Positions 1 through 64,000 of a stretch of DNA of 64,000 nucleotides are shown one piece after another (position 1 is the stretch's first letter; each line of letters opens with the position of its first letter). This DNA comes from Betaproteobacteria bacterium. Its GTDB lineage: Bacteria > Pseudomonadota > Gammaproteobacteria > Burkholderiales > CAIKXV01. Location: positions 186,001 through 250,000 of the forward strand of contig CANGYF010000003.1 in assembly GCA_947458265.1 (NCBI GenBank), in the 5' to 3' direction. The notes below the pieces were generated by a model. It saw nothing but the letters and a program-made list of their open reading frames with translations. It was not told where the DNA came from and did no database searches. Made by a program: the position numbers and the translations under genes.

Positions 1-2
1 TG

Positions 3-191
3 CTGGTCGAGAACACGCCGATCGACTACCTCGACTTCGCCAGCCCGGTGTCCGGCCTCGGGTCGAAGATGGGCATCGATGCCACCAACAAGTGGCCCGG
101 CGAGACCACGCGCGAGTGGGGTACGCCGATCGCGATGAGTGCGGAGGTCAAGGCGCGCATCGATTCGATCTGGAGCGGGCTGGGGCTGTAG
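3..191 (+). CDS. UbiD-family decarboxylase, C-terminal end (partial)
   Basis: Only the last 62 codons are in the window; the 5' part lies upstream. The visible residues include [19 protein letters not shown] followed by [13 protein letters not shown], which is the typical C-terminal tail of UbiD-type decarboxylases. These enzymes use prenylated FMN to decarboxylate aromatic or alpha,beta-unsaturated acids; the founder acts on 4-hydroxy-3-polyprenylbenzoate in ubiquinone synthesis. Many Burkholderiales carry several paralogues serving aromatic-acid catabolism, so the substrate cannot be read from this fragment. The frame ends at TAG and is followed by about 90 bases before the next gene. Confidence 0.85.
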
Positions 192-281
192 GTCTCGCGG
201 GACGAGGGCGGCGCCTGCCGGGCCGCGCCGCGCCGCTGCTACACTCGGCGCCCCGTCGACTCCTGCCTGCGCTGCCGTCCG

Positions 282-3200
282 ATGCCGCCTCTCGATCCGC
301 CGTCCCCGTCGACGCCTCTGGTGCCCGCAGTCCCTCCCGCACCGTCCCTTCGCATCAGGCCCGAGGTAGACGCGACCGCGCTGGCGGCCGCACTGCGCCT
401 CGCCGTCTCGGGCGAAGTGCGCTTCGATGCCGGCAGCCTGGCGGTGTACGCGCACGATGCCTCGAACTACCGGCAGGTACCGATCGGTGTCGTGCTGCCG
501 AAGACGGTCGAGGACATCGTCGCCGCGGTCGCGGTGTGCCGTGAACACGGTGCGCCGATCCTGCCGCGCGGCGGTGGTACCGCGCAGAACGGGCAGACGG
601 TCAACGTCGCGGTGGTGCTCGACTGCTCGAAGTACCTGAACCAGGTGCTCGAGGTCGACCCGGCTGCTCGCAGTGCGCGGGTCGAGCCGGGCGTGGTCTG
701 CGACGCCCTGCGCGACGCGGCCGAGGAACATGCATTGACCTTCGGGCCTGATCCGGCCACCCACAGCCGCTGCACGCTCGGCGGCATGATCGGCAACAAC
801 TCCTGCGGCGCGCATTCGGTGATGGCCGGCAAGACGGTCGAGAACGTCGAGGCGCTCGAGGTGCTGACTTACGACGGCCTGCGCCTGTGGGTCGGGCCGA
901 CGTCTGACGACGAGTACGAACGCATCGTCGCCGGCGGCGGGCGGCGGGCCGAGATCTACACGAAGCTCAAGGCGCTGGCGGACAAGTACGGCGAACTCAT
1001 CCGCACGAAGTACCCGAAGATCAAGCGCCGGGTGTCGGGCTACAACCTCGACCAGCTGTTGCCCGAGAACGGCTTCAACGTGGCGCGCGCGCTGGTCGGC
1101 ACCGAAGGCTCCTGCGCGATCACGCTGCAGGCCAGGACGCGCCTGGTGCAGAGCCCGCAGAAACGGGTGCTGCTGGTGCTCGGCTATCGGGACATCTACG
1201 TCGCTGGCGACGCGGTGCCGCAGATCCTCCCGTTCGGGCCGATCGCCACCGAGGGCCTCGACCAGAAGATCATCGGCGGGCTGCGCGTGCGGGGCCTGCG
1301 CCTCGCCGACATCGCCAAGCTGCCGGCCGGCGATGCCTGGATCATGATCGAGTTCGGGGCGGACACCGTCGAGGCGGCCAGCGCGCAGGCGCAGGCGCTG
1401 GTCGACCACTACGCGGGCCGGCCGGATGCGCCGTCGCACTGGCTGATCGACGACCCGGCGGTGGCCGAGGCGATCTGGACGATCCGCGAGACGGCCGCGT
1501 CGGCCAGTGCGCTCGGTCTCGAAGGCAGCTGCGACCCGCAGGTCGGCTGGGAAGACGCAGCGGTCGACCCGATGCGGCTGGGCGACTACCTGCGCGAGTT
1601 CCAGGCGCTGGTCGACCGCTACGGCTACGAGACGTCGCTGTACGGCCATTTCGGCGACGGCTGCATCCATGCGCGCATCACCTTCGACCTGCGCACGACC
1701 GAAGGCATCGCGAAGTGGCGCGGCTTCACCGAGGATGCCGCGCACCTGGTGGTGCGCTACGGCGGGTCGCTGTCCGGCGAGCATGGCGACGGGCAGGCCA
1801 AGGCCGAGTTCCTGCCGGTGATGTACGGGCCGGAACTGATGCAGGCGTTCCGCGAGTTCAAGGCGATCTGGGATCCGGAAGGCCGGATGAACCCGGGCAA
1901 GCTCATCGATGCCTACCGCATCGACGAGAACCTGCGTTACGGGCCTGGCTACAGCCCGATCCGCTTCGAGACGCGGATGAACTTCACCACGCCCGAGGGC
2001 GACGGCTTCGCGCGTTCGATCGAGCACTGCGTCGGCATGGGCAAGTGCCGGTCGCAGAGCGGCGGCGTGATGTGCCCCAGCTACCGGGTCACCGGCGAGG
2101 AGAAGTATTCGACGCGCGGCCGTTCGCGGCTGTTCGGCGAGATGCTGCGCGGCGAGGTGGTGACCGGCGGCTGGCAGTCCGAGGCGGTGAAGGAGGCCCT
2201 CGACCTGTGCCTTGCGTGCAAGGGCTGCAAGAGCGACTGCCCGACGCATACCGACATGGCGAGCTACAAGTCCGAGTTCCTGTACCACTACCATCAGCGC
2301 AACCGGCGGCCGATCCAGGCGTGGAGCATGGGCTTCATCCATCGCTGGGCGCGCATGGCCTCGAAGATGCCGAGGCTGGTCAACTGGTTCACGCAGACGC
2401 CGGGTCTGAACGTGCTGGCCAAGCAGCTGGCCGGCATTGCGTTGCAGCGTGACGTGCCGAAGTTCGCCGCGCGCACCTTCCGCGAATGGTTCGCCAGCCG
2501 TGCGAAGGTGTCTACCGCCACCGCTGCGTCGCCGCGCCGGGTGATCCTCTGGGCCGACACGTTCAACAACCACTTCCATCCCGAGACGGCATTGGCGGCG
2601 GTGAAGGTGCTCGAGCATGCCGGATACGAAGTGTCGATCCCGCAGGCCCATCTGTGCTGTGGCCGCCCGCTCTACGATTTCGGACTGCTGGACCAGGCCG
2701 AGAAGCAGTTGCGCGAGATCATGCAGGCGCTGGCCGAAGATATCGAGGCGGGCACGCCGATCGTCGGCCTCGAGCCGGCCTGCGTCGCGGTGTTCCGCGA
2801 CGAGCTGCTGAAGCTGTTCCCCGACGATCCGCGCGCCGGCAAGCTGGCGCTGCAGGTGCGGTTCATCACCGAGTTCCTGGTCGAGCAGGGCGTCACGTTC
2901 CCAGGGCTGGAGATCGATGCGATCGTGCACGGGCATTGCCACCAGAAGTCGGTGATCGGCATGGGCTCAGACAAGAAGTTGCTCGACGCGATGGGTGTTC
3001 GCCACACAATGGTCGAGTCGAGTTGCTGTGGCATGTCCGGTTCGTTCGGCTTCGATCCGAAGCACTACGACCTGTCGGTGAAGGCGGCCGAGCTGTCGCT
3101 GCTGCCGGCGCTGCGTGGTTGCGGTTCGGACACCATGGTGGTGACGAACGGCTTCAGCTGCCGCGAGCAGATCGCGCAGCTGGGCGACCGGCAGGCGGTG

Positions 3201-3284
3201 CATATCGTGGAAGTGATGGCCGAGGCGATCGACCGCAGCGAGGCTCGCACGGCTCGAAGTGGTGGGGCAGAGGGCGCGCACTGA
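282..3284 (+). CDS. FAD-linked oxidase / Fe-S oxidoreductase fusion (D-2-hydroxyacid dehydrogenase-like)
   Basis: A 1000-residue protein combining a GlcD/D-lactate dehydrogenase-like FAD domain with a GlpC-like Fe-S and CCG domain, as in YdiJ-type D-2-hydroxyacid dehydrogenases. The PCMH-type FAD-binding part contains LPRGGGTAQNGQ and GGMIGNNSCGAHS; the FAD-oxidase C-terminal part contains YGHFGDGCIHARI and SGEHGDGQAK. Two cysteine clusters near residues 583 and 643 (CVGMGKC...CP and CLACKGCKSDCP) should bind 4Fe-4S clusters. Two CCG motifs follow near 790 (HLCCGRP) and 915 (SSCCGMSG), as in heterodisulfide reductase-like domains. The likely role is oxidation of a D-2-hydroxyacid with electrons passed to the quinone pool. 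The exact substrate is unknown. No strong ribosome site is visible before the ATG, so the proline-rich first 25 residues may not be translated. Confidence 0.85.
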   Translation: MPPLDPPSPSTPLVPAVPPAPSLRIRPEVDATALAAALRLAVSGEVRFDAGSLAVYAHDASNYRQVPIGVVLPKTVEDIVAAVAVCREHGAPILPRGGGTAQNGQTVNVAVVLDCSKYLNQVLEVDPAARSARVEPGVVCDALRDAAEEHALTFGPDPATHSRCTLGGMIGNNSCGAHSVMAGKTVENVEALEVLTYDGLRLWVGPTSDDEYERIVAGGGRRAEIYTKLKALADKYGELIRTKYPKIKRRVSGYNLDQLLPENGFNVARALVGTEGSCAITLQARTRLVQSPQKRVLLVLGYRDIYVAGDAVPQILPFGPIATEGLDQKIIGGLRVRGLRLADIAKLPAGDAWIMIEFGADTVEAASAQAQALVDHYAGRPDAPSHWLIDDPAVAEAIWTIRETAASASALGLEGSCDPQVGWEDAAVDPMRLGDYLREFQALVDRYGYETSLYGHFGDGCIHARITFDLRTTEGIAKWRGFTEDAAHLVVRYGGSLSGEHGDGQAKAEFLPVMYGPELMQAFREFKAIWDPEGRMNPGKLIDAYRIDENLRYGPGYSPIRFETRMNFTTPEGDGFARSIEHCVGMGKCRSQSGGVMCPSYRVTGEEKYSTRGRSRLFGEMLRGEVVTGGWQSEAVKEALDLCLACKGCKSDCPTHTDMASYKSEFLYHYHQRNRRPIQAWSMGFIHRWARMASKMPRLVNWFTQTPGLNVLAKQLAGIALQRDVPKFAARTFREWFASRAKVSTATAASPRRVILWADTFNNHFHPETALAAVKVLEHAGYEVSIPQAHLCCGRPLYDFGLLDQAEKQLREIMQALAEDIEAGTPIVGLEPACVAVFRDELLKLFPDDPRAGKLALQVRFITEFLVEQGVTFPGLEIDAIVHGHCHQKSVIGMGSDKKLLDAMGVRHTMVESSCCGMSGSFGFDPKHYDLSVKAAELSLLPALRGCGSDTMVVTNGFSCREQIAQLGDRQAVHIVEVMAEAIDRSEARTARSGGAEGAH

Positions 3285-3303
3285 TGTTTGCACCGAGCCC
3301 ACG

Positions 3304-4071
3304 GTGAGCCCGCTGGAGGTGCTGACGCCGGCCCTGCTGCTCTGGGTCGTGGTGGTGGTCGCGGTCGCCGCCTGGGTCTACGGCGTGCTGGGTGTCGGCC
3401 TGCCGCTGATCGCGACGCCGCTGCTCGCACTGGTGATGCCGCTGCAGGATGCGGTGATCGTGCTGGTGGTGCCGGTGCTGGTGGCGGTCTTCGTGTCGAT
3501 CTGGTCGGTGCCGGATTTCCTCGGCACGCTGAAGCGGTTCTGGTTCATGCCGGTGGCGGCCTTCGTCGGGGCGGCGATCGGCGCCCAACTGTTCATCCGC
3601 GCGCCGCATTTTCCGTACGCGCTGGTGCTGGTCGGTGCGATCTTCATGTGGCTGTGGCTCGACTGGCACGGCAAGAGCGAGTCGGCCTGGATGAAGCGCC
3701 ACGTGGTCGCCTCGGGCCTGCTGTTCGGCTTTGCCGCCGGCATGTTCGAGACCACCGCGAACGTCGCTTCGCCGCCGCTGATCGCCTACTACGCCGGGCT
3801 GGGGCTCGCCCCGGTGGCGATGATCCAGGGCTTCAACCTGTGCTTCCTGCCAGGCAAGGCGACGCAGTTCGCGACCTTCACGCTGCTCGGCGGCGTGACG
3901 ATGGCGCAGTGGGCGATGACCGTGCCGCTGGCGGCAGTCACCGTGATCGCGCAGAAGCGTGGCATCCGAGCGCGTGAAGGCGTCGACCCGAAGACCTATC
4001 GTCAATGGCTCCGTATCGCGCTGGGTGCGATGGCGGTGGTCATACTGACCCAGTACGCGCTGGGCGGCTAG
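3304..4071 (+). CDS. TauE/SafE-family sulfite/anion permease
   Basis: A 255-residue, very hydrophobic protein with about eight membrane segments and the two-half arrangement of the TauE/SafE (DUF81) family. An early G-VYGVLGVGLPLIATPLLAL segment and a second-half GFAAGMFETTANVASPPLI segment fit the paired repeats. Family members export or import sulfite, sulfoacetate and other small organosulfur or carboxylate anions. It starts just after the FAD/Fe-S oxidoreductase, so the two may be cotranscribed, the permease handling a substrate or product of the oxidase; that is inference. The GTG at 3304 is chosen because it places the first membrane segment near the N-terminus. A GTG at 3259 would overlap the upstream gene. 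Confidence 0.75.
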   Translation: MSPLEVLTPALLLWVVVVVAVAAWVYGVLGVGLPLIATPLLALVMPLQDAVIVLVVPVLVAVFVSIWSVPDFLGTLKRFWFMPVAAFVGAAIGAQLFIRAPHFPYALVLVGAIFMWLWLDWHGKSESAWMKRHVVASGLLFGFAAGMFETTANVASPPLIAYYAGLGLAPVAMIQGFNLCFLPGKATQFATFTLLGGVTMAQWAMTVPLAAVTVIAQKRGIRAREGVDPKTYRQWLRIALGAMAVVILTQYALGG

Positions 4072-4072
4072 G

Positions 4073-4096
4073 GCTGCCTGCCAGCTGGCAGGCAGC
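4073..4096. terminator. Perfect 24-bp palindrome, candidate bidirectional terminator
   Basis: The palindrome begins GCTGCCTGCCAG and is followed by its exact reverse complement. It starts 2 bases after the stop of the permease gene and lies before the convergent grxD stop. There is no T-run on either side, so intrinsic termination would be weak; it could instead act as an RNA-stabilising 3' hairpin. Confidence 0.4.
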
Positions 4097-4133
4097 AGAC
4101 CTCGGGGATCCGGAGGCCTGCGCGCCGTACGGC

Positions 4134-4451
4134 TCAGCCCTTGACGGTTTCCAGCAGCGTCTTCAGTTCGCCCGACTGGAACATCTCGGTCATGATGTCC
4201 GATCCACCGACGAATTCACCGTTCACGTACAGCTGCGGGATGGTCGGCCAGCTCGCGTATTCCTTGATGCCCTGGCGGATCTCCGGCTCTTCCAGCACGT
4301 TGACCGAGAAGAAGTTGTCGACGCCGCAGGCGGACAGGATACGTACCGCGTTGGCGCTGAACCCGCACTGCGGGAAGCTCGGGTTGCCCTTCATGTAGAG
4401 CACGACCGAATGGCCGGTGACCTGCTGGTGGATGGTGTCGTGAGCGCTCAT
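4134..4451 (-). CDS. grxD: Monothiol glutaredoxin-4 (Grx4 type)
   Basis: A 105-residue monothiol glutaredoxin. The active site [12 protein letters not shown] is close to the KGTPxxPxCGFS consensus, and [19 protein letters not shown] and GGSDIM carry the usual glutathione-binding and cis-proline features. Grx4 proteins bind a bridging 2Fe-2S cluster with glutathione and deliver clusters to target proteins or act with BolA in iron sensing. The usual threonine after KG is asparagine here. The start at 4451 gives the normal family length; an open frame upstream to 4505 adds residues not seen in the family. It is monocistronic by position, facing the permease gene and followed upstream by a repeat-filled gap. 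Confidence 0.93.
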
Positions 4452-4564
4452 CGAAAAAACCCTGGAAAGATGGCCGGCAGCGCAACAGCGCAGCCCGGAC
4501 CACAAACATACGCAAAGTTGACTGATTCAGTCAAGTAACCTCCCCCTGCCCGTAGCGCCCCCCC

Positions 4565-4698
4565 GAAATCCGGGTCAGAGACGAGTTTCCCGCGAAGGCC
4601 TCGCCAGTTCGAAATCCGGGTCAGAGACGATTTTCCGCGAAGGTCTGGCCAGCTCGACGGCCTCGCCCGGAAAATCGTCTCTGACCCGGATTTCGAAC
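4565..4698. repeat. REPIN-like element: degenerate direct copy plus perfect 30-bp inverted repeat
   Basis: Three copies of a unit with core ATCCGGGTCAGAGACG lie in the 271-base gap between grxD and the hydrolase gene. The first is direct (4565-4590). The second (4607-4636) and third, inverted (4669-4698), are exact reverse complements over 30 bases with a 32-base loop. The same architecture recurs at 16338-16443. Paired inverted extragenic palindromes of this kind are usually mobilised in trans by a REP-associated tyrosine transposase; no such gene is in the window. Confidence 0.8.
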
Positions 4699-4722
4699 CG
4701 GATATCGGGCAAGGCGAGGGGG

Positions 4723-5910
4723 TCAGCAGCGGGGCTGGAGTTTGTCCTCGAACCAGTCCCACATCACGGCGACGACCTTGGTCAGGTAGTCGCGCTGGCA
4801 GTGCTGGGCGCCCCCTTCCTCGGCGGTGAACACGCGCAGGGTCTTGTCCGGCGAGCCGCTCGCAGCGTACAGCGACTGGGCATCGACCAACGGTACCTGT
4901 TCGTCGTCGGCGCCGTGGACGATCAGGAACGGGCAGCGCATCTGCTGCACCACGCCGTCGAGCCGGAACGGCTCGAGCTTCTCGAGCGCCTGCTCGACGG
5001 TGTCGACGCCGAGGATCCAGGTGATGTGGTGGCCGGGCACCGACAGCGAGGTCTTGAACGAGGCGTCGATGCGCTTCTTCCAGGTCGCGTAGTAGTCCCA
5101 GATCGCGCCCCAGGCGATGCAGGCGGCGAAGCGCGGCTCGAGCGAGGCCATGCGCGGCGAGTAGTAGCCACCCAGGCTGATCGCAACCACGCCGACCCGC
5201 TTCGCGTCGACATCGGCGCGCGTCTCGAGCCAGTCCATGCAGGCGGAACCGGCTTTCTCGTAGTCGTGGCGCAGCACCATGCCGCGGAAGCGGATCGCTT
5301 CACCGGTGCCGGGGCCGTCCATGATCAGGCAAGAGATGCCACGCTTGATCAGCTCGGGCACGCCGCGCATGAACTGGATCTCTTTCGTCACATCCAGTCC
5401 GTCGAAGTACACCACGCACGGCTTGCGCCCTTCGGACGAATTCTGCGCATGCACGAAGTAGCCAGGCAGGCTCGCCCCCTCGAACGGGATCTCGACGATC
5501 TCGATCTTCAGGTCGGTCTCGTCGATGTAGCGATGGAAGCAGTCGACGCCGCGCTTGTACGACGCCAGCGCTGCCGCATCCTTCGGCGTGCGGAAGCGCT
5601 CGGCCATCTGGTAGTAGTTGGCGGCGCGCAGATAGGCGGCAGCCGCCGAATAGCGGTGGCCCGACTGGCTGCGCTCGTTGGCGAACGCGGTCACCGTGTC
5701 GGCGACCGTGTTGCAGGCGTCGAACCAGGCCTGGTCGTCTTCGGGGGCCTTGCCCTTGAGCAGGCGGCCGATACGGTCGAGTTCGCCGATCTCGGAGCCG
5801 CCGTACGGCGCCGAGCCGAGCATGTTGATGAATGCCGACGACCACCGGTAGTTGCCGGGGAAGTACATGAAGTACTGGGGATCCTTCTTTGCCTCGTTCG
5901 CTGCAGCCAT
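4723..5910 (-). CDS. Alpha/beta hydrolase of the pseudooxynicotine hydrolase/FrsA-like type
   Basis: A 395-residue protein with a long helical N-terminal part (to about residue 125) and a C-terminal alpha/beta hydrolase domain. The nucleophile elbow is VAISLGGYY (Ser in GxSxGG-like context), followed by HGADDEQVP (acid region) and GGAQHCQRD (catalytic His). This layout resembles 2,6-dihydropseudooxynicotine hydrolase and related C-C bond hydrolases and esterases acting on small organic substrates. No signal peptide is visible, so it is probably cytoplasmic. An ATG at 5910 is preceded by AAAGG at good spacing, whereas the ATG at 5925 has none. The Bug receptor gene lies just upstream on the same strand, suggesting joint uptake and breakdown of an organic compound; that is inference. 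Confidence 0.72.
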   Translation of the reverse strand: MAAANEAKKDPQYFMYFPGNYRWSSAFINMLGSAPYGGSEIGELDRIGRLLKGKAPEDDQAWFDACNTVADTVTAFANERSQSGHRYSAAAAYLRAANYYQMAERFRTPKDAAALASYKRGVDCFHRYIDETDLKIEIVEIPFEGASLPGYFVHAQNSSEGRKPCVVYFDGLDVTKEIQFMRGVPELIKRGISCLIMDGPGTGEAIRFRGMVLRHDYEKAGSACMDWLETRADVDAKRVGVVAISLGGYYSPRMASLEPRFAACIAWGAIWDYYATWKKRIDASFKTSLSVPGHHITWILGVDTVEQALEKLEPFRLDGVVQQMRCPFLIVHGADDEQVPLVDAQSLYAASGSPDKTLRVFTAEEGGAQHCQRDYLTKVVAVMWDWFEDKLQPRC

Positions 5911-5982
5911 CGTTTCGCCTTTCATGGATACGGTTGATTGCGCGCCGACCTGCGCGGTCGTGACGTGCGGTTCAGTCGGGAT

Positions 5983-6966
5983 TCAGAACTCTGCCTTGAC
6001 GTTGGCCGTGCGCACGACGCGGCCCCATTTCTCGAACTCGCGTTTCAGGAACGCGCCGAAGTCCTCCGGCGATCCTCCGGCGACGTCGTAGCCCACGACC
6101 GCCAGCTGTTCCCGACCCTCCGGCGACAGCACCCGCTTGTTCACTTCGGCGTTGATGCGCAGCACCTGGTCGCGGGCCATGCCTGCCGGCCCCATGATGC
6201 CGTTGAAGTTGCGCGACTCGAAGCCGGCCAGCCCGGCCTCGGCGACCGTCGGCGTGTCGGGCAGGCTCGGCGAGCGCTGCAGGCCGTTCACGCCGAGCGT
6301 GCGTACCCGGCCCTGCTTCATGAAGTCGAGCGCATTCGGGATCGACATGGTGATCACGTCGATATGGCCGGCAAGCAGGTCGACCTGCGCCGGCGCGACG
6401 CCCTTGTAGGGCACATGCACCATCTTCAACCCGGCCATCGAGTTGAACAGTTCCATCGTCAGGTGCCCCACCGTGCCCACCCCCGGCGAGCCGAAGCTGA
6501 GCTTGCCCGGGTTCTTCCGCGCCAGCGCGATGAGTTCCTTGACTGAGCGTGCCGGCACCAGTGGGTGCACGACGACGGCACTCGTGGTCGTGGTCACCAG
6601 CACGATCGGCAGCAGGTCCTTCATCGGGTCGTAGCCGAGGTTGCTGCGGATATGCGGCGCGACGGTCAGCGGCCCCGGATTGGCGCCGAGCAGCGTGTAG
6701 CCGTCGGGTGGCGCCTTGGCGACGAACTCGGTGGCCGGGACGCCGCCGGCCGCCGGCCGGTTTTCGACCAGCACCGGCTGGCCCCAGGCCTCGTTCAGCC
6801 GCTGGCTGACCAGACGTGCATTGAAGTCGGTCGGTCCGCCGGCGGCGAACGGCACGATGATGCGGATCGGGCGGGACGGATACTGTCCCTGCGCCCAGGT
6901 GCTGCCAGCCGCCACAAGCAGCGCGAGCGCGGCCGGCACGATCGATCGCTGGATCGATGAAGACAT
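5983..6966 (-). CDS. Bug/TctC-family periplasmic substrate-binding protein
   Basis: A 327-residue protein with a clear signal peptide (MSSSIQRSIVPAALALLVAAG, cleavage after WAQ) and a mature start YPSRPIRIIVPFAAGGPTD, the hallmark of Bug receptors of the tripartite tricarboxylate transporter family. Further family features are GYTLLGANPGPLTVAPHI and FMKQGRVRTLGVNG. Such receptors bind carboxylates or aromatic acids and are numerous orphan proteins in Burkholderiales. No TctA/TctB membrane genes are in the window, so this is an orphan receptor. The ATG at 6966 is preceded by a strong GGAGGAG ribosome site. The hydrolase gene follows about 70 bases downstream and may share the transcript. Confidence 0.93.
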   Translation of the reverse strand: MSSSIQRSIVPAALALLVAAGSTWAQGQYPSRPIRIIVPFAAGGPTDFNARLVSQRLNEAWGQPVLVENRPAAGGVPATEFVAKAPPDGYTLLGANPGPLTVAPHIRSNLGYDPMKDLLPIVLVTTTTSAVVVHPLVPARSVKELIALARKNPGKLSFGSPGVGTVGHLTMELFNSMAGLKMVHVPYKGVAPAQVDLLAGHIDVITMSIPNALDFMKQGRVRTLGVNGLQRSPSLPDTPTVAEAGLAGFESRNFNGIMGPAGMARDQVLRINAEVNKRVLSPEGREQLAVVGYDVAGGSPEDFGAFLKREFEKWGRVVRTANVKAEF

Positions 6967-7162
6967 CGGTATTCTCCTCCGGGAGGTTCCGACCGCTGCC
7001 TCGTCGGGCCGTCTCTTCGGGCGGCCTCTGCATGCTGCACCCCTGCGGTAACCGCGCGGGCGCCGGGCGCTTCGGAACTGGATGCCAACCATACCAAGAA
7101 ACGCGGCGCGCAGGCGTGCCCGCCACCGCGCCGGGGCCCGGGTCGCGGCCCCGATCAGCGCA

Positions 7163-8131
7163 TCATCGTGCGAGCACCTCGGGATTGAAGATGCCGGTTG
7201 GCCGCCCCTCGGCGAAGGCGATCACGTTGTCGAACGCCTCGCCGAAGTACTGCTCGTAAGTCTCGTGCGTCGCCCAGCCGTAGTGCGGCGTGCACACCAC
7301 GTTGTCCATCTTCAGCAGCGGATGATCGACTGGCACCGGCTCGTGCTCGAACACGTCCAGGCCTGCGTAGCCGGGACGCCCGGCCTGCAGCGCCGCCACC
7401 AGGGCACCCGGCGCGATCAGCTCCGCGCGTGCGGTGTTCGCCAGAAGCGACCGCGGCTTCATCAGCGCCAGGTCGGCCGCAGTCACCGAGTGCTTCGTCT
7501 CCGGCGTCAGGCGCAGGTGCAGCGACAGCACGTCGGCCTCGCGGAAGAATCGCGCGCGGTCCTCGATGAACTCGACGCCGGCGGCTGCGGCGCGCTCGCG
7601 CGAGCCGGCGCGCCCATGGGTGACCACCCGCATGCCGAAGCCGCGTCCCATCTGCGCGACCAGCTCGCCGATGGTGCCGAAGCCGAGCAGGGCGAGCGTC
7701 TTGCCGCGCATCGTGAAGCCGAGCGTGGTCGGCTCCTCGCCGCGCTGCATGCGTCCGGCCTCGAGCGGGATCGAACGTGCCGCGGCCAGGATCAGCGCGA
7801 ACGTGTGTTCTGCCGGCGACACCGGCGACTTGCTGTTGCCGGTGGCGATCGCGATGCCGCGTGCGGTGCAGGCGGCGACGTCGATGTGGTGGGTGGTACG
7901 TGCGAGCTGGCTCACCATCCGCAGCGAGGGCAGCCGCTCGATCAGCGCCGCCGACACCGGTGTGCGTTCGCGGATCAGCACCAGCGCCTCGGCACCGGCC
8001 AGCTGTGCCGCCAGGGCCGCCGGTTCCGTCGGCGAATCGGTGAACACGCTGACCTCATGGCCGGCGAACTTCGAGAAGCAGCCAAGGCTGCGCACCAGGT
8101 CCTGGTGGTCGTGCGGGATCGCGATCTTCAT
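7163..8131 (-). CDS. D-isomer-specific 2-hydroxyacid dehydrogenase
   Basis: A 322-residue NAD-dependent oxidoreductase. The Rossmann motif is LLGFGTIG (about residues 149-156). The catalytic Arg lies in NTARAELI, the Glu in FEHEP and the His in TPHYGW, in family order. It should interconvert a 2-keto acid and a D-2-hydroxy acid, or act like D-3-phosphoglycerate dehydrogenase; the substrate cannot be told. The start at 8131 (MKIAIPHDHQD) aligns with the divergent paralogue, which starts MKIFIADDYQS. The two start codons are about 160 bases apart and transcribed away from each other, so they may share a control region. The mixed carbon-source context (Bug receptor, hydrolase) suggests organic-acid catabolism. 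Confidence 0.9.
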   Translation of the reverse strand: MKIAIPHDHQDLVRSLGCFSKFAGHEVSVFTDSPTEPAALAAQLAGAEALVLIRERTPVSAALIERLPSLRMVSQLARTTHHIDVAACTARGIAIATGNSKSPVSPAEHTFALILAAARSIPLEAGRMQRGEEPTTLGFTMRGKTLALLGFGTIGELVAQMGRGFGMRVVTHGRAGSRERAAAAGVEFIEDRARFFREADVLSLHLRLTPETKHSVTAADLALMKPRSLLANTARAELIAPGALVAALQAGRPGYAGLDVFEHEPVPVDHPLLKMDNVVCTPHYGWATHETYEQYFGEAFDNVIAFAEGRPTGIFNPEVLAR

Positions 8132-8294
8132 GGGCAGTCGGAGACGGTGGATGCTGTCGGGACGCCGATCATAGCCGCTCGCCACCGGGCGGACGGGTGC
8201 CGGGCGCTGGCATAATCCGCGATTGCCCGCGATCGTGGCCCCGATCGTGGCCCGACCACGCGCCGCCCCCCGCACACGCCACCCAGGAGCTTGC

Positions 8295-9269
8295 ATGAAG
8301 ATCTTCATCGCCGACGACTACCAGTCCGCCACGCCGAAACTCGCCGCCTGGTCGAAACTGGCCGGCCACGACGTGACCGTGTGCACCGAGACCATCAAGG
8401 ACCCGGCGAAGCTGCCGGCCGGCATCGAGCAGGCCGAAGCCCTGCTGCTGATCCAGCAGCGCGCACCGTTCACCCAGGCCCACCTCGACCGGATGCCGAA
8501 GCTGAAGGTGATCGCGCAGACCGGCAAGAACGTCGCGCATATCGACATGGATGCCTGCACGAAGCGCGGCGTCGCGGTGGTGGCTGCCGGCGTCGGCTCG
8601 CCCTACGCCCCGGCCGAACTTGCCTGGGGCCTGATCTTCGCCTCGCTGCGCAGCATCCCGCAGGAAGTCGCGGCCCTGCGCGCCGGGCAATGGCAGTCGA
8701 CCGTCGGCGTCGGGGTGCATGGCAAGACGCTCGGCATCTACGCCTACGGCAAGATCGGCAGCCTGGTAGCGAAGGCCGGCGCGGCGTTCGGCATGAAGGT
8801 GATCTGCTGGGGCCGCGGTGCCTCGCTGGAAAGGGCGAAGGCCGATGGCTTCGAGGCCGCGGCCTCGCGCGAGGCGCTGTTCTCGCAGTCCGACGTGCTG
8901 TCGATCCACATCCCGCTGAATCCCGAAACGCGCGGCATCGTCACTGCCGCCGACCTGGCGATGATGAAGCCGACCGCGCTGTTCGTGAACACCAGCCGCG
9001 CGCCGCTGGTTGCAGCCGGCGCGCTCGAGGCTGCGCTGACTGCAGGCCGTCCAGGCTTCGCTGCGGTCGACGTGTTCGAGGACGAGCCGGTGTACGGCGC
9101 CGCCCATCCGCTGCTGAAGATGGACAACGTGGTCGCCACGCCGCACCTGGGTTATGTCGAGCAGTCGACCTACGAGATGTACTTCGCGGCCGCGTTCGAC
9201 AACCTCGTGGCGTTCGCGAACGGCAAGCCGCAGCACGTGCTGAATCCGGAGGCGCTGGCGGCGAAGTAG
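8295..9269 (+). CDS. D-isomer-specific 2-hydroxyacid dehydrogenase (paralogue)
   Basis: A 324-residue paralogue of the divergent dehydrogenase. It has a Rossmann motif IYAYGKIGSL, catalytic Arg in NTSRAPLV, Glu in FEDEP and His in TPHLGY. Shared blocks such as HPLLKMDNVV, AAFDN/EAFDN and NPEALA/NPEVLA at the C-terminus show the two arose by duplication. Note the Rossmann loop has A-Y in place of the usual G-x-G start (AYGKIG), so the first glycine is replaced, which is unusual but seen in some members. CAGGAG precedes the ATG at 8295. The substrate is unknown. Confidence 0.9.
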   Translation: MKIFIADDYQSATPKLAAWSKLAGHDVTVCTETIKDPAKLPAGIEQAEALLLIQQRAPFTQAHLDRMPKLKVIAQTGKNVAHIDMDACTKRGVAVVAAGVGSPYAPAELAWGLIFASLRSIPQEVAALRAGQWQSTVGVGVHGKTLGIYAYGKIGSLVAKAGAAFGMKVICWGRGASLERAKADGFEAAASREALFSQSDVLSIHIPLNPETRGIVTAADLAMMKPTALFVNTSRAPLVAAGALEAALTAGRPGFAAVDVFEDEPVYGAAHPLLKMDNVVATPHLGYVEQSTYEMYFAAAFDNLVAFANGKPQHVLNPEALAAK

Positions 9270-9278
9270 CAGGGTCCG

Positions 9279-9298
9279 CGCCCGCCGCTGCGCGGGCG
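9279..9298. terminator. GC-rich hairpin between convergent genes
   Basis: CGCCCGC pairs with GCGGGCG around a 6-base loop, 10 bases after the dehydrogenase stop and just before the end of the convergent coiled-coil gene. There is no T-run, so its role as a terminator is uncertain. Confidence 0.3.
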
Positions 9299-9307
9299 AG
9301 TTCCGTT

Positions 9308-9547
9308 TCAGGCCGGAGCGTCGGACAGTTCCAGGCGCTGTTCGATCCGGTCGAGGCGCCGGTCAATGTGGTCGATGCGTGCGGACATGTGCGCCATGTC
9401 GCCATGGAGCGAGGCGACGTTGTGTTCCAGCGAAGACACGCGCAGCGTGAGCGTGTCGAGTCGCTCGTGCGTCGAACGGATGTCGGTGCGGATCGCCCGC
9501 AGGTGCTCGAGTACGAGGTCTGTCATGGCTGGATTCATTTCAGTCAT
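9308..9547 (-). CDS. Small coiled-coil protein (paralogue 1 of 3)
   Basis: A 79-residue protein beginning MTEMNPAMTDLVLEHLRAIR and continuing as heptad-patterned helix with repeated DIR, RLDTL, RIDHIDRRLDRIEQRLEL. The MTDLVLEHLRAIR opening followed by Arg/Asp/Leu heptads is a recurrent form among small proteobacterial proteins of unknown function. It has no signal peptide or membrane segment. The next two small genes upstream on the same strand share its opening or overall form, which supports all three being real. The role is unknown; oligomerisation or scaffolding is the only thing the sequence suggests. MTD at residue 8 is an alternative start. Confidence 0.6.
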   Translation of the reverse strand: MTEMNPAMTDLVLEHLRAIRTDIRSTHERLDTLTLRVSSLEHNVASLHGDMAHMSARIDHIDRRLDRIEQRLELSDAPA

Positions 9548-9616
9548 CGCAAGGCCTCTGATCGTGCTCGGGAACCAGACAGAAAGCCTGGCCGGAAAAC
9601 CACTGATTCCTACGGG

Positions 9617-9823
9617 TTACTCGACGGTTGTCGAGCGGGGCAGGCCGGACCCCTGCGGGGCGCGGATGCCCATGGCGGCCATGCGGGCCTCCCTGCGGTC
9701 CATGCGCGCTTCCATCCGATCAAACGTGCATGCGATGTCCGCGATGTCGGCCTTCATGCGCGCCATCGTCTCCCGGATGTCGAGGACGATCTCAAGTGCA
9801 GTCTTCCATTCCTGGTCAGTCAT
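9617..9823 (-). CDS. Small coiled-coil protein (paralogue 2 of 3)
   Basis: A 68-residue protein starting MTDQEWKTALEIVLDIRETM, then an amphipathic helix with repeated DIADIA, MEARMDRREARM. The ATG at 9823 is preceded by AAAGGA at good spacing. It resembles its neighbours in size, composition and in the ...VLxIR/HLRAIR motif about 15 residues from the start, but is the most diverged of the three. No known function is recognised. It has a short disordered C-terminal tail rich in Pro, Ser and Thr. Confidence 0.55.
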   Translation of the reverse strand: MTDQEWKTALEIVLDIRETMARMKADIADIACTFDRMEARMDRREARMAAMGIRAPQGSGLPRSTTVE

Positions 9824-9848
9824 GCGGCCCGTCCTTTCGCTCGACGCG

Positions 9849-10067
9849 TCAGTCGTCGGCATCCCGGAGTCCAAGTCGTCGTTCCAGACGATTCAATTGC
9901 CGATCAAATCGATCGTGACGTTCATTCAGATGCGCAACCTCGAGTTCGGTGGTTGCCGTCCGTACGTCATGATTCGAAGCACGAGCCTTGAGGTTCGACA
10001 GGTCAAATGCCATTCTGTCCATCGTTCCACGGAACTCGCGCAGGTACTCCAATATTAGATTATCCAC
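9849..10067 (-). CDS. Small coiled-coil protein (paralogue 3 of 3)
   Basis: A 72-residue protein starting (V)DNLILEYLREFRGTMDRM and ending in heptads RHDRFDRQLNRLERRLGL, closely matching the end of paralogue 1 (RRLDRIEQRLEL). The GTG at 10067 has a very strong upstream GGGAGGA, so it is preferred over an in-frame ATG at 10094. Predicted as a soluble coiled coil; the function is unknown. It heads the three-gene set on the minus strand, with gaps of about 25 and 70 bases between members. Confidence 0.6.
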   Translation of the reverse strand: MDNLILEYLREFRGTMDRMAFDLSNLKARASNHDVRTATTELEVAHLNERHDRFDRQLNRLERRLGLRDADD

Positions 10068-10160
10068 CGATCCTCCCTCGTCGCAAGCGTCCATCCATGC
10101 GACGAATTCTCGCCGCTTGCGACCTACCAGACGCCTCGGGAAAACCGCCTTTCCGCGTAA

Positions 10161-11234
10161 CTACCCGATCACTTTCCAGTCAGCCACCAGCCCCGGCGAC
10201 GGCGTGAACTCCCCACGCTCCACCCGTCCGACCAGCTCGGTCAGCCGCGCATTGACCGGCGCCTGCACGCCGATCTTCGCGCCCTCGGCAGCGATCATCC
10301 CGTTCAGGTAGTCGATCTCGGTGCGCCGGCCCTTGTGCATGTCCTGCGCCATCGACGGACGCTGTCCGTCGCCGCGCCGGCCGGCGAGCTCGATCAGCAC
10401 GTTCTCGATCTCCGCCAGTGCATCGCCGTTGCCTTCGCCGGCCAGCGCCAGCGTCTCCGGCTCCAGCCCCTGCTGCGGGGAGATCGAATAGCCGAGCGCC
10501 TGTCCGACGCGCACCGCCTCCGAGCCCAGCTTGATCGAGATGCGGCGCGTCTGCTGCGCGAGGTCGCGGCCGTTGCCGCCGAGCCCGGTGGCCGCGCACA
10601 GGCCGTTGCGCATCACGTTGATGATCAGCTTCGACCAGCGCTCGCCCCACAGGTTGGTGGTCGCCTTGGCGCTGTCGGCCGCGCGCATCAGTGCGGCGAA
10701 CTGTTCGACCCGCGGCGTGATCCGCCCGTGTACTTCGCCGATCCGGTAGACGGTGTGCTTCTCGCCGCCGAGATGGATGTGCCGCTGCACATGGCCCGGC
10801 CCGTCGAGTTCCGCTGCCAGCAGGCTCACGCAGCAGCCGACCGTCTTCCCCCAGCCGACCACGCCCGCCAGGCGTTCTTCGTTGATCGAATTCTGCATCG
10901 ACACGAAGTAGCCGCCGGGCGCGACATACGGCTTGATCAGGTGCGCTGCCCACTCGGTGTCGTAGGACTTCATCGCGATCACTGCGATGTCGAACGGCTG
11001 CTCCTTCGACAGCTGTGGCACGTCGCAGATGTGCAGCGCACGCACCGGCACGACCACGGACTCTTCCGGCGTCATGCCGTCGATCGCGAAGCCGTCCCGG
11101 CGGATCTTCTCTACATGCTCGGGCCAGCCGTCGACCAGCGTCACGTCATTGCCGGCGCGGGCGAGCAGGGCACCGGCATAGCCGCCGATGGCGCCGGCGC
11201 CGACGAACGCGATGCGGGGGGCGGGACTGGACAT
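10161..11234 (-). CDS. 2-dehydropantoate 2-reductase-family oxidoreductase
   Basis: A 357-residue NADP-dependent reductase of the PanE/ApbA family. The Rossmann motif is VGAGAIGGYAGALLARAG at the N-terminus. The C-terminal helical domain carries WSKLIINVMRN with the catalytic Lys, and SMAQDMHKGRRTEIDYLNG with the Glu and Asn of the substrate site. PanE reduces ketopantoate to pantoate in coenzyme A synthesis. At 357 residues it is longer than enterobacterial PanE (about 300), and betaproteobacteria have several paralogues, some in catabolic clusters, so the pantothenate role is not certain. The ATG at 11234 follows an AGAGGAGG ribosome site. Confidence 0.85.
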   Translation of the reverse strand: MSSPAPRIAFVGAGAIGGYAGALLARAGNDVTLVDGWPEHVEKIRRDGFAIDGMTPEESVVVPVRALHICDVPQLSKEQPFDIAVIAMKSYDTEWAAHLIKPYVAPGGYFVSMQNSINEERLAGVVGWGKTVGCCVSLLAAELDGPGHVQRHIHLGGEKHTVYRIGEVHGRITPRVEQFAALMRAADSAKATTNLWGERWSKLIINVMRNGLCAATGLGGNGRDLAQQTRRISIKLGSEAVRVGQALGYSISPQQGLEPETLALAGEGNGDALAEIENVLIELAGRRGDGQRPSMAQDMHKGRRTEIDYLNGMIAAEGAKIGVQAPVNARLTELVGRVERGEFTPSPGLVADWKVIG

Positions 11235-11322
11235 GTTGTTCCTCCTCTGGGGTGGGCTGTGCGGCGTGGCGCCGTCTCTATTGCATGCAGGAGTATTCAC
11301 TGCAGAGGTTAACATCCGGCCG

Positions 11323-11577
11323 ATGTCGAGTTCCCGACAACCCGAGGCCGATCCGCGCTGGATGATGCAGCTGGGCGAGGCGGCCGCAGCCACTGAGCAG
11401 GCAGGCGACCTGCCGGCGGCGGTCTACCGCGACATGGCGGCCGCGATGCTGCGCGACCCGGCGCTGCTGCAGCGGCTCGGCGTGCCGGTGCTGGCGCTGG
11501 AAGGCGACAGCTACAGGTCGCGCAACGGCATGGGCATCCTGATCAACGCCGGGCTTGACCCGTTGGTCATACGCTGA
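11323..11577 (+). CDS. Hypothetical 84-residue protein
   Basis: Starts MSSSRQPEADPRWMMQLG and is mostly Ala/Leu-rich helix, ending GMGILINAGLDPLVIR. No family is recognised. It lies between divergent panE-type and convergent isocitrate dehydrogenase-type genes, with about 30 bases to the latter's stop. A possible AGAGG lies about 16 bases upstream, so translation is uncertain. The composition is in keeping with surrounding coding DNA, but the open frame also extends upstream across the panE promoter, so a false open frame is possible. Confidence 0.4.
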   Translation: MSSSRQPEADPRWMMQLGEAAAATEQAGDLPAAVYRDMAAAMLRDPALLQRLGVPVLALEGDSYRSRNGMGILINAGLDPLVIR

Positions 11578-11605
11578 CCGGAACGCACCTGCCCCCCCTC
11601 GCCCT

Positions 11606-12670
11606 CTACATCGCCTCGATGATCGCCTGCGTCATCGCCTGGGTGCCGCCGCCGGGCCCGCCGCCGAGGTCGCCGGTCACCCGGTCGCGCCGCTCCAGCA
11701 CCGAGGTCAGCGCCCGCTCGATGCGCGCCGCGGCCTCCAGTTCGCCCACATGCTTCAGCAACATCGTCGCCGACAGGATCATCGCCATCGGGTTGGCCAG
11801 GTCGCGGCCGGCGATGTCCGGTGCGGTGCCGTGCACCGCCTCGAAGATCGCGCACTGCTCGCCGATGTTGGCGCCCGGTGCCATGCCCAGCCCGCCGACC
11901 AGCCCGGCGCCGAGGTCGGACACGATGTCGCCATACAGGTTGGCCAGCAGCAGGCAGTCGTAGCGGTCGGGCGCCAGCACCAGCTCCATGCACAACGCAT
12001 CGATCACCCGGTCGCGCGCCTCGATCTGCGGATACTGCGCTGCGACGTCCATCGCCGCGCGCAGGAAGAGGCCGTCGGTGAGCTTGAGCACGTTCGACTT
12101 GTGCGCCACCGCCAGCTTCTTCCGCCCGAGCCGCACCATCGTCTCGCAGGCGAACTTCGCCGCCCGTGTGGTGGCGCCGCGGGTGATGGTCTTGATCGCC
12201 TCGGCGGTGTCGTCGTCGACCATCCGCTCGCGGCCGAGATACAGGTCTTCGCTGTTCTCGCGGAAGATCAGCAGGTCGACGTCCTGGTAGCGCGACGGCA
12301 CGGCCGGAAAGCTGCGGATCGGGCGCAGGTTCATGTACAGGTCGAACTCCTTGCGCAGCGCGATCGCGACGCTCGGGTACACCCGCGGTTCCGGCTTCGG
12401 GTTCATCCGGTGCGCGCCGACCTCGATCCGGTATGGCGTGCCGAACGGCGTTCCTGTCGGCCCCTTCAGGGCCAGCCCGGTGCGGCCGATCGATTCGAAC
12501 ACCGCCGGGCCGAGCGCCGGCAGGCCAGATGCCTGCGCCGCCAGCCCGGCCGGCTGGACGTCCCAGTCGAAGGCGGCGCCGCTGGCGTCGACGATGGCCC
12601 GCGCGGCGGCGGTGACTTCCGGGCCGATGCCGTCGCCCGGGATCAGTGTGATTTCGCGCCTGCTGGCCAT
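11606..12670 (-). CDS. Isocitrate/isopropylmalate dehydrogenase-family enzyme
   Basis: A 354-residue NAD(P)-dependent beta-decarboxylating dehydrogenase. It begins EITLIPGDGIGPEVT, has FRENSEDLYLGRE (substrate-binding Ser and neighbours), KLTDGLFL, and ANLYGDIVSDLGAGLVGGLG with the metal-binding Asp residues, then EAVHGTAPDIAG. The family oxidises isocitrate, 3-isopropylmalate, tartrate or homoisocitrate. The NSEDLY motif favours a short NAD-type isocitrate dehydrogenase or homoisocitrate-type activity over LeuB, and no leu genes are adjacent. Its unusual C-terminus is Gly-rich (GDLGGGPGGGTQ). GGAGGA precedes the ATG at 12670. Confidence 0.85.
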   Translation of the reverse strand: MASRREITLIPGDGIGPEVTAAARAIVDASGAAFDWDVQPAGLAAQASGLPALGPAVFESIGRTGLALKGPTGTPFGTPYRIEVGAHRMNPKPEPRVYPSVAIALRKEFDLYMNLRPIRSFPAVPSRYQDVDLLIFRENSEDLYLGRERMVDDDTAEAIKTITRGATTRAAKFACETMVRLGRKKLAVAHKSNVLKLTDGLFLRAAMDVAAQYPQIEARDRVIDALCMELVLAPDRYDCLLLANLYGDIVSDLGAGLVGGLGMAPGANIGEQCAIFEAVHGTAPDIAGRDLANPMAMILSATMLLKHVGELEAAARIERALTSVLERRDRVTGDLGGGPGGGTQAMTQAIIEAM

Positions 12671-12749
12671 GTCCGTCCTCCATCGGTAATCGTGTCGCCG
12701 GATGATACCGAACGGGAGCTGGCATCCAGCCCGACTTGTCAGTGCCGCT

Positions 12750-12767
12750 TGTTGCATTTAAGCAACA
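12750..12767. promoter_or_regulatory. Short inverted repeat upstream of the porin gene
   Basis: TGTTGC and GCAACA flank the six bases ATTTAA in the 257-base gap between the divergent dehydrogenase and porin genes. Its position, about 160 bases ahead of the porin start, fits an operator, but no regulator can be named. Confidence 0.25.
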
Positions 12768-12927
12768 GGCGGGTGGGGTAACAGCCCCGGAATGCACACC
12801 GACGTTGTGAACCTCGCGACTCTGTCGGCAGAATGGCGACACTTCTCAGCTCTGGGAAGACTGGGTGGCGGCGAACCTTAAGGCGTCGGCATCCACCACT
12901 TCGAAGCTTTTTCAGGAGACTCTTACT

Positions 12928-14121
12928 GTGAAAAAGAAACTTCTTGCAGCGGCGGTCGTCTCGGCCTTCGCAGCTCCGGTCGCGTTCGCGCAGACCGCCC
13001 CGGCCAACGTCACCGTTTACGGCAGCCTGCAGACGGAATTGTTCACGATGACGGCTGACGGTGCCAATGGCAACCCGGACCGTGCCCGTACGAACAACAT
13101 CAGCAGCCCGGGCGTGTTCTTCATCGGCTTCCGCGGCAGCGAGTCGCTTGGTGGCGGCCTGTCGACCATCTGGCAGATCGAGCAGGGCGCCGCCGCCGAC
13201 GGCACCGGCACCACGAGCACCTGGGGTAGCCGCAACACGTTCCTCGGCCTGGCCGGCGGCTTCGGTCGCGTGTACCTGGGTCTCATGGACAGCCCGTACA
13301 AGCGCGTGATGGGTATCAACAACACCCCGATGATGCGCAACGGCCTGACCGGTCCGCAGGGCATGAACGCGATCATGAACAACGGCGACACCTCTGGCGC
13401 CATCGAGCAGGCGACGTTCAGCGGCACCCAAGCAAACACCACGGCATTCAGCCGCCGTACCGCCAACTCGCTGAACTATGATTCGCCGTCGTTCGGCGGA
13501 TTCACCGTGTCGGCCCAGTACGGCGCCAACGAAGGCCGTGCGCTGACGGTTCCGGGTGGTGCTGACCCGTCGCTGTACAGCCTGAGCGGCATCTATCGCG
13601 GTGGTCCGTTCGCCGTCGGCCTCGGCTGGCAGCAGCACAACGACTTCCGCGGCGCGGGTCTGACCGACTCGTCGTACGTGCTGTCGGGCAGCTGGACCAG
13701 CGGCCCGTTCCTGATCCAGGGCTCGTACAGCAAGTTCATGTACGACACGGCTGCTGGCGACGTGAAGCGTGACAACTTCCTGATCGGCGGCGCGTACGCG
13801 ATGGGCAACCACCGCTTCCGTCTGCAGTACCAGCAAGCCAACGACACCAAAGGCGCGAGCATCGGCGCCGGTTCGACCGCCATCGGCAACGTAGCTACGT
13901 TCAACGGTTCGGGTGCCGACACCGGCGCCAAGATCTGGAGCCTGAACTACGGCTACCTGCTGTCGAAGCGTACCGAAGTGTATGGCTACTACGTCAAGCT
14001 GGACAACGACAACAACGGCCGTACCAACTTCGCCGGTTCCGCCGCTCTCGGCATCAGCGGTGGCTCGCTGCGCGGCATGGACGCAGACATCTTCGGCGTC
14101 GGTATCGCCCACTCGTTCTGA
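12928..14121 (+). CDS. General (Gram-negative) porin
   Basis: A 397-residue outer-membrane beta-barrel porin. The N-terminus KKKLLAAAVVSAFAAPVAFA is a signal peptide, followed by VTVYGSLQTELF, the classic start of Burkholderiales trimeric porins. Typical blocks are FRGSESLGGGLSTIWQIEQG, WGSRNTFLGLAGGFGRVYLG and a C-terminal FGVGIAHSF ending in the Phe needed for BAM assembly. The GTG at 12928 follows TTCAGGAG and gives an immediate signal peptide; the frame upstream of it is out of character. Codons are richer in common choices than in neighbours, as expected for an abundant protein. A strong terminator follows. Confidence 0.95.
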   Translation: MKKKLLAAAVVSAFAAPVAFAQTAPANVTVYGSLQTELFTMTADGANGNPDRARTNNISSPGVFFIGFRGSESLGGGLSTIWQIEQGAAADGTGTTSTWGSRNTFLGLAGGFGRVYLGLMDSPYKRVMGINNTPMMRNGLTGPQGMNAIMNNGDTSGAIEQATFSGTQANTTAFSRRTANSLNYDSPSFGGFTVSAQYGANEGRALTVPGGADPSLYSLSGIYRGGPFAVGLGWQQHNDFRGAGLTDSSYVLSGSWTSGPFLIQGSYSKFMYDTAAGDVKRDNFLIGGAYAMGNHRFRLQYQQANDTKGASIGAGSTAIGNVATFNGSGADTGAKIWSLNYGYLLSKRTEVYGYYVKLDNDNNGRTNFAGSAALGISGGSLRGMDADIFGVGIAHSF

Positions 14122-14150
14122 TCGCCACAAGCGAACAGCGACGTTTGAAG

Positions 14151-14177
14151 ACGGGCACCTTCGGGTGCCCGTTTTTT
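14151..14177 (+). terminator. Rho-independent terminator of the porin gene
   Basis: ACGGGCACC pairs with GGTGCCCGT around a TTCG tetraloop and is followed directly by six T residues, 30 bases after the porin stop. A textbook intrinsic terminator. Confidence 0.92.
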
Positions 14178-14187
14178 GTTTGCATGC

Positions 14188-16314
14188 ATGGAAATGAATC
14201 CGGATCCGGTTACTGAACTGCTCGCGCAGGGGTTGCGCGCGATCCAGGCGGGCTGGTGGTCGGATGCAAGGACACTGCTCGAGCAGGCTCAGCAGATCGA
14301 TGGCCGACGGCCCGATGTGCTGATCAATCTCGGCCTCGCCTGCCTCAACGGTGGGCAACCGCGCGATGCATTGGCGCCGTTGAAGAAGGCGGTCGCGCTC
14401 AGGCCCGACATCCCTGATGCCCATTCGAACCTCGGGCTTGCGCTGTCGGCCACCGGCCGGCACAAGGACGCCGTCGCCAGCCTGGCGCGCGCCGTCCGGT
14501 TGGCACCCGACGATGCCCACCTGCGCCATGACCTGGGCGTGGTCTGCCATGCGGCCGGTGATACGGCCGCCGCGATCGCGGCGTTCCGCGCAGCCCTCGA
14601 ACGCGAGCCCGGGCTGGTCGACGCGCGCTTCAACCTCGGCAACCTGCTGCGGCTGGCCGGCGAACCCGCGGCGGCGGAGGCCGCGTGGCGCGAGGTGCTC
14701 GCGGCTGCGCCGGGCCACCTGCCGTCGGCGCTGAACCTCGGCAGCCTGCTGGTCACGCTGGGCCGCGCGGCAGACGCGCTCGCCTGTTTTCAAAGCGTGC
14801 TGCCGGCGAACGATGATGTCGCCGCGCTGCATAACGGTCGGGGTAACGCACTGCACGACCTGGGCCGCCTGGACGAGGCGCTGGACGCCTTCGCGCGGGC
14901 CGCCGTACTCGACCCCGACAGCGCCGAGATCCGCTACAACCTCGCGAACCAGCAGTTGCAGCTCGGGCTGGTGGCCGCGGCGATCGATACCTTCCGGCAG
15001 GTGCTGCGGCTCGACCCGGCGCATACCCAGGCTGCGCAGAACCTGTTGTATACGCTGAACTATTCCGATTCTGTCGGTGCCGCGGAGGTCGCGCGAACGC
15101 ACCTCGAATGGGCGGCGGTCGCGGCAGGCGCGCAGGCCCACCAGCCCGCATCACCACCACGCAAGCGTGGCGCCGTGGCGCGATCGCCCGTCCAGCCGGC
15201 AACCGTGCTGCCAGCAGCCAGTTCTCCGCTGCGTATCGGCTTCGTGTCGGCCGACCTTCGCACCCATTCGGTTGCCTGGTTCCTGCTGCCGCTGCTCGAA
15301 GCGATCGACCGTACGCGTTTCGAAGTTCATTGCTATCCGAACAGCGACCGTGTGGATGCGACGACCGAGCGGCTGCGCGCGGCCAGTGTCGGGTGGCATC
15401 CGATCCACGCGCTCGACGACGCCGCGGCGGCGCGGCAGGTGCGCGACGATCGCATCGACCTGCTGGTCGACCTGTCCGGCCACAGCGCGGGGCAGCGGCT
15501 CGGACTGTTCGCCCGCCGGCCAGCGCCCAGGCAGGCGACCTGGCTCGGTTATCCGAACACCACCGGGCTGCCGGCGATCGACTTCCGGCTGGTCGATGCC
15601 CTCACCGACCCGGACGAGGACGCGGTGCAGGCGCTGGCTAGCGAGCGGCTGCTGCGCATCCCGGGCTGCTTCGTCTGCTACGGACCGCCGCCCGATGCGC
15701 CCCCGGTCGAGTCGAGGCGGGCGGCCGGCGAAGGCGGGCCGATCGTGTTCGGATCGTTCAACAACCTGCAGAAGGTGTCTGCTGCCACGCTGGACCTGTG
15801 GGCGGCAGTGCTCGCCGCCGAGCCGGAGGCGCTGCTGGCGCTGAAGACCGGCAGCCTCGAGCAGCCCGGCGTGCAGGCCCGGCTGCAGCAGGGTTTCGCC
15901 GCGCGCGGCATCGATCCCGCCCGGCTGCGTTTCCTGCCGCGCGACCCGGATGTGCCCGGGCACCTCGCGCGCTATGCCGGCATCGATGTGGCACTCGACA
16001 CCTTCCCGTACCACGGCACCACCACCACCTGCGAGGCGCTGTGGATGGGCGTGCCGGTGGTGACGCTGGCCGGCGACCGTCATGCCAGCCGGGTCGGTGC
16101 GAGCCTGCTGTCGGCGGCAGGGTACCCCGAGTCCTGCGCCACCGACCCTGCCGGCTATGTCGCCGCAGCGCGCGCGGCTGCCCATGCCGCGCTTGCCGAT
16201 CCGGCTGGCCGCGCCCGACGTCGCGACCAGCTCATGACCAGCCTGCTGCTCGACCGCACCCGCTTTGCCGCCCATTTCGCAGACGTCGTCGAGCAAGCGC
16301 TCGCGCCGCGCTGA
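14188..16314 (+). CDS. TPR protein with SPINDLY/O-GlcNAc transferase-like C-terminal domain
   Basis: A 708-residue protein. Residues about 5-300 are tandem TPR repeats (for example PDIPDAHSNLGLALSATGRH, DVLINLGLACLNGG). From about residue 346 a GT41-type domain begins PLRIGFVSADLRTHSVAWFL and contains LVDLSGHSAGQRLGLFARRP, QATWLGYPNTTGLPAIDFR, VFGSFNNLQKV and DTFPYHGTTTTCEALWMGVP. That order matches bacterial SPINDLY/OGT homologues, which transfer a sugar from a UDP- or GDP-sugar to protein. The acceptor is unknown. It begins 11 bases after the porin terminator T-run and has no clear ribosome site; ATG at 14194 is an alternative start. The nearby porin is not evidence of a shared function. 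Confidence 0.88.
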   Translation: MEMNPDPVTELLAQGLRAIQAGWWSDARTLLEQAQQIDGRRPDVLINLGLACLNGGQPRDALAPLKKAVALRPDIPDAHSNLGLALSATGRHKDAVASLARAVRLAPDDAHLRHDLGVVCHAAGDTAAAIAAFRAALEREPGLVDARFNLGNLLRLAGEPAAAEAAWREVLAAAPGHLPSALNLGSLLVTLGRAADALACFQSVLPANDDVAALHNGRGNALHDLGRLDEALDAFARAAVLDPDSAEIRYNLANQQLQLGLVAAAIDTFRQVLRLDPAHTQAAQNLLYTLNYSDSVGAAEVARTHLEWAAVAAGAQAHQPASPPRKRGAVARSPVQPATVLPAASSPLRIGFVSADLRTHSVAWFLLPLLEAIDRTRFEVHCYPNSDRVDATTERLRAASVGWHPIHALDDAAAARQVRDDRIDLLVDLSGHSAGQRLGLFARRPAPRQATWLGYPNTTGLPAIDFRLVDALTDPDEDAVQALASERLLRIPGCFVCYGPPPDAPPVESRRAAGEGGPIVFGSFNNLQKVSAATLDLWAAVLAAEPEALLALKTGSLEQPGVQARLQQGFAARGIDPARLRFLPRDPDVPGHLARYAGIDVALDTFPYHGTTTTCEALWMGVPVVTLAGDRHASRVGASLLSAAGYPESCATDPAGYVAAARAAAHAALADPAGRARRRDQLMTSLLLDRTRFAAHFADVVEQALAPR

Positions 16315-16337
16315 CCCCGAGCACCCCGACCCACCAC

Positions 16338-16443
16338 AAACCCGGGTCAGACACGCATTTCCATCCGGAAATCCGGGTCAGAGACGCATTTCCCGGGCTG
16401 CGGCACGGCGGGGAGGAAATGCGTCTCTGACCCGGATTTCCGG
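16338..16443. repeat. REPIN-like element, second copy
   Basis: A degenerate direct copy (16338-16362) precedes two units (16365-16393 and 16415-16443) that are exact reverse complements over 29 bases around a 21-base loop. The core ATCCGGGTCAGAGACG is shared with the element at 4565-4698. Flanking bases differ between the two elements, yet in each they change together on both arms, which argues that pairing is maintained. It separates the SPINDLY-type gene from the CoA-transferase gene. Confidence 0.8.
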
Positions 16444-16504
16444 CGGTGCTACCATCCGGCCGGGTCGAACCTGTTCGATCCTGAATCCCTGTTCGGAGGC
16501 TCCC

Positions 16505-17728
16505 TTGGCTGGTCCGTTGTCGCATATCCGTGTCCTCGACCTCACCCGCGTGCTCGCCGGCCCGTGGTGTGGGCAGAACCTCGCCGACCTCGGCGCCGAA
16601 GTGACCAAGGTCGAACGACCGGGCAAGGGCGACGACTCGCGCGCGTTCGGGCCGCCGTGGATCAAGGATGCAGCCGGCAACGACACGGCCGAGGCGGCCT
16701 ACTTCGTCTGCGCGAACCGCGGCAAGCAGTCGGTGACGCTCGACCTTTCGAAGCCCGAGGCGCAGCAGATCGTGCGCCGGCTCGCTGCGCAGTCGGACGT
16801 GCTGCTCGAGAACTACAAGGTCGGCGACCTGGCCCGCTACGGGCTGGGTTACGACGACCTGTCTAAGGAGAACCCCGGCCTGATCTACTGTTCGATCACA
16901 GGCTTCGGCCAGACCGGCCCGTACAAGGACCGGCCGGGCTACGACTTCATGGCACAGGGCATGGGCGGGCTGATGAGCGTGACCGGCGAGCGCGACGACC
17001 TGCCGGGCGGTGGTCCGCAGCGGGTGGGCGTGCCGATCGTCGACATCATGACCGGCATGTATGCCTCGATCGCGGTATGCGCAGCGATCGCGCATCGTGC
17101 AGTCACGGGCAAGGGCCAGTACATCGACATGGCACTGCTCGACACCCAGGTGGCCTTCCTGTCGAACCAGGGCATGAACTACCTCGCCACCGGCGAAGCG
17201 CCGGCACGGTTGGGCAATACCCATCCGAACATCGTGCCCTACCAGACCTTCCGCACGTCCGATGGCGCGATCATCCTGGCCTGCGGCAACGACAACTTGT
17301 TCCGCAAGTTCTGCGAGGTCGCTGGCTGCAGTGAACTGGCGACCGATGCGCGCTTCGCGACCAACGGCAAGCGGGTCGAGAACCGCACGGTGCTGACCGC
17401 GACCCTCGATGCGGTGTTCGCGAAGCGCACGACGAAGGAATGGGTGGCGGCGCTGGAAGGCGCCGGCGTCCCCAACGGCCCGATCAACGACCTTAAGCAG
17501 GTGTTCGAGGAGCCGCAGGTCATCGCGCGCGGCATGCGCATCGACGTGCCGCATCCCACCGCCGGCACGGTGCCGATGGTGGCGAGCCCGATGCGTTTCT
17601 CGGCGACGCCGATCACCTACGAGGTGCCGCCGCCGACGCTCGGCCAGCATACGGCCGAGGTGCTGGCGAAGCGGCTCGGCCTGTCTGCCGAGGACATCGA
17701 ACAGCTGAGGCGCGACGGCATCGTCTGA
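16505..17728 (+). CDS. Class III CoA-transferase (CaiB/BaiF/formyl-CoA transferase family)
   Basis: A 407-residue protein starting (L)AGPLSHIRVLDLTRVLAGPW and containing LADLGAEVTKVERPGKGDD, CANRGKQSVTLDL, GLIYCSITGFGQTGPY and GQYIDMALLDTQVAFL, where the catalytic Asp is expected. These enzymes move coenzyme A between carboxylic acids through enzyme-bound anhydride and thioester intermediates. The best start is a TTG at 16505, with GGAGG five bases upstream; no ATG fits. Lack of partner catabolic genes leaves the substrate undefined. Transcription probably begins within or after the repeat element. Confidence 0.9.
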   Translation: MAGPLSHIRVLDLTRVLAGPWCGQNLADLGAEVTKVERPGKGDDSRAFGPPWIKDAAGNDTAEAAYFVCANRGKQSVTLDLSKPEAQQIVRRLAAQSDVLLENYKVGDLARYGLGYDDLSKENPGLIYCSITGFGQTGPYKDRPGYDFMAQGMGGLMSVTGERDDLPGGGPQRVGVPIVDIMTGMYASIAVCAAIAHRAVTGKGQYIDMALLDTQVAFLSNQGMNYLATGEAPARLGNTHPNIVPYQTFRTSDGAIILACGNDNLFRKFCEVAGCSELATDARFATNGKRVENRTVLTATLDAVFAKRTTKEWVAALEGAGVPNGPINDLKQVFEEPQVIARGMRIDVPHPTAGTVPMVASPMRFSATPITYEVPPPTLGQHTAEVLAKRLGLSAEDIEQLRRDGIV

Positions 17729-17762
17729 CCGGAATCGCTCGCCGCCGGGCGCCCGGCAACCG

Positions 17763-20129
17763 TCAGCGCGAACAGGCCTCGCGCGCCCCGAGCGAACAGG
17801 CGTTGCGCAGGCTCTCCTTCGCATCGCCGGGCCTGCCGAGTCCGTCGAGCAGCAGGCCGCGGAGCAACCAGAGTTCGCCATTGCGCTCGTTCAGCTTCAG
17901 CGCCGCTTCGATGTCGGCGAGCGCCTCGGCTGGCCGGCCGAGGCGGGCGAGACCCTGCGCCCGCGTGGCGAGCGCCCGCGGATTGCCCGGATCCAGCGCG
18001 ACCAGCCGGTTCAGGTCGGCCAGTGCGGCATCGTTGCTGCCCTTGAGGAACAGCGCCGTCGCGCGGTTGGCCAAGGCCTCGCGCGAGCCGGGATCGAGCT
18101 CGATCGCGCGGCTGAAGTCGCGCAGCGCGGCGTCGAGGTCGCCCAACTGCGCGTACAGCGTGCCGCGGTTGTAGAACGCGGAGGACGATCGCGGGTTGGC
18201 TTCGATCGCGCGCTGCAGGTCGGCCATCGCCCGGTCCGGCTGCTTCGCAGCTATCGACAGCGTCGCCCGGGCGGCCAGCGTGTCGGCGTCGTTCGGACGC
18301 AGTGCCAGGCTGCGCTCGATCGCTTCGCGTGCCGGTTCCGCCTGGCCCATGCGCAGCCGGGCCAGCCCGAGGTTGGTCCAGCCGATCGCGCTCTTCGGAT
18401 CGAGCGTGGTCGCCTGTTGCGCTGCTTCGGCTGCGGCGCGCACGTCGCCGAGCGCCAGCAGGGCGGCCGACGCGTTGGCCGCCGGTTCGCCGCTCTTCGG
18501 CTTGAGCTCGAAGGCGCGGCGGTAGTAGCCGAGCGCCTCCTTCGGCTGGCCCAGTTGCATCAGCGCGACGCCGGCGTTGAGGTTCGCGCTGAATTCGCCC
18601 GGTACGATGGCGATCGCCCGCTGGAAGTCGGCCAGGGCCTCGCGCGCACGTCCGACGCGCAACTGCTCGAGGCCGCGCACGATGAACGGACGTTCAGCGC
18701 CGAGCTGCCAGGGTTCGTCCAGCTTCTTCACTGCATCGTCCCACAGGCGCAGCGGCGTCTCGAAGCTGGCGAGCCGGTTCGATGCCGGGAAGCAGAGCAC
18801 GACGGCGGCGACCAGCAGGACGCCGAGCGCAGCGCGTGTCGGCAGCAGGTGGCCGAGCAGCGGCAGTGCGGCCGGCAGCGCGAACATCCACAGGTAGCTG
18901 CGGTACAGCACCATCGGCTCCTGCAGCCTCACCGTGGACAGCTCGGTGATGAAGAGCAGCAGCGGGGCGAGCAGTGCGAACCCGAGCAGGCGCAGCGTGC
19001 GTCCGGCGAGCAGCATCCAGGTCGCAAGCGCGGCATAGCCGACGGCCAGCGGCAGCCCGAGCAACTGGGGCATCTCGGTGAGCGTGCGCGCGAATCCGGG
19101 CCGCAGGTCGATCGACATCCAGGCGGGATTGGGCAGCAGCCAGGTGCCGAGGTAGCCGAAGAACAGCCAGAGCTGGGTGAGCACCGACAGCGGATACACG
19201 TTCTCGAGCCACAGCTGCGGACGCCCGCTGTCGACCTCGGCCAGCATCTCGGCCACGAACGGCTCGTACGGTGCTCCGAAGATGCCACGCGTGCGCGCTA
19301 TCACGAACAGGGCGATCGCTGCATAGAGCAGGATCGGCAGCCACAGCGAACGCAGCAGGGGCAGCAGCGCGGCGAGCGACTGCCCGAAGGTGCGTCGGCC
19401 CGTCGGCTGGCCGCTGGAGGGATCCACGCCGCGATCGGCGCGCCCGCCATCGACCAGCACCGCCAGCGCCATCGCGACGGCCGGCAGCATCACGGCATGT
19501 TCCTTCGAGAACAGCGCGACGAAATAGCACAGCGCCGCGGCCAGGTACCAGGCAGCCCGTCCGCCCGCCATGCCGCGCAGGAAGCACAGCAGCGACAGGA
19601 TCGAGAACAGCGTCGCCATCACGATGCTCCGCTGCACCAGGTAGGCGACGCCATACACCGAGACCGGATGTACGGCGAACAGCAGCGCGCCGGCGAAGGC
19701 ATACCAGCAGGGCGCGTCGTCCGACCAATCGGTCATGCCGGGCAGGCGGCCAGCCGGTTCCCTGGCTGGCAGCAGCACCCGCTCGAATACCGCGCGCAGC
19801 AGCATGAAGAGGGCAATGCAGGTGGCCGAGTGCAGCACGAGATTGATCGACCGATGGACCGGCAGGCTGTCGCCGGCCAGCGCCCATGTCCAGCCGAGCG
19901 TGACATAGGAGAACCAGCGCATGTCGAACGCGAACATCGACTGCGCATACTGCGCGAGCACGCGCGGGGTCATCAGCGCGCGGTCGTCGAACACCAGCGG
20001 GTTGTCGAGCGAGCGGAAGTAGAGCGCCACCACGGCGATCGCCAGCGCGGCGCAGAGCGCAGCCACTACGGCAGCACCTGCCTTGAACCGGTCGGGCGAC
20101 GCCGGGGGCACGGGGATCGGCGCGGACAT
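17763..20129 (-). CDS. Membrane protein with C-terminal TPR array (TMTC/PMT-like)
   Basis: A 788-residue protein. The first 430 or so residues hold about ten hydrophobic segments, beginning AAVVAALCAALAIAVVALYF, with a loop YFRSLDNPLVFDDRALM that carries an acidic DD pair as in dolichyl-phosphate-mannose-type glycosyltransferases (GT-C fold). Residues about 460-780 are a series of TPR repeats (GWTNLGLARLRMGQAEPAREAI; SSAFYNRGTLYAQLGDLDAAL; ...). The layout resembles eukaryotic TMTC and bacterial TPR/GT-C proteins that glycosylate proteins. Catalysis is inferred from topology only. EVE-domain and TPR genes are separated by three bases and are likely cotranscribed. Confidence 0.75.
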   Translation of the reverse strand: MSAPIPVPPASPDRFKAGAAVVAALCAALAIAVVALYFRSLDNPLVFDDRALMTPRVLAQYAQSMFAFDMRWFSYVTLGWTWALAGDSLPVHRSINLVLHSATCIALFMLLRAVFERVLLPAREPAGRLPGMTDWSDDAPCWYAFAGALLFAVHPVSVYGVAYLVQRSIVMATLFSILSLLCFLRGMAGGRAAWYLAAALCYFVALFSKEHAVMLPAVAMALAVLVDGGRADRGVDPSSGQPTGRRTFGQSLAALLPLLRSLWLPILLYAAIALFVIARTRGIFGAPYEPFVAEMLAEVDSGRPQLWLENVYPLSVLTQLWLFFGYLGTWLLPNPAWMSIDLRPGFARTLTEMPQLLGLPLAVGYAALATWMLLAGRTLRLLGFALLAPLLLFITELSTVRLQEPMVLYRSYLWMFALPAALPLLGHLLPTRAALGVLLVAAVVLCFPASNRLASFETPLRLWDDAVKKLDEPWQLGAERPFIVRGLEQLRVGRAREALADFQRAIAIVPGEFSANLNAGVALMQLGQPKEALGYYRRAFELKPKSGEPAANASAALLALGDVRAAAEAAQQATTLDPKSAIGWTNLGLARLRMGQAEPAREAIERSLALRPNDADTLAARATLSIAAKQPDRAMADLQRAIEANPRSSSAFYNRGTLYAQLGDLDAALRDFSRAIELDPGSREALANRATALFLKGSNDAALADLNRLVALDPGNPRALATRAQGLARLGRPAEALADIEAALKLNERNGELWLLRGLLLDGLGRPGDAKESLRNACSLGAREACSR

Positions 20130-20132
20130 CGT

Positions 20133-20600
<468 letters not shown>

Positions 20601-20753
20601 GGGTGTGGCGGGACTCTCTGCTGGAGGAGCGGTTTGCACAAGCGCTGAGGGCGGCGCGCCGAGCGTGCCGCGCAAAGTATATCGAGTTGGCCCGGCGTCG
20701 GCGCTGCCGAGCGCGCGCCCTGCACGGCCGGCTTCGTCGCCGTCACTTCGGCG

Positions 20754-22085
20754 TCACGCGATCGCCGGCACGCCCATGATGTAGGTCTGCCGCACATTGC
20801 GGTCGTCGCCGAGAACCATCAGCGCGAACAGCCGCTCCTCGAGCGTGCGCGCCAGCGCATCGCGCCGCGCACCGAGCGCGCTCGCCGCCGGATCCAGCAC
20901 GACGAAGTCCGCCTCGCGGCCGGGCAGGAAGCTGCCGATCCGGTCGTCGAGCCCGAGGGCGCGTGCGCCGCCGAGCGTCGCGAAGTAGAACGCCCGATGC
21001 GCGGACAGGTCCTGACCCATCATTCGCACGACCTTGTAGGCTTCGGCCAGGGTGCGCAGCATGCTGAAGCTGGTGCCGCCGCCGACATCGGTGGCAATGC
21101 TCACCTGCACCCCGGCCGCATCGGCCGCGGCGAGGTCGAACAGCCCGCTGCCCAGGAACAGGTTGGAGGTCGGGCAGAACGCGACCGAGGCCCGGGCCAG
21201 CGACATGCGCCGGCGGTCCTCTGCGTCGAGGTATATGCAGTGTGCGTAGACCGAGTGGCGCAGCAGGCCATGCCCTTCGTACACGTCCAAGTAGCTGCGT
21301 GCGCTCGGGAACAGCGACCGTACCCAGGCGACCTCGGCGAGGTTCTCTGCCACATGGCCCTGCACCAGCACGTCCGGATGCTCGGCAGCCAGTTGCCCGG
21401 CGAGCGCCAGTTGTGCGTCGGACGAGGTGCAGGCGAAGCGCGGCGTGATCGCATAGCCGAGCCGGCCGTTGCCGTGCCAGCGTTCGATCAGCGCGGACGA
21501 TTCATCGTAGGCCGATCGTGCGGTGTCGCGCAGGTCGTCCGGGCAGTTGCGGTCCATCATCGCCTTGCCTGCGATCAGCCGCAGGTTGCGTACGGTCGCC
21601 TCTTCGAAGAGCGCGTCGATGGACGTCGGGTGCACGGTACCGAACACCAGCGCCGTCGTGGTGCCGTTGCGCGCGAGCTCGTCGAGGAAGAACGCCGAGG
21701 TGGCGCGTGCATGTGCGGCGTCGGCGAACCGGCGTTCGGCCGGGAACGTGTGCCGTTCCAGCCAGTCGAGCAGCGTGCTGCCACCCGAGGCGATGACATC
21801 GGTCTGCGCATGGTGGATGTGGGTGTCGACGAAGCCGGGCATCAGCAGGCAGCCGGTGTGGTCGACCAGCGGCGTGCCGGCGGGCAGGGTAGCCAGCAGT
21901 GCGGTGGCCGGCCCGGTACGCAGCACCCGTCCGTCCTCGACCAGCAGCAGGCCGTCCTCGATGTACTCGCACCCGCCGTATCCGGAGCCGGGATCGGCAA
22001 GGAAATGCAGGATCGAGCCGCGAAATGCACACAGTGCACGCAGTGCGTGCTCTGCGTCGTCGGGGCGGTCGGACGGTTCGGTCAT
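20754..22085 (-). CDS. guaD: Guanine deaminase
   Basis: A 443-residue amidohydrolase. PGFVDTHIHHAQTDVIAS carries the first two metal His; HVAENLAEV, a His in YAHCIYLD and the Asp in SIATDVGGGTSFSML supply the rest of the zinc site. VDTHIHHAQ and ATDVGGGTS are typical of guanine deaminases, which convert guanine to xanthine in purine salvage or catabolism. Length agrees with the family. The ATG at 22085 precedes a non-conserved leader of about 20 residues, so the true start may be later. It lies downstream of the 6S RNA gene on the same strand, where some bacteria have a folate cyclo-ligase gene instead. Confidence 0.88.
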   Translation of the reverse strand: MTEPSDRPDDAEHALRALCAFRGSILHFLADPGSGYGGCEYIEDGLLLVEDGRVLRTGPATALLATLPAGTPLVDHTGCLLMPGFVDTHIHHAQTDVIASGGSTLLDWLERHTFPAERRFADAAHARATSAFFLDELARNGTTTALVFGTVHPTSIDALFEEATVRNLRLIAGKAMMDRNCPDDLRDTARSAYDESSALIERWHGNGRLGYAITPRFACTSSDAQLALAGQLAAEHPDVLVQGHVAENLAEVAWVRSLFPSARSYLDVYEGHGLLRHSVYAHCIYLDAEDRRRMSLARASVAFCPTSNLFLGSGLFDLAAADAAGVQVSIATDVGGGTSFSMLRTLAEAYKVVRMMGQDLSAHRAFYFATLGGARALGLDDRIGSFLPGREADFVVLDPAASALGARRDALARTLEERLFALMVLGDDRNVRQTYIMGVPAIA

Positions 22086-22157
22086 TGCAGCTGCCGGCCG
22101 GCGGTCGAGGATGCATTCGCGCAGGATGCTGTGCTCCGTGCGCGGTTTCTGTAGGGA

Positions 22158-22329
22158 CCCCTGCGGATACCATCCGAACCCGAGTCTTGAACCATCAGGT
22201 TCAAGAGTGGTTGCCTTCCGAGCACCTCAGGTACGTCCGACGTGGGACGCGCACACAGCGCTCTGTAGGTCGGCAACCGAAGTTACCGCATTGGTTCAAG
22301 AGATTCCGATCCGTACGGCACCGCAGGGG
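22158..22329 (-). ncRNA. ssrS: 6S RNA
   Basis: The 332-base gap between zapA and guaD contains a region whose ends pair exactly: CCCCTGCGG (5' on the minus strand, at 22329) with CCGCAGGGG at the other end. Near the 3' end the RNA reads CTTGAACCTGATGGTTCAAG, the counterpart of CUUGAACCAAGGGUUCAAGG in E. coli 6S RNA. An internal CTTGAACC also occurs near the 5' side. Length (about 172 nt), long imperfect hairpin shape and position just downstream of zapA are all as known for 6S RNA. It binds sigma-70 RNA polymerase and lowers transcription in stationary phase. The exact ends may be a few bases further out. Confidence 0.85.
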
Positions 22330-22417
22330 ATTGATCTGCCGATGTTGCCGCGATGTTTCCGAGACATGCTGAATCTACGACTGTCGCGGCTGGAACTGCA
22401 GGCTCTAGACTACACCA

Positions 22418-22744
22418 CTAGAACAGCTTGTCCTGCTCCGACAGTGCTTCGTCGAGCGATGCATTGAGCACGCTGACCCGTCGCCGCAGTTCCGAGACAT
22501 CGAGCGGCCCGGCGACACGGGTGGTGAGGTGCTCGTGCGCGATGTTGAGCGCAGCCATGATCGCCACGCGCTCGGCCCCCATCACCTTCGCGCCGTCGCG
22601 GATGTCGCGCATCTTGTTGTCGAGGTAGGTGCAGGCGTCGAGCAGTTCCTGTTCCTGGCCCGGCGGGCAGGCGATGCGGAACTCTCGGCCCAGGATGGTC
22701 ACCTCGAGTGCCTTGCCGTCCGGCGAAAGCCTTGCTTCACTCAT
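22418..22744 (-). CDS. zapA: Cell division protein ZapA
   Basis: A 108-residue protein with LEVTILGREFRIACPPGQEQ, then LLDACTYLDNKMRDIRD and a long C-terminal helix (RVAIMAALNIAHEHL...) of coiled-coil form. This is the ZapA pattern: a small globular head and a dimerising helix that crosslinks FtsZ filaments at the division site. It is followed by 6S RNA and preceded at 35 bases by a small coiled-coil gene, the common betaproteobacterial order. Confidence 0.95.
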   Translation of the reverse strand: MSEARLSPDGKALEVTILGREFRIACPPGQEQELLDACTYLDNKMRDIRDGAKVMGAERVAIMAALNIAHEHLTTRVAGPLDVSELRRRVSVLNASLDEALSEQDKLF

Positions 22745-22779
22745 GCCATGTACCCGGGTGTGTATCGATGTCCAACGGG

Positions 22780-22992
22780 TCAGTCCTCGTCGCGCTCGGG
22801 TGCGGGTGGGACGCGCTCGAGCAGTGCCTCGACGCGCTGCCGCGCCGACTCCATGCGCTCGGCAAGCTGCTTGTTCTCGTTGTGCGCCACCACGAGCTGC
22901 TGGCGCAGCGTGCCGTTCTCGGCGCGCAGCCGCCTGCTCAGCTCGATGAGCTGCGACACGCGTTCCTCGAGGCCCTTGAGGTCCAGATCCAT
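22780..22992 (-). CDS. ZapB-like small coiled-coil protein upstream of zapA
   Basis: A 70-residue protein, almost all one heptad-patterned helix (LEERVSQLIELSRRLRAENGTL, QQLVVAHNENKQLAERMES). Proteins of this size and pattern directly before zapA are common in beta- and gammaproteobacteria (TIGR02449-like) and resemble ZapB. Function in Z-ring organisation is inferred from position and form. It is probably cotranscribed with zapA. Confidence 0.75.
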   Translation of the reverse strand: MDLDLKGLEERVSQLIELSRRLRAENGTLRQQLVVAHNENKQLAERMESARQRVEALLERVPPAPERDED

Positions 22993-23069
22993 GCGCTGAC
23001 TATAGGTAATCGGAAGCCGTGCGTCAAAGCCGTACCGGCGGCAGCATGCACCGAGGTCCGCTACGCAGC

Positions 23070-23098
23070 AGGCGTCCCGGTCGGTCGGCGTATATACT
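23070..23098 (+). promoter_or_regulatory. Possible promoter of the cobalamin-riboswitch transcript
   Basis: TATACT at 23093-23098 lies just before the riboswitch, giving a start near 23105. No good -35 box is visible at the expected distance, so support is weak. Confidence 0.3.
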
Positions 23099-23105
23099 GC
23101 CCTCG

Positions 23106-23295
23106 CGATTCAGGTGCCTCGCCTCTTTTCCGGGCGGGGTTAAACGGGAAATCGGTGAGTGGAGGACCAGGTGGTCCTCGACGAAGCCGGTGCTGCCCCC
23201 GCAACGGTAGGCAAGTGCGGACAGGCCAACGCGCCACTGTGGGATGACCATGGGAAGGCGGCCTGTCAAATCTTGCGAGCCCGGAGACCGGCCAG
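23106..23295 (+). promoter_or_regulatory. Cobalamin (B12) riboswitch
   Basis: All the main cobalamin-aptamer blocks are present in order: AAACGGGAAATCGGTG, then GCTGCCCCCGCAACGGTAGG (the B12 box area), GCCACTG, GGGAAGGC and closing GAGCCCGGAGACCGGCC. It should fold with adenosylcobalamin or a related corrinoid and lower expression of the receptor gene downstream. About 200 bases lie between the aptamer and the ATG and should contain the expression platform. One small hairpin (GCCCT-tgc-AGGGC near 23317-23329) is visible, but no clear T-run, so control at translation is more likely than termination. Confidence 0.96.
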
Positions 23296-23494
23296 GATCG
23301 TCGATCGCCGCCTGATGCCCTTGCAGGGCCGTGGTGGTGGTCTGCAGCGGACCGTCGCGGGTGGCGACCGGTCGACCTGGAGGCCTCCGTGCGCTGCTCG
23401 GCACGCAGGGTCGGCACGGATCGACGGTGGCGCCGGAGGCGGCCCCTGCCGGATACCGGCGTGCGGAGGGCGCGCCGCTGCCAGGAGGCCATCC

Positions 23495-25666
23495 ATGAAG
23501 AGCCATCTCCCCCGCCACGCCGCCGCGATGTCGGTGGCGGCGCTATGCCTCGTCCCGCTGGTCGAGGCTGCCGCCCAGCCGGTCGCAGCCCCGGAGGCAC
23601 AGCCGGCTGCACGTCCGGCACCGACCGTGGTTGCGCAGCTTTCCCCGGTCGCCCTGCGCGAAGTGGTGGTTACCGCCACCCGCTTCGAGGAGCCGTCCGG
23701 CGAACGGCCGGTCAACCTGAGCGTGATCCCGCGCGAAGCCATCGCGACCACGCCCGCCCGCACGCTCCCGGAACTGCTGGCGCTGCAGCCCGGCATCAGC
23801 ACCCGGGAACTGTACGGCGGTGGTGCGTCCGGTGCGACGGTCGACCTGCGCGGCTTCGGATCGGTCGCCGGGCAGAACACGCTGGTGCTGGTCGATGGCC
23901 GGCCGCTGAACGACGCCGACCTGTCTGCGGTGTCCTGGTCGACGCTGCCGCTGTCCTCGATCGAGCGGGTCGAGATCCTGCGCGGCAGCGGTGCGGTGCA
24001 GTACGGTGCCGGTGCCAGCGCCGGCGTGATCAACGTCATCACCCGCATGGCCCGGCCGGGCGAGCGTTCGGCCGAGCTGACCCTGCAGGGTGGCAGCCTG
24101 TCCACGGGTGCGGTCGCCTTCAACGGCAACCTGGGCAGCGGTCCGCTCGCGCTGCGGCTGTATGCGACCCACCTCGAGACCGATGGCTGGCGTGCCAACA
24201 GCAGCAATACGCAGGATATCGGACAGGCGGACCTGCGCTGGCGCGATGGCCCGAACACGCTCACCGCACGGCTGGCGATGGACCGGCAGAACAGCCGGCT
24301 GCCAGGCGCACGCCGGGTGCAGCCCTCGGCCGGCGTGAACCAGCTCGAGGACAATCCGCGCGGCACCTCGACACCGCTCGACTACGCGGTGCGCGACGGT
24401 GCGCGCGCCAGCCTCGATTTCGACCGGGTACTCGACATCGGCGCGTTCAACCTTGGCGTCGGCTGGCGCAACACGAACCAGGCGTCGTACTTCGACTTCG
24501 GTGGTTTCCCCAGCTACTCCGAGCGGGAGCTGTCGGTGCTCGCGATCACGCCCAGGATGCGCTTCGTGAACGCGCTCGGTGCGGCCAGCCTGTCGACCAC
24601 GGTCGGCGTCGATGTCTACCGTTGGGACTACCGGCTGGTCTCGAGCAATGCCCAGGGCAACATCGGGCGCCCGGCGAACACGATCGAGGCTGTGCAGGAC
24701 AACGCCGCCCTGTACATCGCGAGCACGGCCTCGTTCGATGCCACCGGCACCACCGTCACTGCCGGCCTGCGCCGGGAGCGCTACAAGGCAGCCGCAACGG
24801 ACTTCCACGATCCGACGGCGCCGGGCGGGGCCTTCGGCTCGGCTGCGCCGGCCGACAACCAGACGCTGTACCAGCACGCCTGGGAACTCGGCGTCCGCCA
24901 GTCGCTGTCGGGAGCCTGGTCGGCGCTGGGCCGCGCCGGGCGCAGTTACCGGTTCGCTAACATCGACGAGATCTACGGCAGCACGGCCGTGTTCACCAAC
25001 CAGCTGCAGTTCCTGCGGCCGCAGGTGGCTACCGGTGGCGAAGTGGCGCTCGACTACACCACGCCATCGGCCAGCGCGCGGCTTGCGCTGCATCGGCTGG
25101 ACGTCGACGACGAGATCCGGCTCGACCCATTCACCTCCGGCATCGGCAACACCAACCTGCCGGCGCTGCGCCGTCAGGGCGCGGAACTCGGCGGCTGGTG
25201 GCAGGCGGCACCGGCACTGCGCCTGACCCTGGCCTACACCTGGACGCAGGCACGCTTCCGCGAAGGCGTGCTGCCCGGCACCGCACCGTTCAACCAGACC
25301 AGCATCGCGCTCACCGGGCGCACGGTACCGCTGGTGCCCGCGCACCAGGTCGCGCTCGGTGCATCGTGGAAGCCGGTTGCCGAGCTCACCCTGTCCGCCA
25401 GCGCGCGCAAGGTGGCCAGCGCGGTGATGGACAACGACGAGGGCAATACGCTCGCCGCACGCATCCCGGGCTACACGCTGGTCGACCTGCGCGCCGCATG
25501 GGACGCGCGCAGCTGGCAGTTCGCGCTGGCGGTGAACAACCTGTTCGACCGGAGCTACTTCAACTACGGGGTCCGGTCCACCTCGGCCTTCACGCCCGAC
25601 CGGTACAACGCGTATCCGCTGCCGGGACGCACGGCGCTGGCGACGGTGGTGTACCGGTTCCGGTGA
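23495..25666 (+). CDS. BtuB-like TonB-dependent cobalamin receptor
   Basis: A 723-residue outer-membrane receptor. Residues 1-28 form a signal peptide; REVVVTATR near 55-63 is the TonB-box area. The plug domain has TLPELLALQPGIS, VDLRGFGS, LVDGRPLND and IERVEILRGSGAVQYGAGASAGVINVIT. The rest is beta-barrel. Control by the riboswitch points to vitamin B12 as cargo. CCAGGAGG precedes the ATG at 23495; the frame stays open upstream through the riboswitch to 23159, but that part would be a false extension. The C-terminus ends YRFR, so the usual last aromatic residue is followed by Arg, which is slightly unusual for a barrel protein. Confidence 0.9.
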   Translation: MKSHLPRHAAAMSVAALCLVPLVEAAAQPVAAPEAQPAARPAPTVVAQLSPVALREVVVTATRFEEPSGERPVNLSVIPREAIATTPARTLPELLALQPGISTRELYGGGASGATVDLRGFGSVAGQNTLVLVDGRPLNDADLSAVSWSTLPLSSIERVEILRGSGAVQYGAGASAGVINVITRMARPGERSAELTLQGGSLSTGAVAFNGNLGSGPLALRLYATHLETDGWRANSSNTQDIGQADLRWRDGPNTLTARLAMDRQNSRLPGARRVQPSAGVNQLEDNPRGTSTPLDYAVRDGARASLDFDRVLDIGAFNLGVGWRNTNQASYFDFGGFPSYSERELSVLAITPRMRFVNALGAASLSTTVGVDVYRWDYRLVSSNAQGNIGRPANTIEAVQDNAALYIASTASFDATGTTVTAGLRRERYKAAATDFHDPTAPGGAFGSAAPADNQTLYQHAWELGVRQSLSGAWSALGRAGRSYRFANIDEIYGSTAVFTNQLQFLRPQVATGGEVALDYTTPSASARLALHRLDVDDEIRLDPFTSGIGNTNLPALRRQGAELGGWWQAAPALRLTLAYTWTQARFREGVLPGTAPFNQTSIALTGRTVPLVPAHQVALGASWKPVAELTLSASARKVASAVMDNDEGNTLAARIPGYTLVDLRAAWDARSWQFALAVNNLFDRSYFNYGVRSTSAFTPDRYNAYPLPGRTALATVVYRFR

Positions 25667-25786
25667 CGCCCGCTGCCGCGCCGGGCTGACGGCATGCGGC
25701 GCGGCGGGGCGCTCGGGCATAATGACCGCTTCGCCCCGCCTGTCGCGGGACTCCCCGGGGCCGGTCGATCGGCTGTCCTCCCTGCC

Positions 25787-27562
25787 GTGGCCTCTTCGAA
25801 GGAACCCAACACCGGTTCGCCGCCCGCCGACAGCATCGCGTTGTACCGGCGCCTGCTCGGCTTCGTGAAGCCGTATGCCTGGATTTTCGCCTGCGCGATC
25901 CTCGGCATGGTCGTGGTCGCCGCCAGCGAGGCCGCGCTGCCCGCGGTGATGAAGCCGATCCTGGACGGCACCTTCGTCGAGCGCGACCCGAAGTGGATCA
26001 TGCTGATCCCGGTGCTGCTGATCGGCCTGTTCGCGGTGCGCGGCATCGCCACCTTCGTAGGCAGCTACTGCACCCAGTACGTCGGCAGCCGGGTGGTGCT
26101 CGACCTGCGCACGCGCATGTTCGACAACCTGGTGCGCCTGCCGGCCTCGTTTTACGAGCGCCATGCCAGCGGCAACCTGATCTCGCGCCTCACCTACGAC
26201 GCCGCCCAGGTCACCACCGCGGCCACCGACGCGATCACCATCGTCGTCAAGGACGGCGTGACCATCATCGCGCTGCTGTGCGTGCTGCTCTGGCTCGACT
26301 GGCAGCTCACGCTGATCGTGTTCGCGATGGCGCCGCTGATCGCCTGGATCGTGCGCATGGTCAGCCGCCGCCTGCGCGCTGCGAGCCTCGGTGCGCAGCG
26401 CTCGATGGGCGACATCACCCATGTGCTGCAGGAGACGGTCGAGAACCAGAAGGTGGTGAAGGTGTTCGGCGGGCAGGCCTTCGAGCGCCAGCGCTTCTTC
26501 GACGTGAGCAACCGCATGCGCCGCTACACCATGAAGCAGGTGGTCGCCGCAGCCTCGAACGTGCCGATCGTGCAGATGATCGCCGCAATCGCGGTGTCGA
26601 CCGTAGTCTACATCGCGGCCAACCGGGCGATGCAGGACCAGACCACGGTCGGTGCCTTCATCTCCTTCGTCACCGCGATGCTGCTGCTGACCGCACCGCT
26701 GAAGCGTCTGACCAGCATCAATGAATATCTGCAGCGCGGGCTGGCCGCCGCGCAGACCGTCTTCGAGGTGATCGACACGGCGCCGGAGCCCGATCCGGGC
26801 ACCGTCGATGCAGGCCGGCTGTCCGGTGAGGTGCGCTTCGAGTCGGTCGGCTTCCGCTATCCGGCGGCCGATGAACGGCAGCCGCCGGCGCTGGAGGACA
26901 TCTCGTTCTCGGTCGCGCCGGGCGAGACGGTGGCGCTGGTCGGCACCTCAGGCAGCGGCAAGACGACGATCGCCAACCTGATCCCGCGCTTCCATGCACC
27001 GGCGCGTGGCCGCATCCTGTTCGACGGCCGTGACGGCGCCAGCTTCACGCTGGCCAGCCTGCGCCGGAACATCGCGCTGGTGAGCCAGGACGTGACCCTG
27101 TTCAACGACACGGTGGCGGCGAACATCGCCTACGGCGACATGGCCGCGGCACCGCGCGAGGCGGTGGTGGCGGCGGCCATGGCTGCAGGCGCGCACGAGT
27201 TCATCGAGCGTATGGAGTCCGGCTACGAGACGGTGGTGGGCGAGAACGGCATCCGGCTGTCCGGCGGGCAGCGCCAGCGGCTGGCGATCGCGCGGGCCTT
27301 CCTGAAGGATGCGCCGATCCTGGTGCTGGACGAGGCTACATCCGCGCTCGATACCGAATCGGAGCGGCAGGTTCAGGCTGCGCTCGAACAGCTGATGCAC
27401 GGGCGCAGCACGCTGGTCATCGCGCACCGGCTGTCGACCATCGAGCGTGCCGACCGCATCCTGGTGCTGTCCGGTGGGCAGGTCGTGGAGACCGGTACCC
27501 ACCGCGAACTGCTGGCGCGCGACGGTGCCTATGCGCGCCTGCAGCAGTTGCAGGAAGGCTGA
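25787..27562 (+). CDS. msbA: Lipid A export ABC transporter MsbA
   Basis: A 591-residue half-transporter of the MsbA type. Six membrane helices (starting around PYAWIFACAILGMVV) are followed by a nucleotide-binding domain with Walker A VGTSGSGKTT, Q-loop LVSQDVTLFNDTV, signature LSGGQRQR, Walker B ILVLDEATSALD and H-loop IAHRLS. MsbA flips lipid A-core across the inner membrane. The GTG at 25787 gives the usual family length; an upstream ATG at 25694 would add 31 non-conserved residues. Its place beside the LPS locus agrees with the function. It is convergent with the glycan block on the minus strand. Confidence 0.88.
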   Translation: MASSKEPNTGSPPADSIALYRRLLGFVKPYAWIFACAILGMVVVAASEAALPAVMKPILDGTFVERDPKWIMLIPVLLIGLFAVRGIATFVGSYCTQYVGSRVVLDLRTRMFDNLVRLPASFYERHASGNLISRLTYDAAQVTTAATDAITIVVKDGVTIIALLCVLLWLDWQLTLIVFAMAPLIAWIVRMVSRRLRAASLGAQRSMGDITHVLQETVENQKVVKVFGGQAFERQRFFDVSNRMRRYTMKQVVAAASNVPIVQMIAAIAVSTVVYIAANRAMQDQTTVGAFISFVTAMLLLTAPLKRLTSINEYLQRGLAAAQTVFEVIDTAPEPDPGTVDAGRLSGEVRFESVGFRYPAADERQPPALEDISFSVAPGETVALVGTSGSGKTTIANLIPRFHAPARGRILFDGRDGASFTLASLRRNIALVSQDVTLFNDTVAANIAYGDMAAAPREAVVAAAMAAGAHEFIERMESGYETVVGENGIRLSGGQRQRLAIARAFLKDAPILVLDEATSALDTESERQVQAALEQLMHGRSTLVIAHRLSTIERADRILVLSGGQVVETGTHRELLARDGAYARLQQLQEG

Positions 27563-27563
27563 G

Positions 27564-27587
27564 CCGCTGCCGCTGCCGCTGCCGCTG
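27564..27587. repeat. Short tandem repeat CCGCTG x4
   Basis: Four exact copies of the hexamer CCGCTG begin 2 bases after the msbA stop, in the short gap before the convergent methyltransferase gene. Being outside coding sequence it would not shift a frame; copy number could vary by slippage. Confidence 0.7.
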
Positions 27588-27612
27588 CGGTAGCGTGCGC
27601 GGAGCGGAGCCT

Positions 27613-28503
27613 TCAGCCGGCCTGTGTCGCCTCAGGCTTGCGCAGCCAGGCCAGCATGTCATGGCCTCGGCCGGCGGCGCGGGCCAGCGGCGACAGCAGT
27701 TCGGTGCCTAGCTTGGCCAGCGTGTAGACCGATGACGGTGCCTGTCCGCGTTCGAAGGCGCGCACATTGCGGGTATCGATGCGTTCGACGGTGAAGCCGC
27801 TGCGCGCCGCCAGCGTGGCGATCGAGCCCGGGTTGAAGAAGCTCACATGGCCGCCGTGCGATTCGATCTGCAGGTACTGCCAGCGCGCGCCCATGAGTGC
27901 AGCGGTCCAGCTCGCGGCATTGGCCGTGCCGACCAGCCAGACGCCGCCGGGGCGCAGCACCCGGAACACGTCGTGGGCCAGCGACAGCGGATCCTGTAGA
28001 TGCTCGATCACTTCGAACAGCGTGACCGCGTCGAAGCTGCCGGGTTCGAAGGCGGCCTGGTCCAGCGTCCCGGTCACCACGTCCAGCCCCTTTGCACGGG
28101 CACCGGCAGCCGCCGCGGGCGCCGGTTCGACGCCGCGCGCGGGTACCTGCAGCGTACGTGCGGCCTCGAGGAAGGCACCGCTGGAGCATCCGACATCCAG
28201 CAGCCGCAGCGTGCGCGGCTCGCGTCCCGCAAGTCGGGCCAGCCGTTCGATACGCTGCGCCGCCAGTGCATGGCGCCGCTGCAGGGAGGCGGCGTCGGGC
28301 GCCGTGCCCTGCTCGGTGTCGAACTCGCGCATCGAGTCGCCGTAGCGCTGCCTGCTCGCCTGGCTGATCCACTGGCGGCATTCGGCACAGCACAGCAACT
28401 CCCCCTCCGGCAGTCGTATCGCGGTGGGCAGCAGCGGGGCCGCACAGCCGACCGGGCAGTGCTGGATGAAGCGGGCTTTCGTTTCCTGGGATAGGTCGTT
28501 CAT
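27613..28503 (-). CDS. Class I SAM-dependent methyltransferase with Cys-rich N-terminus
   Basis: A 296-residue protein. CPVGC and CCAEC near the N-terminus may bind zinc. The methyltransferase core has LRLLDVGCSSGAFLEAA (SAM motif I), DAVTLFEVIEHLQDP and VLRPGGVWLVGTANAAS. Such enzymes in O-antigen loci methylate sugars or act on a precursor. The gene overlaps the end of the GT9 gene by ATGA, so it is the last in the long minus-strand operon. Confidence 0.8.
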   Translation of the reverse strand: MNDLSQETKARFIQHCPVGCAAPLLPTAIRLPEGELLCCAECRQWISQASRQRYGDSMREFDTEQGTAPDAASLQRRHALAAQRIERLARLAGREPRTLRLLDVGCSSGAFLEAARTLQVPARGVEPAPAAAAGARAKGLDVVTGTLDQAAFEPGSFDAVTLFEVIEHLQDPLSLAHDVFRVLRPGGVWLVGTANAASWTAALMGARWQYLQIESHGGHVSFFNPGSIATLAARSGFTVERIDTRNVRAFERGQAPSSVYTLAKLGTELLSPLARAAGRGHDMLAWLRKPEATQAG

Positions 28504-29633
28504 TCGTTTCCGTTCTTCCGCCATTCTAGGAGTTCGATCGCTGCATCGATCGCGCGCGCGGCCGGCAGCCCGGTCAGGCAGGCCGAGTCGCTGTCGACAT
28601 GCCGGTCGCAGCCTTCCTTCAGGCAGGGCACGCCGGGCGCGCACGGTGCCCGGCCCTGCAGCAGGTATACATTGCCCTCGCGGCCGCTGCCTGTGCGCGG
28701 CCAGGGGCTGGCGTCGGCTGACCAGTTGGCCGGCCATGGACCCCACTTCACCGGGTTCGAGGGGCCGAACAGTGCGACGGTCGGCGCGCCGAGCGCGGCC
28801 GCCATGTGGGTCACCACCGTGTCCGGCCCGAGGTAGAGCGAGGCCCGGCGCAGCACGCCGGCGAGCTGCGCCAGAGACAGCGTGCCCGCGAGGTCTAGCG
28901 TGCCGGCCGGCATGCGCGCATGCAGGGCCTGCACGTATGCGCGCTCGTCTTCGGCGCCCGAGCCCGACAACACGATGCGCAGCGAACGATCGTGCGCCCA
29001 CTGGCCGAACGCGGCGAAGCCTTCGTCGTGCCACATCTTGTAGCGGAAACGCGGCCAGGGATGAATGACGATGAACGGCCCTTGTGCAAGGTCATCGTCC
29101 AGCGCGGCCGGCAGCGCTGCGCCGGGTGCAACCTGCACCGTTGGGCACCGTTCGATGCCCAGCGCATCGGCCAGCCGCAGGTTCTGCAGTACGGTGTGGG
29201 TGCCTTCGTCGTCGTAGGGCACCGAGGCGCCGAGCAGGCGGCGCTTCCACAGGTGCTTGCCGCCATCGAGCTGCGCGCCGATCGCATGTCGTGCGGCGAT
29301 GCGTGCATAGAGCGTCGGCCGGTCGCCGGGGAGGGTGCTCAGCGCGAGGTCGTAGCGCAACGCGATCCGGCGCAGCAGGCCCAGGTGGTCGCGCAGCCGG
29401 GGCCGCTCGGCGACCTCGATCACCGCGTCGATGCCGGGCAGGCCGGCGAGCACGGCGCCGGTACCCGAGAACACCAGCACGTCGATGGCAGCGGCCGGCC
29501 AGGCAGCGTGGATCGAGGCGATCAGAGGCGTGGTCAGCAGCACGTCGCCGATGCGCCGGGTGGCTACCACCAGCACCCGGGCGGGTGCCGCGGGCAGGCG
29601 CAGGCCAGCGGCGCCGGTGAGCCCGGCATCCAT
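28500..29633 (-). CDS. Glycosyltransferase family 9 (heptosyltransferase-like)
   Basis: A 377-residue GT9 protein: VLVVATRRIGDVLLTTPLI at the N-terminus, HPWPRFRYKMWHDEGF in the middle, and SLYLGPDTVVTHMAAALGAPTVALFGPSNP, the heptosyltransferase signature. It likely adds heptose or another sugar to the LPS core or O-chain. It is not WaaC, which is separate near the window end, and may be WaaF- or WaaQ-like. The start at 29633 has GAGG upstream and leaves a 7-base gap from the GT2 stop; an ATG at 29651 lacks one. The C-terminal part has several Cys (CAPGVPCLKEGC). Confidence 0.82.
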   Translation of the reverse strand: MDAGLTGAAGLRLPAAPARVLVVATRRIGDVLLTTPLIASIHAAWPAAAIDVLVFSGTGAVLAGLPGIDAVIEVAERPRLRDHLGLLRRIALRYDLALSTLPGDRPTLYARIAARHAIGAQLDGGKHLWKRRLLGASVPYDDEGTHTVLQNLRLADALGIERCPTVQVAPGAALPAALDDDLAQGPFIVIHPWPRFRYKMWHDEGFAAFGQWAHDRSLRIVLSGSGAEDERAYVQALHARMPAGTLDLAGTLSLAQLAGVLRRASLYLGPDTVVTHMAAALGAPTVALFGPSNPVKWGPWPANWSADASPWPRTGSGREGNVYLLQGRAPCAPGVPCLKEGCDRHVDSDSACLTGLPAARAIDAAIELLEWRKNGNE

Positions 29634-29640
29634 GCGTGCC

Positions 29641-30465
29641 TCAGGTTCCATACCGGTCGAGGCCGACGGCGGCACGCATGCGCTGCGACGCGACCAGCGC
29701 ATCGAGCTGCCGCTGGTTTTCCTGCAGCCTGCTGCGATCGTTCTCGGCGTGCCACAGGTGAGCGAGCGGCGTGGCGAAGCGGCCGTTCTTGTGGCGTACG
29801 CCGGCATGCAGCATCCGGATCACCAGGTCGGAATCTTCCAGCCCCCAGCCGCTGTAGGCTTCGTCGAAGCCGTTCACCCGCACCAGGTCGTTGCGCCAGA
29901 CGCCGAGGTTGCAGGTCTTCGCACCTGCCCAGCGATCCGGCTGCCGGCGTCGCCAGCCACGTGCATCGGCCAGGTCGCGCGTACACAGCGGTGCGATCCG
30001 GTTCACGTCACGGTGCAGGAAGGCGCGCGCCCAGTCGAGGCGGGACCATGCCTCCAGCCGCACCTTCTCCTGCAGCACCCGGCGGGTCAGCCGTTCCGAC
30101 AGCAGCGCCCGGTTGCCCGCGACGAACCATCCCTGCTCGGCCAGCGCTCGATGTCCGGCGACGAAACCCGACAGCGGCACGCAGTCGCCGTCGGTGAATA
30201 CGATGTAGTCGGCCGTGGTCCGCGCGACCGCACGGTTGCGGATCGCACCGGCACGGAAGCCGTCATCCTCGTGCCAGACATGGTGCACCGGGAAGGCGGT
30301 GCGTTGCGCGAAGCGCTCGACCACCGCGCGCGTGTCATCGGTGGATCCGTCGTCGGCCACCAGCAGTTCGATGTCCTGGTCCGCCTGCGACAGGTAGGCC
30401 GAAAGCACCTGCTCGAGCGCTTCGGGCCGGTTGTAGGTGGTGACCACCACGGCCAGGCGGGTCAT
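29641..30465 (-). CDS. Glycosyltransferase family 2
   Basis: A 274-residue GT-A enzyme. TRLAVVVTTYNRPEALEQVL is the N-terminal nucleotide-binding strand, VADDGSTDDT and FTDGDCVPL the donor and metal sites, and GWGLEDSDLVIRML the ED-containing acceptor loop of the GT2_7-type. The donor sugar is unknown. It starts in an ATGA overlap with the upstream WaaE-like gene, so translational coupling is likely. Confidence 0.83.
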   Translation of the reverse strand: MTRLAVVVTTYNRPEALEQVLSAYLSQADQDIELLVADDGSTDDTRAVVERFAQRTAFPVHHVWHEDDGFRAGAIRNRAVARTTADYIVFTDGDCVPLSGFVAGHRALAEQGWFVAGNRALLSERLTRRVLQEKVRLEAWSRLDWARAFLHRDVNRIAPLCTRDLADARGWRRRQPDRWAGAKTCNLGVWRNDLVRVNGFDEAYSGWGLEDSDLVIRMLHAGVRHKNGRFATPLAHLWHAENDRSRLQENQRQLDALVASQRMRAAVGLDRYGT

Positions 30466-31211
30466 CGCCGTCCGTGGTGCATCAGCTTGAGGTAACGGTA
30501 GTAGCTACCCTCGGCATTGGAGATCGCGAGCAGTAGGCCGTACCGTCCATCGAGGAAGCCGCGGCGCAGCACGTAGGTGCGCACGAAGGTCCAGAAGCCG
30601 TGCAGCAGCGCGCGCCCGACCGAGCCGTGCAGGCCGCGCGCGTGCATCATCGCCGCGCCGTCGGTCGAATAGCGGTTCATCTTGTCGATCACCTGCTCGA
30701 AGCTGGCGAACGATTCATGGTCGAGCGCGACGCCGAGCGTCGCTGGGCGCGTGCCCTCGCACAGCACCCGCTCGTGTACCAGGTCGTCGGAGAATCGCGC
30801 CGAACCGCGCCGCCACAGCCGCGTCACGTGGTCGGGCCACCAGCCGGAATGGCGCATCACCTGCCCGCAGTAGCGCGAGCGCCGCGGCATGCGCCAGACT
30901 GCGGCGGCCGCTGCATCTGCGATCACCGTACGGATGGCCGTGGCCAGCGCTTCGTCGACCCATTCATCGGCATCGAGCGACAGGATCCAGTCGCCCGAGG
31001 CGAGCGCCAGTGCGCGGTTCTTCTGTGCGCCGAAGCCCGGCCAATCGGTTGCTACTTCGACCCGTGCCCCCAGTGCGCGGGCAAGCTCTACGGTCGTATC
31101 CGTGCTGCCGCCGTCGAGCACCACCACCTCGTCGGCCCAGCTCACCGATGCGATGCAGCGCTCGATGCGCGCGGCCTCGTTGCGCGCGATGATCACCACC
31201 GAGAGCGTCAT
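30462..31211 (-). CDS. WaaE/KdtX-like LPS core glycosyltransferase (GT2)
   Basis: A 249-residue GT2 enzyme beginning MTLSVVIIARNEAARIERCI with DEVVVLDGGSTDTT and LSLDADEWVDEAL (DxD motif). The pattern WPGFGAQKNRALALASGDW and ADEWVD matches WaaE/KdtX, which add glucose to heptose I of the LPS inner core. The ATGA overlap on both sides (with the ligase-like gene and the GT2 gene) places it in a tight operon. The exact donor is by analogy only. Confidence 0.82.
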   Translation of the reverse strand: MTLSVVIIARNEAARIERCIASVSWADEVVVLDGGSTDTTVELARALGARVEVATDWPGFGAQKNRALALASGDWILSLDADEWVDEALATAIRTVIADAAAAAVWRMPRRSRYCGQVMRHSGWWPDHVTRLWRRGSARFSDDLVHERVLCEGTRPATLGVALDHESFASFEQVIDKMNRYSTDGAAMMHARGLHGSVGRALLHGFWTFVRTYVLRRGFLDGRYGLLLAISNAEGSYYRYLKLMHHGRR

Positions 31212-32536
31212 GGCGCCGCCGTGCTCGCGGGGCCCGGGCCCTCACCGGGCCCGTTACGGCTCGCGCCTGCCGGGGTGTGCTGCAGTGCCGCCGCGGCCAG
31301 CAGCCCGAGCAGCACCGTGAACAGCAGGCTCTCGGTGTGGTCGATCAGCAGCGCGTTGAACAGGCCGCCGATGCCGATCCACAGTACCAGGGCGGGCGCC
31401 AGCACACGCTCATGCAGCGTCGGAAGCCGGCGCGCGGCCCGCGCGGTGCACGCCAGCAGGTACAGGTACAGCAGCACCGCGGGGATGCCCGCCTGCACGG
31501 CCAGCAGCAGGGCTTCGTTGTGCGGGTTGCTGGTTGGGTCCTTTCCGGTGCCTTCGATCTGTCCACGGTAGGCCGCCGCGAAGCCCCCCAGACCTTGACC
31601 GAACAGGGGCCGTTCCTGCACGAGCGCCAGGCCTTCGGAGAGGAATTCGAGCCTGCGCCCGATCGAGTTGTTTTCCGTGGCCGGCGTGGCTGGATCCCAT
31701 TTCGAGAGTTCACTCATGCCGCGGTCGATCCGCTGCCGCAACGGCTCATATCCCTGGTAGATCGCCGTGGCTGCCGCACAGACCAGCACGCTGGCGATCG
31801 CCAGGCCGCGCCAGCCGGCACGCAGCGCGAACACCAGCACGATGAGGGACGCGATCATCAGGTAGCCGGTGCGCCCCTGCACCATGAACAGCACGTTGAA
31901 CAGTGCCAGCAGGCAGGCGATCGTCCAGAAGGCCCCGGCCAGGCGCCGGCCAGCAGCGGTCGCCTCGAACGCGAACAGGCTGAACAGCAGCGCCGCCAGC
32001 GCCATCAGCAGGCCGTGAGTGATGTGCATCTTGAACACGACCGCGTTGCCTGGCACTGCGCGCAGCCAGCGCGCCGGTGGCAGCAGTCCGGCGGCCGCGG
32101 CGTACGACAAGGCGAGCGTGAGCAGCATCGCCGCCGCGAACCCGGCCAGCGCACGCGCCCGATGGCGTGGGTCGAGCATGAACCAGAGGACCACGGTGAC
32201 CATCATCAGGTCTGCATACTTCTGCAGGAACTCGCGCTGGTCGGGGCCGAAGCCTCCAGCCCAGGACAGGCTCAGCACAAGCCAGCCGAACAGCAGCAGC
32301 GCCGCGAACGCGATCGGACTGTCGACGAAGCAGCGCAGCTTCTCGCGATACCGGCCTCCGGCGAGCCAGCAGGCGAACACCAGTGCCAGGAACACGTTGG
32401 CCAGCGCGGTGGAAACCGGGGTCGCGAAGGCGAGCCCGACCACGGCCTGCGCGCCGAGCGCATCGACGCGCCCGCTCCAGCCGGGGTGGCGGCCGCCGGG
32501 CGTCTGCGCGGGCACGGCGGTGGCAAGGCTGTTCAT
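31208..32536 (-). CDS. O-antigen ligase/polymerase-like membrane protein (WaaL or Wzy type)
   Basis: A 442-residue protein with about eleven membrane helices and one large periplasmic loop containing SIGRRLEFLSEGLALVQERPLFGQGLGGF and NPHNEALLLAVQAG. The FGQG...PHNE pattern is the Wzy_C/O-antigen ligase signature; WaaL joins O-chain to lipid A-core, Wzy polymerises O-units. The two cannot be told apart from sequence alone, but neighbouring core glycosyltransferases and waaC/waaA favour WaaL. The start at 32536 forms an ATGA overlap with the methyltransferase gene. No Wzx or Wzz gene is in the window. Confidence 0.78.
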   Translation of the reverse strand: MNSLATAVPAQTPGGRHPGWSGRVDALGAQAVVGLAFATPVSTALANVFLALVFACWLAGGRYREKLRCFVDSPIAFAALLLFGWLVLSLSWAGGFGPDQREFLQKYADLMMVTVVLWFMLDPRHRARALAGFAAAMLLTLALSYAAAAGLLPPARWLRAVPGNAVVFKMHITHGLLMALAALLFSLFAFEATAAGRRLAGAFWTIACLLALFNVLFMVQGRTGYLMIASLIVLVFALRAGWRGLAIASVLVCAAATAIYQGYEPLRQRIDRGMSELSKWDPATPATENNSIGRRLEFLSEGLALVQERPLFGQGLGGFAAAYRGQIEGTGKDPTSNPHNEALLLAVQAGIPAVLLYLYLLACTARAARRLPTLHERVLAPALVLWIGIGGLFNALLIDHTESLLFTVLLGLLAAAALQHTPAGASRNGPGEGPGPASTAAP

Positions 32537-33330
32537 TTCACGCCCCATGCGATCAGGGATTTTCGCAACGAGGGCACCAGGTCCTTCAGCGCAGTGCCGA
32601 CGGACTGCAGCCGCGACAGGCCGGTACGCCAGCGGCGCGACTTCAGGAACCGCACGTCGATGTCGCGGAAGCCGGCCTCAGCCAGCAGCAGTTGCAGTTC
32701 GCCGCGGGCGAACTCGCGGTTGTGGCGCAGCGGATAGAACGACAGCCCGCCATGGATCACCGGCTGCGCATGCAGGTAGTGCTCGGCATAGTCGTAGGTG
32801 ATGTTACGCCCGCGCAGCAGGCGGCTGCGGTTGCGGAACGAGGCGACGTTCGGGACGTCGACCTCGATCAGGCCTCCCGGGACGAGTACCCGGTGCATCT
32901 CGCGCACCGCCGGCAGGTGCGAATGGGTGAAGTGTTCGAGCACCTGGCAGCAGACGACCGCATCGAACGAGCAGTCGGGGAACGGCAGCGGCTCGACTTC
33001 GATGTTGCAGACCTCGAAACCGATCGACGGGTCCTGGTGGCTCGCGTGCGTGTGCGTGCCGTATGCCACCGGATAGCGCGAGCGCATGTCCTCGTGGTCG
33101 ACACCCTGGCAATGGTGGCCGACGGCGGAGAGCAGCGCCACCAGCATGCCATGGCCCGCTCCTGCGTCGAGTACCCGGGTACGTCCCTGCAGTTGCCAGG
33201 CGATCTCGACGAAGCGGTCGACGCTGCCGCGGAAGACGTCGTCCAGGCCGGCGTCCCGCAGGTCGTAGAGGCGTCCTTCCGCGCGCAGCGCCAGCGCGCG
33301 GGCGAACAGGTCAGCGCGCGACGTTGGCAT
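32533..33330 (-). CDS. Class I SAM-dependent methyltransferase
   Basis: A 265-residue enzyme. TRVLDAGAGHGMLVALLSAVG is SAM motif I, FDAVVCCQVLEHFTHSHLP and RVLVPGGLIEVDVPNVASF are the later core motifs. In such loci these proteins may methylate a sugar or cap the chain. The ATG at 33330 lies inside the WbpM-like gene (20-base overlap) and the stop overlaps the ligase gene start. Confidence 0.78.
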   Translation of the reverse strand: MPTSRADLFARALALRAEGRLYDLRDAGLDDVFRGSVDRFVEIAWQLQGRTRVLDAGAGHGMLVALLSAVGHHCQGVDHEDMRSRYPVAYGTHTHASHQDPSIGFEVCNIEVEPLPFPDCSFDAVVCCQVLEHFTHSHLPAVREMHRVLVPGGLIEVDVPNVASFRNRSRLLRGRNITYDYAEHYLHAQPVIHGGLSFYPLRHNREFARGELQLLLAEAGFRDIDVRFLKSRRWRTGLSRLQSVGTALKDLVPSLRKSLIAWGVK

Positions 33331-35218
33331 GTTCTGGTCCCGGGGCGGCCTCGGCCACCATGCCCTGTGGATGGTATTCCGGCACGAAGGCCGCCAGCTC
33401 GTGCTTGACCCAGGCGTCGTCTGCGCGGCCCGCTTGCAGGGCTTCGATCCAGGCGTGCAGCCGCGGCAGGAAGTCGCTGGGCGCCTGCCGGGCCTGCGCG
33501 ATGCGCAGCTTCGGATGCGGCGTGGGCAGCGTCTGCTCGTCGTCGGCGAGCAGTTCCTCGAACAGCTTCTCGCCCGGCCGCAACCCGCTGTAGACGATCC
33601 GGATCTCGTCTTCGCTGAAGCCCGACAGCCGGATCATCGAGCGCGCGAGATCGGCGATCCGCACCGGCTCTCCCATGTCGAGCACGAAGATCTCGCCGCC
33701 CTTGCCCATCAGCCCGGCCTGCAGCACCAGCTGTGCGGCCTCGGGGATCGACATGAAGAAGCGCGTGATCTCCGGGTGCGTGACCGTGACCGGGCCGCCT
33801 GCTGCGATCTGGTCGCGGAAACGCGGGATCACGCTGCCGGCACTGCCGAGCACGTTGCCGAAACGAACCATCACGAACCGGGTACCGGTAGTGGTCTCCT
33901 GCAGCCGCTCGCAGACGATCTCGGCCAGGCGCTTGGTCGCGCCCATCACGTTGGTCGGGTTCACCGCCTTGTCGGTGGATACCAGCACGAACTTCTCGAC
34001 GCCGGCATCGACCGCCGCCCGTGCTACCGACCAGGTGCCGGCGACGTTGTTGAGCACCGCCTCGGCGCAGTTGCCGGTCTCCATCAGCGGCACATGCTTG
34101 TAGGCCGCGGCATGCAGCACGACGGTGGGACGATACTGCTGCATTACCTGCGCCATGCGTACCGGCGAGCGTACGTCCCCGGCCACGGCAGCGACAGGAA
34201 GCCTGCCGACCTCAGTGGCCCGGTTGGAACCGGCGCCGGGATCGCTGAACTCCTGCTCCACCTGGTAGAGCGCGAACTCGGACGACTCGACCATCACCAG
34301 CAGCCGCGGGCGGAAGCGCGCGATCTGCCGGCACAGTTCCGAGCCGATCGATCCGCCAGCCCCGGTGACCATCACCACGCGGTCGGCGATCCAGCCCTTG
34401 AGGCCGTCGCCGTCGAGCACCACCGGGTCGCGTCCCAGCAGATCGTCGAGCTCGACCGCGCGGATCTGCGACACGGTGACCTTGCCGCTGACCAGGTCGT
34501 CGAACGACGGCACCGTGAACACCTGCAGCCCGGCCGCGGTCGCCAGGTCGGCGGCGCGCTTGCGGTCGTGATGGCTGGCCGAGGGCATCGCGATGATCGC
34601 GTGCGTGGCAGGAACGGTAGCCAGCGCGTCGGCCAGCGAGTCGAGCGCGCCGAACACCTTGATGCCGTGTATCGAGCGGCCGTGGCGACCAGTGCTGTCG
34701 TCGAACAGCGCGACCACCCGCCATTCGCCGCTGCGCGAGAACTCCTTGATCAGCCCGGCGGCGGCATCGCCTGCACCCAGCACGTAGACCGAGCGCGCGG
34801 CACCCGACCGTGCCTGCCGCCGCTCGCGCCAGATCCGGTAGAGCATCCTGCTGCTGCCCATCGTCATCGCCAGCAGCAGCGGGTCGAGGATCAGCACCGA
34901 GCGCGGTACGCCGGTCGGGCCTCCCTGCAGGGTCAGTACCATTGCGACCGCCATCGCGGCGACCAGGACCGCGAACACGATGCGCTGCAAGTCGGCCACG
35001 CTGGCATAGCGCCAGATACCCCGGTACAGGCCGAACAGCCAGAACACCGCCGCCTGCAGCGGCACCACCCAGGCGAGCGACATCAGCATCACGCTGAAGT
35101 AGGGATCGGGCACTTCCAGGTTGAAGCGCAGCCAGAATGCCGCGCACCAGGCAACGCTGGCGGCGACCACGTCGTGCGCGAAGGCGAAAGCAGTTCGGTA
35201 GCGTACGTGGACCTGCAT
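33311..35218 (-). CDS. Membrane-bound UDP-GlcNAc C6/4,6-dehydratase (WbpM/FlaA1/CapD family)
   Basis: A 635-residue protein. The first 120 residues hold four membrane helices, followed by a Rossmann domain and, from about residue 283, an extended SDR domain beginning VVMVTGAGGSIGSELCRQIARFRP. It contains LHAAAYKHVPLME and VSTDKAVNPTNVMGATKR, with the Met in place of the SDR Tyr that marks WbpM-type enzymes. They convert UDP-GlcNAc to UDP-4-keto-6-deoxy-GlcNAc for QuiNAc, D-FucNAc or bacillosamine. A partner 4-reductase or 4-aminotransferase for that product is not obvious in the window, so the use of its product is open. Confidence 0.88.
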   Translation of the reverse strand: MQVHVRYRTAFAFAHDVVAASVAWCAAFWLRFNLEVPDPYFSVMLMSLAWVVPLQAAVFWLFGLYRGIWRYASVADLQRIVFAVLVAAMAVAMVLTLQGGPTGVPRSVLILDPLLLAMTMGSSRMLYRIWRERRQARSGAARSVYVLGAGDAAAGLIKEFSRSGEWRVVALFDDSTGRHGRSIHGIKVFGALDSLADALATVPATHAIIAMPSASHHDRKRAADLATAAGLQVFTVPSFDDLVSGKVTVSQIRAVELDDLLGRDPVVLDGDGLKGWIADRVVMVTGAGGSIGSELCRQIARFRPRLLVMVESSEFALYQVEQEFSDPGAGSNRATEVGRLPVAAVAGDVRSPVRMAQVMQQYRPTVVLHAAAYKHVPLMETGNCAEAVLNNVAGTWSVARAAVDAGVEKFVLVSTDKAVNPTNVMGATKRLAEIVCERLQETTTGTRFVMVRFGNVLGSAGSVIPRFRDQIAAGGPVTVTHPEITRFFMSIPEAAQLVLQAGLMGKGGEIFVLDMGEPVRIADLARSMIRLSGFSEDEIRIVYSGLRPGEKLFEELLADDEQTLPTPHPKLRIAQARQAPSDFLPRLHAWIEALQAGRADDAWVKHELAAFVPEYHPQGMVAEAAPGPEHANVAR

Positions 35219-35425
35219 CAGTGGCTCACGCCGACGCCAGGCGGATGTCCGCCCGGCAACCCCTGGCTGGCCTCATTCGAGCGCACGCGGCTTGAACCTG
35301 GATCTGGAGAGGGTTTCCATACCGGTCCTGATGGACTGACCATGGTCATTTTACTGTAGTCATTTGCGTGGTGCGCCCGACCCCGACTGCGCTGCCGCCC
35401 AGCGCCAGTAGCGACCCGGTCCAGT
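35219..35425. other. Gap of about 200 bases between fnlC-type and wbpM-type genes
   Basis: The two flanking genes run the same way. On the minus strand TAAAAT (around 35351-35356) could be a -10 box for the WbpM-type gene, but no -35 match is visible. No gene or hairpin stands out. Confidence 0.3.
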
Positions 35426-36577
35426 TCATGCCTTGCGCCAGACCACCCGGTTCACGTAGTCGGTGTAACCGAGGATGATGCGCAGCACCTTCTCGGACAC
35501 CGCCGGATGGTGGTAATCCGCCACCGGTGCCAGCGTGCGTGCCGGGCTGCCGCCGGGCTGGCCGCGCGACTGGGTCTCGAGCACCTTCAGTCCCTGCAGC
35601 ACGCGGTCGACATTCAGCCCGACCATCATCACCGCCGCCTCTTCCATCGCCTCCGGACGCTCGTGGGCCTCGCGCAGGTTCAGCGCCGGGAAGTCGAGGA
35701 TCGAAGACTCCTCGCTGATGGTGCCGCTGTCCGACAGCACCGCATGGGCATTGCGCTGCAGCTGCACATAGTCGAGGAAGCCGAACGGGGTGTGCAGTTC
35801 GACCAGCGGGTCGAGCGTGGCGGCGCGCGCGGCGAGCCGGTTGCGGGTGCGCGGATGGGTGCTGAAGATGATGCGCTGTCGGAACTTGCGCGCCAGCGCA
35901 TCGAGCATCGCCGCGATGCGCTCCAGCGCGGCCGGCGGATCGACGTTCTCCTCGCGGTGCAGGCTGACCACGAAGTATTCGCGGGCATGCAGCTCGAGCC
36001 GGGTCAACACGTCGGAGGCCTCGATGCGCGGCAGGTAGTGGTGCAGCACCTCGTGCATCGGGCTGCCTGTCTTGATCACCCGGTCGGGCGGCAGGCCTTC
36101 GCGCAGCAGGTATTCGCGCGCGATGTCGCTATAGGGCAGGTTGACGTCGGAGATGTGGTCGACGATGCGCCGGTTGAGCTCTTCCGGCACCCGTTCGTCG
36201 AAGCAGCGGTTGCCAGCCTCCATGTGGAAGACCGGGATCTTGCGCCGCTTGCAGGCGATCGCCGACAGGCAGCTGTTGGTATCGCCGAGGATCAGCACCG
36301 CGTCGGGCTTCTCGGCCTCGAGCACCGGGTCGACACGCATCAGGGTCTGGCCGATGGTATCGATCGCGGTGGAGCCAGGTGAAGCGGCAGCCAGGAAGTG
36401 GTCCGGACGTCGGATGCCGAGCTCTTCGAAGAAAACATCGTTGAGCGAGTAGTCGTAGTTCTGCCCGGTATGCACCAGCACCAGCTCGGTGGCCTGGTCG
36501 AGCCGCGCCAGAACCCGCGACAGGCGGATCAGTTCCGGCCGGGTGCCGACGATGGCCATCACCTTCAGTTTCTTCAT
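35426..36577 (-). CDS. fnlC: UDP-N-acetylglucosamine 2-epimerase family (FnlC/CapG type)
   Basis: A 383-residue epimerase of the WecB/CapG family. KVMAIVGTRPELIRLSRVL, LVHTGQNYDYSLND, LGDTNSCLSAI, HMEAGNRCFDERVPEE, and VLSDSGTISEES are the expected blocks. The pathway enzyme CapG/FnlC performs the last 2-epimerisation to UDP-L-FucNAc. Its order with fnlB- and fnlA-type genes supports this over UDP-ManNAc formation. The ATG overlaps the fnlB stop by one base (TGATG). The symbol is inferred from the gene set. Confidence 0.83.
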   Translation of the reverse strand: MKKLKVMAIVGTRPELIRLSRVLARLDQATELVLVHTGQNYDYSLNDVFFEELGIRRPDHFLAAASPGSTAIDTIGQTLMRVDPVLEAEKPDAVLILGDTNSCLSAIACKRRKIPVFHMEAGNRCFDERVPEELNRRIVDHISDVNLPYSDIAREYLLREGLPPDRVIKTGSPMHEVLHHYLPRIEASDVLTRLELHAREYFVVSLHREENVDPPAALERIAAMLDALARKFRQRIIFSTHPRTRNRLAARAATLDPLVELHTPFGFLDYVQLQRNAHAVLSDSGTISEESSILDFPALNLREAHERPEAMEEAAVMMVGLNVDRVLQGLKVLETQSRGQPGGSPARTLAPVADYHHPAVSEKVLRIILGYTDYVNRVVWRKA

Positions 36578-37728
36578 CAGACCGCCTCGGGGTAGGTGTC
36601 CGGCGCCGCGGGATCGAAGATCTCGTGCGACCAGAACAGGGTGAACAGCTCGCCCTGCCCGCTGTTCCGGATGTCGTGGGTGTGCAGCGTAGGCATGTCG
36701 ATGTACACCGGCGCATCGCCGCGCACCTCGAAGGCATGGGCATCGGTGGTGAACATCCGGCGCACCCGGATCGTCGCCTCGCCGCCGGCGACCAGGAAAC
36801 GCTCGACCTTGCGCCGGTGGAAATGGTTGCCGCGCACCACGCCGGGGTGGCTGGAAGACGCAAAGCACTGACCGCCATGGCCGGTCTTCACCGCCTCGAA
36901 CAGGTGGCCGCGCGCATCGCTGCGCAGCTCGATTCGCCCCGGGTAGTGCAGCGGGAAGCGGTACGAGCGCAGCGTGTTGAACAGGTCGAGGTCGAACGCG
37001 GTCTCGAACCGCGGCAGCGTGCCGTCGGCATAGGTCGCATGCATCGCCTGCAGCCGTGCGAGCGCCTCGCTGACCGGCATCCTGAGACCTTGGGGCGACA
37101 GCGGGCCACCGGTACCGGCGTCGATCGCCTCGAGCATCAGGTCGCAGGCCGACTGCGCATGCAGCAGTTCGACCTCGCCGTCGACGATGATCTTCGGCGT
37201 GTCGCCGGTGGCGAGCTGGTGGCAGAAGGTTGCCACCGCCGAGTTGTAGAACGGGCGCCCATGTTCGCCGAACAGGTGCGGGAAGCGGATATCGGTGTAG
37301 CGCGCGCCCGTGGTTGCAGCCCATTCGCCGAGGATGGCGTTGGCCTCGCGCTTCGAACGCCCGTAAGGCGTCAGCGACGCCGCCGGCACGGACGGATCGC
37401 GGCCATGGGTCGAGTTGGAGAACAGCAGGTGCAGCCAGTTGCGGCCTGCCGCGGTGGCCTGCAGTGCCTCGACCAGCAGGCGCGCCAGCCGTGGATTGCC
37501 GGCTTCGACCTCGGCGTCCGGGCCGCGGTTGACCCCGGCCAGGTGGACCACGACCTCGACGCCGGCCAGCGCGTCGCGCAGGCGTGCCGGATCGTCGAAG
37601 CAGGCATGGTCGACCACCACCGGCTCCGGCCAGCCGCGCATCCGGATCGCGCAGCGCAGGTGCCAGCCGAGGAACCCGGCACCGCCGGTGATCGCGACCC
37701 TGGCCCCAGCCGGTGCCGCCGGGTTCAC
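36577..37728 (-). CDS. fnlB: CapF/FnlB-type bifunctional reductase-epimerase (SDR plus cupin)
   Basis: A 383-residue protein. The N-terminal SDR has VAITGGAGFLGWHLRCAI, VVVHLAGVNRG and YGRSKREAN; the C-terminal part from about residue 270 is a cupin with HPGVVRGNHFHRRKVERF and HTHDIRNSG, holding the metal ligands. CapF/FnlB reduces and epimerises the 4-keto sugar made by CapE/FnlA on the way to UDP-L-FucNAc. The start is GTG, overlapping the stop of fnlA as GTGA. It lies between fnlA and fnlC types. Confidence 0.9.
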   Translation of the reverse strand: MNPAAPAGARVAITGGAGFLGWHLRCAIRMRGWPEPVVVDHACFDDPARLRDALAGVEVVVHLAGVNRGPDAEVEAGNPRLARLLVEALQATAAGRNWLHLLFSNSTHGRDPSVPAASLTPYGRSKREANAILGEWAATTGARYTDIRFPHLFGEHGRPFYNSAVATFCHQLATGDTPKIIVDGEVELLHAQSACDLMLEAIDAGTGGPLSPQGLRMPVSEALARLQAMHATYADGTLPRFETAFDLDLFNTLRSYRFPLHYPGRIELRSDARGHLFEAVKTGHGGQCFASSSHPGVVRGNHFHRRKVERFLVAGGEATIRVRRMFTTDAHAFEVRGDAPVYIDMPTLHTHDIRNSGQGELFTLFWSHEIFDPAAPDTYPEAV

Positions 37729-38870
37729 GTGGGCGACTTCCGCGGCCGACCGCGCGGCTTGCCGCCGCTAGGCCGCGCTGCCGTCTTCGCGCCCGGTTTC
37801 GTGCGGGTTGCCTTCCGCGCTGGCGCCTGGACGGGCCCGGCCGCGAGTTCGGCCTGCACCTCGGGCAGCGTCAGCAGTAGCGCCTTCACCTGCGCGACAT
37901 CCAGTCGCTCGGTGTTGTGCGACGTGTAGTCGTCGATGCCCGCTTCCTGCGTGTCGCCCTCGGTGAAGTACTTCGCATAGTCGAGGCCGCGGCCGTCCAT
38001 CGTCACCCGCCAGTAGTCGCCCATGTCCTGCGCGCGGCGCAGTTCTTCGCGGCTCGCCAGCGTCTCGTAGAGCTTCTCGCCGTGGCGCATGCCAATGCGG
38101 TGGATATCGGGCTCGATGCCGAACAGCTCGCCCAGCGCTGCTGCCAGCACGTCGACCGTGCAGGCGGGCGACTTCTTGATGAAGATATCGCCCGGTCGTG
38201 CATTGCCGAACGCGAACAGGATCAGGTCGATCGCACCCGACAGCGGCAGCAGGAAGCGGGTCATCGCCCCTTCGGTGATGGTCAGCGGCTTGCCTGCCCG
38301 CATCTGCGACATGAACAGCGGGATCACCGAGCCGCGCGAGTACATCACGTTGCCGTAGCGCACCGCGGCTACCGTGCAGCGGCTGCCGCTTTTGCCTGCG
38401 GCCAGGGCCTCGCGCGCGGCAGACTGGGCGACCTTCTCCATCAGCGCCTTGGTCATGCCCATCGCGTTGATCGGGTACACCGCCTTGTCGGTGGACAGGC
38501 ACACCACCTTCTTCACGCCGTTGGCCACCGCCGACTCGACCACGTTGTGGCTGCCGATGATGTTGGTGTAGACCGCCTGCATCGGGAAGAACTCGCAGGA
38601 AGGCACCTGCTTGAGCGCTGCGGCATGGAACACGTAGTCGGCGCCACGCATGGCCGCATCGACGCTGTCGCGGCTGCGCACGTCGCCGATGATGAACTGG
38701 ATCGACGGGTCGGCGAGCTCGACCCGCATCAGCTCCTGCTTCAGCTCGTCGCGGCTGAAGATGCGGATCTGCCCGACCTTCATCCGGCGCAGCCGTTCTA
38801 ATACTGCACGGCCGAACGAGCCTGTGCCGCCAGTGATCAGTACGGTCTTGCCGCGCAAGGAATCAGCCAT
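37725..38870 (-). CDS. fnlA: CapE/FnlA-type UDP-GlcNAc 4,6-dehydratase/5-epimerase with basic C-terminal tail
   Basis: A 381-residue SDR. It has ITGGTGSFGRAVLERL, SRDELKQELMRVEL, FHAAALKQVPSCEFFPM and CLSTDKAVYPINAMGMTKALMEKV, all close to CapE/FnlA. In this family the SDR Tyr is Met, as in WbpM-type enzymes. It forms UDP-2-acetamido-2,6-dideoxy-beta-L-arabino-hexos-4-ulose from UDP-GlcNAc; the same compound is made by PseB. The protein has about 35 more residues than usual: a Lys/Arg/Pro/Ala-rich tail with GGKPRGRPRKSPT, including the RGRP AT-hook core. The function of the tail is unknown. Confidence 0.9.
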   Translation of the reverse strand: MADSLRGKTVLITGGTGSFGRAVLERLRRMKVGQIRIFSRDELKQELMRVELADPSIQFIIGDVRSRDSVDAAMRGADYVFHAAALKQVPSCEFFPMQAVYTNIIGSHNVVESAVANGVKKVVCLSTDKAVYPINAMGMTKALMEKVAQSAAREALAAGKSGSRCTVAAVRYGNVMYSRGSVIPLFMSQMRAGKPLTITEGAMTRFLLPLSGAIDLILFAFGNARPGDIFIKKSPACTVDVLAAALGELFGIEPDIHRIGMRHGEKLYETLASREELRRAQDMGDYWRVTMDGRGLDYAKYFTEGDTQEAGIDDYTSHNTERLDVAQVKALLLTLPEVQAELAAGPVQAPARKATRTKPGAKTAARPSGGKPRGRPRKSPT

Positions 38871-38919
38871 GTTGCAACGAAGCCTGCAGGTAGGTCGGGG
38901 AGCGGCCGATTATTGGGGG

Positions 38920-40185
38920 TCAGCCCGGTTTGCGCAATTCGTCGATCCAGCGTTCGAGCTGGCGGAAGGCCTGCTCGCGGTCGAACTGGTCAAGGTAGCA
39001 GGCGCGTGCGCGTGCGCCGATCGCCTCGCGCTCGGCCTCGGGCAGGTTCGCCATCTGCAGCACGGCATCGGCCAGTGCCGCGGCGTCTTCCGCACCGCAC
39101 GCGATGCCCGCGCGCGCGCGCCGGATCACTTCCGCGCCTTCGCCGTTCAGTGCCGCGATTACCGGCCGGCCACAGGCCAGGTAGGACTGGATCTTGCCCG
39201 GGATGGTCAGGGCAAAGATGGGTTCATCGCGCAGCGTGACCAGCAGTGCATCGACGCGGGCGAACAGGTTCGGCATGTCCTGCATCGGCAGCGGGCCGAG
39301 CAGGTGGACCGTGCGTCCGAGGCCTCGCCGCTCGATCTCGTCCTGCACCCAGGGACGCATCCGACCGTCGCCGGCGACCACCCAGTGGATGTCGAGCCGG
39401 TCTCGCAGGCGCTCGGCGGCGGCCAGTATGGTCGGGAAGTCCTGCGCGACGCCGATGTTGCCGGCGAACAACACTTTGAAGCCCTCTGGCAGTACCGGTA
39501 GTAACGGTCGCACCGGCGCCTGCGTGGATGCGCCATTGCCGTGCACGGCAGCCTCGCGGTCGACCGGCTGGTACACCGATTCGGCCCAGCTCGGGAAATA
39601 GCGCAGCTGCCCGGCCCCCACGCCCTGCCGTTCGAGCGGCCCGAAGAACGCGCGCGACTGTGCCAGCACGCGGTCGCAACGCCGGTAGATCCAGCGCGTC
39701 AGCGCCTCGACAGGTCCGAGTGCCCAGCTTGCACGCAGGCCGCTGGCCGCGACCACGCTTTCCGGCCACAGGTCGAGGACCCAGAACAGGATCGGGGCAC
39801 CGGTCATCGCGCGGCATGCCGCCGCCGGGATGCCGACGGTCACGGGTGAAGGCTCGAATACGAAGATGGCGTCGTAGCGGCCGCGCGCCCGCAGCGCACC
39901 GATCGTCGAGGCAGTGAACGCGAAGGACAGGTAGTTCAGCATGAGGCGCCAGCCCGACGAATCGCCGCGCGAGACCATCGGCACCCGGATCACCGATGCG
40001 CCGAGCAGCCGCTCGCGCCACGGGCCGCGCAGAGCGCCATAGCCCGTGTGCCAGCGTCCGGCCGGATAGTTCGGCAGGCCGGTGAGCACGGTCACCTCAT
40101 GGCCGCGGGCGACCATCCCCTCGACCAGGTCGTTGATGCGGAAGTTCTCGGGGTGGAAGTACTGGGTGACGACCAGCAGATTCAT
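38920..40185 (-). CDS. wbuB: Glycosyltransferase family 4, WbuB-like
   Basis: A 421-residue GT4 enzyme with N-terminal VTQYFHPENFRINDLVEGMV and TGLPNYPAGRWHTGYG, typical of WbuB. The C-terminal half has LFAGNIGVAQDFPTILAAA, GRTVHLLGPLPMQDMPNLFA and IPGKIQSYLACGRPVIAA. WbuB transfers L-FucNAc in E. coli O26 and related strains; next to fnlABC that is the likely donor here. It heads the minus-strand block, with a 49-base gap to fnlA. The divergent pseC gene starts about 200 bases away. Confidence 0.85.
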   Translation of the reverse strand: MNLLVVTQYFHPENFRINDLVEGMVARGHEVTVLTGLPNYPAGRWHTGYGALRGPWRERLLGASVIRVPMVSRGDSSGWRLMLNYLSFAFTASTIGALRARGRYDAIFVFEPSPVTVGIPAAACRAMTGAPILFWVLDLWPESVVAASGLRASWALGPVEALTRWIYRRCDRVLAQSRAFFGPLERQGVGAGQLRYFPSWAESVYQPVDREAAVHGNGASTQAPVRPLLPVLPEGFKVLFAGNIGVAQDFPTILAAAERLRDRLDIHWVVAGDGRMRPWVQDEIERRGLGRTVHLLGPLPMQDMPNLFARVDALLVTLRDEPIFALTIPGKIQSYLACGRPVIAALNGEGAEVIRRARAGIACGAEDAAALADAVLQMANLPEAEREAIGARARACYLDQFDREQAFRQLERWIDELRKPG

Positions 40186-40388
40186 CAGGGCCCTGGCTGG
40201 GATGTCGGCATGCGCACCGATCAGGCCCGGCTATTGGAAAAGTGCGCTAGACTCAAAAATATGTTTGAAAACATGACACAGACCATGATGCGCGCGAGTC
40301 GATGCGCCCGATTCATGTCGATGCACCGGACCGGATCCGGTGGCGCCGGATGCCGCGCGGTCGGGTACCGAACGACAGTCTCCCGCCC
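40186..40388. other. Divergent intergenic region (wbuB-type / pseC)
   Basis: About 200 bases between the two large divergent operons. An AT-rich patch at 40231-40275 (for example TTGGAA at 40234 and AAAAATATG near 40255-40263) is the likely promoter area, but no clear -35/-10 pair is seen. A pseC frame open back to 40302 suggests ATG at 40350 as an alternative start. Confidence 0.4.
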
Positions 40389-41561
40389 ATGATCCCCTAT
40401 GGCCGGCAGTCGATCTCGGAAGAGGACATCGCGGCAGTTACTGCCGTGCTCCGGTCGGATTTTATCACCCAGGGGCCGGTCGTACCTGCGTTCGAAAAAG
40501 CGGTCGCGGCGTATGTCGGTGCGCAGCACGCCGTGGCGGTCAACAGCGCGACCAGCGCATTGCACATCGCGTGTCTCGCGCTCGATGTAGGCGCAGGCGA
40601 TGTGGTTTGGACCACGCCCGTCACGTTCGTGGCAAGCGCAAACTGTGCCGTCTATTGCGGCGCGAAGGTCGATTTCGTGGATATCGATCCACGCACGTAC
40701 ACGCTCTGTCCCGAGCGTCTGGCCGAGAAACTCGAAGCGGCGAAACGCACGGGCCAGTTGCCTAAAGTCGTCATTCCCGTCCATCTTGCCGGGCAATCTG
40801 CGGACATGAAGGCGATCCGCGAACTCGGCCAGCGCTACGGATTCCGGATCATCGAAGACGCCTCCCATGCCATTGGCGGGAGCTACCTCGGGCGCAAGGT
40901 CGGCGATTGCTCCTACAGCGACATCGTGGTGTTCAGCTTCCATCCCGTGAAGATCGTCACCACGGGTGAAGGCGGCATGGCGCTGACGAACGATGCGCAG
41001 ATTGCCAAGCGTATGGCGCGCCTGCGCAGCCATGGCATCACCCGCTACCCGGCCGAGATGGAGAATCCGCCGGACGGCTCCTGGTACTACGAACAGATAG
41101 AGCTTGGATTCAACTACCGGATGACCGACATACAGGCGGCGCTCGGCTTGAGCCAGATGGATCGGCTGGATGCATTTGTGGCTGCCCGGCACTCGATCTC
41201 GGCACGCTACGAGGAATGGCTGGCACCCCACGCGATCACTCGTCCCTGGCAGCATCCCGATACGCATTCGGCGCTGCATCTTTACATCGTCCGCGTGCCC
41301 CCCGGCAGCGCGTATGGCAGCCACCGCGAAGTCTTCGAGCGCCTGCGCGCCGACGGAATCGGCGTCAACCTGCACTACATTCCGGTCTATCGCCAGCCCT
41401 ACTACCGCCGCATGGGGTACGCAGTCACCGACTTCCCCAATTCGGAGCAGTACTACCGCGAAGCGATCAGCCTGCCGATCTTCCCGGGCCTGTCCGAGGC
41501 CGAGCAGTTGCAGGTGGTGCGTTGCCTGACCCGGCCCTCCGGCTATCAGACCCTGTTCTGA
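40389..41561 (+). CDS. pseC: UDP-4-amino-4,6-dideoxy-N-acetyl-beta-L-altrosamine transaminase (PseC)
   Basis: A 390-residue DegT-type PLP aminotransferase. MIPYGRQSISEEDIAAV at the start, SDFITQGPVVPAFEKAVA, DASHAIGG, FSFHPVKIVTTGEGG with the PLP Lys, and LHYIPVYRQPYYRRMGY are characteristic of PseC. It aminates C4 of the 4-keto sugar made by PseB. It is the first gene of the plus-strand cassette. The pseB gene normally just before it is absent; see the CapE-type gene on the opposite strand. Confidence 0.93.
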   Translation: MIPYGRQSISEEDIAAVTAVLRSDFITQGPVVPAFEKAVAAYVGAQHAVAVNSATSALHIACLALDVGAGDVVWTTPVTFVASANCAVYCGAKVDFVDIDPRTYTLCPERLAEKLEAAKRTGQLPKVVIPVHLAGQSADMKAIRELGQRYGFRIIEDASHAIGGSYLGRKVGDCSYSDIVVFSFHPVKIVTTGEGGMALTNDAQIAKRMARLRSHGITRYPAEMENPPDGSWYYEQIELGFNYRMTDIQAALGLSQMDRLDAFVAARHSISARYEEWLAPHAITRPWQHPDTHSALHLYIVRVPPGSAYGSHREVFERLRADGIGVNLHYIPVYRQPYYRRMGYAVTDFPNSEQYYREAISLPIFPGLSEAEQLQVVRCLTRPSGYQTLF

Positions 41562-41596
41562 CCTGCGTGCTCCGCTGGTCCTCCTGCAGGCTCCCC

Positions 41597-41965
41597 ATGA
41601 TTCAGTGCACCGTCCTCGACCTGCCCACGTTCAGCGATCCGCGTGGAGCTCTGACCGTGCTCGACCACGCGTTGCCGTTTGTGCCGGTGCGTACCTACTG
41701 GATCTACGGCGCGGACGGTCATACCCGCGGCGGGCACCGTCACAAGCTTTCGCGTCAGGCGCTGGTCGCGATTCAAGGCAGCGTCAGCGTGTTCATGAAT
41801 GACGGCATCGAGCATGGCGATATCGTGCTCGATTCGCCGGCGCGCTGCCTGCTGGTGGAGCCGCATCACTGGCACACGATGACATTCGGCCCGGGTTCGA
41901 TCCTGCTCGTGATGTCCTCGCAGCCCTACGACCGCGCAGACTATATCGACGAGCCCTATGACTGA
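41597..41965 (+). CDS. FdtA/QdtA-like dTDP-sugar 3,4-ketoisomerase (cupin)
   Basis: A 122-residue cupin. YWIYGADGHTRGGHRHKLSR and SPARCLLVEPHHWHTM match the RGxHxHK and WxxM pattern of FdtA/QdtA and WxcM-type sugar 3,4-ketoisomerases. These enzymes move the keto group of dTDP-4-keto-6-deoxyglucose from C4 to C3. The next gene is a matching aminotransferase, which overlaps it by 8 bases. The substrate could be the product of the rmlA/rmlB genes in the same locus. Confidence 0.85.
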   Translation: MIQCTVLDLPTFSDPRGALTVLDHALPFVPVRTYWIYGADGHTRGGHRHKLSRQALVAIQGSVSVFMNDGIEHGDIVLDSPARCLLVEPHHWHTMTFGPGSILLVMSSQPYDRADYIDEPYD

Positions 41966-43094
41966 GCCGGCTGCGGGCGCCGTGGCGCCCATCGAGTACG
42001 AACAACTGGCCCGCTCGAATGCGGGATTCATCGACGAAATGCAGGCGGCCGCGGCGCGCGTGATCCGTGGGGGCTGGTACGTGCTCGGCGAGGAAGTGCG
42101 CGCCTTCGAACAGGAATTCGCGGCCTGGGTCGGTGCCCGGCACTGCGTCGGCGTGGCCAACGGCCTCGACGCGCTGCAGTTGTCGTTCGAGGCGCTCGAC
42201 TTGCCGCGCGGGTCGGGCGTGCTGGTAGCTTCCAACAGCTATATTGCGACGATACTGGCGATCCTTCGAGCCGGACTGGTGCCGGTTCTGGTCGAGCCAG
42301 ACCCGGAAACGTTCAATACCGACCCGAAGCGCCTGCAGGCCGCGCTGGCGCCGGGCGTTCGGGCCCTCTGCGTCACCCATATGTTCGGCAAGGCCTGCCG
42401 AATGGACGCGATCGGCGATTTCGCGCGCGAGCATGGCCTGCGCGTGGTCGAGGATTGCGCCCAGTCGCACGGCGCGAAGCTGGGCGGACGCACCACGGGG
42501 ACTTTCGGTGATGCCGGTTGTTTCAGCTTCTATCCGACGAAGAACCTCGGTGCCCTGGGTGACGCCGGTGCCATCGTCACCGATGACGCGGCGCTTGCCG
42601 AGCGGCTGCGCCACACGCGCAACTACGGATCGCTGCAGAAGTACGTGAACGTCTATCCGGGTACCAACTCGCGGCTGGACGAGATACAGGCCGCCATGCT
42701 GCGGGTCAAGCTGCGGTCGCTCGATTCGATCACCGCACACAAGCGCATGCTCGCCGCGCGCTACTTCGATGCGCTTGGCCCGGTTTCGGCGACCGGCGCG
42801 CTGGTGCTGCCTCGGCAGCGTGCCGACGAGTTCGACGTCTTTCACATCTTCGGCATCCGGCATCGCCGTCGCGACGCGCTGCGCGAGCACCTTCTCGCGC
42901 GCGGGATACGCACCGAAATACACTACCCGATACCGCCCTACCGGCAGCAGGCGATGGCCGGTGTGCTGTCGGGCGACTGGCCCATCTCCGATGAACTGCA
43001 TGCGACCGAACTCAGCCTGCCGATTTCGATCGGCCACACGCCGGCGGAAGTCGACCGGGTCGCCGCCGCAGTGGCGGCCTTCGGTGCCGGCTGA
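41958..43094 (+). CDS. FdtB/QdtB-like dTDP-3-keto-6-deoxyhexose 3-aminotransferase
   Basis: A 378-residue DegT-family PLP enzyme. GWYVLGEEVRAFEQEFA, VANGLDALQLSFEAL, EDCAQSHGA, FYPTKNLGALGDAGAIV with the PLP Lys and NYGSLQKYVN...NSRLDEIQAAMLRVKL are the FdtB/VioA-like pattern. With the preceding ketoisomerase it would make a dTDP-3-amino-3,6-dideoxyhexose (Fuc3N or Qui3N). The expected N-acetyltransferase (FdtC/QdtC) is not recognisable next to it. Confidence 0.88.
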   Translation: MTEPAAGAVAPIEYEQLARSNAGFIDEMQAAAARVIRGGWYVLGEEVRAFEQEFAAWVGARHCVGVANGLDALQLSFEALDLPRGSGVLVASNSYIATILAILRAGLVPVLVEPDPETFNTDPKRLQAALAPGVRALCVTHMFGKACRMDAIGDFAREHGLRVVEDCAQSHGAKLGGRTTGTFGDAGCFSFYPTKNLGALGDAGAIVTDDAALAERLRHTRNYGSLQKYVNVYPGTNSRLDEIQAAMLRVKLRSLDSITAHKRMLAARYFDALGPVSATGALVLPRQRADEFDVFHIFGIRHRRRDALREHLLARGIRTEIHYPIPPYRQQAMAGVLSGDWPISDELHATELSLPISIGHTPAEVDRVAAAVAAFGAG

Positions 43095-43121
43095 GTCCGG
43101 CCGCCGGCCAGGGGGCGCTCG

Positions 43122-43817
43122 ATGAATGTCGCGGTGATTCCCGCGCGGGGCGGCAGCAAGCGAATTGCGCGCAAGAATGTCCGCGCGTTCGCGGGCCGGC
43201 CGCTGATCGAGCGCGCGATCGAGACGGCTCGCAGCAGCGGCTGCTTCGATTCGATTCTGGTATCCACCGACGACGCGCAGATCGCGTCGATCGCGAGCGC
43301 AGCGGGAGCACGGGTGCCCTTCATGCGCCCAGCCGAACTTTCGGACGACTTCACCGGCACGATCCCGGTGATACGGCATGCAGTGCAATGGCTGGTCGAG
43401 CACGACGAGGCGCCCGAGTTCGTTTGCTGCCTGTACCCGGCAGCAGTGCTGCTGGAGGCCGCTGCGCTGGCCGATGCGCTCGCGCTGATGCGCACCAGCG
43501 GCCGTGATTTCTGCTTCGGTGCGGTGGCCTACCCGCACCCGATCCAGCGCGCCCTCGTGATTGGGCACGATGGTACGGCCAGCATGCTGGATCCGGCCCA
43601 GGCGCAGCGCCGCACGCAGGACCTTCAACCGACGTTCCATGACGCCGGGCAGTTCTGCTGGGGGAGCGCCAGTGCGTTCCTGCGCGGCGGCTCTCCGCTG
43701 GTCGAGGGGGCCGCGGCGCTGGTGCTGTCCCGGTTGCGGGTGGTCGACATAGACACCGAGGAAGACTGGCAGCACGCCGAGGCGCTGTACGCGGCGCTGG
43801 GCGCCGCCGGGAAGTGA
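43122..43817 (+). CDS. pseF: Pseudaminic acid cytidylyltransferase
   Basis: A 231-residue CMP-nonulosonate synthetase beginning NVAVIPARGGSKRIARKN, with FAGRPLIERAIETA, VSTDDAQIA, TGTIPVIRHA, and GQFCWGSASAFL. It activates pseudaminic acid as CMP-Pse. Pathway context (pseC, G, H, I) supports the assignment over neuA. It ends overlapping the GTG of pseG. Confidence 0.92.
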   Translation: MNVAVIPARGGSKRIARKNVRAFAGRPLIERAIETARSSGCFDSILVSTDDAQIASIASAAGARVPFMRPAELSDDFTGTIPVIRHAVQWLVEHDEAPEFVCCLYPAAVLLEAAALADALALMRTSGRDFCFGAVAYPHPIQRALVIGHDGTASMLDPAQAQRRTQDLQPTFHDAGQFCWGSASAFLRGGSPLVEGAAALVLSRLRVVDIDTEEDWQHAEALYAALGAAGK

Positions 43818-44884
43818 GCGTGCGGGTCGCCTTTCGCATCGATGCCTCGGCGGCGCTCGGCGCCGGGCACGCTATGCGCTGTCTGGCGCTCGCCGACGCG
43901 CTGGCCGAAAGGGGGGCGCGCTGCAGTTTCGTGGCCATTGGCCCGACGCCGGAACTGTCGGCGATCTTCTCGGGCGCGATGCATCCTTTATGCCTGATCA
44001 ACGCGTGCGCGGAAATCGATCCCGTGCGGGATGCCGCCGAGTTCCTCGCGCACCTCCCGGTTGATACCGATTGGGTCATCGTGGATCACTACCAACTCGA
44101 CGCCCGCTGGGAGTCGATTGTGCGGCCGCATGTCCGACGACTGCTGGTGATCGACGATCTGGCCGATCGCGCGCATGACTGCGACCTGCTGCTCGATCCC
44201 GGTCCGGCACGGATCCCGTCCGATTATCGGCAATGGGTGTCGGCGCAGACCACGCTGTTGCTCGGGCCGGCGTACGCGCTGCTGCGTCCCGCTTTCCGGG
44301 CCCGCCATGCCTGTGCGCCGTCCTGGCCGCAATCGCGTCGGGTGCATGTGTTCGTCGGTGGCGGTGGCCACCTCCATGCCCTGCCGATGCTGTGCAATGC
44401 GCTGCTCGATGTCGATCCGAAGTTGATCGCGGTCGCCGCTGGCTCGGCTGACCCAGGCGCGATGTCTGCGCTGAGCACCGTATTCCCCGGCCGGATCGAA
44501 TGGCAGCCACATGTCGCCGACATGGCGGCCCACATGGCGGCCTGCTCATTGGCAGTCGGGTCACCCGGTGGCGCCACGTGGGAACGTGCTTGCCTGGGGC
44601 TGCCGTCCGCGCTGCTGGCCACGTCGACAAATCAGCAGCCGGTTCTGCGTACCCTTGCAGCCCTCGGGTTGTGTGTCGATCTCGGGCTGGTCGGCGCGCG
44701 ATCGCCAGCCACGCTGAAGTCCGCCCTGCAGTCGTTCCTCGACGATGTAGGACGGCTCGGCGAGATGCGCGAGCGGATGCTGCGTGCAGTCGACGGGCTG
44801 GGCAGTGCTCGCGTCGCCGACTTCATCGCAGGAGCGAGTGCGGGCGCGGATACCGGCGGGATCACGGAGGGGGCGGTGCGATGA
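43814..44884 (+). CDS. pseG: UDP-2,4-diacetamido-2,4,6-trideoxy-beta-L-altropyranose hydrolase (PseG)
   Basis: A 356-residue GT-B-like hydrolase. VAFRIDASAALGAGHAMRCL, VDHYQLDARWE, LVIDDLADRAHDCDLLLDP and AVGSPGGATWERACLGLPS match PseG, which removes UDP before the PseI condensation. GTG start in a GTGA overlap with pseF; stop overlaps the ATG of pseH. Confidence 0.92.
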   Translation: MSVRVAFRIDASAALGAGHAMRCLALADALAERGARCSFVAIGPTPELSAIFSGAMHPLCLINACAEIDPVRDAAEFLAHLPVDTDWVIVDHYQLDARWESIVRPHVRRLLVIDDLADRAHDCDLLLDPGPARIPSDYRQWVSAQTTLLLGPAYALLRPAFRARHACAPSWPQSRRVHVFVGGGGHLHALPMLCNALLDVDPKLIAVAAGSADPGAMSALSTVFPGRIEWQPHVADMAAHMAACSLAVGSPGGATWERACLGLPSALLATSTNQQPVLRTLAALGLCVDLGLVGARSPATLKSALQSFLDDVGRLGEMRERMLRAVDGLGSARVADFIAGASAGADTGGITEGAVR

Positions 44885-45390
44885 GCGGGCAATCGGTGCT
44901 GCGCGCGCATCATCCGGACCAGGATCCGGCGACCGTTGCCTGGCTGAACTCGGACGATCTGCGGGCGTCGTTCGGCCTGCGTCGCATCCTCACGCTGGAA
45001 GGTCATCGCCAATGGCTGCGCGCGGCCGACGATGTGCTGCTGCTCGCGATCATGGACGACAAAGGCGTGCATGTCGGGAATACGCTGCTCAAGATGAACC
45101 GGATGCATCGTTCGGGCTACTTCCAGATCTACATCGGTGTTCCCGAGGCGAGAGGCCACGGTATCGGGCGGGCGGCGCTTGCAGGAATGCTCGCGCGTGG
45201 GTTCGACGAGCACGGACTGCATCGTATCTGGCTGCATACGTTCCCCCATAACGTGCGCGCCGAGGCGCTCTACCGCAGCCTCGGATTCGTGCACGAAGGT
45301 GTCGAGCGGGATGCCATCTACGCCGATGGGCATTACGTCAGCCAGAACCGGTGGTCGCTGCTCGAACACGAATGGCGGGCCGCACGGTGA
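44881..45390 (+). CDS. pseH: UDP-4-amino-4,6-dideoxy-N-acetyl-beta-L-altrosamine N-acetyltransferase (PseH)
   Basis: A 169-residue GNAT acetyltransferase. VGNTLLKMNRMHRSGYFQIYIG and EARGHGIGRAALAGML (acetyl-CoA loop) fit PseH, which acetylates the C4 amine. ATGA overlap with pseG. Some specificity for the FdtB product is possible because no other acetyltransferase is seen; that is inference. Confidence 0.88.
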   Translation: MSGQSVLRAHHPDQDPATVAWLNSDDLRASFGLRRILTLEGHRQWLRAADDVLLLAIMDDKGVHVGNTLLKMNRMHRSGYFQIYIGVPEARGHGIGRAALAGMLARGFDEHGLHRIWLHTFPHNVRAEALYRSLGFVHEGVERDAIYADGHYVSQNRWSLLEHEWRAAR

Positions 45391-45452
45391 TGCGCCCATT
45401 GCCGTCCTCCAGTCGTGCCGCCCTGCGCGCCGCGCGACGCGAGGCCTGATCC

Positions 45453-46175
45453 ATGCGTTGCGCGATCATGCAGCCGACGTACCTGCCTTGGGCGGGTTAC
45501 CTCCACCTCATGGCCGGCGTCGATTGCTTCGTCTACCTCGATGACGCGCAGTTCGAGCGATCCTCCTGGCAACACCGTAACCGCCTCCTCGTCGGCGGGG
45601 CTGCGTCATGGTTGACTGTTCCCGTGCTTCGCGGATTCCTCGGCGAGACCATCGAGCAGGTGCGTGTCGCGGACAACCAGCCCTGGCGGCACAAGCATCT
45701 CGGAACCCTGGCGGCGGTATACGGCCGCCATGCGCATTACGCGGAAGTGCGCGAACTGATTGCCTTGCTGGAGAACCGCGACCTCGGGACGCTTGCCGAC
45801 CTGAATATCGCACTGCTCGATTCGATGCGCATCCAACTCGACATCCGGACCCCGGTATTGAGATCCAGTCGACTCGGCGTGCCGGGCACCCGGACCGAGA
45901 GGCTGATCAGGATACTGGAGGGGCTGGGCGCCACCGAGTACGTCACGCCGCCCGGTGCATTGGGGTATCTTCGCGAAGACCGATTCACGCAGAATTGCGG
46001 CATACGGCTTCTCGTGCACGATTTCACGCCGCCGCCGTATCCGCAGCGGGGCGGTGGGGCGTTCGTCAGCCATCTCTCCATCATCGATGTCGTCGCACAC
46101 CTCGGATGGCTTGCGGCCCGAAGCTACATCAGGCCGCCGTTGCCCGGGTGCCAGCCTGCCGAGGAAGTACCATGA
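45453..46175 (+). CDS. wbqC: WbqC-family protein
   Basis: A 240-residue WbqC-like protein: CAIMQPTYLPWAGYLHLMAGVD at the start, DDAQFERSSWQHRNRL and a Pro-rich PPGALGYL segment. The family occurs in O-antigen and nonulosonate loci; its catalytic role is not established. Its stop overlaps the next methyltransferase start (ATGA). Confidence 0.85.
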   Translation: MRCAIMQPTYLPWAGYLHLMAGVDCFVYLDDAQFERSSWQHRNRLLVGGAASWLTVPVLRGFLGETIEQVRVADNQPWRHKHLGTLAAVYGRHAHYAEVRELIALLENRDLGTLADLNIALLDSMRIQLDIRTPVLRSSRLGVPGTRTERLIRILEGLGATEYVTPPGALGYLREDRFTQNCGIRLLVHDFTPPPYPQRGGGAFVSHLSIIDVVAHLGWLAARSYIRPPLPGCQPAEEVP

Positions 46176-47077
46176 ACACGAAGGCGCAATACCGGCTCGA
46201 GCCGCATGAGCAGTTCGGATTCCTGCAGATCAAGCCCGTGCCCAGCGCGGAGGAGATTGCCCGTTTCTACGCCGAGGAGTTCTACAGCGGGCAGTACCGG
46301 TACTTCAACAACTCCGCACGGGAAGTACAGGAGGCCGATCAGGCCTTCCACGACGGGCATCGCGCGGATGTGTGCGCGCGCATCGAGAGCCTGCGAGGTC
46401 ATCCGATCGCGGGTGCCACCGTGCTGGATATCGGATGCGGATGGGGCCTCACGCTGAAGTACCTGCAGGCGCGAGGCGCACGATGCGCTGGTTTCGATCC
46501 GGCGCCCGAAGCGGTGGACTACGTCCGCTCCTGCGGTATCGAGTGCGTCCAGGGCGGCATGGACCGGATGGACGTATTCGGAGACCGCCGGTTCGACGTG
46601 GTGATGCTGATGAACGTGCTCGAGCATCTGTCTGATCCGGTGCAGGTGCTGCGGCAGATCCATGGCCAGTTGCTGGCGCCGGGCGGCGTGCTTGTCATCG
46701 AGGTGCCGAACGAGTTCAACGCGTTCCAGCTCGCCGCCCAGGAGGTATACGGCCTGGATTCGTGGTGGGTGGCGCCTCCGGCGCACCTGAATTACTTCAA
46801 CCCGGCGACCCTTCGCAGGCTGGTCGAGGGCAGCTCGATGCGCGTGGCCCATGAAGAAGCATCGTTCCCGATGGAAATGTTCCTGCTCATGGGGCAGAAC
46901 TACGTCGGTACGCGTGAACTCGGCCGTACCTGCCACGAGTCGCGTATGGCATTCGAGGCGAATCTTCGCCGCACCGGGCATTCCGACGCGCTGTCTGCCT
47001 TCTACCAGGCGCTCGCTGCAGCTGGCCTGGGTCGACAGGTGATCGCCTATGCCATGCCTGTAGCTGCCGCGGCATGA
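46172..47077 (+). CDS. Class I SAM-dependent methyltransferase
   Basis: A 301-residue protein with an N-terminal region of about 80 residues (FYAEEFYSGQYRYFNNS) before SAM motif I TVLDIGCGWGLTLKYLQARG; then VMLMNVLEHLSDPVQVL and LAPGGVLVIEVPNEFNAF. Similar enzymes are common beside WbqC. The target is unknown; a sugar or nonulosonate O- or N-methylation is possible. ATGA overlaps link it to WbqC and to the metallo-hydrolase gene. Confidence 0.8.
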   Translation: MNTKAQYRLEPHEQFGFLQIKPVPSAEEIARFYAEEFYSGQYRYFNNSAREVQEADQAFHDGHRADVCARIESLRGHPIAGATVLDIGCGWGLTLKYLQARGARCAGFDPAPEAVDYVRSCGIECVQGGMDRMDVFGDRRFDVVMLMNVLEHLSDPVQVLRQIHGQLLAPGGVLVIEVPNEFNAFQLAAQEVYGLDSWWVAPPAHLNYFNPATLRRLVEGSSMRVAHEEASFPMEMFLLMGQNYVGTRELGRTCHESRMAFEANLRRTGHSDALSAFYQALAAAGLGRQVIAYAMPVAAAA

Positions 47078-48381
47078 AGATCCTGAACCTGGGCGGCGCG
47101 ACGGCGGTGCTCGAGCACGAAGGGCGCAGGATGCTGTTCGATCCCTGGCTGGACGACGGGATCTTCCACGGCTCCTGGTTTCACTGGCCGCCCGCAGCGG
47201 CGAGCGCTGAGTCGCTGGGCCGGGTCGACTACATCTGCATCTCGCATATCCACGAGGATCACTGCTCGGCAGGCACGATCCAGTACCTGAATCGGGATGC
47301 TGAAGTAATCATCATGGACCGGCAGCCGAACTTCGTGCTGGCCTTCCTGAAGAGCCACGGCTTCGATTTCCGCCGCGTGCATCTGGTACCTCCCCGGCAG
47401 GGCATGCAGATTGCCCCTGACCTGCACGTGGACATGATCGAGGCTGATCCGGCCAACGAGATGTCCAGCATCATCGACTCGCAGGTGGTCGTTCGCTGGG
47501 GCGAAATGACCGTATTCAACGCGAACGACTGCCAGTTGCACGAGTCCGGGCTACGTTACCTCGAAGCGCGTTATCCGGACATCGATCTCGCGTTGTTGCC
47601 GTACTCTGGCGGCTCGGGATACCCGGGGTGCTACCTGAACCTCAGCGACGACGAGAAGGCTGCCGAGTGCGCACGGATACTCTCCGGCCGCGTCGCCGCA
47701 TTCGTTGCTGCTGCAGGCAGGATCGGTGCTCGCTGGACCATGCCGTTCGCCGATCAGTACGTGGTAGGCGGGAGTCGTGGACATCTGAACCGTTTTGTCT
47801 CGCATGCCGCGTCCGCGGGGGTGGTACGAGAACCGATGGCGCAGGCAGGGCTCTCCTCGCAACTCGTGCTGCTCAATTCCGGGCAGTGCTTTGACCTGAA
47901 GTCGGGAGCGTGCTCGCCCGACGAGCCCTACCGCATGTATTCCGAAGCTGAGCGTGATGCCTATGTGGTTCGCGAACTGGCCGGCGCACTGTATGATCAT
48001 GAGAAGCTGACATTCTCGCCTTCGGTTCCAGCCGACCGACTGGTGGCTTACGCAAGGGCGCGCCTGTGGCAGCAGCAGTCCAGGCGGCAGGATTTCCCGG
48101 ACTGGCGGATCGTCCTCGACTGGAGCACGAGCGGGCGCCGGTTCGTGATCGACCTGCGTCATGAGGCGGTCGGACCGCCCCAGTCCCTCCCGCAGGATCC
48201 GATCGAGCTTGCTGGCCGGCCGTTCCTGCGCATCGCGGCCAGCGACACGTTGATGGCGATGCTGCTTGTAGGCCACGTGTCATGGAACATTGCCGATGCC
48301 GCGCTGTTCCTGGACTACGAGCGCCAGCCGAATGTTTACGATCCGTCGCTCTACGTGCTGCTCAACTTCCTGAGGATCTGA
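47074..48381 (+). CDS. Metallo-beta-lactamase-fold protein within the pse cluster
   Basis: A 435-residue protein. KILNLGGATAVLEHEGRRML and the metal motif ISHIHEDHCSAG show an MBL fold; a later NANDCQLHE may complete the site. The form is like the non-Rieske part of CMP-sialic acid hydroxylase and like UlaG-type lactonases, but no Rieske Cys/His pair is visible at the N-terminus. No signal peptide or membrane segment is seen. It lies between the methyltransferase (ATGA overlap) and pseI, two bases before the latter, so it belongs to this operon. A role on a nonulosonate or its nucleotide is inferred from position only. Confidence 0.7.
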   Translation: MKILNLGGATAVLEHEGRRMLFDPWLDDGIFHGSWFHWPPAAASAESLGRVDYICISHIHEDHCSAGTIQYLNRDAEVIIMDRQPNFVLAFLKSHGFDFRRVHLVPPRQGMQIAPDLHVDMIEADPANEMSSIIDSQVVVRWGEMTVFNANDCQLHESGLRYLEARYPDIDLALLPYSGGSGYPGCYLNLSDDEKAAECARILSGRVAAFVAAAGRIGARWTMPFADQYVVGGSRGHLNRFVSHAASAGVVREPMAQAGLSSQLVLLNSGQCFDLKSGACSPDEPYRMYSEAERDAYVVRELAGALYDHEKLTFSPSVPADRLVAYARARLWQQQSRRQDFPDWRIVLDWSTSGRRFVIDLRHEAVGPPQSLPQDPIELAGRPFLRIAASDTLMAMLLVGHVSWNIADAALFLDYERQPNVYDPSLYVLLNFLRI

Positions 48382-48383
48382 CG

Positions 48384-49445
48384 ATGAGTGCCAGCACAGG
48401 CTTCGAAATCGCCGGGCGCCGGATCGGACGGGATGCACCACCGTTCATCATCGCGGAGATGTCGGGCAACCACAACCACTCGCTCGAGCGCTCCTTGAGC
48501 ATCGTCGATGCCGCGGCCTCCGCGGGCGCGCACGCACTGAAAATCCAGACATTCACCGCAGACACGATGACACTGGATCTCGCCGACGGTGATTTCCTAG
48601 TTTCCGACAAGAATAACCTCTGGCACGGCACGACGCTCCATTCCCTCTACGAGGATGCGCATACGCCCTGGGAATGGCACCAGCCCATCTTCGATCGCGC
48701 GGCGCAGCGCGGCCTCATCGCCTTCAGCACGCCTTTCGACGCGACCGCCGTCGATTTCCTCGAGTCCCTGCACACTCCGTTCTACAAGATTGCGTCCTTC
48801 GAGAATACCGACCTCGAACTGATACGCAAGGTGGCGTCGACCGGGAAGCCGATGCTCATCTCCACGGGCATGGCATCCGTTTCCGAACTGGAGCGTGCGG
48901 TCACTGCGGCGCGCGAGTCTGGTTGCCGCGATCTCGTACTGCTCAAGTGCACCAGTTCATACCCGGCGACCCCGGAGCAGAGCAATATCGCGACGCTGCC
49001 TCACATGAGGGACATGTTCGCGTGCGAGGTTGGCCTGTCCGACCACACGATGGGCGTTGGTGCTGCTGTGGCTGCAGTCGCGTTTGGTGCGACTGTCATC
49101 GAAAAGCATTTCACCCTGTCGCGCGCCGAGGGCGGCGTTGATTCGGCCTTCTCGCTCGAGCCGGCCGAGATGAAGGCGCTCGTGGTCGAGACCGAGCGTG
49201 CGTGGCAATCGATCGGGCATGTATCCTACGGACCCAGCGCGTCCGAGCGCCGGTCGCTCATTTATCGCCGCGGACTTCGCGTGGTCTCCGACCTCAATCC
49301 GGGGGATGTGATCACCCGGCAGAACGTGCGTGCCATCCGCCCCGGTGGGCCGCTCTCCAGCGGTGAGTGGTCTCTGGTACTCGGCCGTATAGTGAAGAAA
49401 GCTGTTCGGCGCGGCGACCCGTTGACCTGGGACCTGCTGGGGTGA
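48384..49445 (+). CDS. pseI: Pseudaminic acid synthase
   Basis: A 353-residue NeuB-family synthase. PPFIIAEMSGNHNHSLERSL, ALKIQTFTADTMT, FSTPFDATAVDFLE, STGMAS, KCTSSYPATPEQSN, GLSDHTMGVG and EKHFTLSRAEGGVDSAFSLE are PseI-like. The C-terminal SAF/antifreeze-like domain has VVSDLNPGDVITRQNVRAIRP. It condenses the 6-deoxy-AltdiNAc sugar with phosphoenolpyruvate. The start at 48384 follows TGAGGATC. Confidence 0.94.
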   Translation: MSASTGFEIAGRRIGRDAPPFIIAEMSGNHNHSLERSLSIVDAAASAGAHALKIQTFTADTMTLDLADGDFLVSDKNNLWHGTTLHSLYEDAHTPWEWHQPIFDRAAQRGLIAFSTPFDATAVDFLESLHTPFYKIASFENTDLELIRKVASTGKPMLISTGMASVSELERAVTAARESGCRDLVLLKCTSSYPATPEQSNIATLPHMRDMFACEVGLSDHTMGVGAAVAAVAFGATVIEKHFTLSRAEGGVDSAFSLEPAEMKALVVETERAWQSIGHVSYGPSASERRSLIYRRGLRVVSDLNPGDVITRQNVRAIRPGGPLSSGEWSLVLGRIVKKAVRRGDPLTWDLLG

Positions 49446-49496
49446 TGGCCTTTTTACCCGCGTCACGATCGGCGCGCGCGCGCCTGGGGACGGTCC

Positions 49497-51104
49497 TTGT
49501 CCCGATCTGAAGACGCGCCTGTGCCCCGGTGGGTCATGCGTGTGCGGTCATTATGCATGGCAGACCCGCTGCTCACACCAGCGACATTCGATGTCATCGG
49601 TGCTCGTCGTGCGAGGCAAGACGCACCACGCGATGCGATACCGGGCACGACGGCAGCAGTGCAACTGGTTTACGACCGGTTCTACGTCCTGCTGTTTGGT
49701 GCGCTCGTGGCGCGCATGCGCGAACATGGCTTGACGGATTCGCGACTGGTAGCCATCGCTGGTTCCGGGGCGATGGGGCGGGGATGGCGCGCGCGCGCGG
49801 CTCGCGGCGCCGTCGCGGCGAGGTTGCGTGATGCGCCATGGATAAGGGCTTACGGCAACCTTGTGGATGGCGTCGGTTGCAGAATGGTTGGTTCCGTGTC
49901 GCCGTTCGAGTGGATCGCCGAAAGAAGGCTCGCGCGGGAACTCTGGTCGACGCTGCGCGCCAGTCCAGCCCCGTCGACGCTGCGCGTGGATGGCATCGAA
50001 CTGCTCGATCTGCTGATCGATTCCTATCTGCGGCTCAGCCCGTCACCGCGCTTCGATGCATGCGATCCGTTGGTGCTGGATCTCCTCTGCGCGTCCATAC
50101 GTGCGGTACGCCGTGCCAGTGCCTGGTTCGCGGCGGTTCGTCCGCGCGTGTACCTGACCTCGTATACAAGCTACCTGGCGCACGGGATTCCCGTGAGGGT
50201 CGCACTGGCGCAGGGCATTCCCGTGTGGTCGTTCGGCAACCTCGGGCGCTTCGGCAAGCGACTGACCCAAGACGATCCGTTCCACACGCGAGACGCGTCC
50301 GACTATGCGCGCAGGTTCGCCATGCTGCCCGGGACCGAGGTCCGCCTGGACGAGGCGAGGGCAGGGCTGGAGTCCCGGCTTTCTGGCACCGTTGACGCGG
50401 CGACCAGCTACATGCGGCGATCAGCCTACTCTTATTCAGAGTCGGACCTGCCTGATGGACTCGCGGGGGCGGTAGTTGTGTTCCTGCATGACTTCTACGA
50501 TAGTCCGCACGTTTTCCCGGATCTGGTCTTCCCCGACTTCTGGTGCTGGCTCGCGGTGACGGTCGAGACGCTCGAAGAAGCGGGCATCGCCTGTTTCCTG
50601 AAGCCGCATCCCAACCAGATCGTTGACAGCGATCAGGCTGTCGCCGAGTTTCGCGCCGCCTATCCTGCTGCTCGCTGGTTGACGGCGGAGGCGAGCAATG
50701 CCCGGCTGGCGCGTGCGGGCATCGCGTGCGGTGTGACTGTTTACGGCACGGTCGCGCACGAGTTGGCTTACCTCGGGGTGCCGAGCATTGCCTGTGCGCG
50801 TCACCCGCATCACTCGTTCGGATTCTGCCGTACTGCGAGCAGCCTCCCCGAATACAAGGCTCTGCTGCGCGACGCGAGGGTCGTGCCGTTGCCGCGGGAG
50901 ACGATGCAACGCGAGGCGCTTGCCTTCTACTACATGCACAATCTGGAGGGTTCCGACGTGGAGCGCGAACTGCGAGACGGTTTCGTCGAGTTTTGGCGTG
51001 CGTCGAATGTGAAGCCATGCACGGACGAACGATTGCTCGATGCGTTCCAGCGATTTGTCGGGCTTCCGTCATTCACTACGTTCGCGCGCGCGCTCATTTC
51101 CTGA
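49497..51104 (+). CDS. Putative capsule/surface-glycan glycosyltransferase
   Basis: A 535-residue protein without recognised N-terminal domain. The C-terminal half has VVFLHDFYDSPHVFPDL, CFLKPHPNQIVDSDQ and CGVTVYGTVAHELAYLGVPSIA, which is the KpsC/KpsS-like and capsule GT-B pattern; the HPNQ and SxS/T-type loops are typical donor-site features. The position right after pseI makes transfer of the nonulosonate (CMP-Pse) a reasonable idea, not shown. The start is not certain: a TTG at 49497 has GGGGAC upstream, and ATG at 49536 or 49557 are alternatives. Confidence 0.6.
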   Translation: MSRSEDAPVPRWVMRVRSLCMADPLLTPATFDVIGARRARQDAPRDAIPGTTAAVQLVYDRFYVLLFGALVARMREHGLTDSRLVAIAGSGAMGRGWRARAARGAVAARLRDAPWIRAYGNLVDGVGCRMVGSVSPFEWIAERRLARELWSTLRASPAPSTLRVDGIELLDLLIDSYLRLSPSPRFDACDPLVLDLLCASIRAVRRASAWFAAVRPRVYLTSYTSYLAHGIPVRVALAQGIPVWSFGNLGRFGKRLTQDDPFHTRDASDYARRFAMLPGTEVRLDEARAGLESRLSGTVDAATSYMRRSAYSYSESDLPDGLAGAVVVFLHDFYDSPHVFPDLVFPDFWCWLAVTVETLEEAGIACFLKPHPNQIVDSDQAVAEFRAAYPAARWLTAEASNARLARAGIACGVTVYGTVAHELAYLGVPSIACARHPHHSFGFCRTASSLPEYKALLRDARVVPLPRETMQREALAFYYMHNLEGSDVERELRDGFVEFWRASNVKPCTDERLLDAFQRFVGLPSFTTFARALIS

Positions 51105-51167
51105 CCCGGAATCTTCAAGCCTGTTGCCGCCCGCAAACGCCCGTACCCTTGCTCCTCATCGCCCGCC

Positions 51168-52385
51168 ATGAATGTCTCTGCGCTGCTTGAACAGAACTAC
51201 GATTCGCACCCGGCGTTCCGCTTCGACGCGCCGGCGTTCGACGTGGAGCAGTCGTTGGTTGCGGACTTCGACAACGCCTACAAGGCCGTGTGCAGGTTCG
51301 GGGGGGAGCTCAACCCATCGGCGCGCGGCAGGCTGCAGCGGCAGGCCAAGGCGGCGCTCGACGAGGTGTTCCGCACGATGGCTGCCCAGTGCTCCGATGA
51401 GTTCGAGCGGATCTTCGTGAGCGAACTTGCGGCCGAATGCGCCCGCCTGATGGCTGAAGAGTTCGCCTGGTACATCCGGCCGCCGGCGCTGGGTCGGTTG
51501 AGGCTCGATTCCGATGAGGCGATCGAAGCCGCGGTGGAACTGTCGACCCGGAGGCATGTGCTTGGACGCCTGCCTGAATCGATCGTTGCTGAATTGCAGG
51601 CTATCGCTGCCGCTGATGTTTCGAAGTTCGAAGCCGCGGCCAGTGCCGGCCGGCTGCGCCGCAGCGACCTGTCCGTCGACCGCGGGCGAACCGTACGGCG
51701 CCTGATCGCCGCCCTTAACCGGGCGTTCGCTTCACTAGGCATGCTGGAAGCGGTCAGTGCGTATGTCGGCCGCTCCACTCGCGTGGTGGGGTTATCCCTG
51801 GAACTGTCCGTTGCCCAGTCGAGTTGGTGGAAGAACGCTATCGAAGGTTTGCCGCGCCCGCCCCAGACCCTCTACGCGCACCTGGACGAATCGATATCCT
51901 TTCCGAAGGCCATCGTGTATCTCACCGACGTGACGGATAGCCACGGACCGACTGGTTGTTATCCGCAGGTCTACGAGCACCTCGGTTGCGGACCGTTGCA
52001 GGAGATCGTCGGGCGAGTGGTCGGGAACGCGGGCAACGACCCGCGCTCGCCACTCCATGCCTACTACGCCAAGGCCTATCATCAGTCCATGGCCTCCGAA
52101 CCTTTCCGCCGCCACTTCATGCGCCTGCCACGCCCGCTGCGATTCAATTCCCACTTCGGCTGGGACGTGATGCCCGGTGGCGAACTCGAGGGCGAAGTTG
52201 CGTCTCAAGAGCGCCGCATGATCGGGCCGGCTGGAACCTTCATCGTGTTCGACGGGGCCCGGCTGCTGCATCGCGGAGGTCTTATCAGTGAAGGGCGACG
52301 CGTCGCCTTGCAGGTTGTTTTTTCTGATATCACCCTGTCGCGCCGCGTCTGGGGGCGGTTGAAAAGGACGGTCGGATGGGCCTGA
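51168..52385 (+). CDS. Phytanoyl-CoA dioxygenase-like Fe(II)/2-oxoglutarate protein
   Basis: A 405-residue protein. HLDESISFPKAIVYLTDV contains the HxD iron ligands, and LLHRGGLISEGRRVALQVVF the distal His and the 2-oxoglutarate Arg. These features place it with PhyH-type dioxygenases, which hydroxylate many small molecules. A long N-terminal helical part (about 200 residues) has no clear family match. It overlaps the FkbM gene by 10 bases. The role in this locus, perhaps hydroxylation of a sugar or lipid carrier, is inference. Confidence 0.72.
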   Translation: MNVSALLEQNYDSHPAFRFDAPAFDVEQSLVADFDNAYKAVCRFGGELNPSARGRLQRQAKAALDEVFRTMAAQCSDEFERIFVSELAAECARLMAEEFAWYIRPPALGRLRLDSDEAIEAAVELSTRRHVLGRLPESIVAELQAIAAADVSKFEAAASAGRLRRSDLSVDRGRTVRRLIAALNRAFASLGMLEAVSAYVGRSTRVVGLSLELSVAQSSWWKNAIEGLPRPPQTLYAHLDESISFPKAIVYLTDVTDSHGPTGCYPQVYEHLGCGPLQEIVGRVVGNAGNDPRSPLHAYYAKAYHQSMASEPFRRHFMRLPRPLRFNSHFGWDVMPGGELEGEVASQERRMIGPAGTFIVFDGARLLHRGGLISEGRRVALQVVFSDITLSRRVWGRLKRTVGWA

Positions 52386-53320
52386 TGCAGTCTTTCCGCG
52401 GATTTGTGCCGAAGCGGTTGAAGAACCGGTTGAGGTCGGTCACGCAGCCCTGGAGGATTGCGGCAGCGCTATCGCCTCATGTGCCGGGCGCGGTGTGCGT
52501 CGATGTCGGCGCGTCTTTCTATCCGCACGAGAAGTGGTTGCCTTTCCTGCTGTCACCCGCTACGTCATGGATCGCCGTCGAGCCCAATGCGGCGAATCTT
52601 GGCTATCTGCACAATTGGGTGTGGCCTTGCAGGGTACGCGCCTGCACGACTGGCTTGAGCCGGGAGGGCGGCATCCAGACGCTCTACGTCACGAACGTCG
52701 ATACTGGTTCCAGCCTGCTGCCGCCCGAGATTCCGGCGTCAATGAAGCACCGTGTCACCAACCTCGACTACTTCTTTCCGGTGGTGGAGCGTCCGATCGA
52801 GACGATGACGCTGGAGCACGTCGTCCGCGAGGAAGCTCCTGGTTCGCCGATCTTCGTCAAGCTCGATACGCAGGGCACGGAGTTGTCGATCCTGCAGGGT
52901 GCCCATGCCATGCTGGAGCAGCATCGCATCGTCGGGATCGAGATGGAGGCGACGTTGCTCGCGCAGCCTCTGATGCGCGGGGCAGGGCTTTTCTGGGAGG
53001 CTTGCGAATACCTGCAAGGGCTCGGATATGAACTGCTCGACGTGAAGCCGATCCGCGCGGTTGGCCTGAGCGGGCGTCCAGCCCAAGGCTACCGTACCTA
53101 CCTCAACGAATGCGACGCAGTGTTCGCCCTGCGCCCGGACGTGGCGATGACCGTACCTGTCGAGCGCCGCGTCGGGCTGCTCTGTTTCTACCTGGCGAAC
53201 CTGCTCTACGAGGAAGCGCTCTCGACGATTGAACGGGATGCCCAGGTCGTCATGCTACTGCGTGAGCGGGGATGCGATATCGAGGGCTTTGCCGCGCTGC
53301 TGCGATCGGCAATCAAATGA
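52376..53320 (+). CDS. FkbM-family methyltransferase
   Basis: A 314-residue protein. AVCVDVGASFYPHEKWLPF, WIAVEPNAANLGYL, IFVKLDTQGTELSILQGA and VGIEMEATLLAQPLM follow the FkbM order. FkbM enzymes methylate hydroxyl groups of sugars or polyketides. Coupled to the dioxygenase gene by overlap and to the ABC exporter by ATGA, so methylation of a newly made hydroxyl is a natural but untested idea. Confidence 0.82.
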   Translation: MGLMQSFRGFVPKRLKNRLRSVTQPWRIAAALSPHVPGAVCVDVGASFYPHEKWLPFLLSPATSWIAVEPNAANLGYLHNWVWPCRVRACTTGLSREGGIQTLYVTNVDTGSSLLPPEIPASMKHRVTNLDYFFPVVERPIETMTLEHVVREEAPGSPIFVKLDTQGTELSILQGAHAMLEQHRIVGIEMEATLLAQPLMRGAGLFWEACEYLQGLGYELLDVKPIRAVGLSGRPAQGYRTYLNECDAVFALRPDVAMTVPVERRVGLLCFYLANLLYEEALSTIERDAQVVMLLRERGCDIEGFAALLRSAIK

Positions 53321-55089
53321 GTCGCCGGGCGGTGAATACCGACGCTTCGGAGTTCCAGTCCGGTGTGCCCCAGGATCCCCCGGCCAAGCCGGGAGGGCTG
53401 CTGCTCGACGCAAGGCAACTCGCGGCATACATCGTCTATGTCGCGCGCACGTTCAAGGCGTTCCACCTCGTCGTCGCCATGACGCTGCTCGCTCTCGTGC
53501 TCGAGTATGCGGCGACCAGCCTGATGATTCCGCTCGCACCAGGTAATGTCGCAGCCGAATCTGCGGTAACGGCCTTCTGGACGAGCGTGGCGGTGGTTTT
53601 GGGTCTGGAGCCCGTGCCGCGCACCTGGTTGTGGCTGTTCGTCATCGTCCTGCTGGCCCGCGTCGCGATCGGCTACGTGCTGGCGGTGCTGTCCACATGG
53701 CTCGGAAAGCGGGTGCATCGCGCACTTTCGGGCAAGGTGTTTGCCCATATCGTCATGGCCGAGCCTATGAGCCGGGTCTACACCCGTACGGTCGGCCATT
53801 ACATCACGATGGCCGGCGACGATACGTTCAAGAGCGGGACGATCCTGGCAAACCTGATGCAAGCAGCCGTGGGCGCTGCGACCGCAACTGTAGCCCTTGC
53901 GGTGCTCTACCAGTTTTCGCCGGCATGGTTCTTCTGGGTTGCCGGCTTCCTCGCGGTCTCGCTCGCGGGTATCAGCCTGCTGATGAATCGGGTTCTCGCG
54001 ATCAATGCCCGCGCAGTCGACTTGTCGCGCGAACTCGGCACTACGTTCATCGAGGCGCTCAACAGCCTGCGTTCGATCCGGTCGCTGCAGGCGGGTTCCT
54101 TCGTGATCCAGACGTATGCAAGCCAGATTCGGACGTACGTCCGCATGCTCGTGGCCATCGATGCGATCAAGTCGGCCGTGCGTACGGCGCCTGCAATCGG
54201 TCTTCTGCTCATTGCCGCGATCTTGTTGCGGCCAGGTTCGGATGTCGAGGCTGCCGCCGGGACTCTGATCGCCGCGACGGTGATCGTCATTCGCGTGTTT
54301 GCTGCCCTTGGCCAGATGGTCACAGCTGGCGCCCAGGTGTTTACCGACATTCGTGCGGTGAAGGATATCGGCGCCCTGGTCGAACTGGCTTCGCGCGAAC
54401 CCGTGTCATCGACGGTGGTGCCCGCGCCTGAAGTGCGGTCGATCACGCTGCGCGACGTCTGGTTCGGCTATGGTGAGCGCGGACAGGTATTGTCCGGTAT
54501 CGACTTCCGGTTCGATGCCGGCCGCACCTACGCGATCGTCGGTCCCTCGGGTGCGGGAAAATCCACCCTTGCCGATATCTTGCTCGGGCTTACCACGCCT
54601 GACCGCGGTGAGGTCCTCGTTAACGACGGGGCCGTTGACCTGGTGGTTGCCCGGCGCCGGTTTGCGCTGGTCGAGCAGCAGTCGAAGATCTTCTCGACCA
54701 CGCTTCGCGAAAACCTCCTGCTAGGGACGCAGGCGTCCGAGGCGGTGCTCCACGAGGCGCTCGATGTCGTAAGCCTCGGTGACCTGGTTCGCGGCCTTGG
54801 CGAGGGTTTGGACACTCGATTGAGCTACCTGGGCGAAAACTTCTCGGGTGGCCAGCGTCAACGGCTGGGTATCGCGCGCGCGCTCGTGCGCAACCCGCAG
54901 GTGCTGATCCTCGACGAGGCGACCAGCGCACTCGATCGGCATGTGCGTACCGAACTGGTTTCCCGGCTGCGTGAACGCATGAGTGCCGGGATCATCGTTT
55001 TCATCACGCACGACCCGGCGATCGAGGATATCGCTGACGAAATCCTGCGCGTCGATCCGGTAGCGGCCCACGGAGGGGAGCCCAGATGA
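53317..55089 (+). CDS. ABC exporter (PglK/MsbA-like flippase)
   Basis: A 590-residue half-transporter. About six membrane helices (LVVAMTLLALVLEYAATSL, WLWLFVIVLLARVAIGYVLA and others) are followed by a nucleotide-binding domain with Walker A VGPSGAGKST, signature FSGGQRQRLG, Walker B VLILDEATSALD and H-loop FITHD. Its place between sugar-tailoring and glycosyltransferase genes suggests a lipid-linked glycan flippase like PglK, rather than lipid A transport, which msbA covers. It overlaps neighbours on both sides as ATGA. Confidence 0.83.
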   Translation: MSRRAVNTDASEFQSGVPQDPPAKPGGLLLDARQLAAYIVYVARTFKAFHLVVAMTLLALVLEYAATSLMIPLAPGNVAAESAVTAFWTSVAVVLGLEPVPRTWLWLFVIVLLARVAIGYVLAVLSTWLGKRVHRALSGKVFAHIVMAEPMSRVYTRTVGHYITMAGDDTFKSGTILANLMQAAVGAATATVALAVLYQFSPAWFFWVAGFLAVSLAGISLLMNRVLAINARAVDLSRELGTTFIEALNSLRSIRSLQAGSFVIQTYASQIRTYVRMLVAIDAIKSAVRTAPAIGLLLIAAILLRPGSDVEAAAGTLIAATVIVIRVFAALGQMVTAGAQVFTDIRAVKDIGALVELASREPVSSTVVPAPEVRSITLRDVWFGYGERGQVLSGIDFRFDAGRTYAIVGPSGAGKSTLADILLGLTTPDRGEVLVNDGAVDLVVARRRFALVEQQSKIFSTTLRENLLLGTQASEAVLHEALDVVSLGDLVRGLGEGLDTRLSYLGENFSGGQRQRLGIARALVRNPQVLILDEATSALDRHVRTELVSRLRERMSAGIIVFITHDPAIEDIADEILRVDPVAAHGGEPR

Positions 55090-56228
55090 AGATTGCTATC
55101 CTCGACACCTACTATCCCGATGTGCTGTCTGCCCGCTACCGCAGCGAGCCCGGGCTCGCGCTGACAGGGTATGCGAACCAGCATGCCGCGCTGATTGCGC
55201 TGGCCTTCGGCACTTCGGATTTCTATTCACGTCACCTTAACGATCTGGGCCATCAGGCGAGCGACCTGATCGTCAATTGCGAACCGCTGCAGCGTGCATG
55301 GGCGCGCGAAACGGGCGTGCGCGTGGCTGCAGCGCAGATGCGCATCCCACATCGGTATTTCCGCCTGCCCGTAATCGGATCAATGGCTTGTGCGCTGTCG
55401 GGGTTCTCGCGGATCGCGTTGGCGCAGCTAGAGGCGCTGCAGCCGGATATCCTCTACTGCCAAGACCTCTGGTTCATGACGCCCCAACTGGCGCGGCGCC
55501 TGCGCCCGCATGTGGGCCGCATCGTCGGACAGACGGCCAGTCCCCTGCCTCCACCCGAGTACCTGGCCAGTTACGACCTGATCGTCACGTCGTTCCCACA
55601 TTATGTGCCCCGCCTGCGAGCGCTCGGCATTGCGGCTGAGTACCTGCCTATCGCCTTCGAACCCGCGGTGCTCGATCGCATCGGGACGGTCAAGCGCGAT
55701 ATCGGGGCCAGTTTTGTCGGCGGAATCAGCCGTCATCACGGGCGCGCGCTGCCCATGCTGGAATACCTCGCGCGCAATACACCGATCGAGTTCTTCGGCT
55801 ATGGCGCCGAGCGGCTCGGGTACGACTCGCCGATACGTGAACGCCACCACGGCGAAGCCTGGGCGCTTGACATGTACCGCGCGATCGCCCGGAGCCATGT
55901 GACCTTCAACAGGCACATCGATGTCGCCGAGGATAATGCGAACAACATGCGTTTGTACGAGGCGACCGGTGTGGGTACCTTGCTGATCACCGACAGCAAG
56001 CGGAACCTCGCGCAGCTGTTCGAGCCAGGTCGGGAAGTAGTCGTCTATTCGGACGCAGAGGAAGCGGCACGCCTGATTCGTCACTATCTCGAGCATCCGG
56101 ACGAGGCGGCAGAGATCGCCCGGGCCGGGCAGGCTCGGACGCTGCGCGAGCATACCTATCGCCAGCGCATGGAGTCGCTCGTGCCAATGCTCGAAAGATG
56201 CCTCGAGCAGCCTCGGCGGCCAGGCTGA
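55086..56228 (+). CDS. CgeB-like glycosyltransferase
   Basis: A 380-residue GT-B-type protein. The C-terminal part has NNMRLYEATGVGTLLITDS, LFEPGREVVVYSDAEEA, and REHTYRQRM, matching the CgeB/Glyco_trans_1_2 region. The N-terminal half contains ILYCQDLWFMTPQLARRL and SYDLIVTSFPHYVP. The donor is unknown. Start in an ATGA overlap with the ABC gene. Confidence 0.75.
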   Translation: MKIAILDTYYPDVLSARYRSEPGLALTGYANQHAALIALAFGTSDFYSRHLNDLGHQASDLIVNCEPLQRAWARETGVRVAAAQMRIPHRYFRLPVIGSMACALSGFSRIALAQLEALQPDILYCQDLWFMTPQLARRLRPHVGRIVGQTASPLPPPEYLASYDLIVTSFPHYVPRLRALGIAAEYLPIAFEPAVLDRIGTVKRDIGASFVGGISRHHGRALPMLEYLARNTPIEFFGYGAERLGYDSPIRERHHGEAWALDMYRAIARSHVTFNRHIDVAEDNANNMRLYEATGVGTLLITDSKRNLAQLFEPGREVVVYSDAEEAARLIRHYLEHPDEAAEIARAGQARTLREHTYRQRMESLVPMLERCLEQPRRPG

Positions 56229-56240
56229 GGGGCCGTATCG

Positions 56241-57227
56241 ATGCCATTCTTCTGCACGCTTTTCGATAGCAACTATCTGGTCAAGGGGCTGGCGATGCTG
56301 CGCTCGCTCGCTGCACATTGCCCCCAGTCGCAGACATACGTCCTTTGCATGGACGAGGAGGCACGCAGGCTGCTCGATCGGATCGATCCGCCGGGTACAG
56401 TACGCCTTTCGCTGTCGGATATTGAAGATGAGGCCCTGCTCGCGGTGAAGCCGGGCCGTAGCCTCGCCGAGTACTGCTGGACGCTCTCGCCCTGCCTGCC
56501 GTGGTACCTGCTCGAGCGCTATCCCGAGATCGACGGCATCACCTACCTCGACGCTGATTTGTACTTCTTCGCGCCCGTCGAGCCGCTGTTCTGGGAGATC
56601 GGCCCCGCATCCATCGCGGTGATTGAGCACCGGTTCGTCGAGCCGCTGCAGCACCTGGAGATCCGCGGGCGCTTCTGCGTCGAGTGGGTGGGCTTCCGGC
56701 GCGACGAGCAGGGCCTCGCCTGCCTGCGCCGTTGGCGCGAGCAGTGCATCGAGTGGTGCTTCTACAAGCTCGAGGACGACCGGATGGCGGACCAGAAGTA
56801 CCTCGACGCATGGCCCGCCCGGTATCCGTCGCTGCACGTGATCGGCCATCCGGGCGCCGGACTTGCACCCTGGAACTACGCGCGCTACCGCATCGAGGAG
56901 GCTGGTGCCGACCCCGACGGGCGTCCCATGTTCACCAGCGACGGCGAGCCGCTGATCTTCTACCACTTCCACCAGCTGCAGTTCCTGGAGAACGGTACCT
57001 TCGACCGGGCCTCGGCCGAGTACCTCGACACTGGCCCGCTACCGGTGCGGCTCTACGAGGTCTATGAGGCGGAGCTGCGGCGCACCTTCGAAGAGGTGCG
57101 CCGGCTGTCACCGGGCTTCTCCCGGGGACTGAGGCCAGTGCTGCGCGTGAAGTCGCAGCGGCTCGTCCAGCGCTTCCTGCCAAAATTCGTAAAGGAGTGG
57201 CTGAAGAAGGTCGTGGCCGCGGTCTGA
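56241..57227 (+). CDS. GT-A-fold glycosyltransferase-like protein
   Basis: A 328-residue protein. FFCTLFDSNYLVKGLAMLRSL at the N-terminus and ITYLDADLYFFAPVEPLF (DxD) indicate a GT-A nucleotide-diphospho-sugar transferase, related to GT8 or similar. It ends with a basic C-terminal helix. It is the last gene of the plus-strand run, 10 bases from the stop of the convergent methyltransferase. Confidence 0.72.
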   Translation: MPFFCTLFDSNYLVKGLAMLRSLAAHCPQSQTYVLCMDEEARRLLDRIDPPGTVRLSLSDIEDEALLAVKPGRSLAEYCWTLSPCLPWYLLERYPEIDGITYLDADLYFFAPVEPLFWEIGPASIAVIEHRFVEPLQHLEIRGRFCVEWVGFRRDEQGLACLRRWREQCIEWCFYKLEDDRMADQKYLDAWPARYPSLHVIGHPGAGLAPWNYARYRIEEAGADPDGRPMFTSDGEPLIFYHFHQLQFLENGTFDRASAEYLDTGPLPVRLYEVYEAELRRTFEEVRRLSPGFSRGLRPVLRVKSQRLVQRFLPKFVKEWLKKVVAAV

Positions 57228-57237
57228 TCGCTGCGGC

Positions 57238-58095
57238 TTAGCCGTCCAGCGCGCAGAGGTAGCCTCCCAGACCGATCGGCTCGCCGGCGATGCGGAATGC
57301 ATCGGCTTCCTCGTCGAGGCGGGCGCGGATTGTGTAGCGCGTGCGCAGCAGCCCTTCGATCGCCTCGCGCGGCACGACCACGTTCGGGTAGGACACCGTG
57401 CGATCGGCCACGTCGGGCGGCAGCGGCCCGGGCCCGTTGCTGGACAGGCGCGACTTCTGGACGCTGAACAGCGTGCCCGGGCCGTCGCGGAAGGCTGTGC
57501 GGGTGATCACGAGGTGCGGCGCCGCCAGCCCGACGAGGCGCTCCAGGAAGGCCAGTGGATCGGGGCAGCAGTGCAGCGCGCCGCTAGTGAACACAAGGTC
57601 AACCGTACCCAGGTGGGCGCGGGCGGCGTCCACGTCGTCGAAGAACGCGAGCGAGCCGTCGCACATCGGCGCGGCCGCGCGGACCATAGCCGGCGTCTCG
57701 ACCACTGCCCAGTTCAGCGCGCGTGTGCTTCCGAGTGCGCTGCGGGCGATCGTGTAGTGCGTACCGCCGCCGCCGCCGAAGTCGAGCACCGAGAGCGGAC
57801 GCGAGGCGGGTACGCCGGCTATGCCGATGGCCGCGAGCGTACGCAGCGCGGATAACTCGAGCACGCAGGACCGCGCAAGGGACTGGCGGTAGGCGGCGTT
57901 CTTGGCCACGATGACCTGCACCAAGTCGGTAGCCTCGTACGCATCGGACTCGCTGGCGGCCCGGGCCTGCTCGTAGTTCGGGAACGCGGTTGCATCGAGC
58001 ATGCGCCGGCGCAGCGCGGAGGCGAGCAGCGGCGGCAGTAGTTCCTTGATCAATGCTTTGATGATGACTCCCGTACCGTTGAATGGACGCGGCAC
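57238..58095 (-). CDS. Methyltransferase, TIGR04325-like
   Basis: A 285-residue protein with LSVLDFGGGGGTHYTIARSA (SAM motif), AVVETPAMV and VFTSGALHCCPDPLAFLE; this GGGGGTHY form is typical of TIGR04325 methyltransferases found in LPS loci. The target is unknown. The start is a GTG at 58095 with AGGAG unusually close; a later start is possible. It follows rmlD on the same strand. Confidence 0.75.
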   Translation of the reverse strand: MPRPFNGTGVIIKALIKELLPPLLASALRRRMLDATAFPNYEQARAASESDAYEATDLVQVIVAKNAAYRQSLARSCVLELSALRTLAAIGIAGVPASRPLSVLDFGGGGGTHYTIARSALGSTRALNWAVVETPAMVRAAAPMCDGSLAFFDDVDAARAHLGTVDLVFTSGALHCCPDPLAFLERLVGLAAPHLVITRTAFRDGPGTLFSVQKSRLSSNGPGPLPPDVADRTVSYPNVVVPREAIEGLLRTRYTIRARLDEEADAFRIAGEPIGLGGYLCALDG

Positions 58096-58143
58096 TCTCC
58101 TGCCATTACCGACACGGATTGTACGTTAACGCCGGCGGGCTGA

Positions 58144-59076
58144 TCAGCACGCCGGCGCTTTCGCGAGGCAGCGGGCGAGGGCGTCGTCCCAGCGCTGCAG
58201 CACGATCCCCAGCCGGGACTCAATCCGTGTGCAGTCCAGCACCGACCATGCAGGCCTCGGGGCTGGCAGCGGATAGTCCGCCGTGCCAATCGCCCGCAGC
58301 CGCGGTGCACGCACGGCCGCATGGCGGAAGATCGCCGACGCGAAGCCCAACCAGGAGGTCGAGCCGGCGGCCGTGGCGTGGTACAGGCCCGCGACTTGCG
58401 GCCAGGTCGAGGGGTCGTGTGCGTGATGGTCCAGCACCTGCAGCGTCGCCTCAGCGAGGCTGCGGCTCCAGGTTGGGCTGCCCCACTGGTCATCAACCAC
58501 GCCGATTTCCTCGCGCTCCTCGGCCAAGCGCAGCATCGTGCGCAGGAAGTTGTGGCCGGACAGCCCGTAGATCCAGCTAGTGCGCAGGATCACTGCTGCG
58601 CAGCCGGTGGCAGTGATCGCCTGCTCTCCTTCGAGCTTGCTGCGGCCATAGGCACCGAGCGGCGCGACCGGGTCGTCCTCGCGGTACGGCCGGCGCGCGC
58701 TGCCGTCGAACACGTAGTCAGTCGAGTAGTGCACCAGCAGGGCGCCGCGGTCGCGCGCGGCCGCTGCCATCGCCGCCGGTGCTCCGGCGTTGATCCGATG
58801 GCAGGCGTCCGGCTCGGCCTCCGCACGGTCGACCGCCGTCCATGCAGCCGCATTGACGATGACCTGCGGCTTCGCCCGGACGATCGCCGCGTGCACGGCA
58901 TCGGGGTCCGACAGGTCGCAGCCTGCACGGTCGAGCGCGGTCAGTTCGTAGGCTGGCTGCGGCAGGGGCGGCACACCCGCCCTGCTTACCGCATTGGCGC
59001 CAGTACGCTGCCCGAACTGCCGCATGATTTCACCACCCACCTGCCCGTTGCGGCCGAACAGCAGCACCCTTGTCAC
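58144..59076 (-). CDS. rmlD: dTDP-4-dehydrorhamnose reductase
   Basis: A 310-residue SDR: RVLLFGRNGQVGGEIMRQFG, VIVNAAAWTAVDRAEAEPDA, HYSTDYVFDGS and YGRSKLEGEQAI (Tyr and Lys) are RmlD features. It makes dTDP-L-rhamnose. GTG start overlapping the rmlC stop as GTGA. Confidence 0.95.
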   Translation of the reverse strand: MTRVLLFGRNGQVGGEIMRQFGQRTGANAVSRAGVPPLPQPAYELTALDRAGCDLSDPDAVHAAIVRAKPQVIVNAAAWTAVDRAEAEPDACHRINAGAPAAMAAAARDRGALLVHYSTDYVFDGSARRPYREDDPVAPLGAYGRSKLEGEQAITATGCAAVILRTSWIYGLSGHNFLRTMLRLAEEREEIGVVDDQWGSPTWSRSLAEATLQVLDHHAHDPSTWPQVAGLYHATAAGSTSWLGFASAIFRHAAVRAPRLRAIGTADYPLPAPRPAWSVLDCTRIESRLGIVLQRWDDALARCLAKAPAC

Positions 59077-59636
59077 GGATGAGTCTCCGCCTCGGCGAGC
59101 GGTTGGCCGGCGCGGTCGCGTGTTGACAGCACCGGCCGCGCGGCGGCTGACTGGTGCACTTCAGATATTGGCCATGCGATACCGATCTGCAGGTCGTTCC
59201 AGGCGATAGAGCGCTCGAACTGCGGGGCGTAGTAGTCGGTGGTCTTGTAGAGCACCTCGGCCCGCTCGGACAGCACCAGAAACCCGTGCGCGAAACCCGG
59301 TGGCACCCAGACCATCTTCCGGTTGGTCGCCGACAGCCGTTGCCCGGTCCACTGGCCGAAGCGCGGCGAACTGCGCCGGATGTCGACCGCGACGTCGAAC
59401 ACTTCGCCTACCACCGCGCGCAGCAACTTGCCCTGCGCCTGCTGCAACTGGTAGTGCAGGCCACGCAGAACGCCGGCGAGCGAGATCGAGTGGTTGTCCT
59501 GCACGAACGGCAAGTCGATGCCAGCTTCGGCCATCTCACGGGCGTTGAAGCTCTCGAAGAGCAGACCACGCGCGTCGGTATAGGTACTTGCCTCTATCAG
59601 CAGCACTTCCGGGAGGCTGGTCGCTTCTATCCGCAT
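59073..59636 (-). CDS. rmlC: dTDP-4-dehydrorhamnose 3,5-epimerase
   Basis: A 187-residue cupin epimerase: DARGLLFESFNAREM, FVQDNHSISLAGVLRGLHYQ with catalytic His, GEVFDVAVDIRRSSP, VPPGFAHGFLVLSERAEVLY. The ATG at 59636 gives the family length. It precedes rmlD. Confidence 0.96.
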   Translation of the reverse strand: MRIEATSLPEVLLIEASTYTDARGLLFESFNAREMAEAGIDLPFVQDNHSISLAGVLRGLHYQLQQAQGKLLRAVVGEVFDVAVDIRRSSPRFGQWTGQRLSATNRKMVWVPPGFAHGFLVLSERAEVLYKTTDYYAPQFERSIAWNDLQIGIAWPISEVHQSAAARPVLSTRDRAGQPLAEAETHP

Positions 59637-59655
59637 GGTCTTCAGCGCGGGCCTT

Positions 59656-60531
59656 CTATTGGAGGCCCTCCTGCAGAACGCTGCGCAGGTAATCGCCATA
59701 ACCACTATTGCCGAGCGCTCTGGCGAGTACATCCAGGGCTGTGTTGTCGATCCAGCCTTGGCGCCATGCAATCTCTTCCAGGCAGGCAAGCTTCAAGCCC
59801 TGCCGCTTTTCGATGGTCTGGATGAACTGTCCCGCTTCCAGCAAAGAGTCATGCGTGCCGGTGTCGAGCCACGCCATTCCGCGCCCGAGGGGAATCACAT
59901 CGAGTTCACCCCTATCCAGGTAAGCGCAGTTGAGATCCGTTATCTCGAGTTCGCCGCGCGCGGAGGGCTTCAGCGTGGCAGCCAACTCGGGCGCGCGTCC
60001 GTCGTAGAAGTACAGGCCGGTTACTGCGTAACGCGATCGCGGTTTTGCGGGCTTCTCTTCCAGCCGGAGTGCGCGGCCCTGTGCATCGAATTCAACGACT
60101 CCATAACGTTGCGGGTCAGTGACTGGATAAGCGAAAACCGTTGCCCCTGAGGAACGCTCGACTGCACGGCTGAGAATGGTGGTCAGCTCGTTGCCGTGGA
60201 AGATATTGTCACCGAGTACAAGCGCGCAGCCCTTGCCAGCGAGGAACTCCCGGCCGATCAACAGCGCTTGGGCGATGCCGTCGGGTTTTGGCTGTACCGC
60301 ATAGGACAAGTCCAGTCCCCAGCGCGATCCGTCGCCCAGCAACTGCTGGAAGCGCGGCGTGTCCTGGGGGGTCGAGATCAGTAGCACTTCGCGGATCCCA
60401 GCCAGCATCAAGGTCGACAGCGGGTAGTACACCATCGGCTTGTCGTACACCGGCAGCAATTGCTTGGACACGGCCAGGGTTGCTGGATGCAGGCGGGTTC
60501 CTGCACCGCCTGCCAGGAGGATCCCTTTCAT
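59656..60531 (-). CDS. rmlA: Glucose-1-phosphate thymidylyltransferase
   Basis: A 291-residue protein: [48 protein letters not shown] and [13 protein letters not shown]. It makes dTDP-glucose, feeding rhamnose and possibly the FdtA/FdtB amino sugar. ATGA overlap with rmlB. Confidence 0.97.
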
Positions 60532-61616
60532 CGTGCACGCTCCCCGCTGCGGTAGTTGGTGTCGAGCCACTGCCGATAGGCGCCGGTCTCGATGCCGGTG
60601 ATCCATGCATCGTTCTCGAGGTACCAGTCCACCGTATCGCGCAGGCCCTGCTCGAAGGCGACCGCTGGCGTCCAGCCCAGTTCGGCCGCGATCTTGCGCT
60701 GATCGATGGCATAGCGTCGATCGTGGCCGGGGCGGTCGGTCACATAGGCGATCTGCGCCGCATACGAAGCGCCATCGGCCCGGGGCGACCGCTCGTCGAG
60801 CAGGCTGCATAGCATGTTCACCACCGACAGGTTCTCGCGCTCAGCGCTGCCGCCAATGTTGTAGGTCTCGCCAGGCCTGCCGCGCGCGAGCACCGCGCGC
60901 AGTGCACTCGCATGGTCGCTCACATGCAGCCAGTCGCGCACCTGCCGGCCATCGCCATACACAGGAAGGCGTTCGCCGCGCCGCGCGTTACGGATCATCA
61001 GCGGCACCAGCTTCTCCGGGAACTGCAGCGGGCCGTAGTTGTTCGAGCAGTGTGTGATGATCGCCGGCAGGCCGTAGGTGTGGAACGCCGCCTGCACGAG
61101 GTGGTCGGCCGCTGCCTTCGACGCGGAATAGGGGCTGCGCGGAGAGTAGGGCGTTGTCTCGCTGAAGGGCGGGTCGGACGGACCCAGCGCGCCGAACACT
61201 TCGTCGGTCGAGACCTGGATGAAGCGGAACGCCGCGCGCTCGGTCGCGTCGAGCGTCGTATACCACTCGCGCGCCGCCTCGATCAGGTTGAAGGTGCCGA
61301 CGATGTTGGTCTGCACGAACGCGTCCGGGCCGAGGATCGAGCGGTCGACATGGCTCTCGGCGGCGAAGTTCACGATCGCGCGCACCCGGTGTTCGCGCAG
61401 CAGCCGCGAGACGAGCGCGCGATCGTTGATGTCCCCGTGCACGAACCGGTGCCGTTCATCGCCCGCCACCGGGTCCAGGCTGGCGAGGTTGCCAGCGTAG
61501 GTCAGAGCATCCAGGTTGACGAGGGGGCATGCGTCCGGGTTCGAAGGTGCCAGCCAGTCAAGCACGAAGTTCGCGCCGATGAAGCCGGCGCCGCCGGTGA
61601 CGAGGATCGCGTCCAT
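60528..61616 (-). CDS. rmlB: dTDP-glucose 4,6-dehydratase
   Basis: A 362-residue extended [63 protein letters not shown] (Tyr-x3-Lys), [15 protein letters not shown]. Its product dTDP-4-keto-6-deoxyglucose is a branch point to rhamnose (RmlC/D) and to FdtA. The start overlaps the upstream epimerase stop as TGATG. Confidence 0.97.
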
Positions 61617-62644
61617 CACGCAGTATTGCCGGCCATGGTCCCTGCAGCCCACCCGCGATACCACTCAACTAACCGTCGTACGCCGACATCGATCGGCGTC
61701 GCCGGCTTGAAACCCACCGCCTTGTCGAGCGCCGACACGTCGGCGAAGGTCGCCTCCACGTCGCCCGCTTGCATCGGCAGCAGGTTGCGTACCGCCTTGC
61801 GTCCGAGCGCATCCTCGATCGCCGCGATGAAGTCGAGCAGTTGCACCGGGTTCTGGTTGCCGATGTTGTAGAGCCGGTACGGGGCATCGCTCGCAGCCGC
61901 GTTCGGCGTGCGCCGGTCATACGCCGGGTCGGGTGTCGCCACGTGGTCGATCACCCGCACCACCCCCTCGACGATGTCGTCGATGTAGGTGAAGTCGCGC
62001 CGCATGCGGCCTTCGTTGAACACGTCGATCGGCTTGCCGTCGAGGATGGCGCTCGTGAACAGCAAGGGCGCCATGTCGGGCCGGCCCCAGGGACCGTAGA
62101 CGGTGAAGAAGCGCAGCCCGGTGGTCGGCAGCCGGAACAGGTGGCTGTAGCAGTGCGCCATCAGCTCGTTCGACTTCTTGGTCGCCGCGTACAGGCTCAC
62201 CGGATGGTCGACGTCCTGTTCGACCCGGAACGGCAGGTCGGTGTTGTGGCCGTAGACGCTCGAACTGCTGGCATACACCAGGTGCTCGACCGCATGGTGC
62301 CGGCAGGCCTCGAGCACGTTGACGAAGCCAGTCAGGTTGCTGGTGACATAGGCCTGCGGATTCTTCAGCGAATAGCGCACGCCCGCCTGGGCGGCCAGGT
62401 TGACCACCCGCTGCGGGCGGTGCGTGGCGAAGGCCTGGTCGAGTGCGCCCGCATCGGCGATATCGAGCCGCTCGAAGCGGAAGGATGGATGGTCGACAAG
62501 CCGCGCGAGCCGCGCCTGCTTCAGCGCGGGGTCGTAATAGTCGTTGAGGTTGTCGACGCCGACGACTTCATCGCCCCGGGCGAGCAGGCGTTCGCAGGTG
62601 TGCATGCCGATGAAGCCGGCGCACCCGGTCAGGAGGATCTTCAT
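61616..62644 (-). CDS. UDP-glucuronate 4-epimerase-like SDR
   Basis: A 342-residue SDR: KILLTGCAGFIGMHTCERLL, NLAAQAGVRYSLKNPQAYV, SSSSVYGHNTDLPF, YAATKKSNELMAHCYSHLF and FFTVYGPWGRPDMA, which is the usual pattern of UDP-glucuronate 4-epimerases (WbnF/LspL type). It may supply UDP-galacturonate. The start at 62644 is preceded by AGGAGGAT; it is the first gene of the rml operon. Confidence 0.88.
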   Translation of the reverse strand: MKILLTGCAGFIGMHTCERLLARGDEVVGVDNLNDYYDPALKQARLARLVDHPSFRFERLDIADAGALDQAFATHRPQRVVNLAAQAGVRYSLKNPQAYVTSNLTGFVNVLEACRHHAVEHLVYASSSSVYGHNTDLPFRVEQDVDHPVSLYAATKKSNELMAHCYSHLFRLPTTGLRFFTVYGPWGRPDMAPLLFTSAILDGKPIDVFNEGRMRRDFTYIDDIVEGVVRVIDHVATPDPAYDRRTPNAAASDAPYRLYNIGNQNPVQLLDFIAAIEDALGRKAVRNLLPMQAGDVEATFADVSALDKAVGFKPATPIDVGVRRLVEWYRGWAAGTMAGNTA

Positions 62645-62776
62645 TGGGTGGGAGCCGTGCCGGACGCCATTGCGGGAACCTCGTGGGGAGCCGCAGGGGT
62701 CGCCACGGGCGTAGAGTCGAGCATGATTGCAGCCATGCCGATATTCTAGGCCGATCCATACTTCCGGTGCAGCCCT
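62645..62776. promoter_or_regulatory. Divergent promoter region between the rml operon and waaC
   Basis: A 132-base gap. On the minus strand TAGAAT (62743-62748) could be a -10 box with a weak TGCACC at -35 distance. No operator is recognised. Confidence 0.3.
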
Positions 62777-63826
62777 GTGTCCGCCCTGGTGTCCGCCTCG
62801 TCTCCCGCTTGCCCCCCGGCGCCGCACCCGGCGTTGCGCAGAGTGCTGCTGGTGAAGACATCCTCGCTCGGCGATGTCGTGCACAACCTGCCGGTGGTCG
62901 ACGACCTGCACCATGCGTTTCCGGGCATTGTCGTCGACTGGGTGGTCGAGCAGGCCTTCGCCGAAGTGCCGGCGCTGCATCCCGGCGTGCACGAGGTGAT
63001 CCCCTGTGCGCTGCGCCGCTGGCGCGCGCGGCCATGGGCGGCCGAGACCCGGGCCGGGTGGCGCACCATGCGCAGCCGACTGTCCGCGCAGCCGTACGAC
63101 CTGGTGGTCGATACCCAGGGGCTGCTGAAGAGCGCAGTGCTCGCGCGCCTGGCCGACGGCCCCCGGGCCGGCTTCGACCGTGCCAGTGCACGCGAACCGC
63201 TGGCCACGCGCCTGTACCAGCACCTGCACGCCGTGCCGCGCACGCTGCATGCGCTGGAGCGAAACCGCCAGCTGGTGGCGCAGGCCGCAGGCTACCCGCT
63301 CGACACGCCGCCCTCCTACGGCCTGCGTCTTCAGGCGCCCGGTCCTGGCGGCGCTGCCGCCGGCGCCGACTGGGACGGGCGCTCGCCGTTCGCCGTGCTG
63401 CTGCACGCGACTGCGCGCGCCGAGAAGCTGTGGCCGGAAGCGGCATGGATCGCGCTTGGCCGCGAACTGCATGATCGCCTCGGCCTGCGTGCGGTCCTGC
63501 CCTGGGGATCCGACGGCGAGCATGAGCGCGCCCGGCGCCTGGCCGATGCCATACCGGGGGCGCGGGTACCGCCGCGCACCGGGCTGGGCGAGCTCGCGCA
63601 CGGGCTTGCCCAGGCGCGCGTGGTGATCGGGGTCGACACCGGTCTGCTGCACCTGGCCTCTGCGGTCGGGGTGCGCTGCATCGGCATTTACGTTGCAACC
63701 GATCCGGCGCGTAACGGGCTCTATCCGGCCTCGGTCGGGCTCAATCTGGGTGGTGTGTCGATCGTGCCCGGTCCGGGCGAAGTGTTGGCGGCGGTGTCGC
63801 AGGTCACGGCCTGGCAGGCCGCATGA
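62777..63826 (+). CDS. waaC: LPS heptosyltransferase I
   Basis: A 349-residue GT9 protein. VLLVKTSSLGDVVHNLPVV, WVVEQAFAEVPALHPGV, VDTQGLLKSAVLARL, LLHATARAEKLWPEAAWI and GVDTGLLHLASAVGVRCIG are typical of WaaC, which adds the first heptose to Kdo2-lipid A. The start is a GTG; a GTG at 62843 would fit the family N-terminus better. ATGA overlap with waaA follows. Confidence 0.93.
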   Translation: MSALVSASSPACPPAPHPALRRVLLVKTSSLGDVVHNLPVVDDLHHAFPGIVVDWVVEQAFAEVPALHPGVHEVIPCALRRWRARPWAAETRAGWRTMRSRLSAQPYDLVVDTQGLLKSAVLARLADGPRAGFDRASAREPLATRLYQHLHAVPRTLHALERNRQLVAQAAGYPLDTPPSYGLRLQAPGPGGAAAGADWDGRSPFAVLLHATARAEKLWPEAAWIALGRELHDRLGLRAVLPWGSDGEHERARRLADAIPGARVPPRTGLGELAHGLAQARVVIGVDTGLLHLASAVGVRCIGIYVATDPARNGLYPASVGLNLGGVSIVPGPGEVLAAVSQVTAWQAA

Positions 63827-64000
63827 GCGGGCTGGACGGCGCCGATCAGGCTGGTCAGACCGGTCAGGCCACCCAAGGGCAGTCCACGGGTGGCAATGCC
63901 CGCAGCCGCCGGCTTTACACGCTCGGACTGTGGCTGGCAGCGCCGCTGGTGCTGCTGCGACTTGCGCTGCGTTCGCGCCGCCAGCCCGGCTACCTGGATC
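63823..64000 (+). CDS. waaA: Kdo transferase WaaA, N-terminal part (partial)
   Basis: Only 59 codons are inside the window. After a Gln/Gly/Thr-rich start, RRLYTLGLWLAAPLVLLRL gives the single membrane helix of WaaA, followed by ALRSRRQPGYL. It would transfer Kdo to lipid A. The ATG overlaps the waaC stop as ATGA. Confidence 0.85.
   Translation, partial: MSGLDGADQAGQTGQATQGQSTGGNARSRRLYTLGLWLAAPLVLLRLALRSRRQPGYLD

Follow-up and report, generated by a model that had tools for sequence, protein, structure and literature searches.

The window, by which we mean the whole 64,000-nucleotide stretch of DNA analysed, carries at positions 40389-57227 a run of sixteen plus-strand genes flanked on both sides by minus-strand sugar blocks. 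With 8 of the 15 gene junctions overlapping by 4-10 bases and a widest gap of 63 bases, the original prediction of co-directional, overlapping genes between two minus-strand glycan blocks is confirmed. Its gene order is likewise borne out by the coordinates: an fdtA/fdtB pair (41597..43094) lies between pseC and pseF, and genes for a WbqC-family protein, a methyltransferase and an MBL-fold protein (45453..48381) lie between pseH and pseI. From left to right, the flanks and cassette read:

33311-35218: WbpM-like long dehydratase
35426..36559, minus: capG/fnlC-type UDP-GlcNAc 2-epimerase family gene, L-FucNAc operon, start approximate (PF02350)
36577..37728, minus: capF/fnlB-type reductase, cupin-type C-terminus (PF14667 + PF01370)
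37725..38870, minus: capE/fnlA UDP-GlcNAc 4,6-dehydratase, L-FucNAc operon (PF02719/PF08485)
38920..40185, minus: glycosyltransferase forming the conserved flank to the left of the variable site (PF13692/PF13579; present in genomes G002, G003 and G010)
40389..41561, plus: pseC aminotransferase (TIGR03588 559 bits, cut-off 423.5)
41597..41965, plus: fdtA/qdtA-type dTDP-keto-sugar isomerase (PF05523 E 3.5e-30)
41958..43094, plus: fdtB/qdtB-type aminotransferase, its likely substrate taken from the pairing with fdtA (PF01041 E 6.8e-95)
43122..43817, plus: pseF CMP-Pse synthetase (TIGR03584 285 bits, cut-off 206)
43814..44884, plus: pseG UDP-sugar hydrolase (TIGR03590 212 bits, cut-off 154)
44881..45390, plus: pseH-like GNAT acyltransferase, divergent (PF13302/PF00583; TIGR03585 46 bits, below cut-off 93)
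45453..46175, plus: WbqC-family protein, predicted BshC-like amide ligase (PF08889 E 1.5e-59; AF2 model)
46172..47077, plus: class I SAM methyltransferase belonging to the module (PF13489 E 2.5e-25; MBL gene adjacent in 10 of 11 distant loci)
47074..48381, plus: MBL-fold protein, Rieske-less relative of NamH-type proteins (hhalign; AF2 model, fold matches)
48384..49445, plus: pseI pseudaminic acid synthase (TIGR03586 459 bits, cut-off 340)
49497..51104, plus: 535-aa protein with an uncertain start, by eye perhaps a capsule-type glycosyltransferase (without Pfam match)
51168..52385, plus: 405-aa protein, phytanoyl-CoA-dioxygenase-like by eye only (without meaningful Pfam or PDB sequence match)
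52376..53320, plus: FkbM-family methyltransferase (PF05050 E 4.6e-12)
53317..55089, plus: ABC exporter that may flip a glycolipid (models matched: type I secretion, CydC, MsbA and PglK)
55086..56228, plus: glycosyltransferase (PF13524 E 2.5e-35)
56241..57227, plus: putative glycosyltransferase, cassette right edge (only weak PF01501, E 0.09; G002 identity drops here)
57238..58095, minus: methyltransferase-like protein, right flank (PF08242 E 1.9e-4, 22.5 bits, below cut-off 30)
58144..61664, minus: rmlD, rmlC, rmlA and rmlB, dTDP-sugar supply, conserved right flank (PF04321, PF00908, PF00483, PF16363)

The products of pseC, pseF, pseG and pseI all exceed curated NCBIfam cut-offs, and fdtA, the fdtB-type aminotransferase and WbqC all exceed Pfam cut-offs. 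Because the GNAT protein scores below the TIGR03585 cut-off, its PseH label is given by position and fold. The placement of fdtAB between pseC and pseF recurs in a Comamonadaceae contig (L059) and is thus not unique; no fdtC was identified. A relative of the 535-aa protein (43%) lies near pseI in locus L052. A PDB sequence search with the 405-aa protein gave one weak, unrelated match, a PHROGs search with five proteins gave none, and for the ABC exporter no model stood above its cut-off among the 25 matches listed.

Exchange of gene sets between fixed flanks

The site behaves as an ordinary O-antigen-type locus, in which gene sets are swapped between fixed flanks. Among ten same-genus genomes, most of them incomplete (83-100% complete), the cassette genes occur together in one, G002, at about 92% DNA identity, and two others, G003 and G010, hold other genes between the same flanks. 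This comparison of gene order, like that of composition below, had been proposed as a check alongside the original prediction. G002 is a MAG, 84% complete, in which the cassette is split over two contigs, and we only infer its continuity there because the break falls inside the MBL gene. The left border is blurred, with the cap genes of G002 83-93% identical in DNA and its CapG 97% identical in protein, each as high as the cassette. As a yardstick of genus divergence rpoB failed, being found in four of seven genomes and not in G002.

GC and GC3 both shift in the cassette, which has 64.4% GC overall (62.6-69.7% in 1-kb steps) compared with 69.1% in twelve 12-kb stretches sampled from the genome. 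Its mean GC3 is 0.782, whereas 12 flank genes and 72 background ORFs, the latter chosen by a rule biased towards high GC3, each average 0.850. The figures first given for the cassette and the rml operon came from two 60-base lines, both counted correctly (53.3% and 68.3%), but the 53% line is unrepresentative of the cassette, and we reject a 53% GC island as the product of that single line. No tRNA was found in the 64,000-nt window, no long repeats were found bracketing the cassette, and no integrase or transposase was found among the window proteins scanned (a subset of window ORFs), so that neither integrase-driven capture nor capture at a tRNA is supported. The idea of a mobile cassette keeps its composition shift, patchy presence and exchanged content, but these are better read as a cassette replaceable between conserved flanks.

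A tailoring module that accompanies pse genes

Three genes, those for WbqC, the methyltransferase and the MBL protein, make up a conserved pse module. Outside the genus, every one of the 11 MBL relatives (at least 288 residues, 46-66%) lies among pse genes, with WbqC in 10 of these 11 loci and the methyltransferase also in 10. The MBL relatives among pse genes span Proteobacteria, Bdellovibrionota and Chloroflexota, and contigs with both the module and pse genes are labelled Beta-, Gamma- and Alphaproteobacteria, Bdellovibrionales and Roseiflexus. In most loci the module lies between pseH and pseI, with other orders in L057, L060 and L055. Locus L088, which has pseI- and pseF-like genes near a match of 47% over 60 residues only, was not counted in the 11; MBL alignments A4 and A6 omit L061, whose MBL gene is in two frames, as well as L059 and L063, where it is truncated, and L087 was not used in the MBL/Rieske comparison. 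The MBL family occurs in only one of 41 PseI genomes, and no DNA similar to the MBL gene was found in E. coli genomes.

The earlier suggestion of a perhaps modified nonulosonate gains support from the co-occurrence of this gene set with pse genes across distant groups. Alternatively, the cassette may be an ordinary one that makes standard Pse5Ac7Ac and Fuc3NAc, its tailoring enzymes acting on other residues or on the lipid carrier, as would fit an architecture typical of O-antigen loci and a site that varies accordingly. This alternative seems rather unlikely to us, as the module stays with pse genes where other glycan genes differ and the GNAT protein falls far under the PseH cut-off.

The WbqC protein is predicted to resemble the bacillithiol ligase BshC, with its HUP-type catalytic fold. 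The AF2 model of WbqC gives a Z of 14.7 to BshC (4wbd; rmsd 3.3, 227 of 240 residues aligned), whereas the two proteins share 9% identity and no sequence membership and differ in length (240 vs 540 residues). With Foldseek alone the model had no significant match, the BshC match emerging only on re-alignment, and a PDB sequence search with WbqC returned zero matches. All 10 members of alignment A5 match PF08889, with other families at E 0.08 or worse.

The MBL protein aligns over 402 columns (hhalign 100%), including the C-terminal domain, with four Rieske-bearing proteins that we take to be relatives of NamH and CMAH. Both groups carry the same H58/H60/D62/H63/D135/D152 set, and D135 is invariant across them. 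The CxH..CxxH Rieske motif is absent from the window MBL protein and was found neither in loci L052-L063, several of which are contig fragments, nor in L073 in the right frame. Nor was support found for a Rieske domain encoded by its own gene close to the cassette: the window has one motif match, at 11926, a long way off, and none of the six Rieske matches in the genome lies on the contig that holds the window.

These features may belong to a hydroxylase, or the MBL protein may be a hydrolase, whether amidase, lactonase or deacylase, and trim back an acyl group on a Pse intermediate. Its model has its highest Z to hydrolases such as Igni18 and NAPE-PLD (CmlA Z 19.5), SaxA tops the Foldseek list and is second in the profile search of PDB (E 4.7e-6), and there is no Rieske domain for electron delivery. 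However, nearly the whole protein matches Rieske-bearing proteins, the best profile match is the diiron monooxygenase FrsH (E 2.6e-8, residues 2-116), and the invariant D135 may be comparable to the carboxylate ligand E377 of the diiron hydroxylase CmlA. A hydrolase is thus a possibility to be taken seriously, while our preference is for a diiron monooxygenase.

CapE and the first step of the pathway

No PseB over the cut-off was found in this genome, which is 97% complete and not closed, or in G002; the best match here is CapE, at 285 bits to TIGR03589 against a cut-off of 408. The lack of pseB had gone unremarked in the original prediction. Among 41 sampled genomes with pseI, 38 have PseB over the cut-off, and the three that do not (this genome, G639 and G527) all carry capE-capF-capG, at about 9, 16 and 24 kb from pseI, respectively. 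A PseB-model match of CapE strength occurs in one of the 38 genomes that have PseB. The hypergeometric value for the association of CapE with PseB loss is 3.8e-4, or 3.9e-3 without this genome, which was left out because it prompted the CapE idea. CapE itself has the domain set PF02719 + PF08485, with capF and capG adjoining, and groups apart from pse-linked PseB-type proteins. Met replaces its catalytic Tyr (TDKAVYPINAMGMTK), a feature not exclusive to CapE, being shared by WbpM-type enzymes and carried also by the WbpM-like protein of the window.

PMC3699295 reports that CapE catalyses the same reactions as FlaA1. We propose, with fair support, that CapE probably supplies PseC in place of PseB, in which case the pathway leans on the neighbouring L-FucNAc operon. 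Counting against this role, a figure legend in PMC7198725 describes FnlA also as a 3-epimerase, an activity that would divert the intermediate from PseC. The Met-type active site of CapE, common to the non-inverting WbpM/PglF, also counts against it. Other possible sources of PseB activity are the WbpM-like long dehydratase and a pseB that the assembly, which is not closed, lacks; yet G639, in 2 contigs and rated 100% complete, is also without PseB over the cut-off and has CapE. WbpM likewise is a UDP-GlcNAc 4,6-dehydratase, and WbpM-like genes lie near CapE in all three PseB-less genomes, so that location alone does not exclude it as the source. However, PMC8987622 places WbpM/PglF outside the C5-inverting group, and they would therefore give the wrong C5 configuration. 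We consider either of these sources improbable and retain CapE in this role.

Proposed pathway and comparison with known systems

The explanation that we favour, and hold to be reasonably probable as a whole, is a replaceable O-antigen-like cassette for a modified pseudaminic acid, with CapE feeding PseC. This surface-glycan cassette would sit between a fixed side of capGFE and a glycosyltransferase and a fixed rmlDCAB side. CapE, which is reported to dehydrate its substrate and epimerise it at C5 just as FlaA1/PseB does, would hand its product to PseC, and the pse genes, judged by their sequences, would make CMP-pseudaminic acid; fdtAB would act on the RmlA/RmlB product to give a dTDP-3-amino-3,6-dideoxyhexose, and the transferases and ABC exporter would build and move the glycan. 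With moderate support, WbqC would ligate a sugar amine with a carboxylic acid or an amino acid in the manner of BshC, the MBL protein would hydroxylate that acyl group, acting as a diiron monooxygenase that draws its electrons from an outside donor, and the methyltransferase would cap the hydroxylated group to yield an N-acyl-modified pseudaminic acid. More tentatively, and with some doubt, the locus may represent a nonulosonate branch in which WbqC acylates the Pse amine, a Rieske-less CMAH relative oxidises it to a hydroxyacyl or N-glycolyl-like Pse, and the first enzyme has been shed in favour of CapE.

If these ideas are correct, the WbqC family gains a testable activity, a CMAH/NamH-type enzyme is placed within bacterial sialic-acid-like pathways, trimming can leave an exchangeable glycan cassette reliant on a flank gene, and pipelines that require PseB would miss some pseudaminic acid producers. 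Neither the module nor the sharing of CapE is described in the titles and abstract openings of the open-access literature among the matches listed.

Like the PseB-C-H-G-I-F pathway of Helicobacter pylori and Campylobacter jejuni, the locus has pseC, pseF, pseG and pseI over curated cut-offs, whereas it has no PseB over the cut-off, a divergent PseH, the WbqC-methyltransferase-MBL set between pseH and pseI, and fdtAB between pseC and pseF. The MBL protein shares the MBL and C-terminal domain homology and metal-site residues of NamH (UDP-MurNAc hydroxylase) and CMAH, as we take these relatives to be, but is without the Rieske domain and sits in pse loci. It shares the MBL fold with the diiron beta-hydroxylases CmlA and FrsH, whose substrates are amino acids and which belong to pathways for peptide antibiotics, not to glycan loci. 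As in O-antigen and K-locus cassettes, exemplified by the Acinetobacter K locus (PMC3628348), different gene sets lie between the same flanks (G003, G010), whereas here the first step for the pse genes seems to rely on a gene in the flank. Finally, the CapE-CapF-CapG/FnlABC pathway to L-FucNAc is present with all three genes adjacent on the minus strand, but its first enzyme here appears to serve a second pathway too.

Gene content of the cassette and its variable site

The window belongs to a genome (G000) of 4.0 Mb, 97% complete, in which it lies on a contig of 328 kb. At 40389-57227 it holds sixteen genes, all on the plus strand and with overlaps of 4 to 10 bases at 8 of the 15 junctions. 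The cassette and its flanks are arranged as follows:

Left flank, minus strand: WbpM-like dehydratase, capG, capF and capE (L-FucNAc pathway), glycosyltransferase
40389-57227, plus strand, first to eighth genes: pseC, fdtA, fdtB, pseF, pseG, pseH-like GNAT, WbqC (45453-46175), SAM methyltransferase
40389-57227, plus strand, ninth to sixteenth genes: MBL-fold (47074-48381), pseI, 535-aa unknown (49497-51104), 405-aa unknown (51168-52385), FkbM methyltransferase, ABC exporter, glycosyltransferase, putative glycosyltransferase
Right flank, minus strand: methyltransferase-like gene, rmlDCAB

FdtAB would require the product of RmlA/RmlB as substrate. The 535-aa protein has no Pfam match and carries a KPHPN stretch, presumably as in capsule glycosyltransferases; a relative (43% identity) lies near pseI in one compared locus (L052). 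The 405-aa protein has no family match, and by eye shows HxD...H...R residues resembling those of Fe/2-oxoglutarate dioxygenases. At 61616-63652 there is a single long ORF with an SDR epimerase confined to its C-terminal half, and the two halves match separate segments in the same-genus genome G010.

The original prediction of a mobile cassette cited about 53% GC, which is correct for the 60-base line counted but unrepresentative, the whole cassette being 64.4% GC. The rest of the window is 68.3% (1-40300) and 67.7% (57238-64000); the mean over twelve stretches of 12 kb taken from this genome is 69.1% (1-kb s.d. 2.2 points). The sixteen genes have a mean GC3 of 0.782, against 0.850 both for flank genes (n=12; Mann-Whitney p 5e-4) and for 72 background ORFs, the flank comparison being the fairer one because the rule that selected the background ORFs favours high GC3. 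The compositional border is not perfectly clean, since pseF and the last cassette gene (0.83 and 0.85) equal the flank level while rmlA (59656-60540) in the flank, at 0.715, is below every cassette gene and the lowest of the 28 window genes compared; the rest of the flank is at least 0.82.

Gene order among relatives agrees with the idea of a replaceable unit: the cassette is present in G002, and the same flanks enclose different genes in G003 and G010. Among ten same-genus genomes (completeness 83-100%), CapE was found in seven and PseI in one, G002. There, amino-acid identity to the cassette is 93-98% for 15 of 16 genes and 85% for the last, while the flanking genes seen are 80-91% identical, except CapG at 97%. 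DNA identity in 500-base steps is 91-97% over 40.5-56.5 kb and drops to 80% and 73% in the last gene; leftward it is 83-93% across the cap genes and 80-91% at 30-35.5 kb. The right edge of the cassette is therefore sharp and the left is not. The G002 copy is split over two contigs, with the break within the MBL gene, in a genome that is 84% complete and in which rpoB, sought as a conservation yardstick, was not found. The G002 MAG (isolate LH-05nov19-259) was deposited under the name 'Bordetella parapertussis', which appears doubtful.

In G003 and G010 a single contig spans both flanks, which are separated by about 20 and 32 kb, respectively. Between them, tblastn (E 1e-15) gave only weak matches, of at most 39% identity, to pseC-, wbqC- and rmlC-like genes in G010 and to rmlC- and SDR-like genes in G003. 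Thus, the site carries different gene sets in different species, as an O-antigen-type locus does. These alternative sets occupy C103 18.8-50.4 kb in G010 (L025, L032) and C331 25.7-45.4 kb in G003 (L034, L026); the former includes a DegT-type aminotransferase of its own as well as a WbqC-like gene (28% identity).

The WbqC-methyltransferase-MBL module

A genome-collection scan with the MBL family gave 39 loci. In eleven of these, all outside the genus, identity to the window protein is 46-66% across 288 residues or more; a twelfth (L063) is G002. Record titles of the eleven are Rhizobacter, Variovorax, Comamonadaceae, Oxalobacteraceae, another Betaproteobacteria record, Rhodospirillaceae, Pelagibacteraceae, and Gammaproteobacteria, Methylococcales, Bdellovibrionales and Roseiflexus MAGs. 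All eleven MBL genes are placed among pse genes, and 10 of 11 loci have the methyltransferase, 10 WbqC (partial in L055) and 10 pseI (partial in L061); L058 matched neither methyltransferase nor WbqC, and L059 ends ahead of pseI. The arrangement of fdtAB between pseC and pseF recurs in L059 (Comamonadaceae), and in L060 (2324-3613) the MBL gene runs opposite to its neighbours yet is retained in the pse locus. The Roseiflexus MBL gene (L061:2513-3804) lies in two frames, perhaps because it is broken or was misassembled.

The remaining 27 loci, mostly haloarchaeal (25-30%), have no pse set within 10 kb (tblastn E 1e-6), except for partial cases in L086, L087 and L088 and lone DegT-type matches in L065, L069 and L083. 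Rieske-less family members occur in haloarchaea and marine thaumarchaea (L009, L010, L064-L086), with sugar-nucleotide and polysaccharide genes among the annotated neighbours in L009 and L010. The family is rare in the class sample, at 3 of 370 genomes (E 1e-30), G000 being the single PseI genome of the 41 to have it.

The MBL protein aligns with proteins bearing a C-terminal Rieske domain from Nocardia, Rhodococcus and two proteobacteria (profile-profile probability 100%, 402 columns, 16% identity). H58, H60, D62, H63, D135, N149, N151 and D152 are identical in the Rieske-less and Rieske-bearing groups (misframed L073 row excluded), and no Rieske motif was found in the window protein or in L052-L063. 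The actinobacterial relatives are probably of the type of NamH, the enzyme that produces N-glycolylmuramic acid; its counterpart in animals is CMAH. Our preferred reading is a hydroxylase using an outside electron donor. Alternatively, the protein may be a hydrolase, a serious rival: among many MBL-fold matches to its AlphaFold2 model (pLDDT 88.8), hydrolases rank top (Z ~22), with the diiron enzymes CmlA at 19.5 and FrsH at 18.8. In the sequence-profile comparison with solved structures, the diiron monooxygenase FrsH comes first (E 2.6e-8) and the hydrolase SaxA second (E 4.7e-6).

Rieske-bearing versions also adjoin, by eye, a gene resembling UDP-GlcNAc 2-epimerase (L007:556-2085, minus strand) and one resembling nucleotide-sugar dehydrogenase (L100:1501-3066), placing CMAH/NamH-like enzymes in further bacterial glycan loci.

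The WbqC model (pLDDT 88.6) aligns with the bacillithiol ligase BshC over 227 of 240 residues (Z 14.7, rmsd 3.3), class I aminoacyl-tRNA synthetases reaching at most 12.8. BshC couples cysteine to the amine of glucosamine; by analogy, WbqC would couple an acid to an amino sugar. Together the three genes suggest a route in which WbqC would attach an acid to an amino sugar, the hydroxylase candidate would hydroxylate and the SAM methyltransferase would methylate.

CapE and the missing PseB

No PseB over the family cut-off was found in G000, where the top match is CapE (285 bits against 408). The control set was drawn from 370 genomes of the class: the 41 in which PseI passes its cut-off, G000 included, with G002 added. 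PseB exceeded the cut-off in 38 of the 41, and did not reach it in G000, G639, G527 or the added G002. In G639 (two contigs, rated 100% complete), CapE, CapF and CapG are 55%, 30% and 62% identical to those of the window and lie about 16 kb from pseI; in G527 they are 64%, 46% and 68% identical and about 24 kb away, on a contig that starts within pseI, so that upstream pse genes fall outside it. Both capEFG sets adjoin relatives of the window's flank glycosyltransferase and WbpM genes. Among the other 38, a sub-cut-off PseB match of CapE strength occurs in G630 only (276 bits). The association of PseB absence with CapE has a hypergeometric probability of 3.8e-4, or 3.9e-3 without G000, the source of the idea, for genomes that are not independent draws. 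Among the MBL loci, a PseB-type gene lies immediately upstream of pseC in L052, L053, L054, L056, L057 and L060, with no match there in L058 and L062.

CapE is reported to catalyse the dehydration and C5 epimerisation that FlaA1 carries out (PMC3699295), and could therefore plausibly provide PseC with its substrate. Counting against this, FnlA is also termed a 3-epimerase in a figure legend (PMC7198725). CapE has a Met-type active site, where the PseB genes of six related loci are Tyr-type, but WbpM-type enzymes have it too, and therefore it is by itself no proof of an inverting enzyme.

Among the open-access literature matches listed, none describes the WbqC-methyltransferase-MBL module or PseB absence beside capEFG. 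Taken simply as a cassette, it is an ordinary case of a known type. Two features raise it above the ordinary: the conserved module, with the pseudaminic acid derivative that it implies, and the recurrent lack of PseB in genomes with a capEFG operon nearby.
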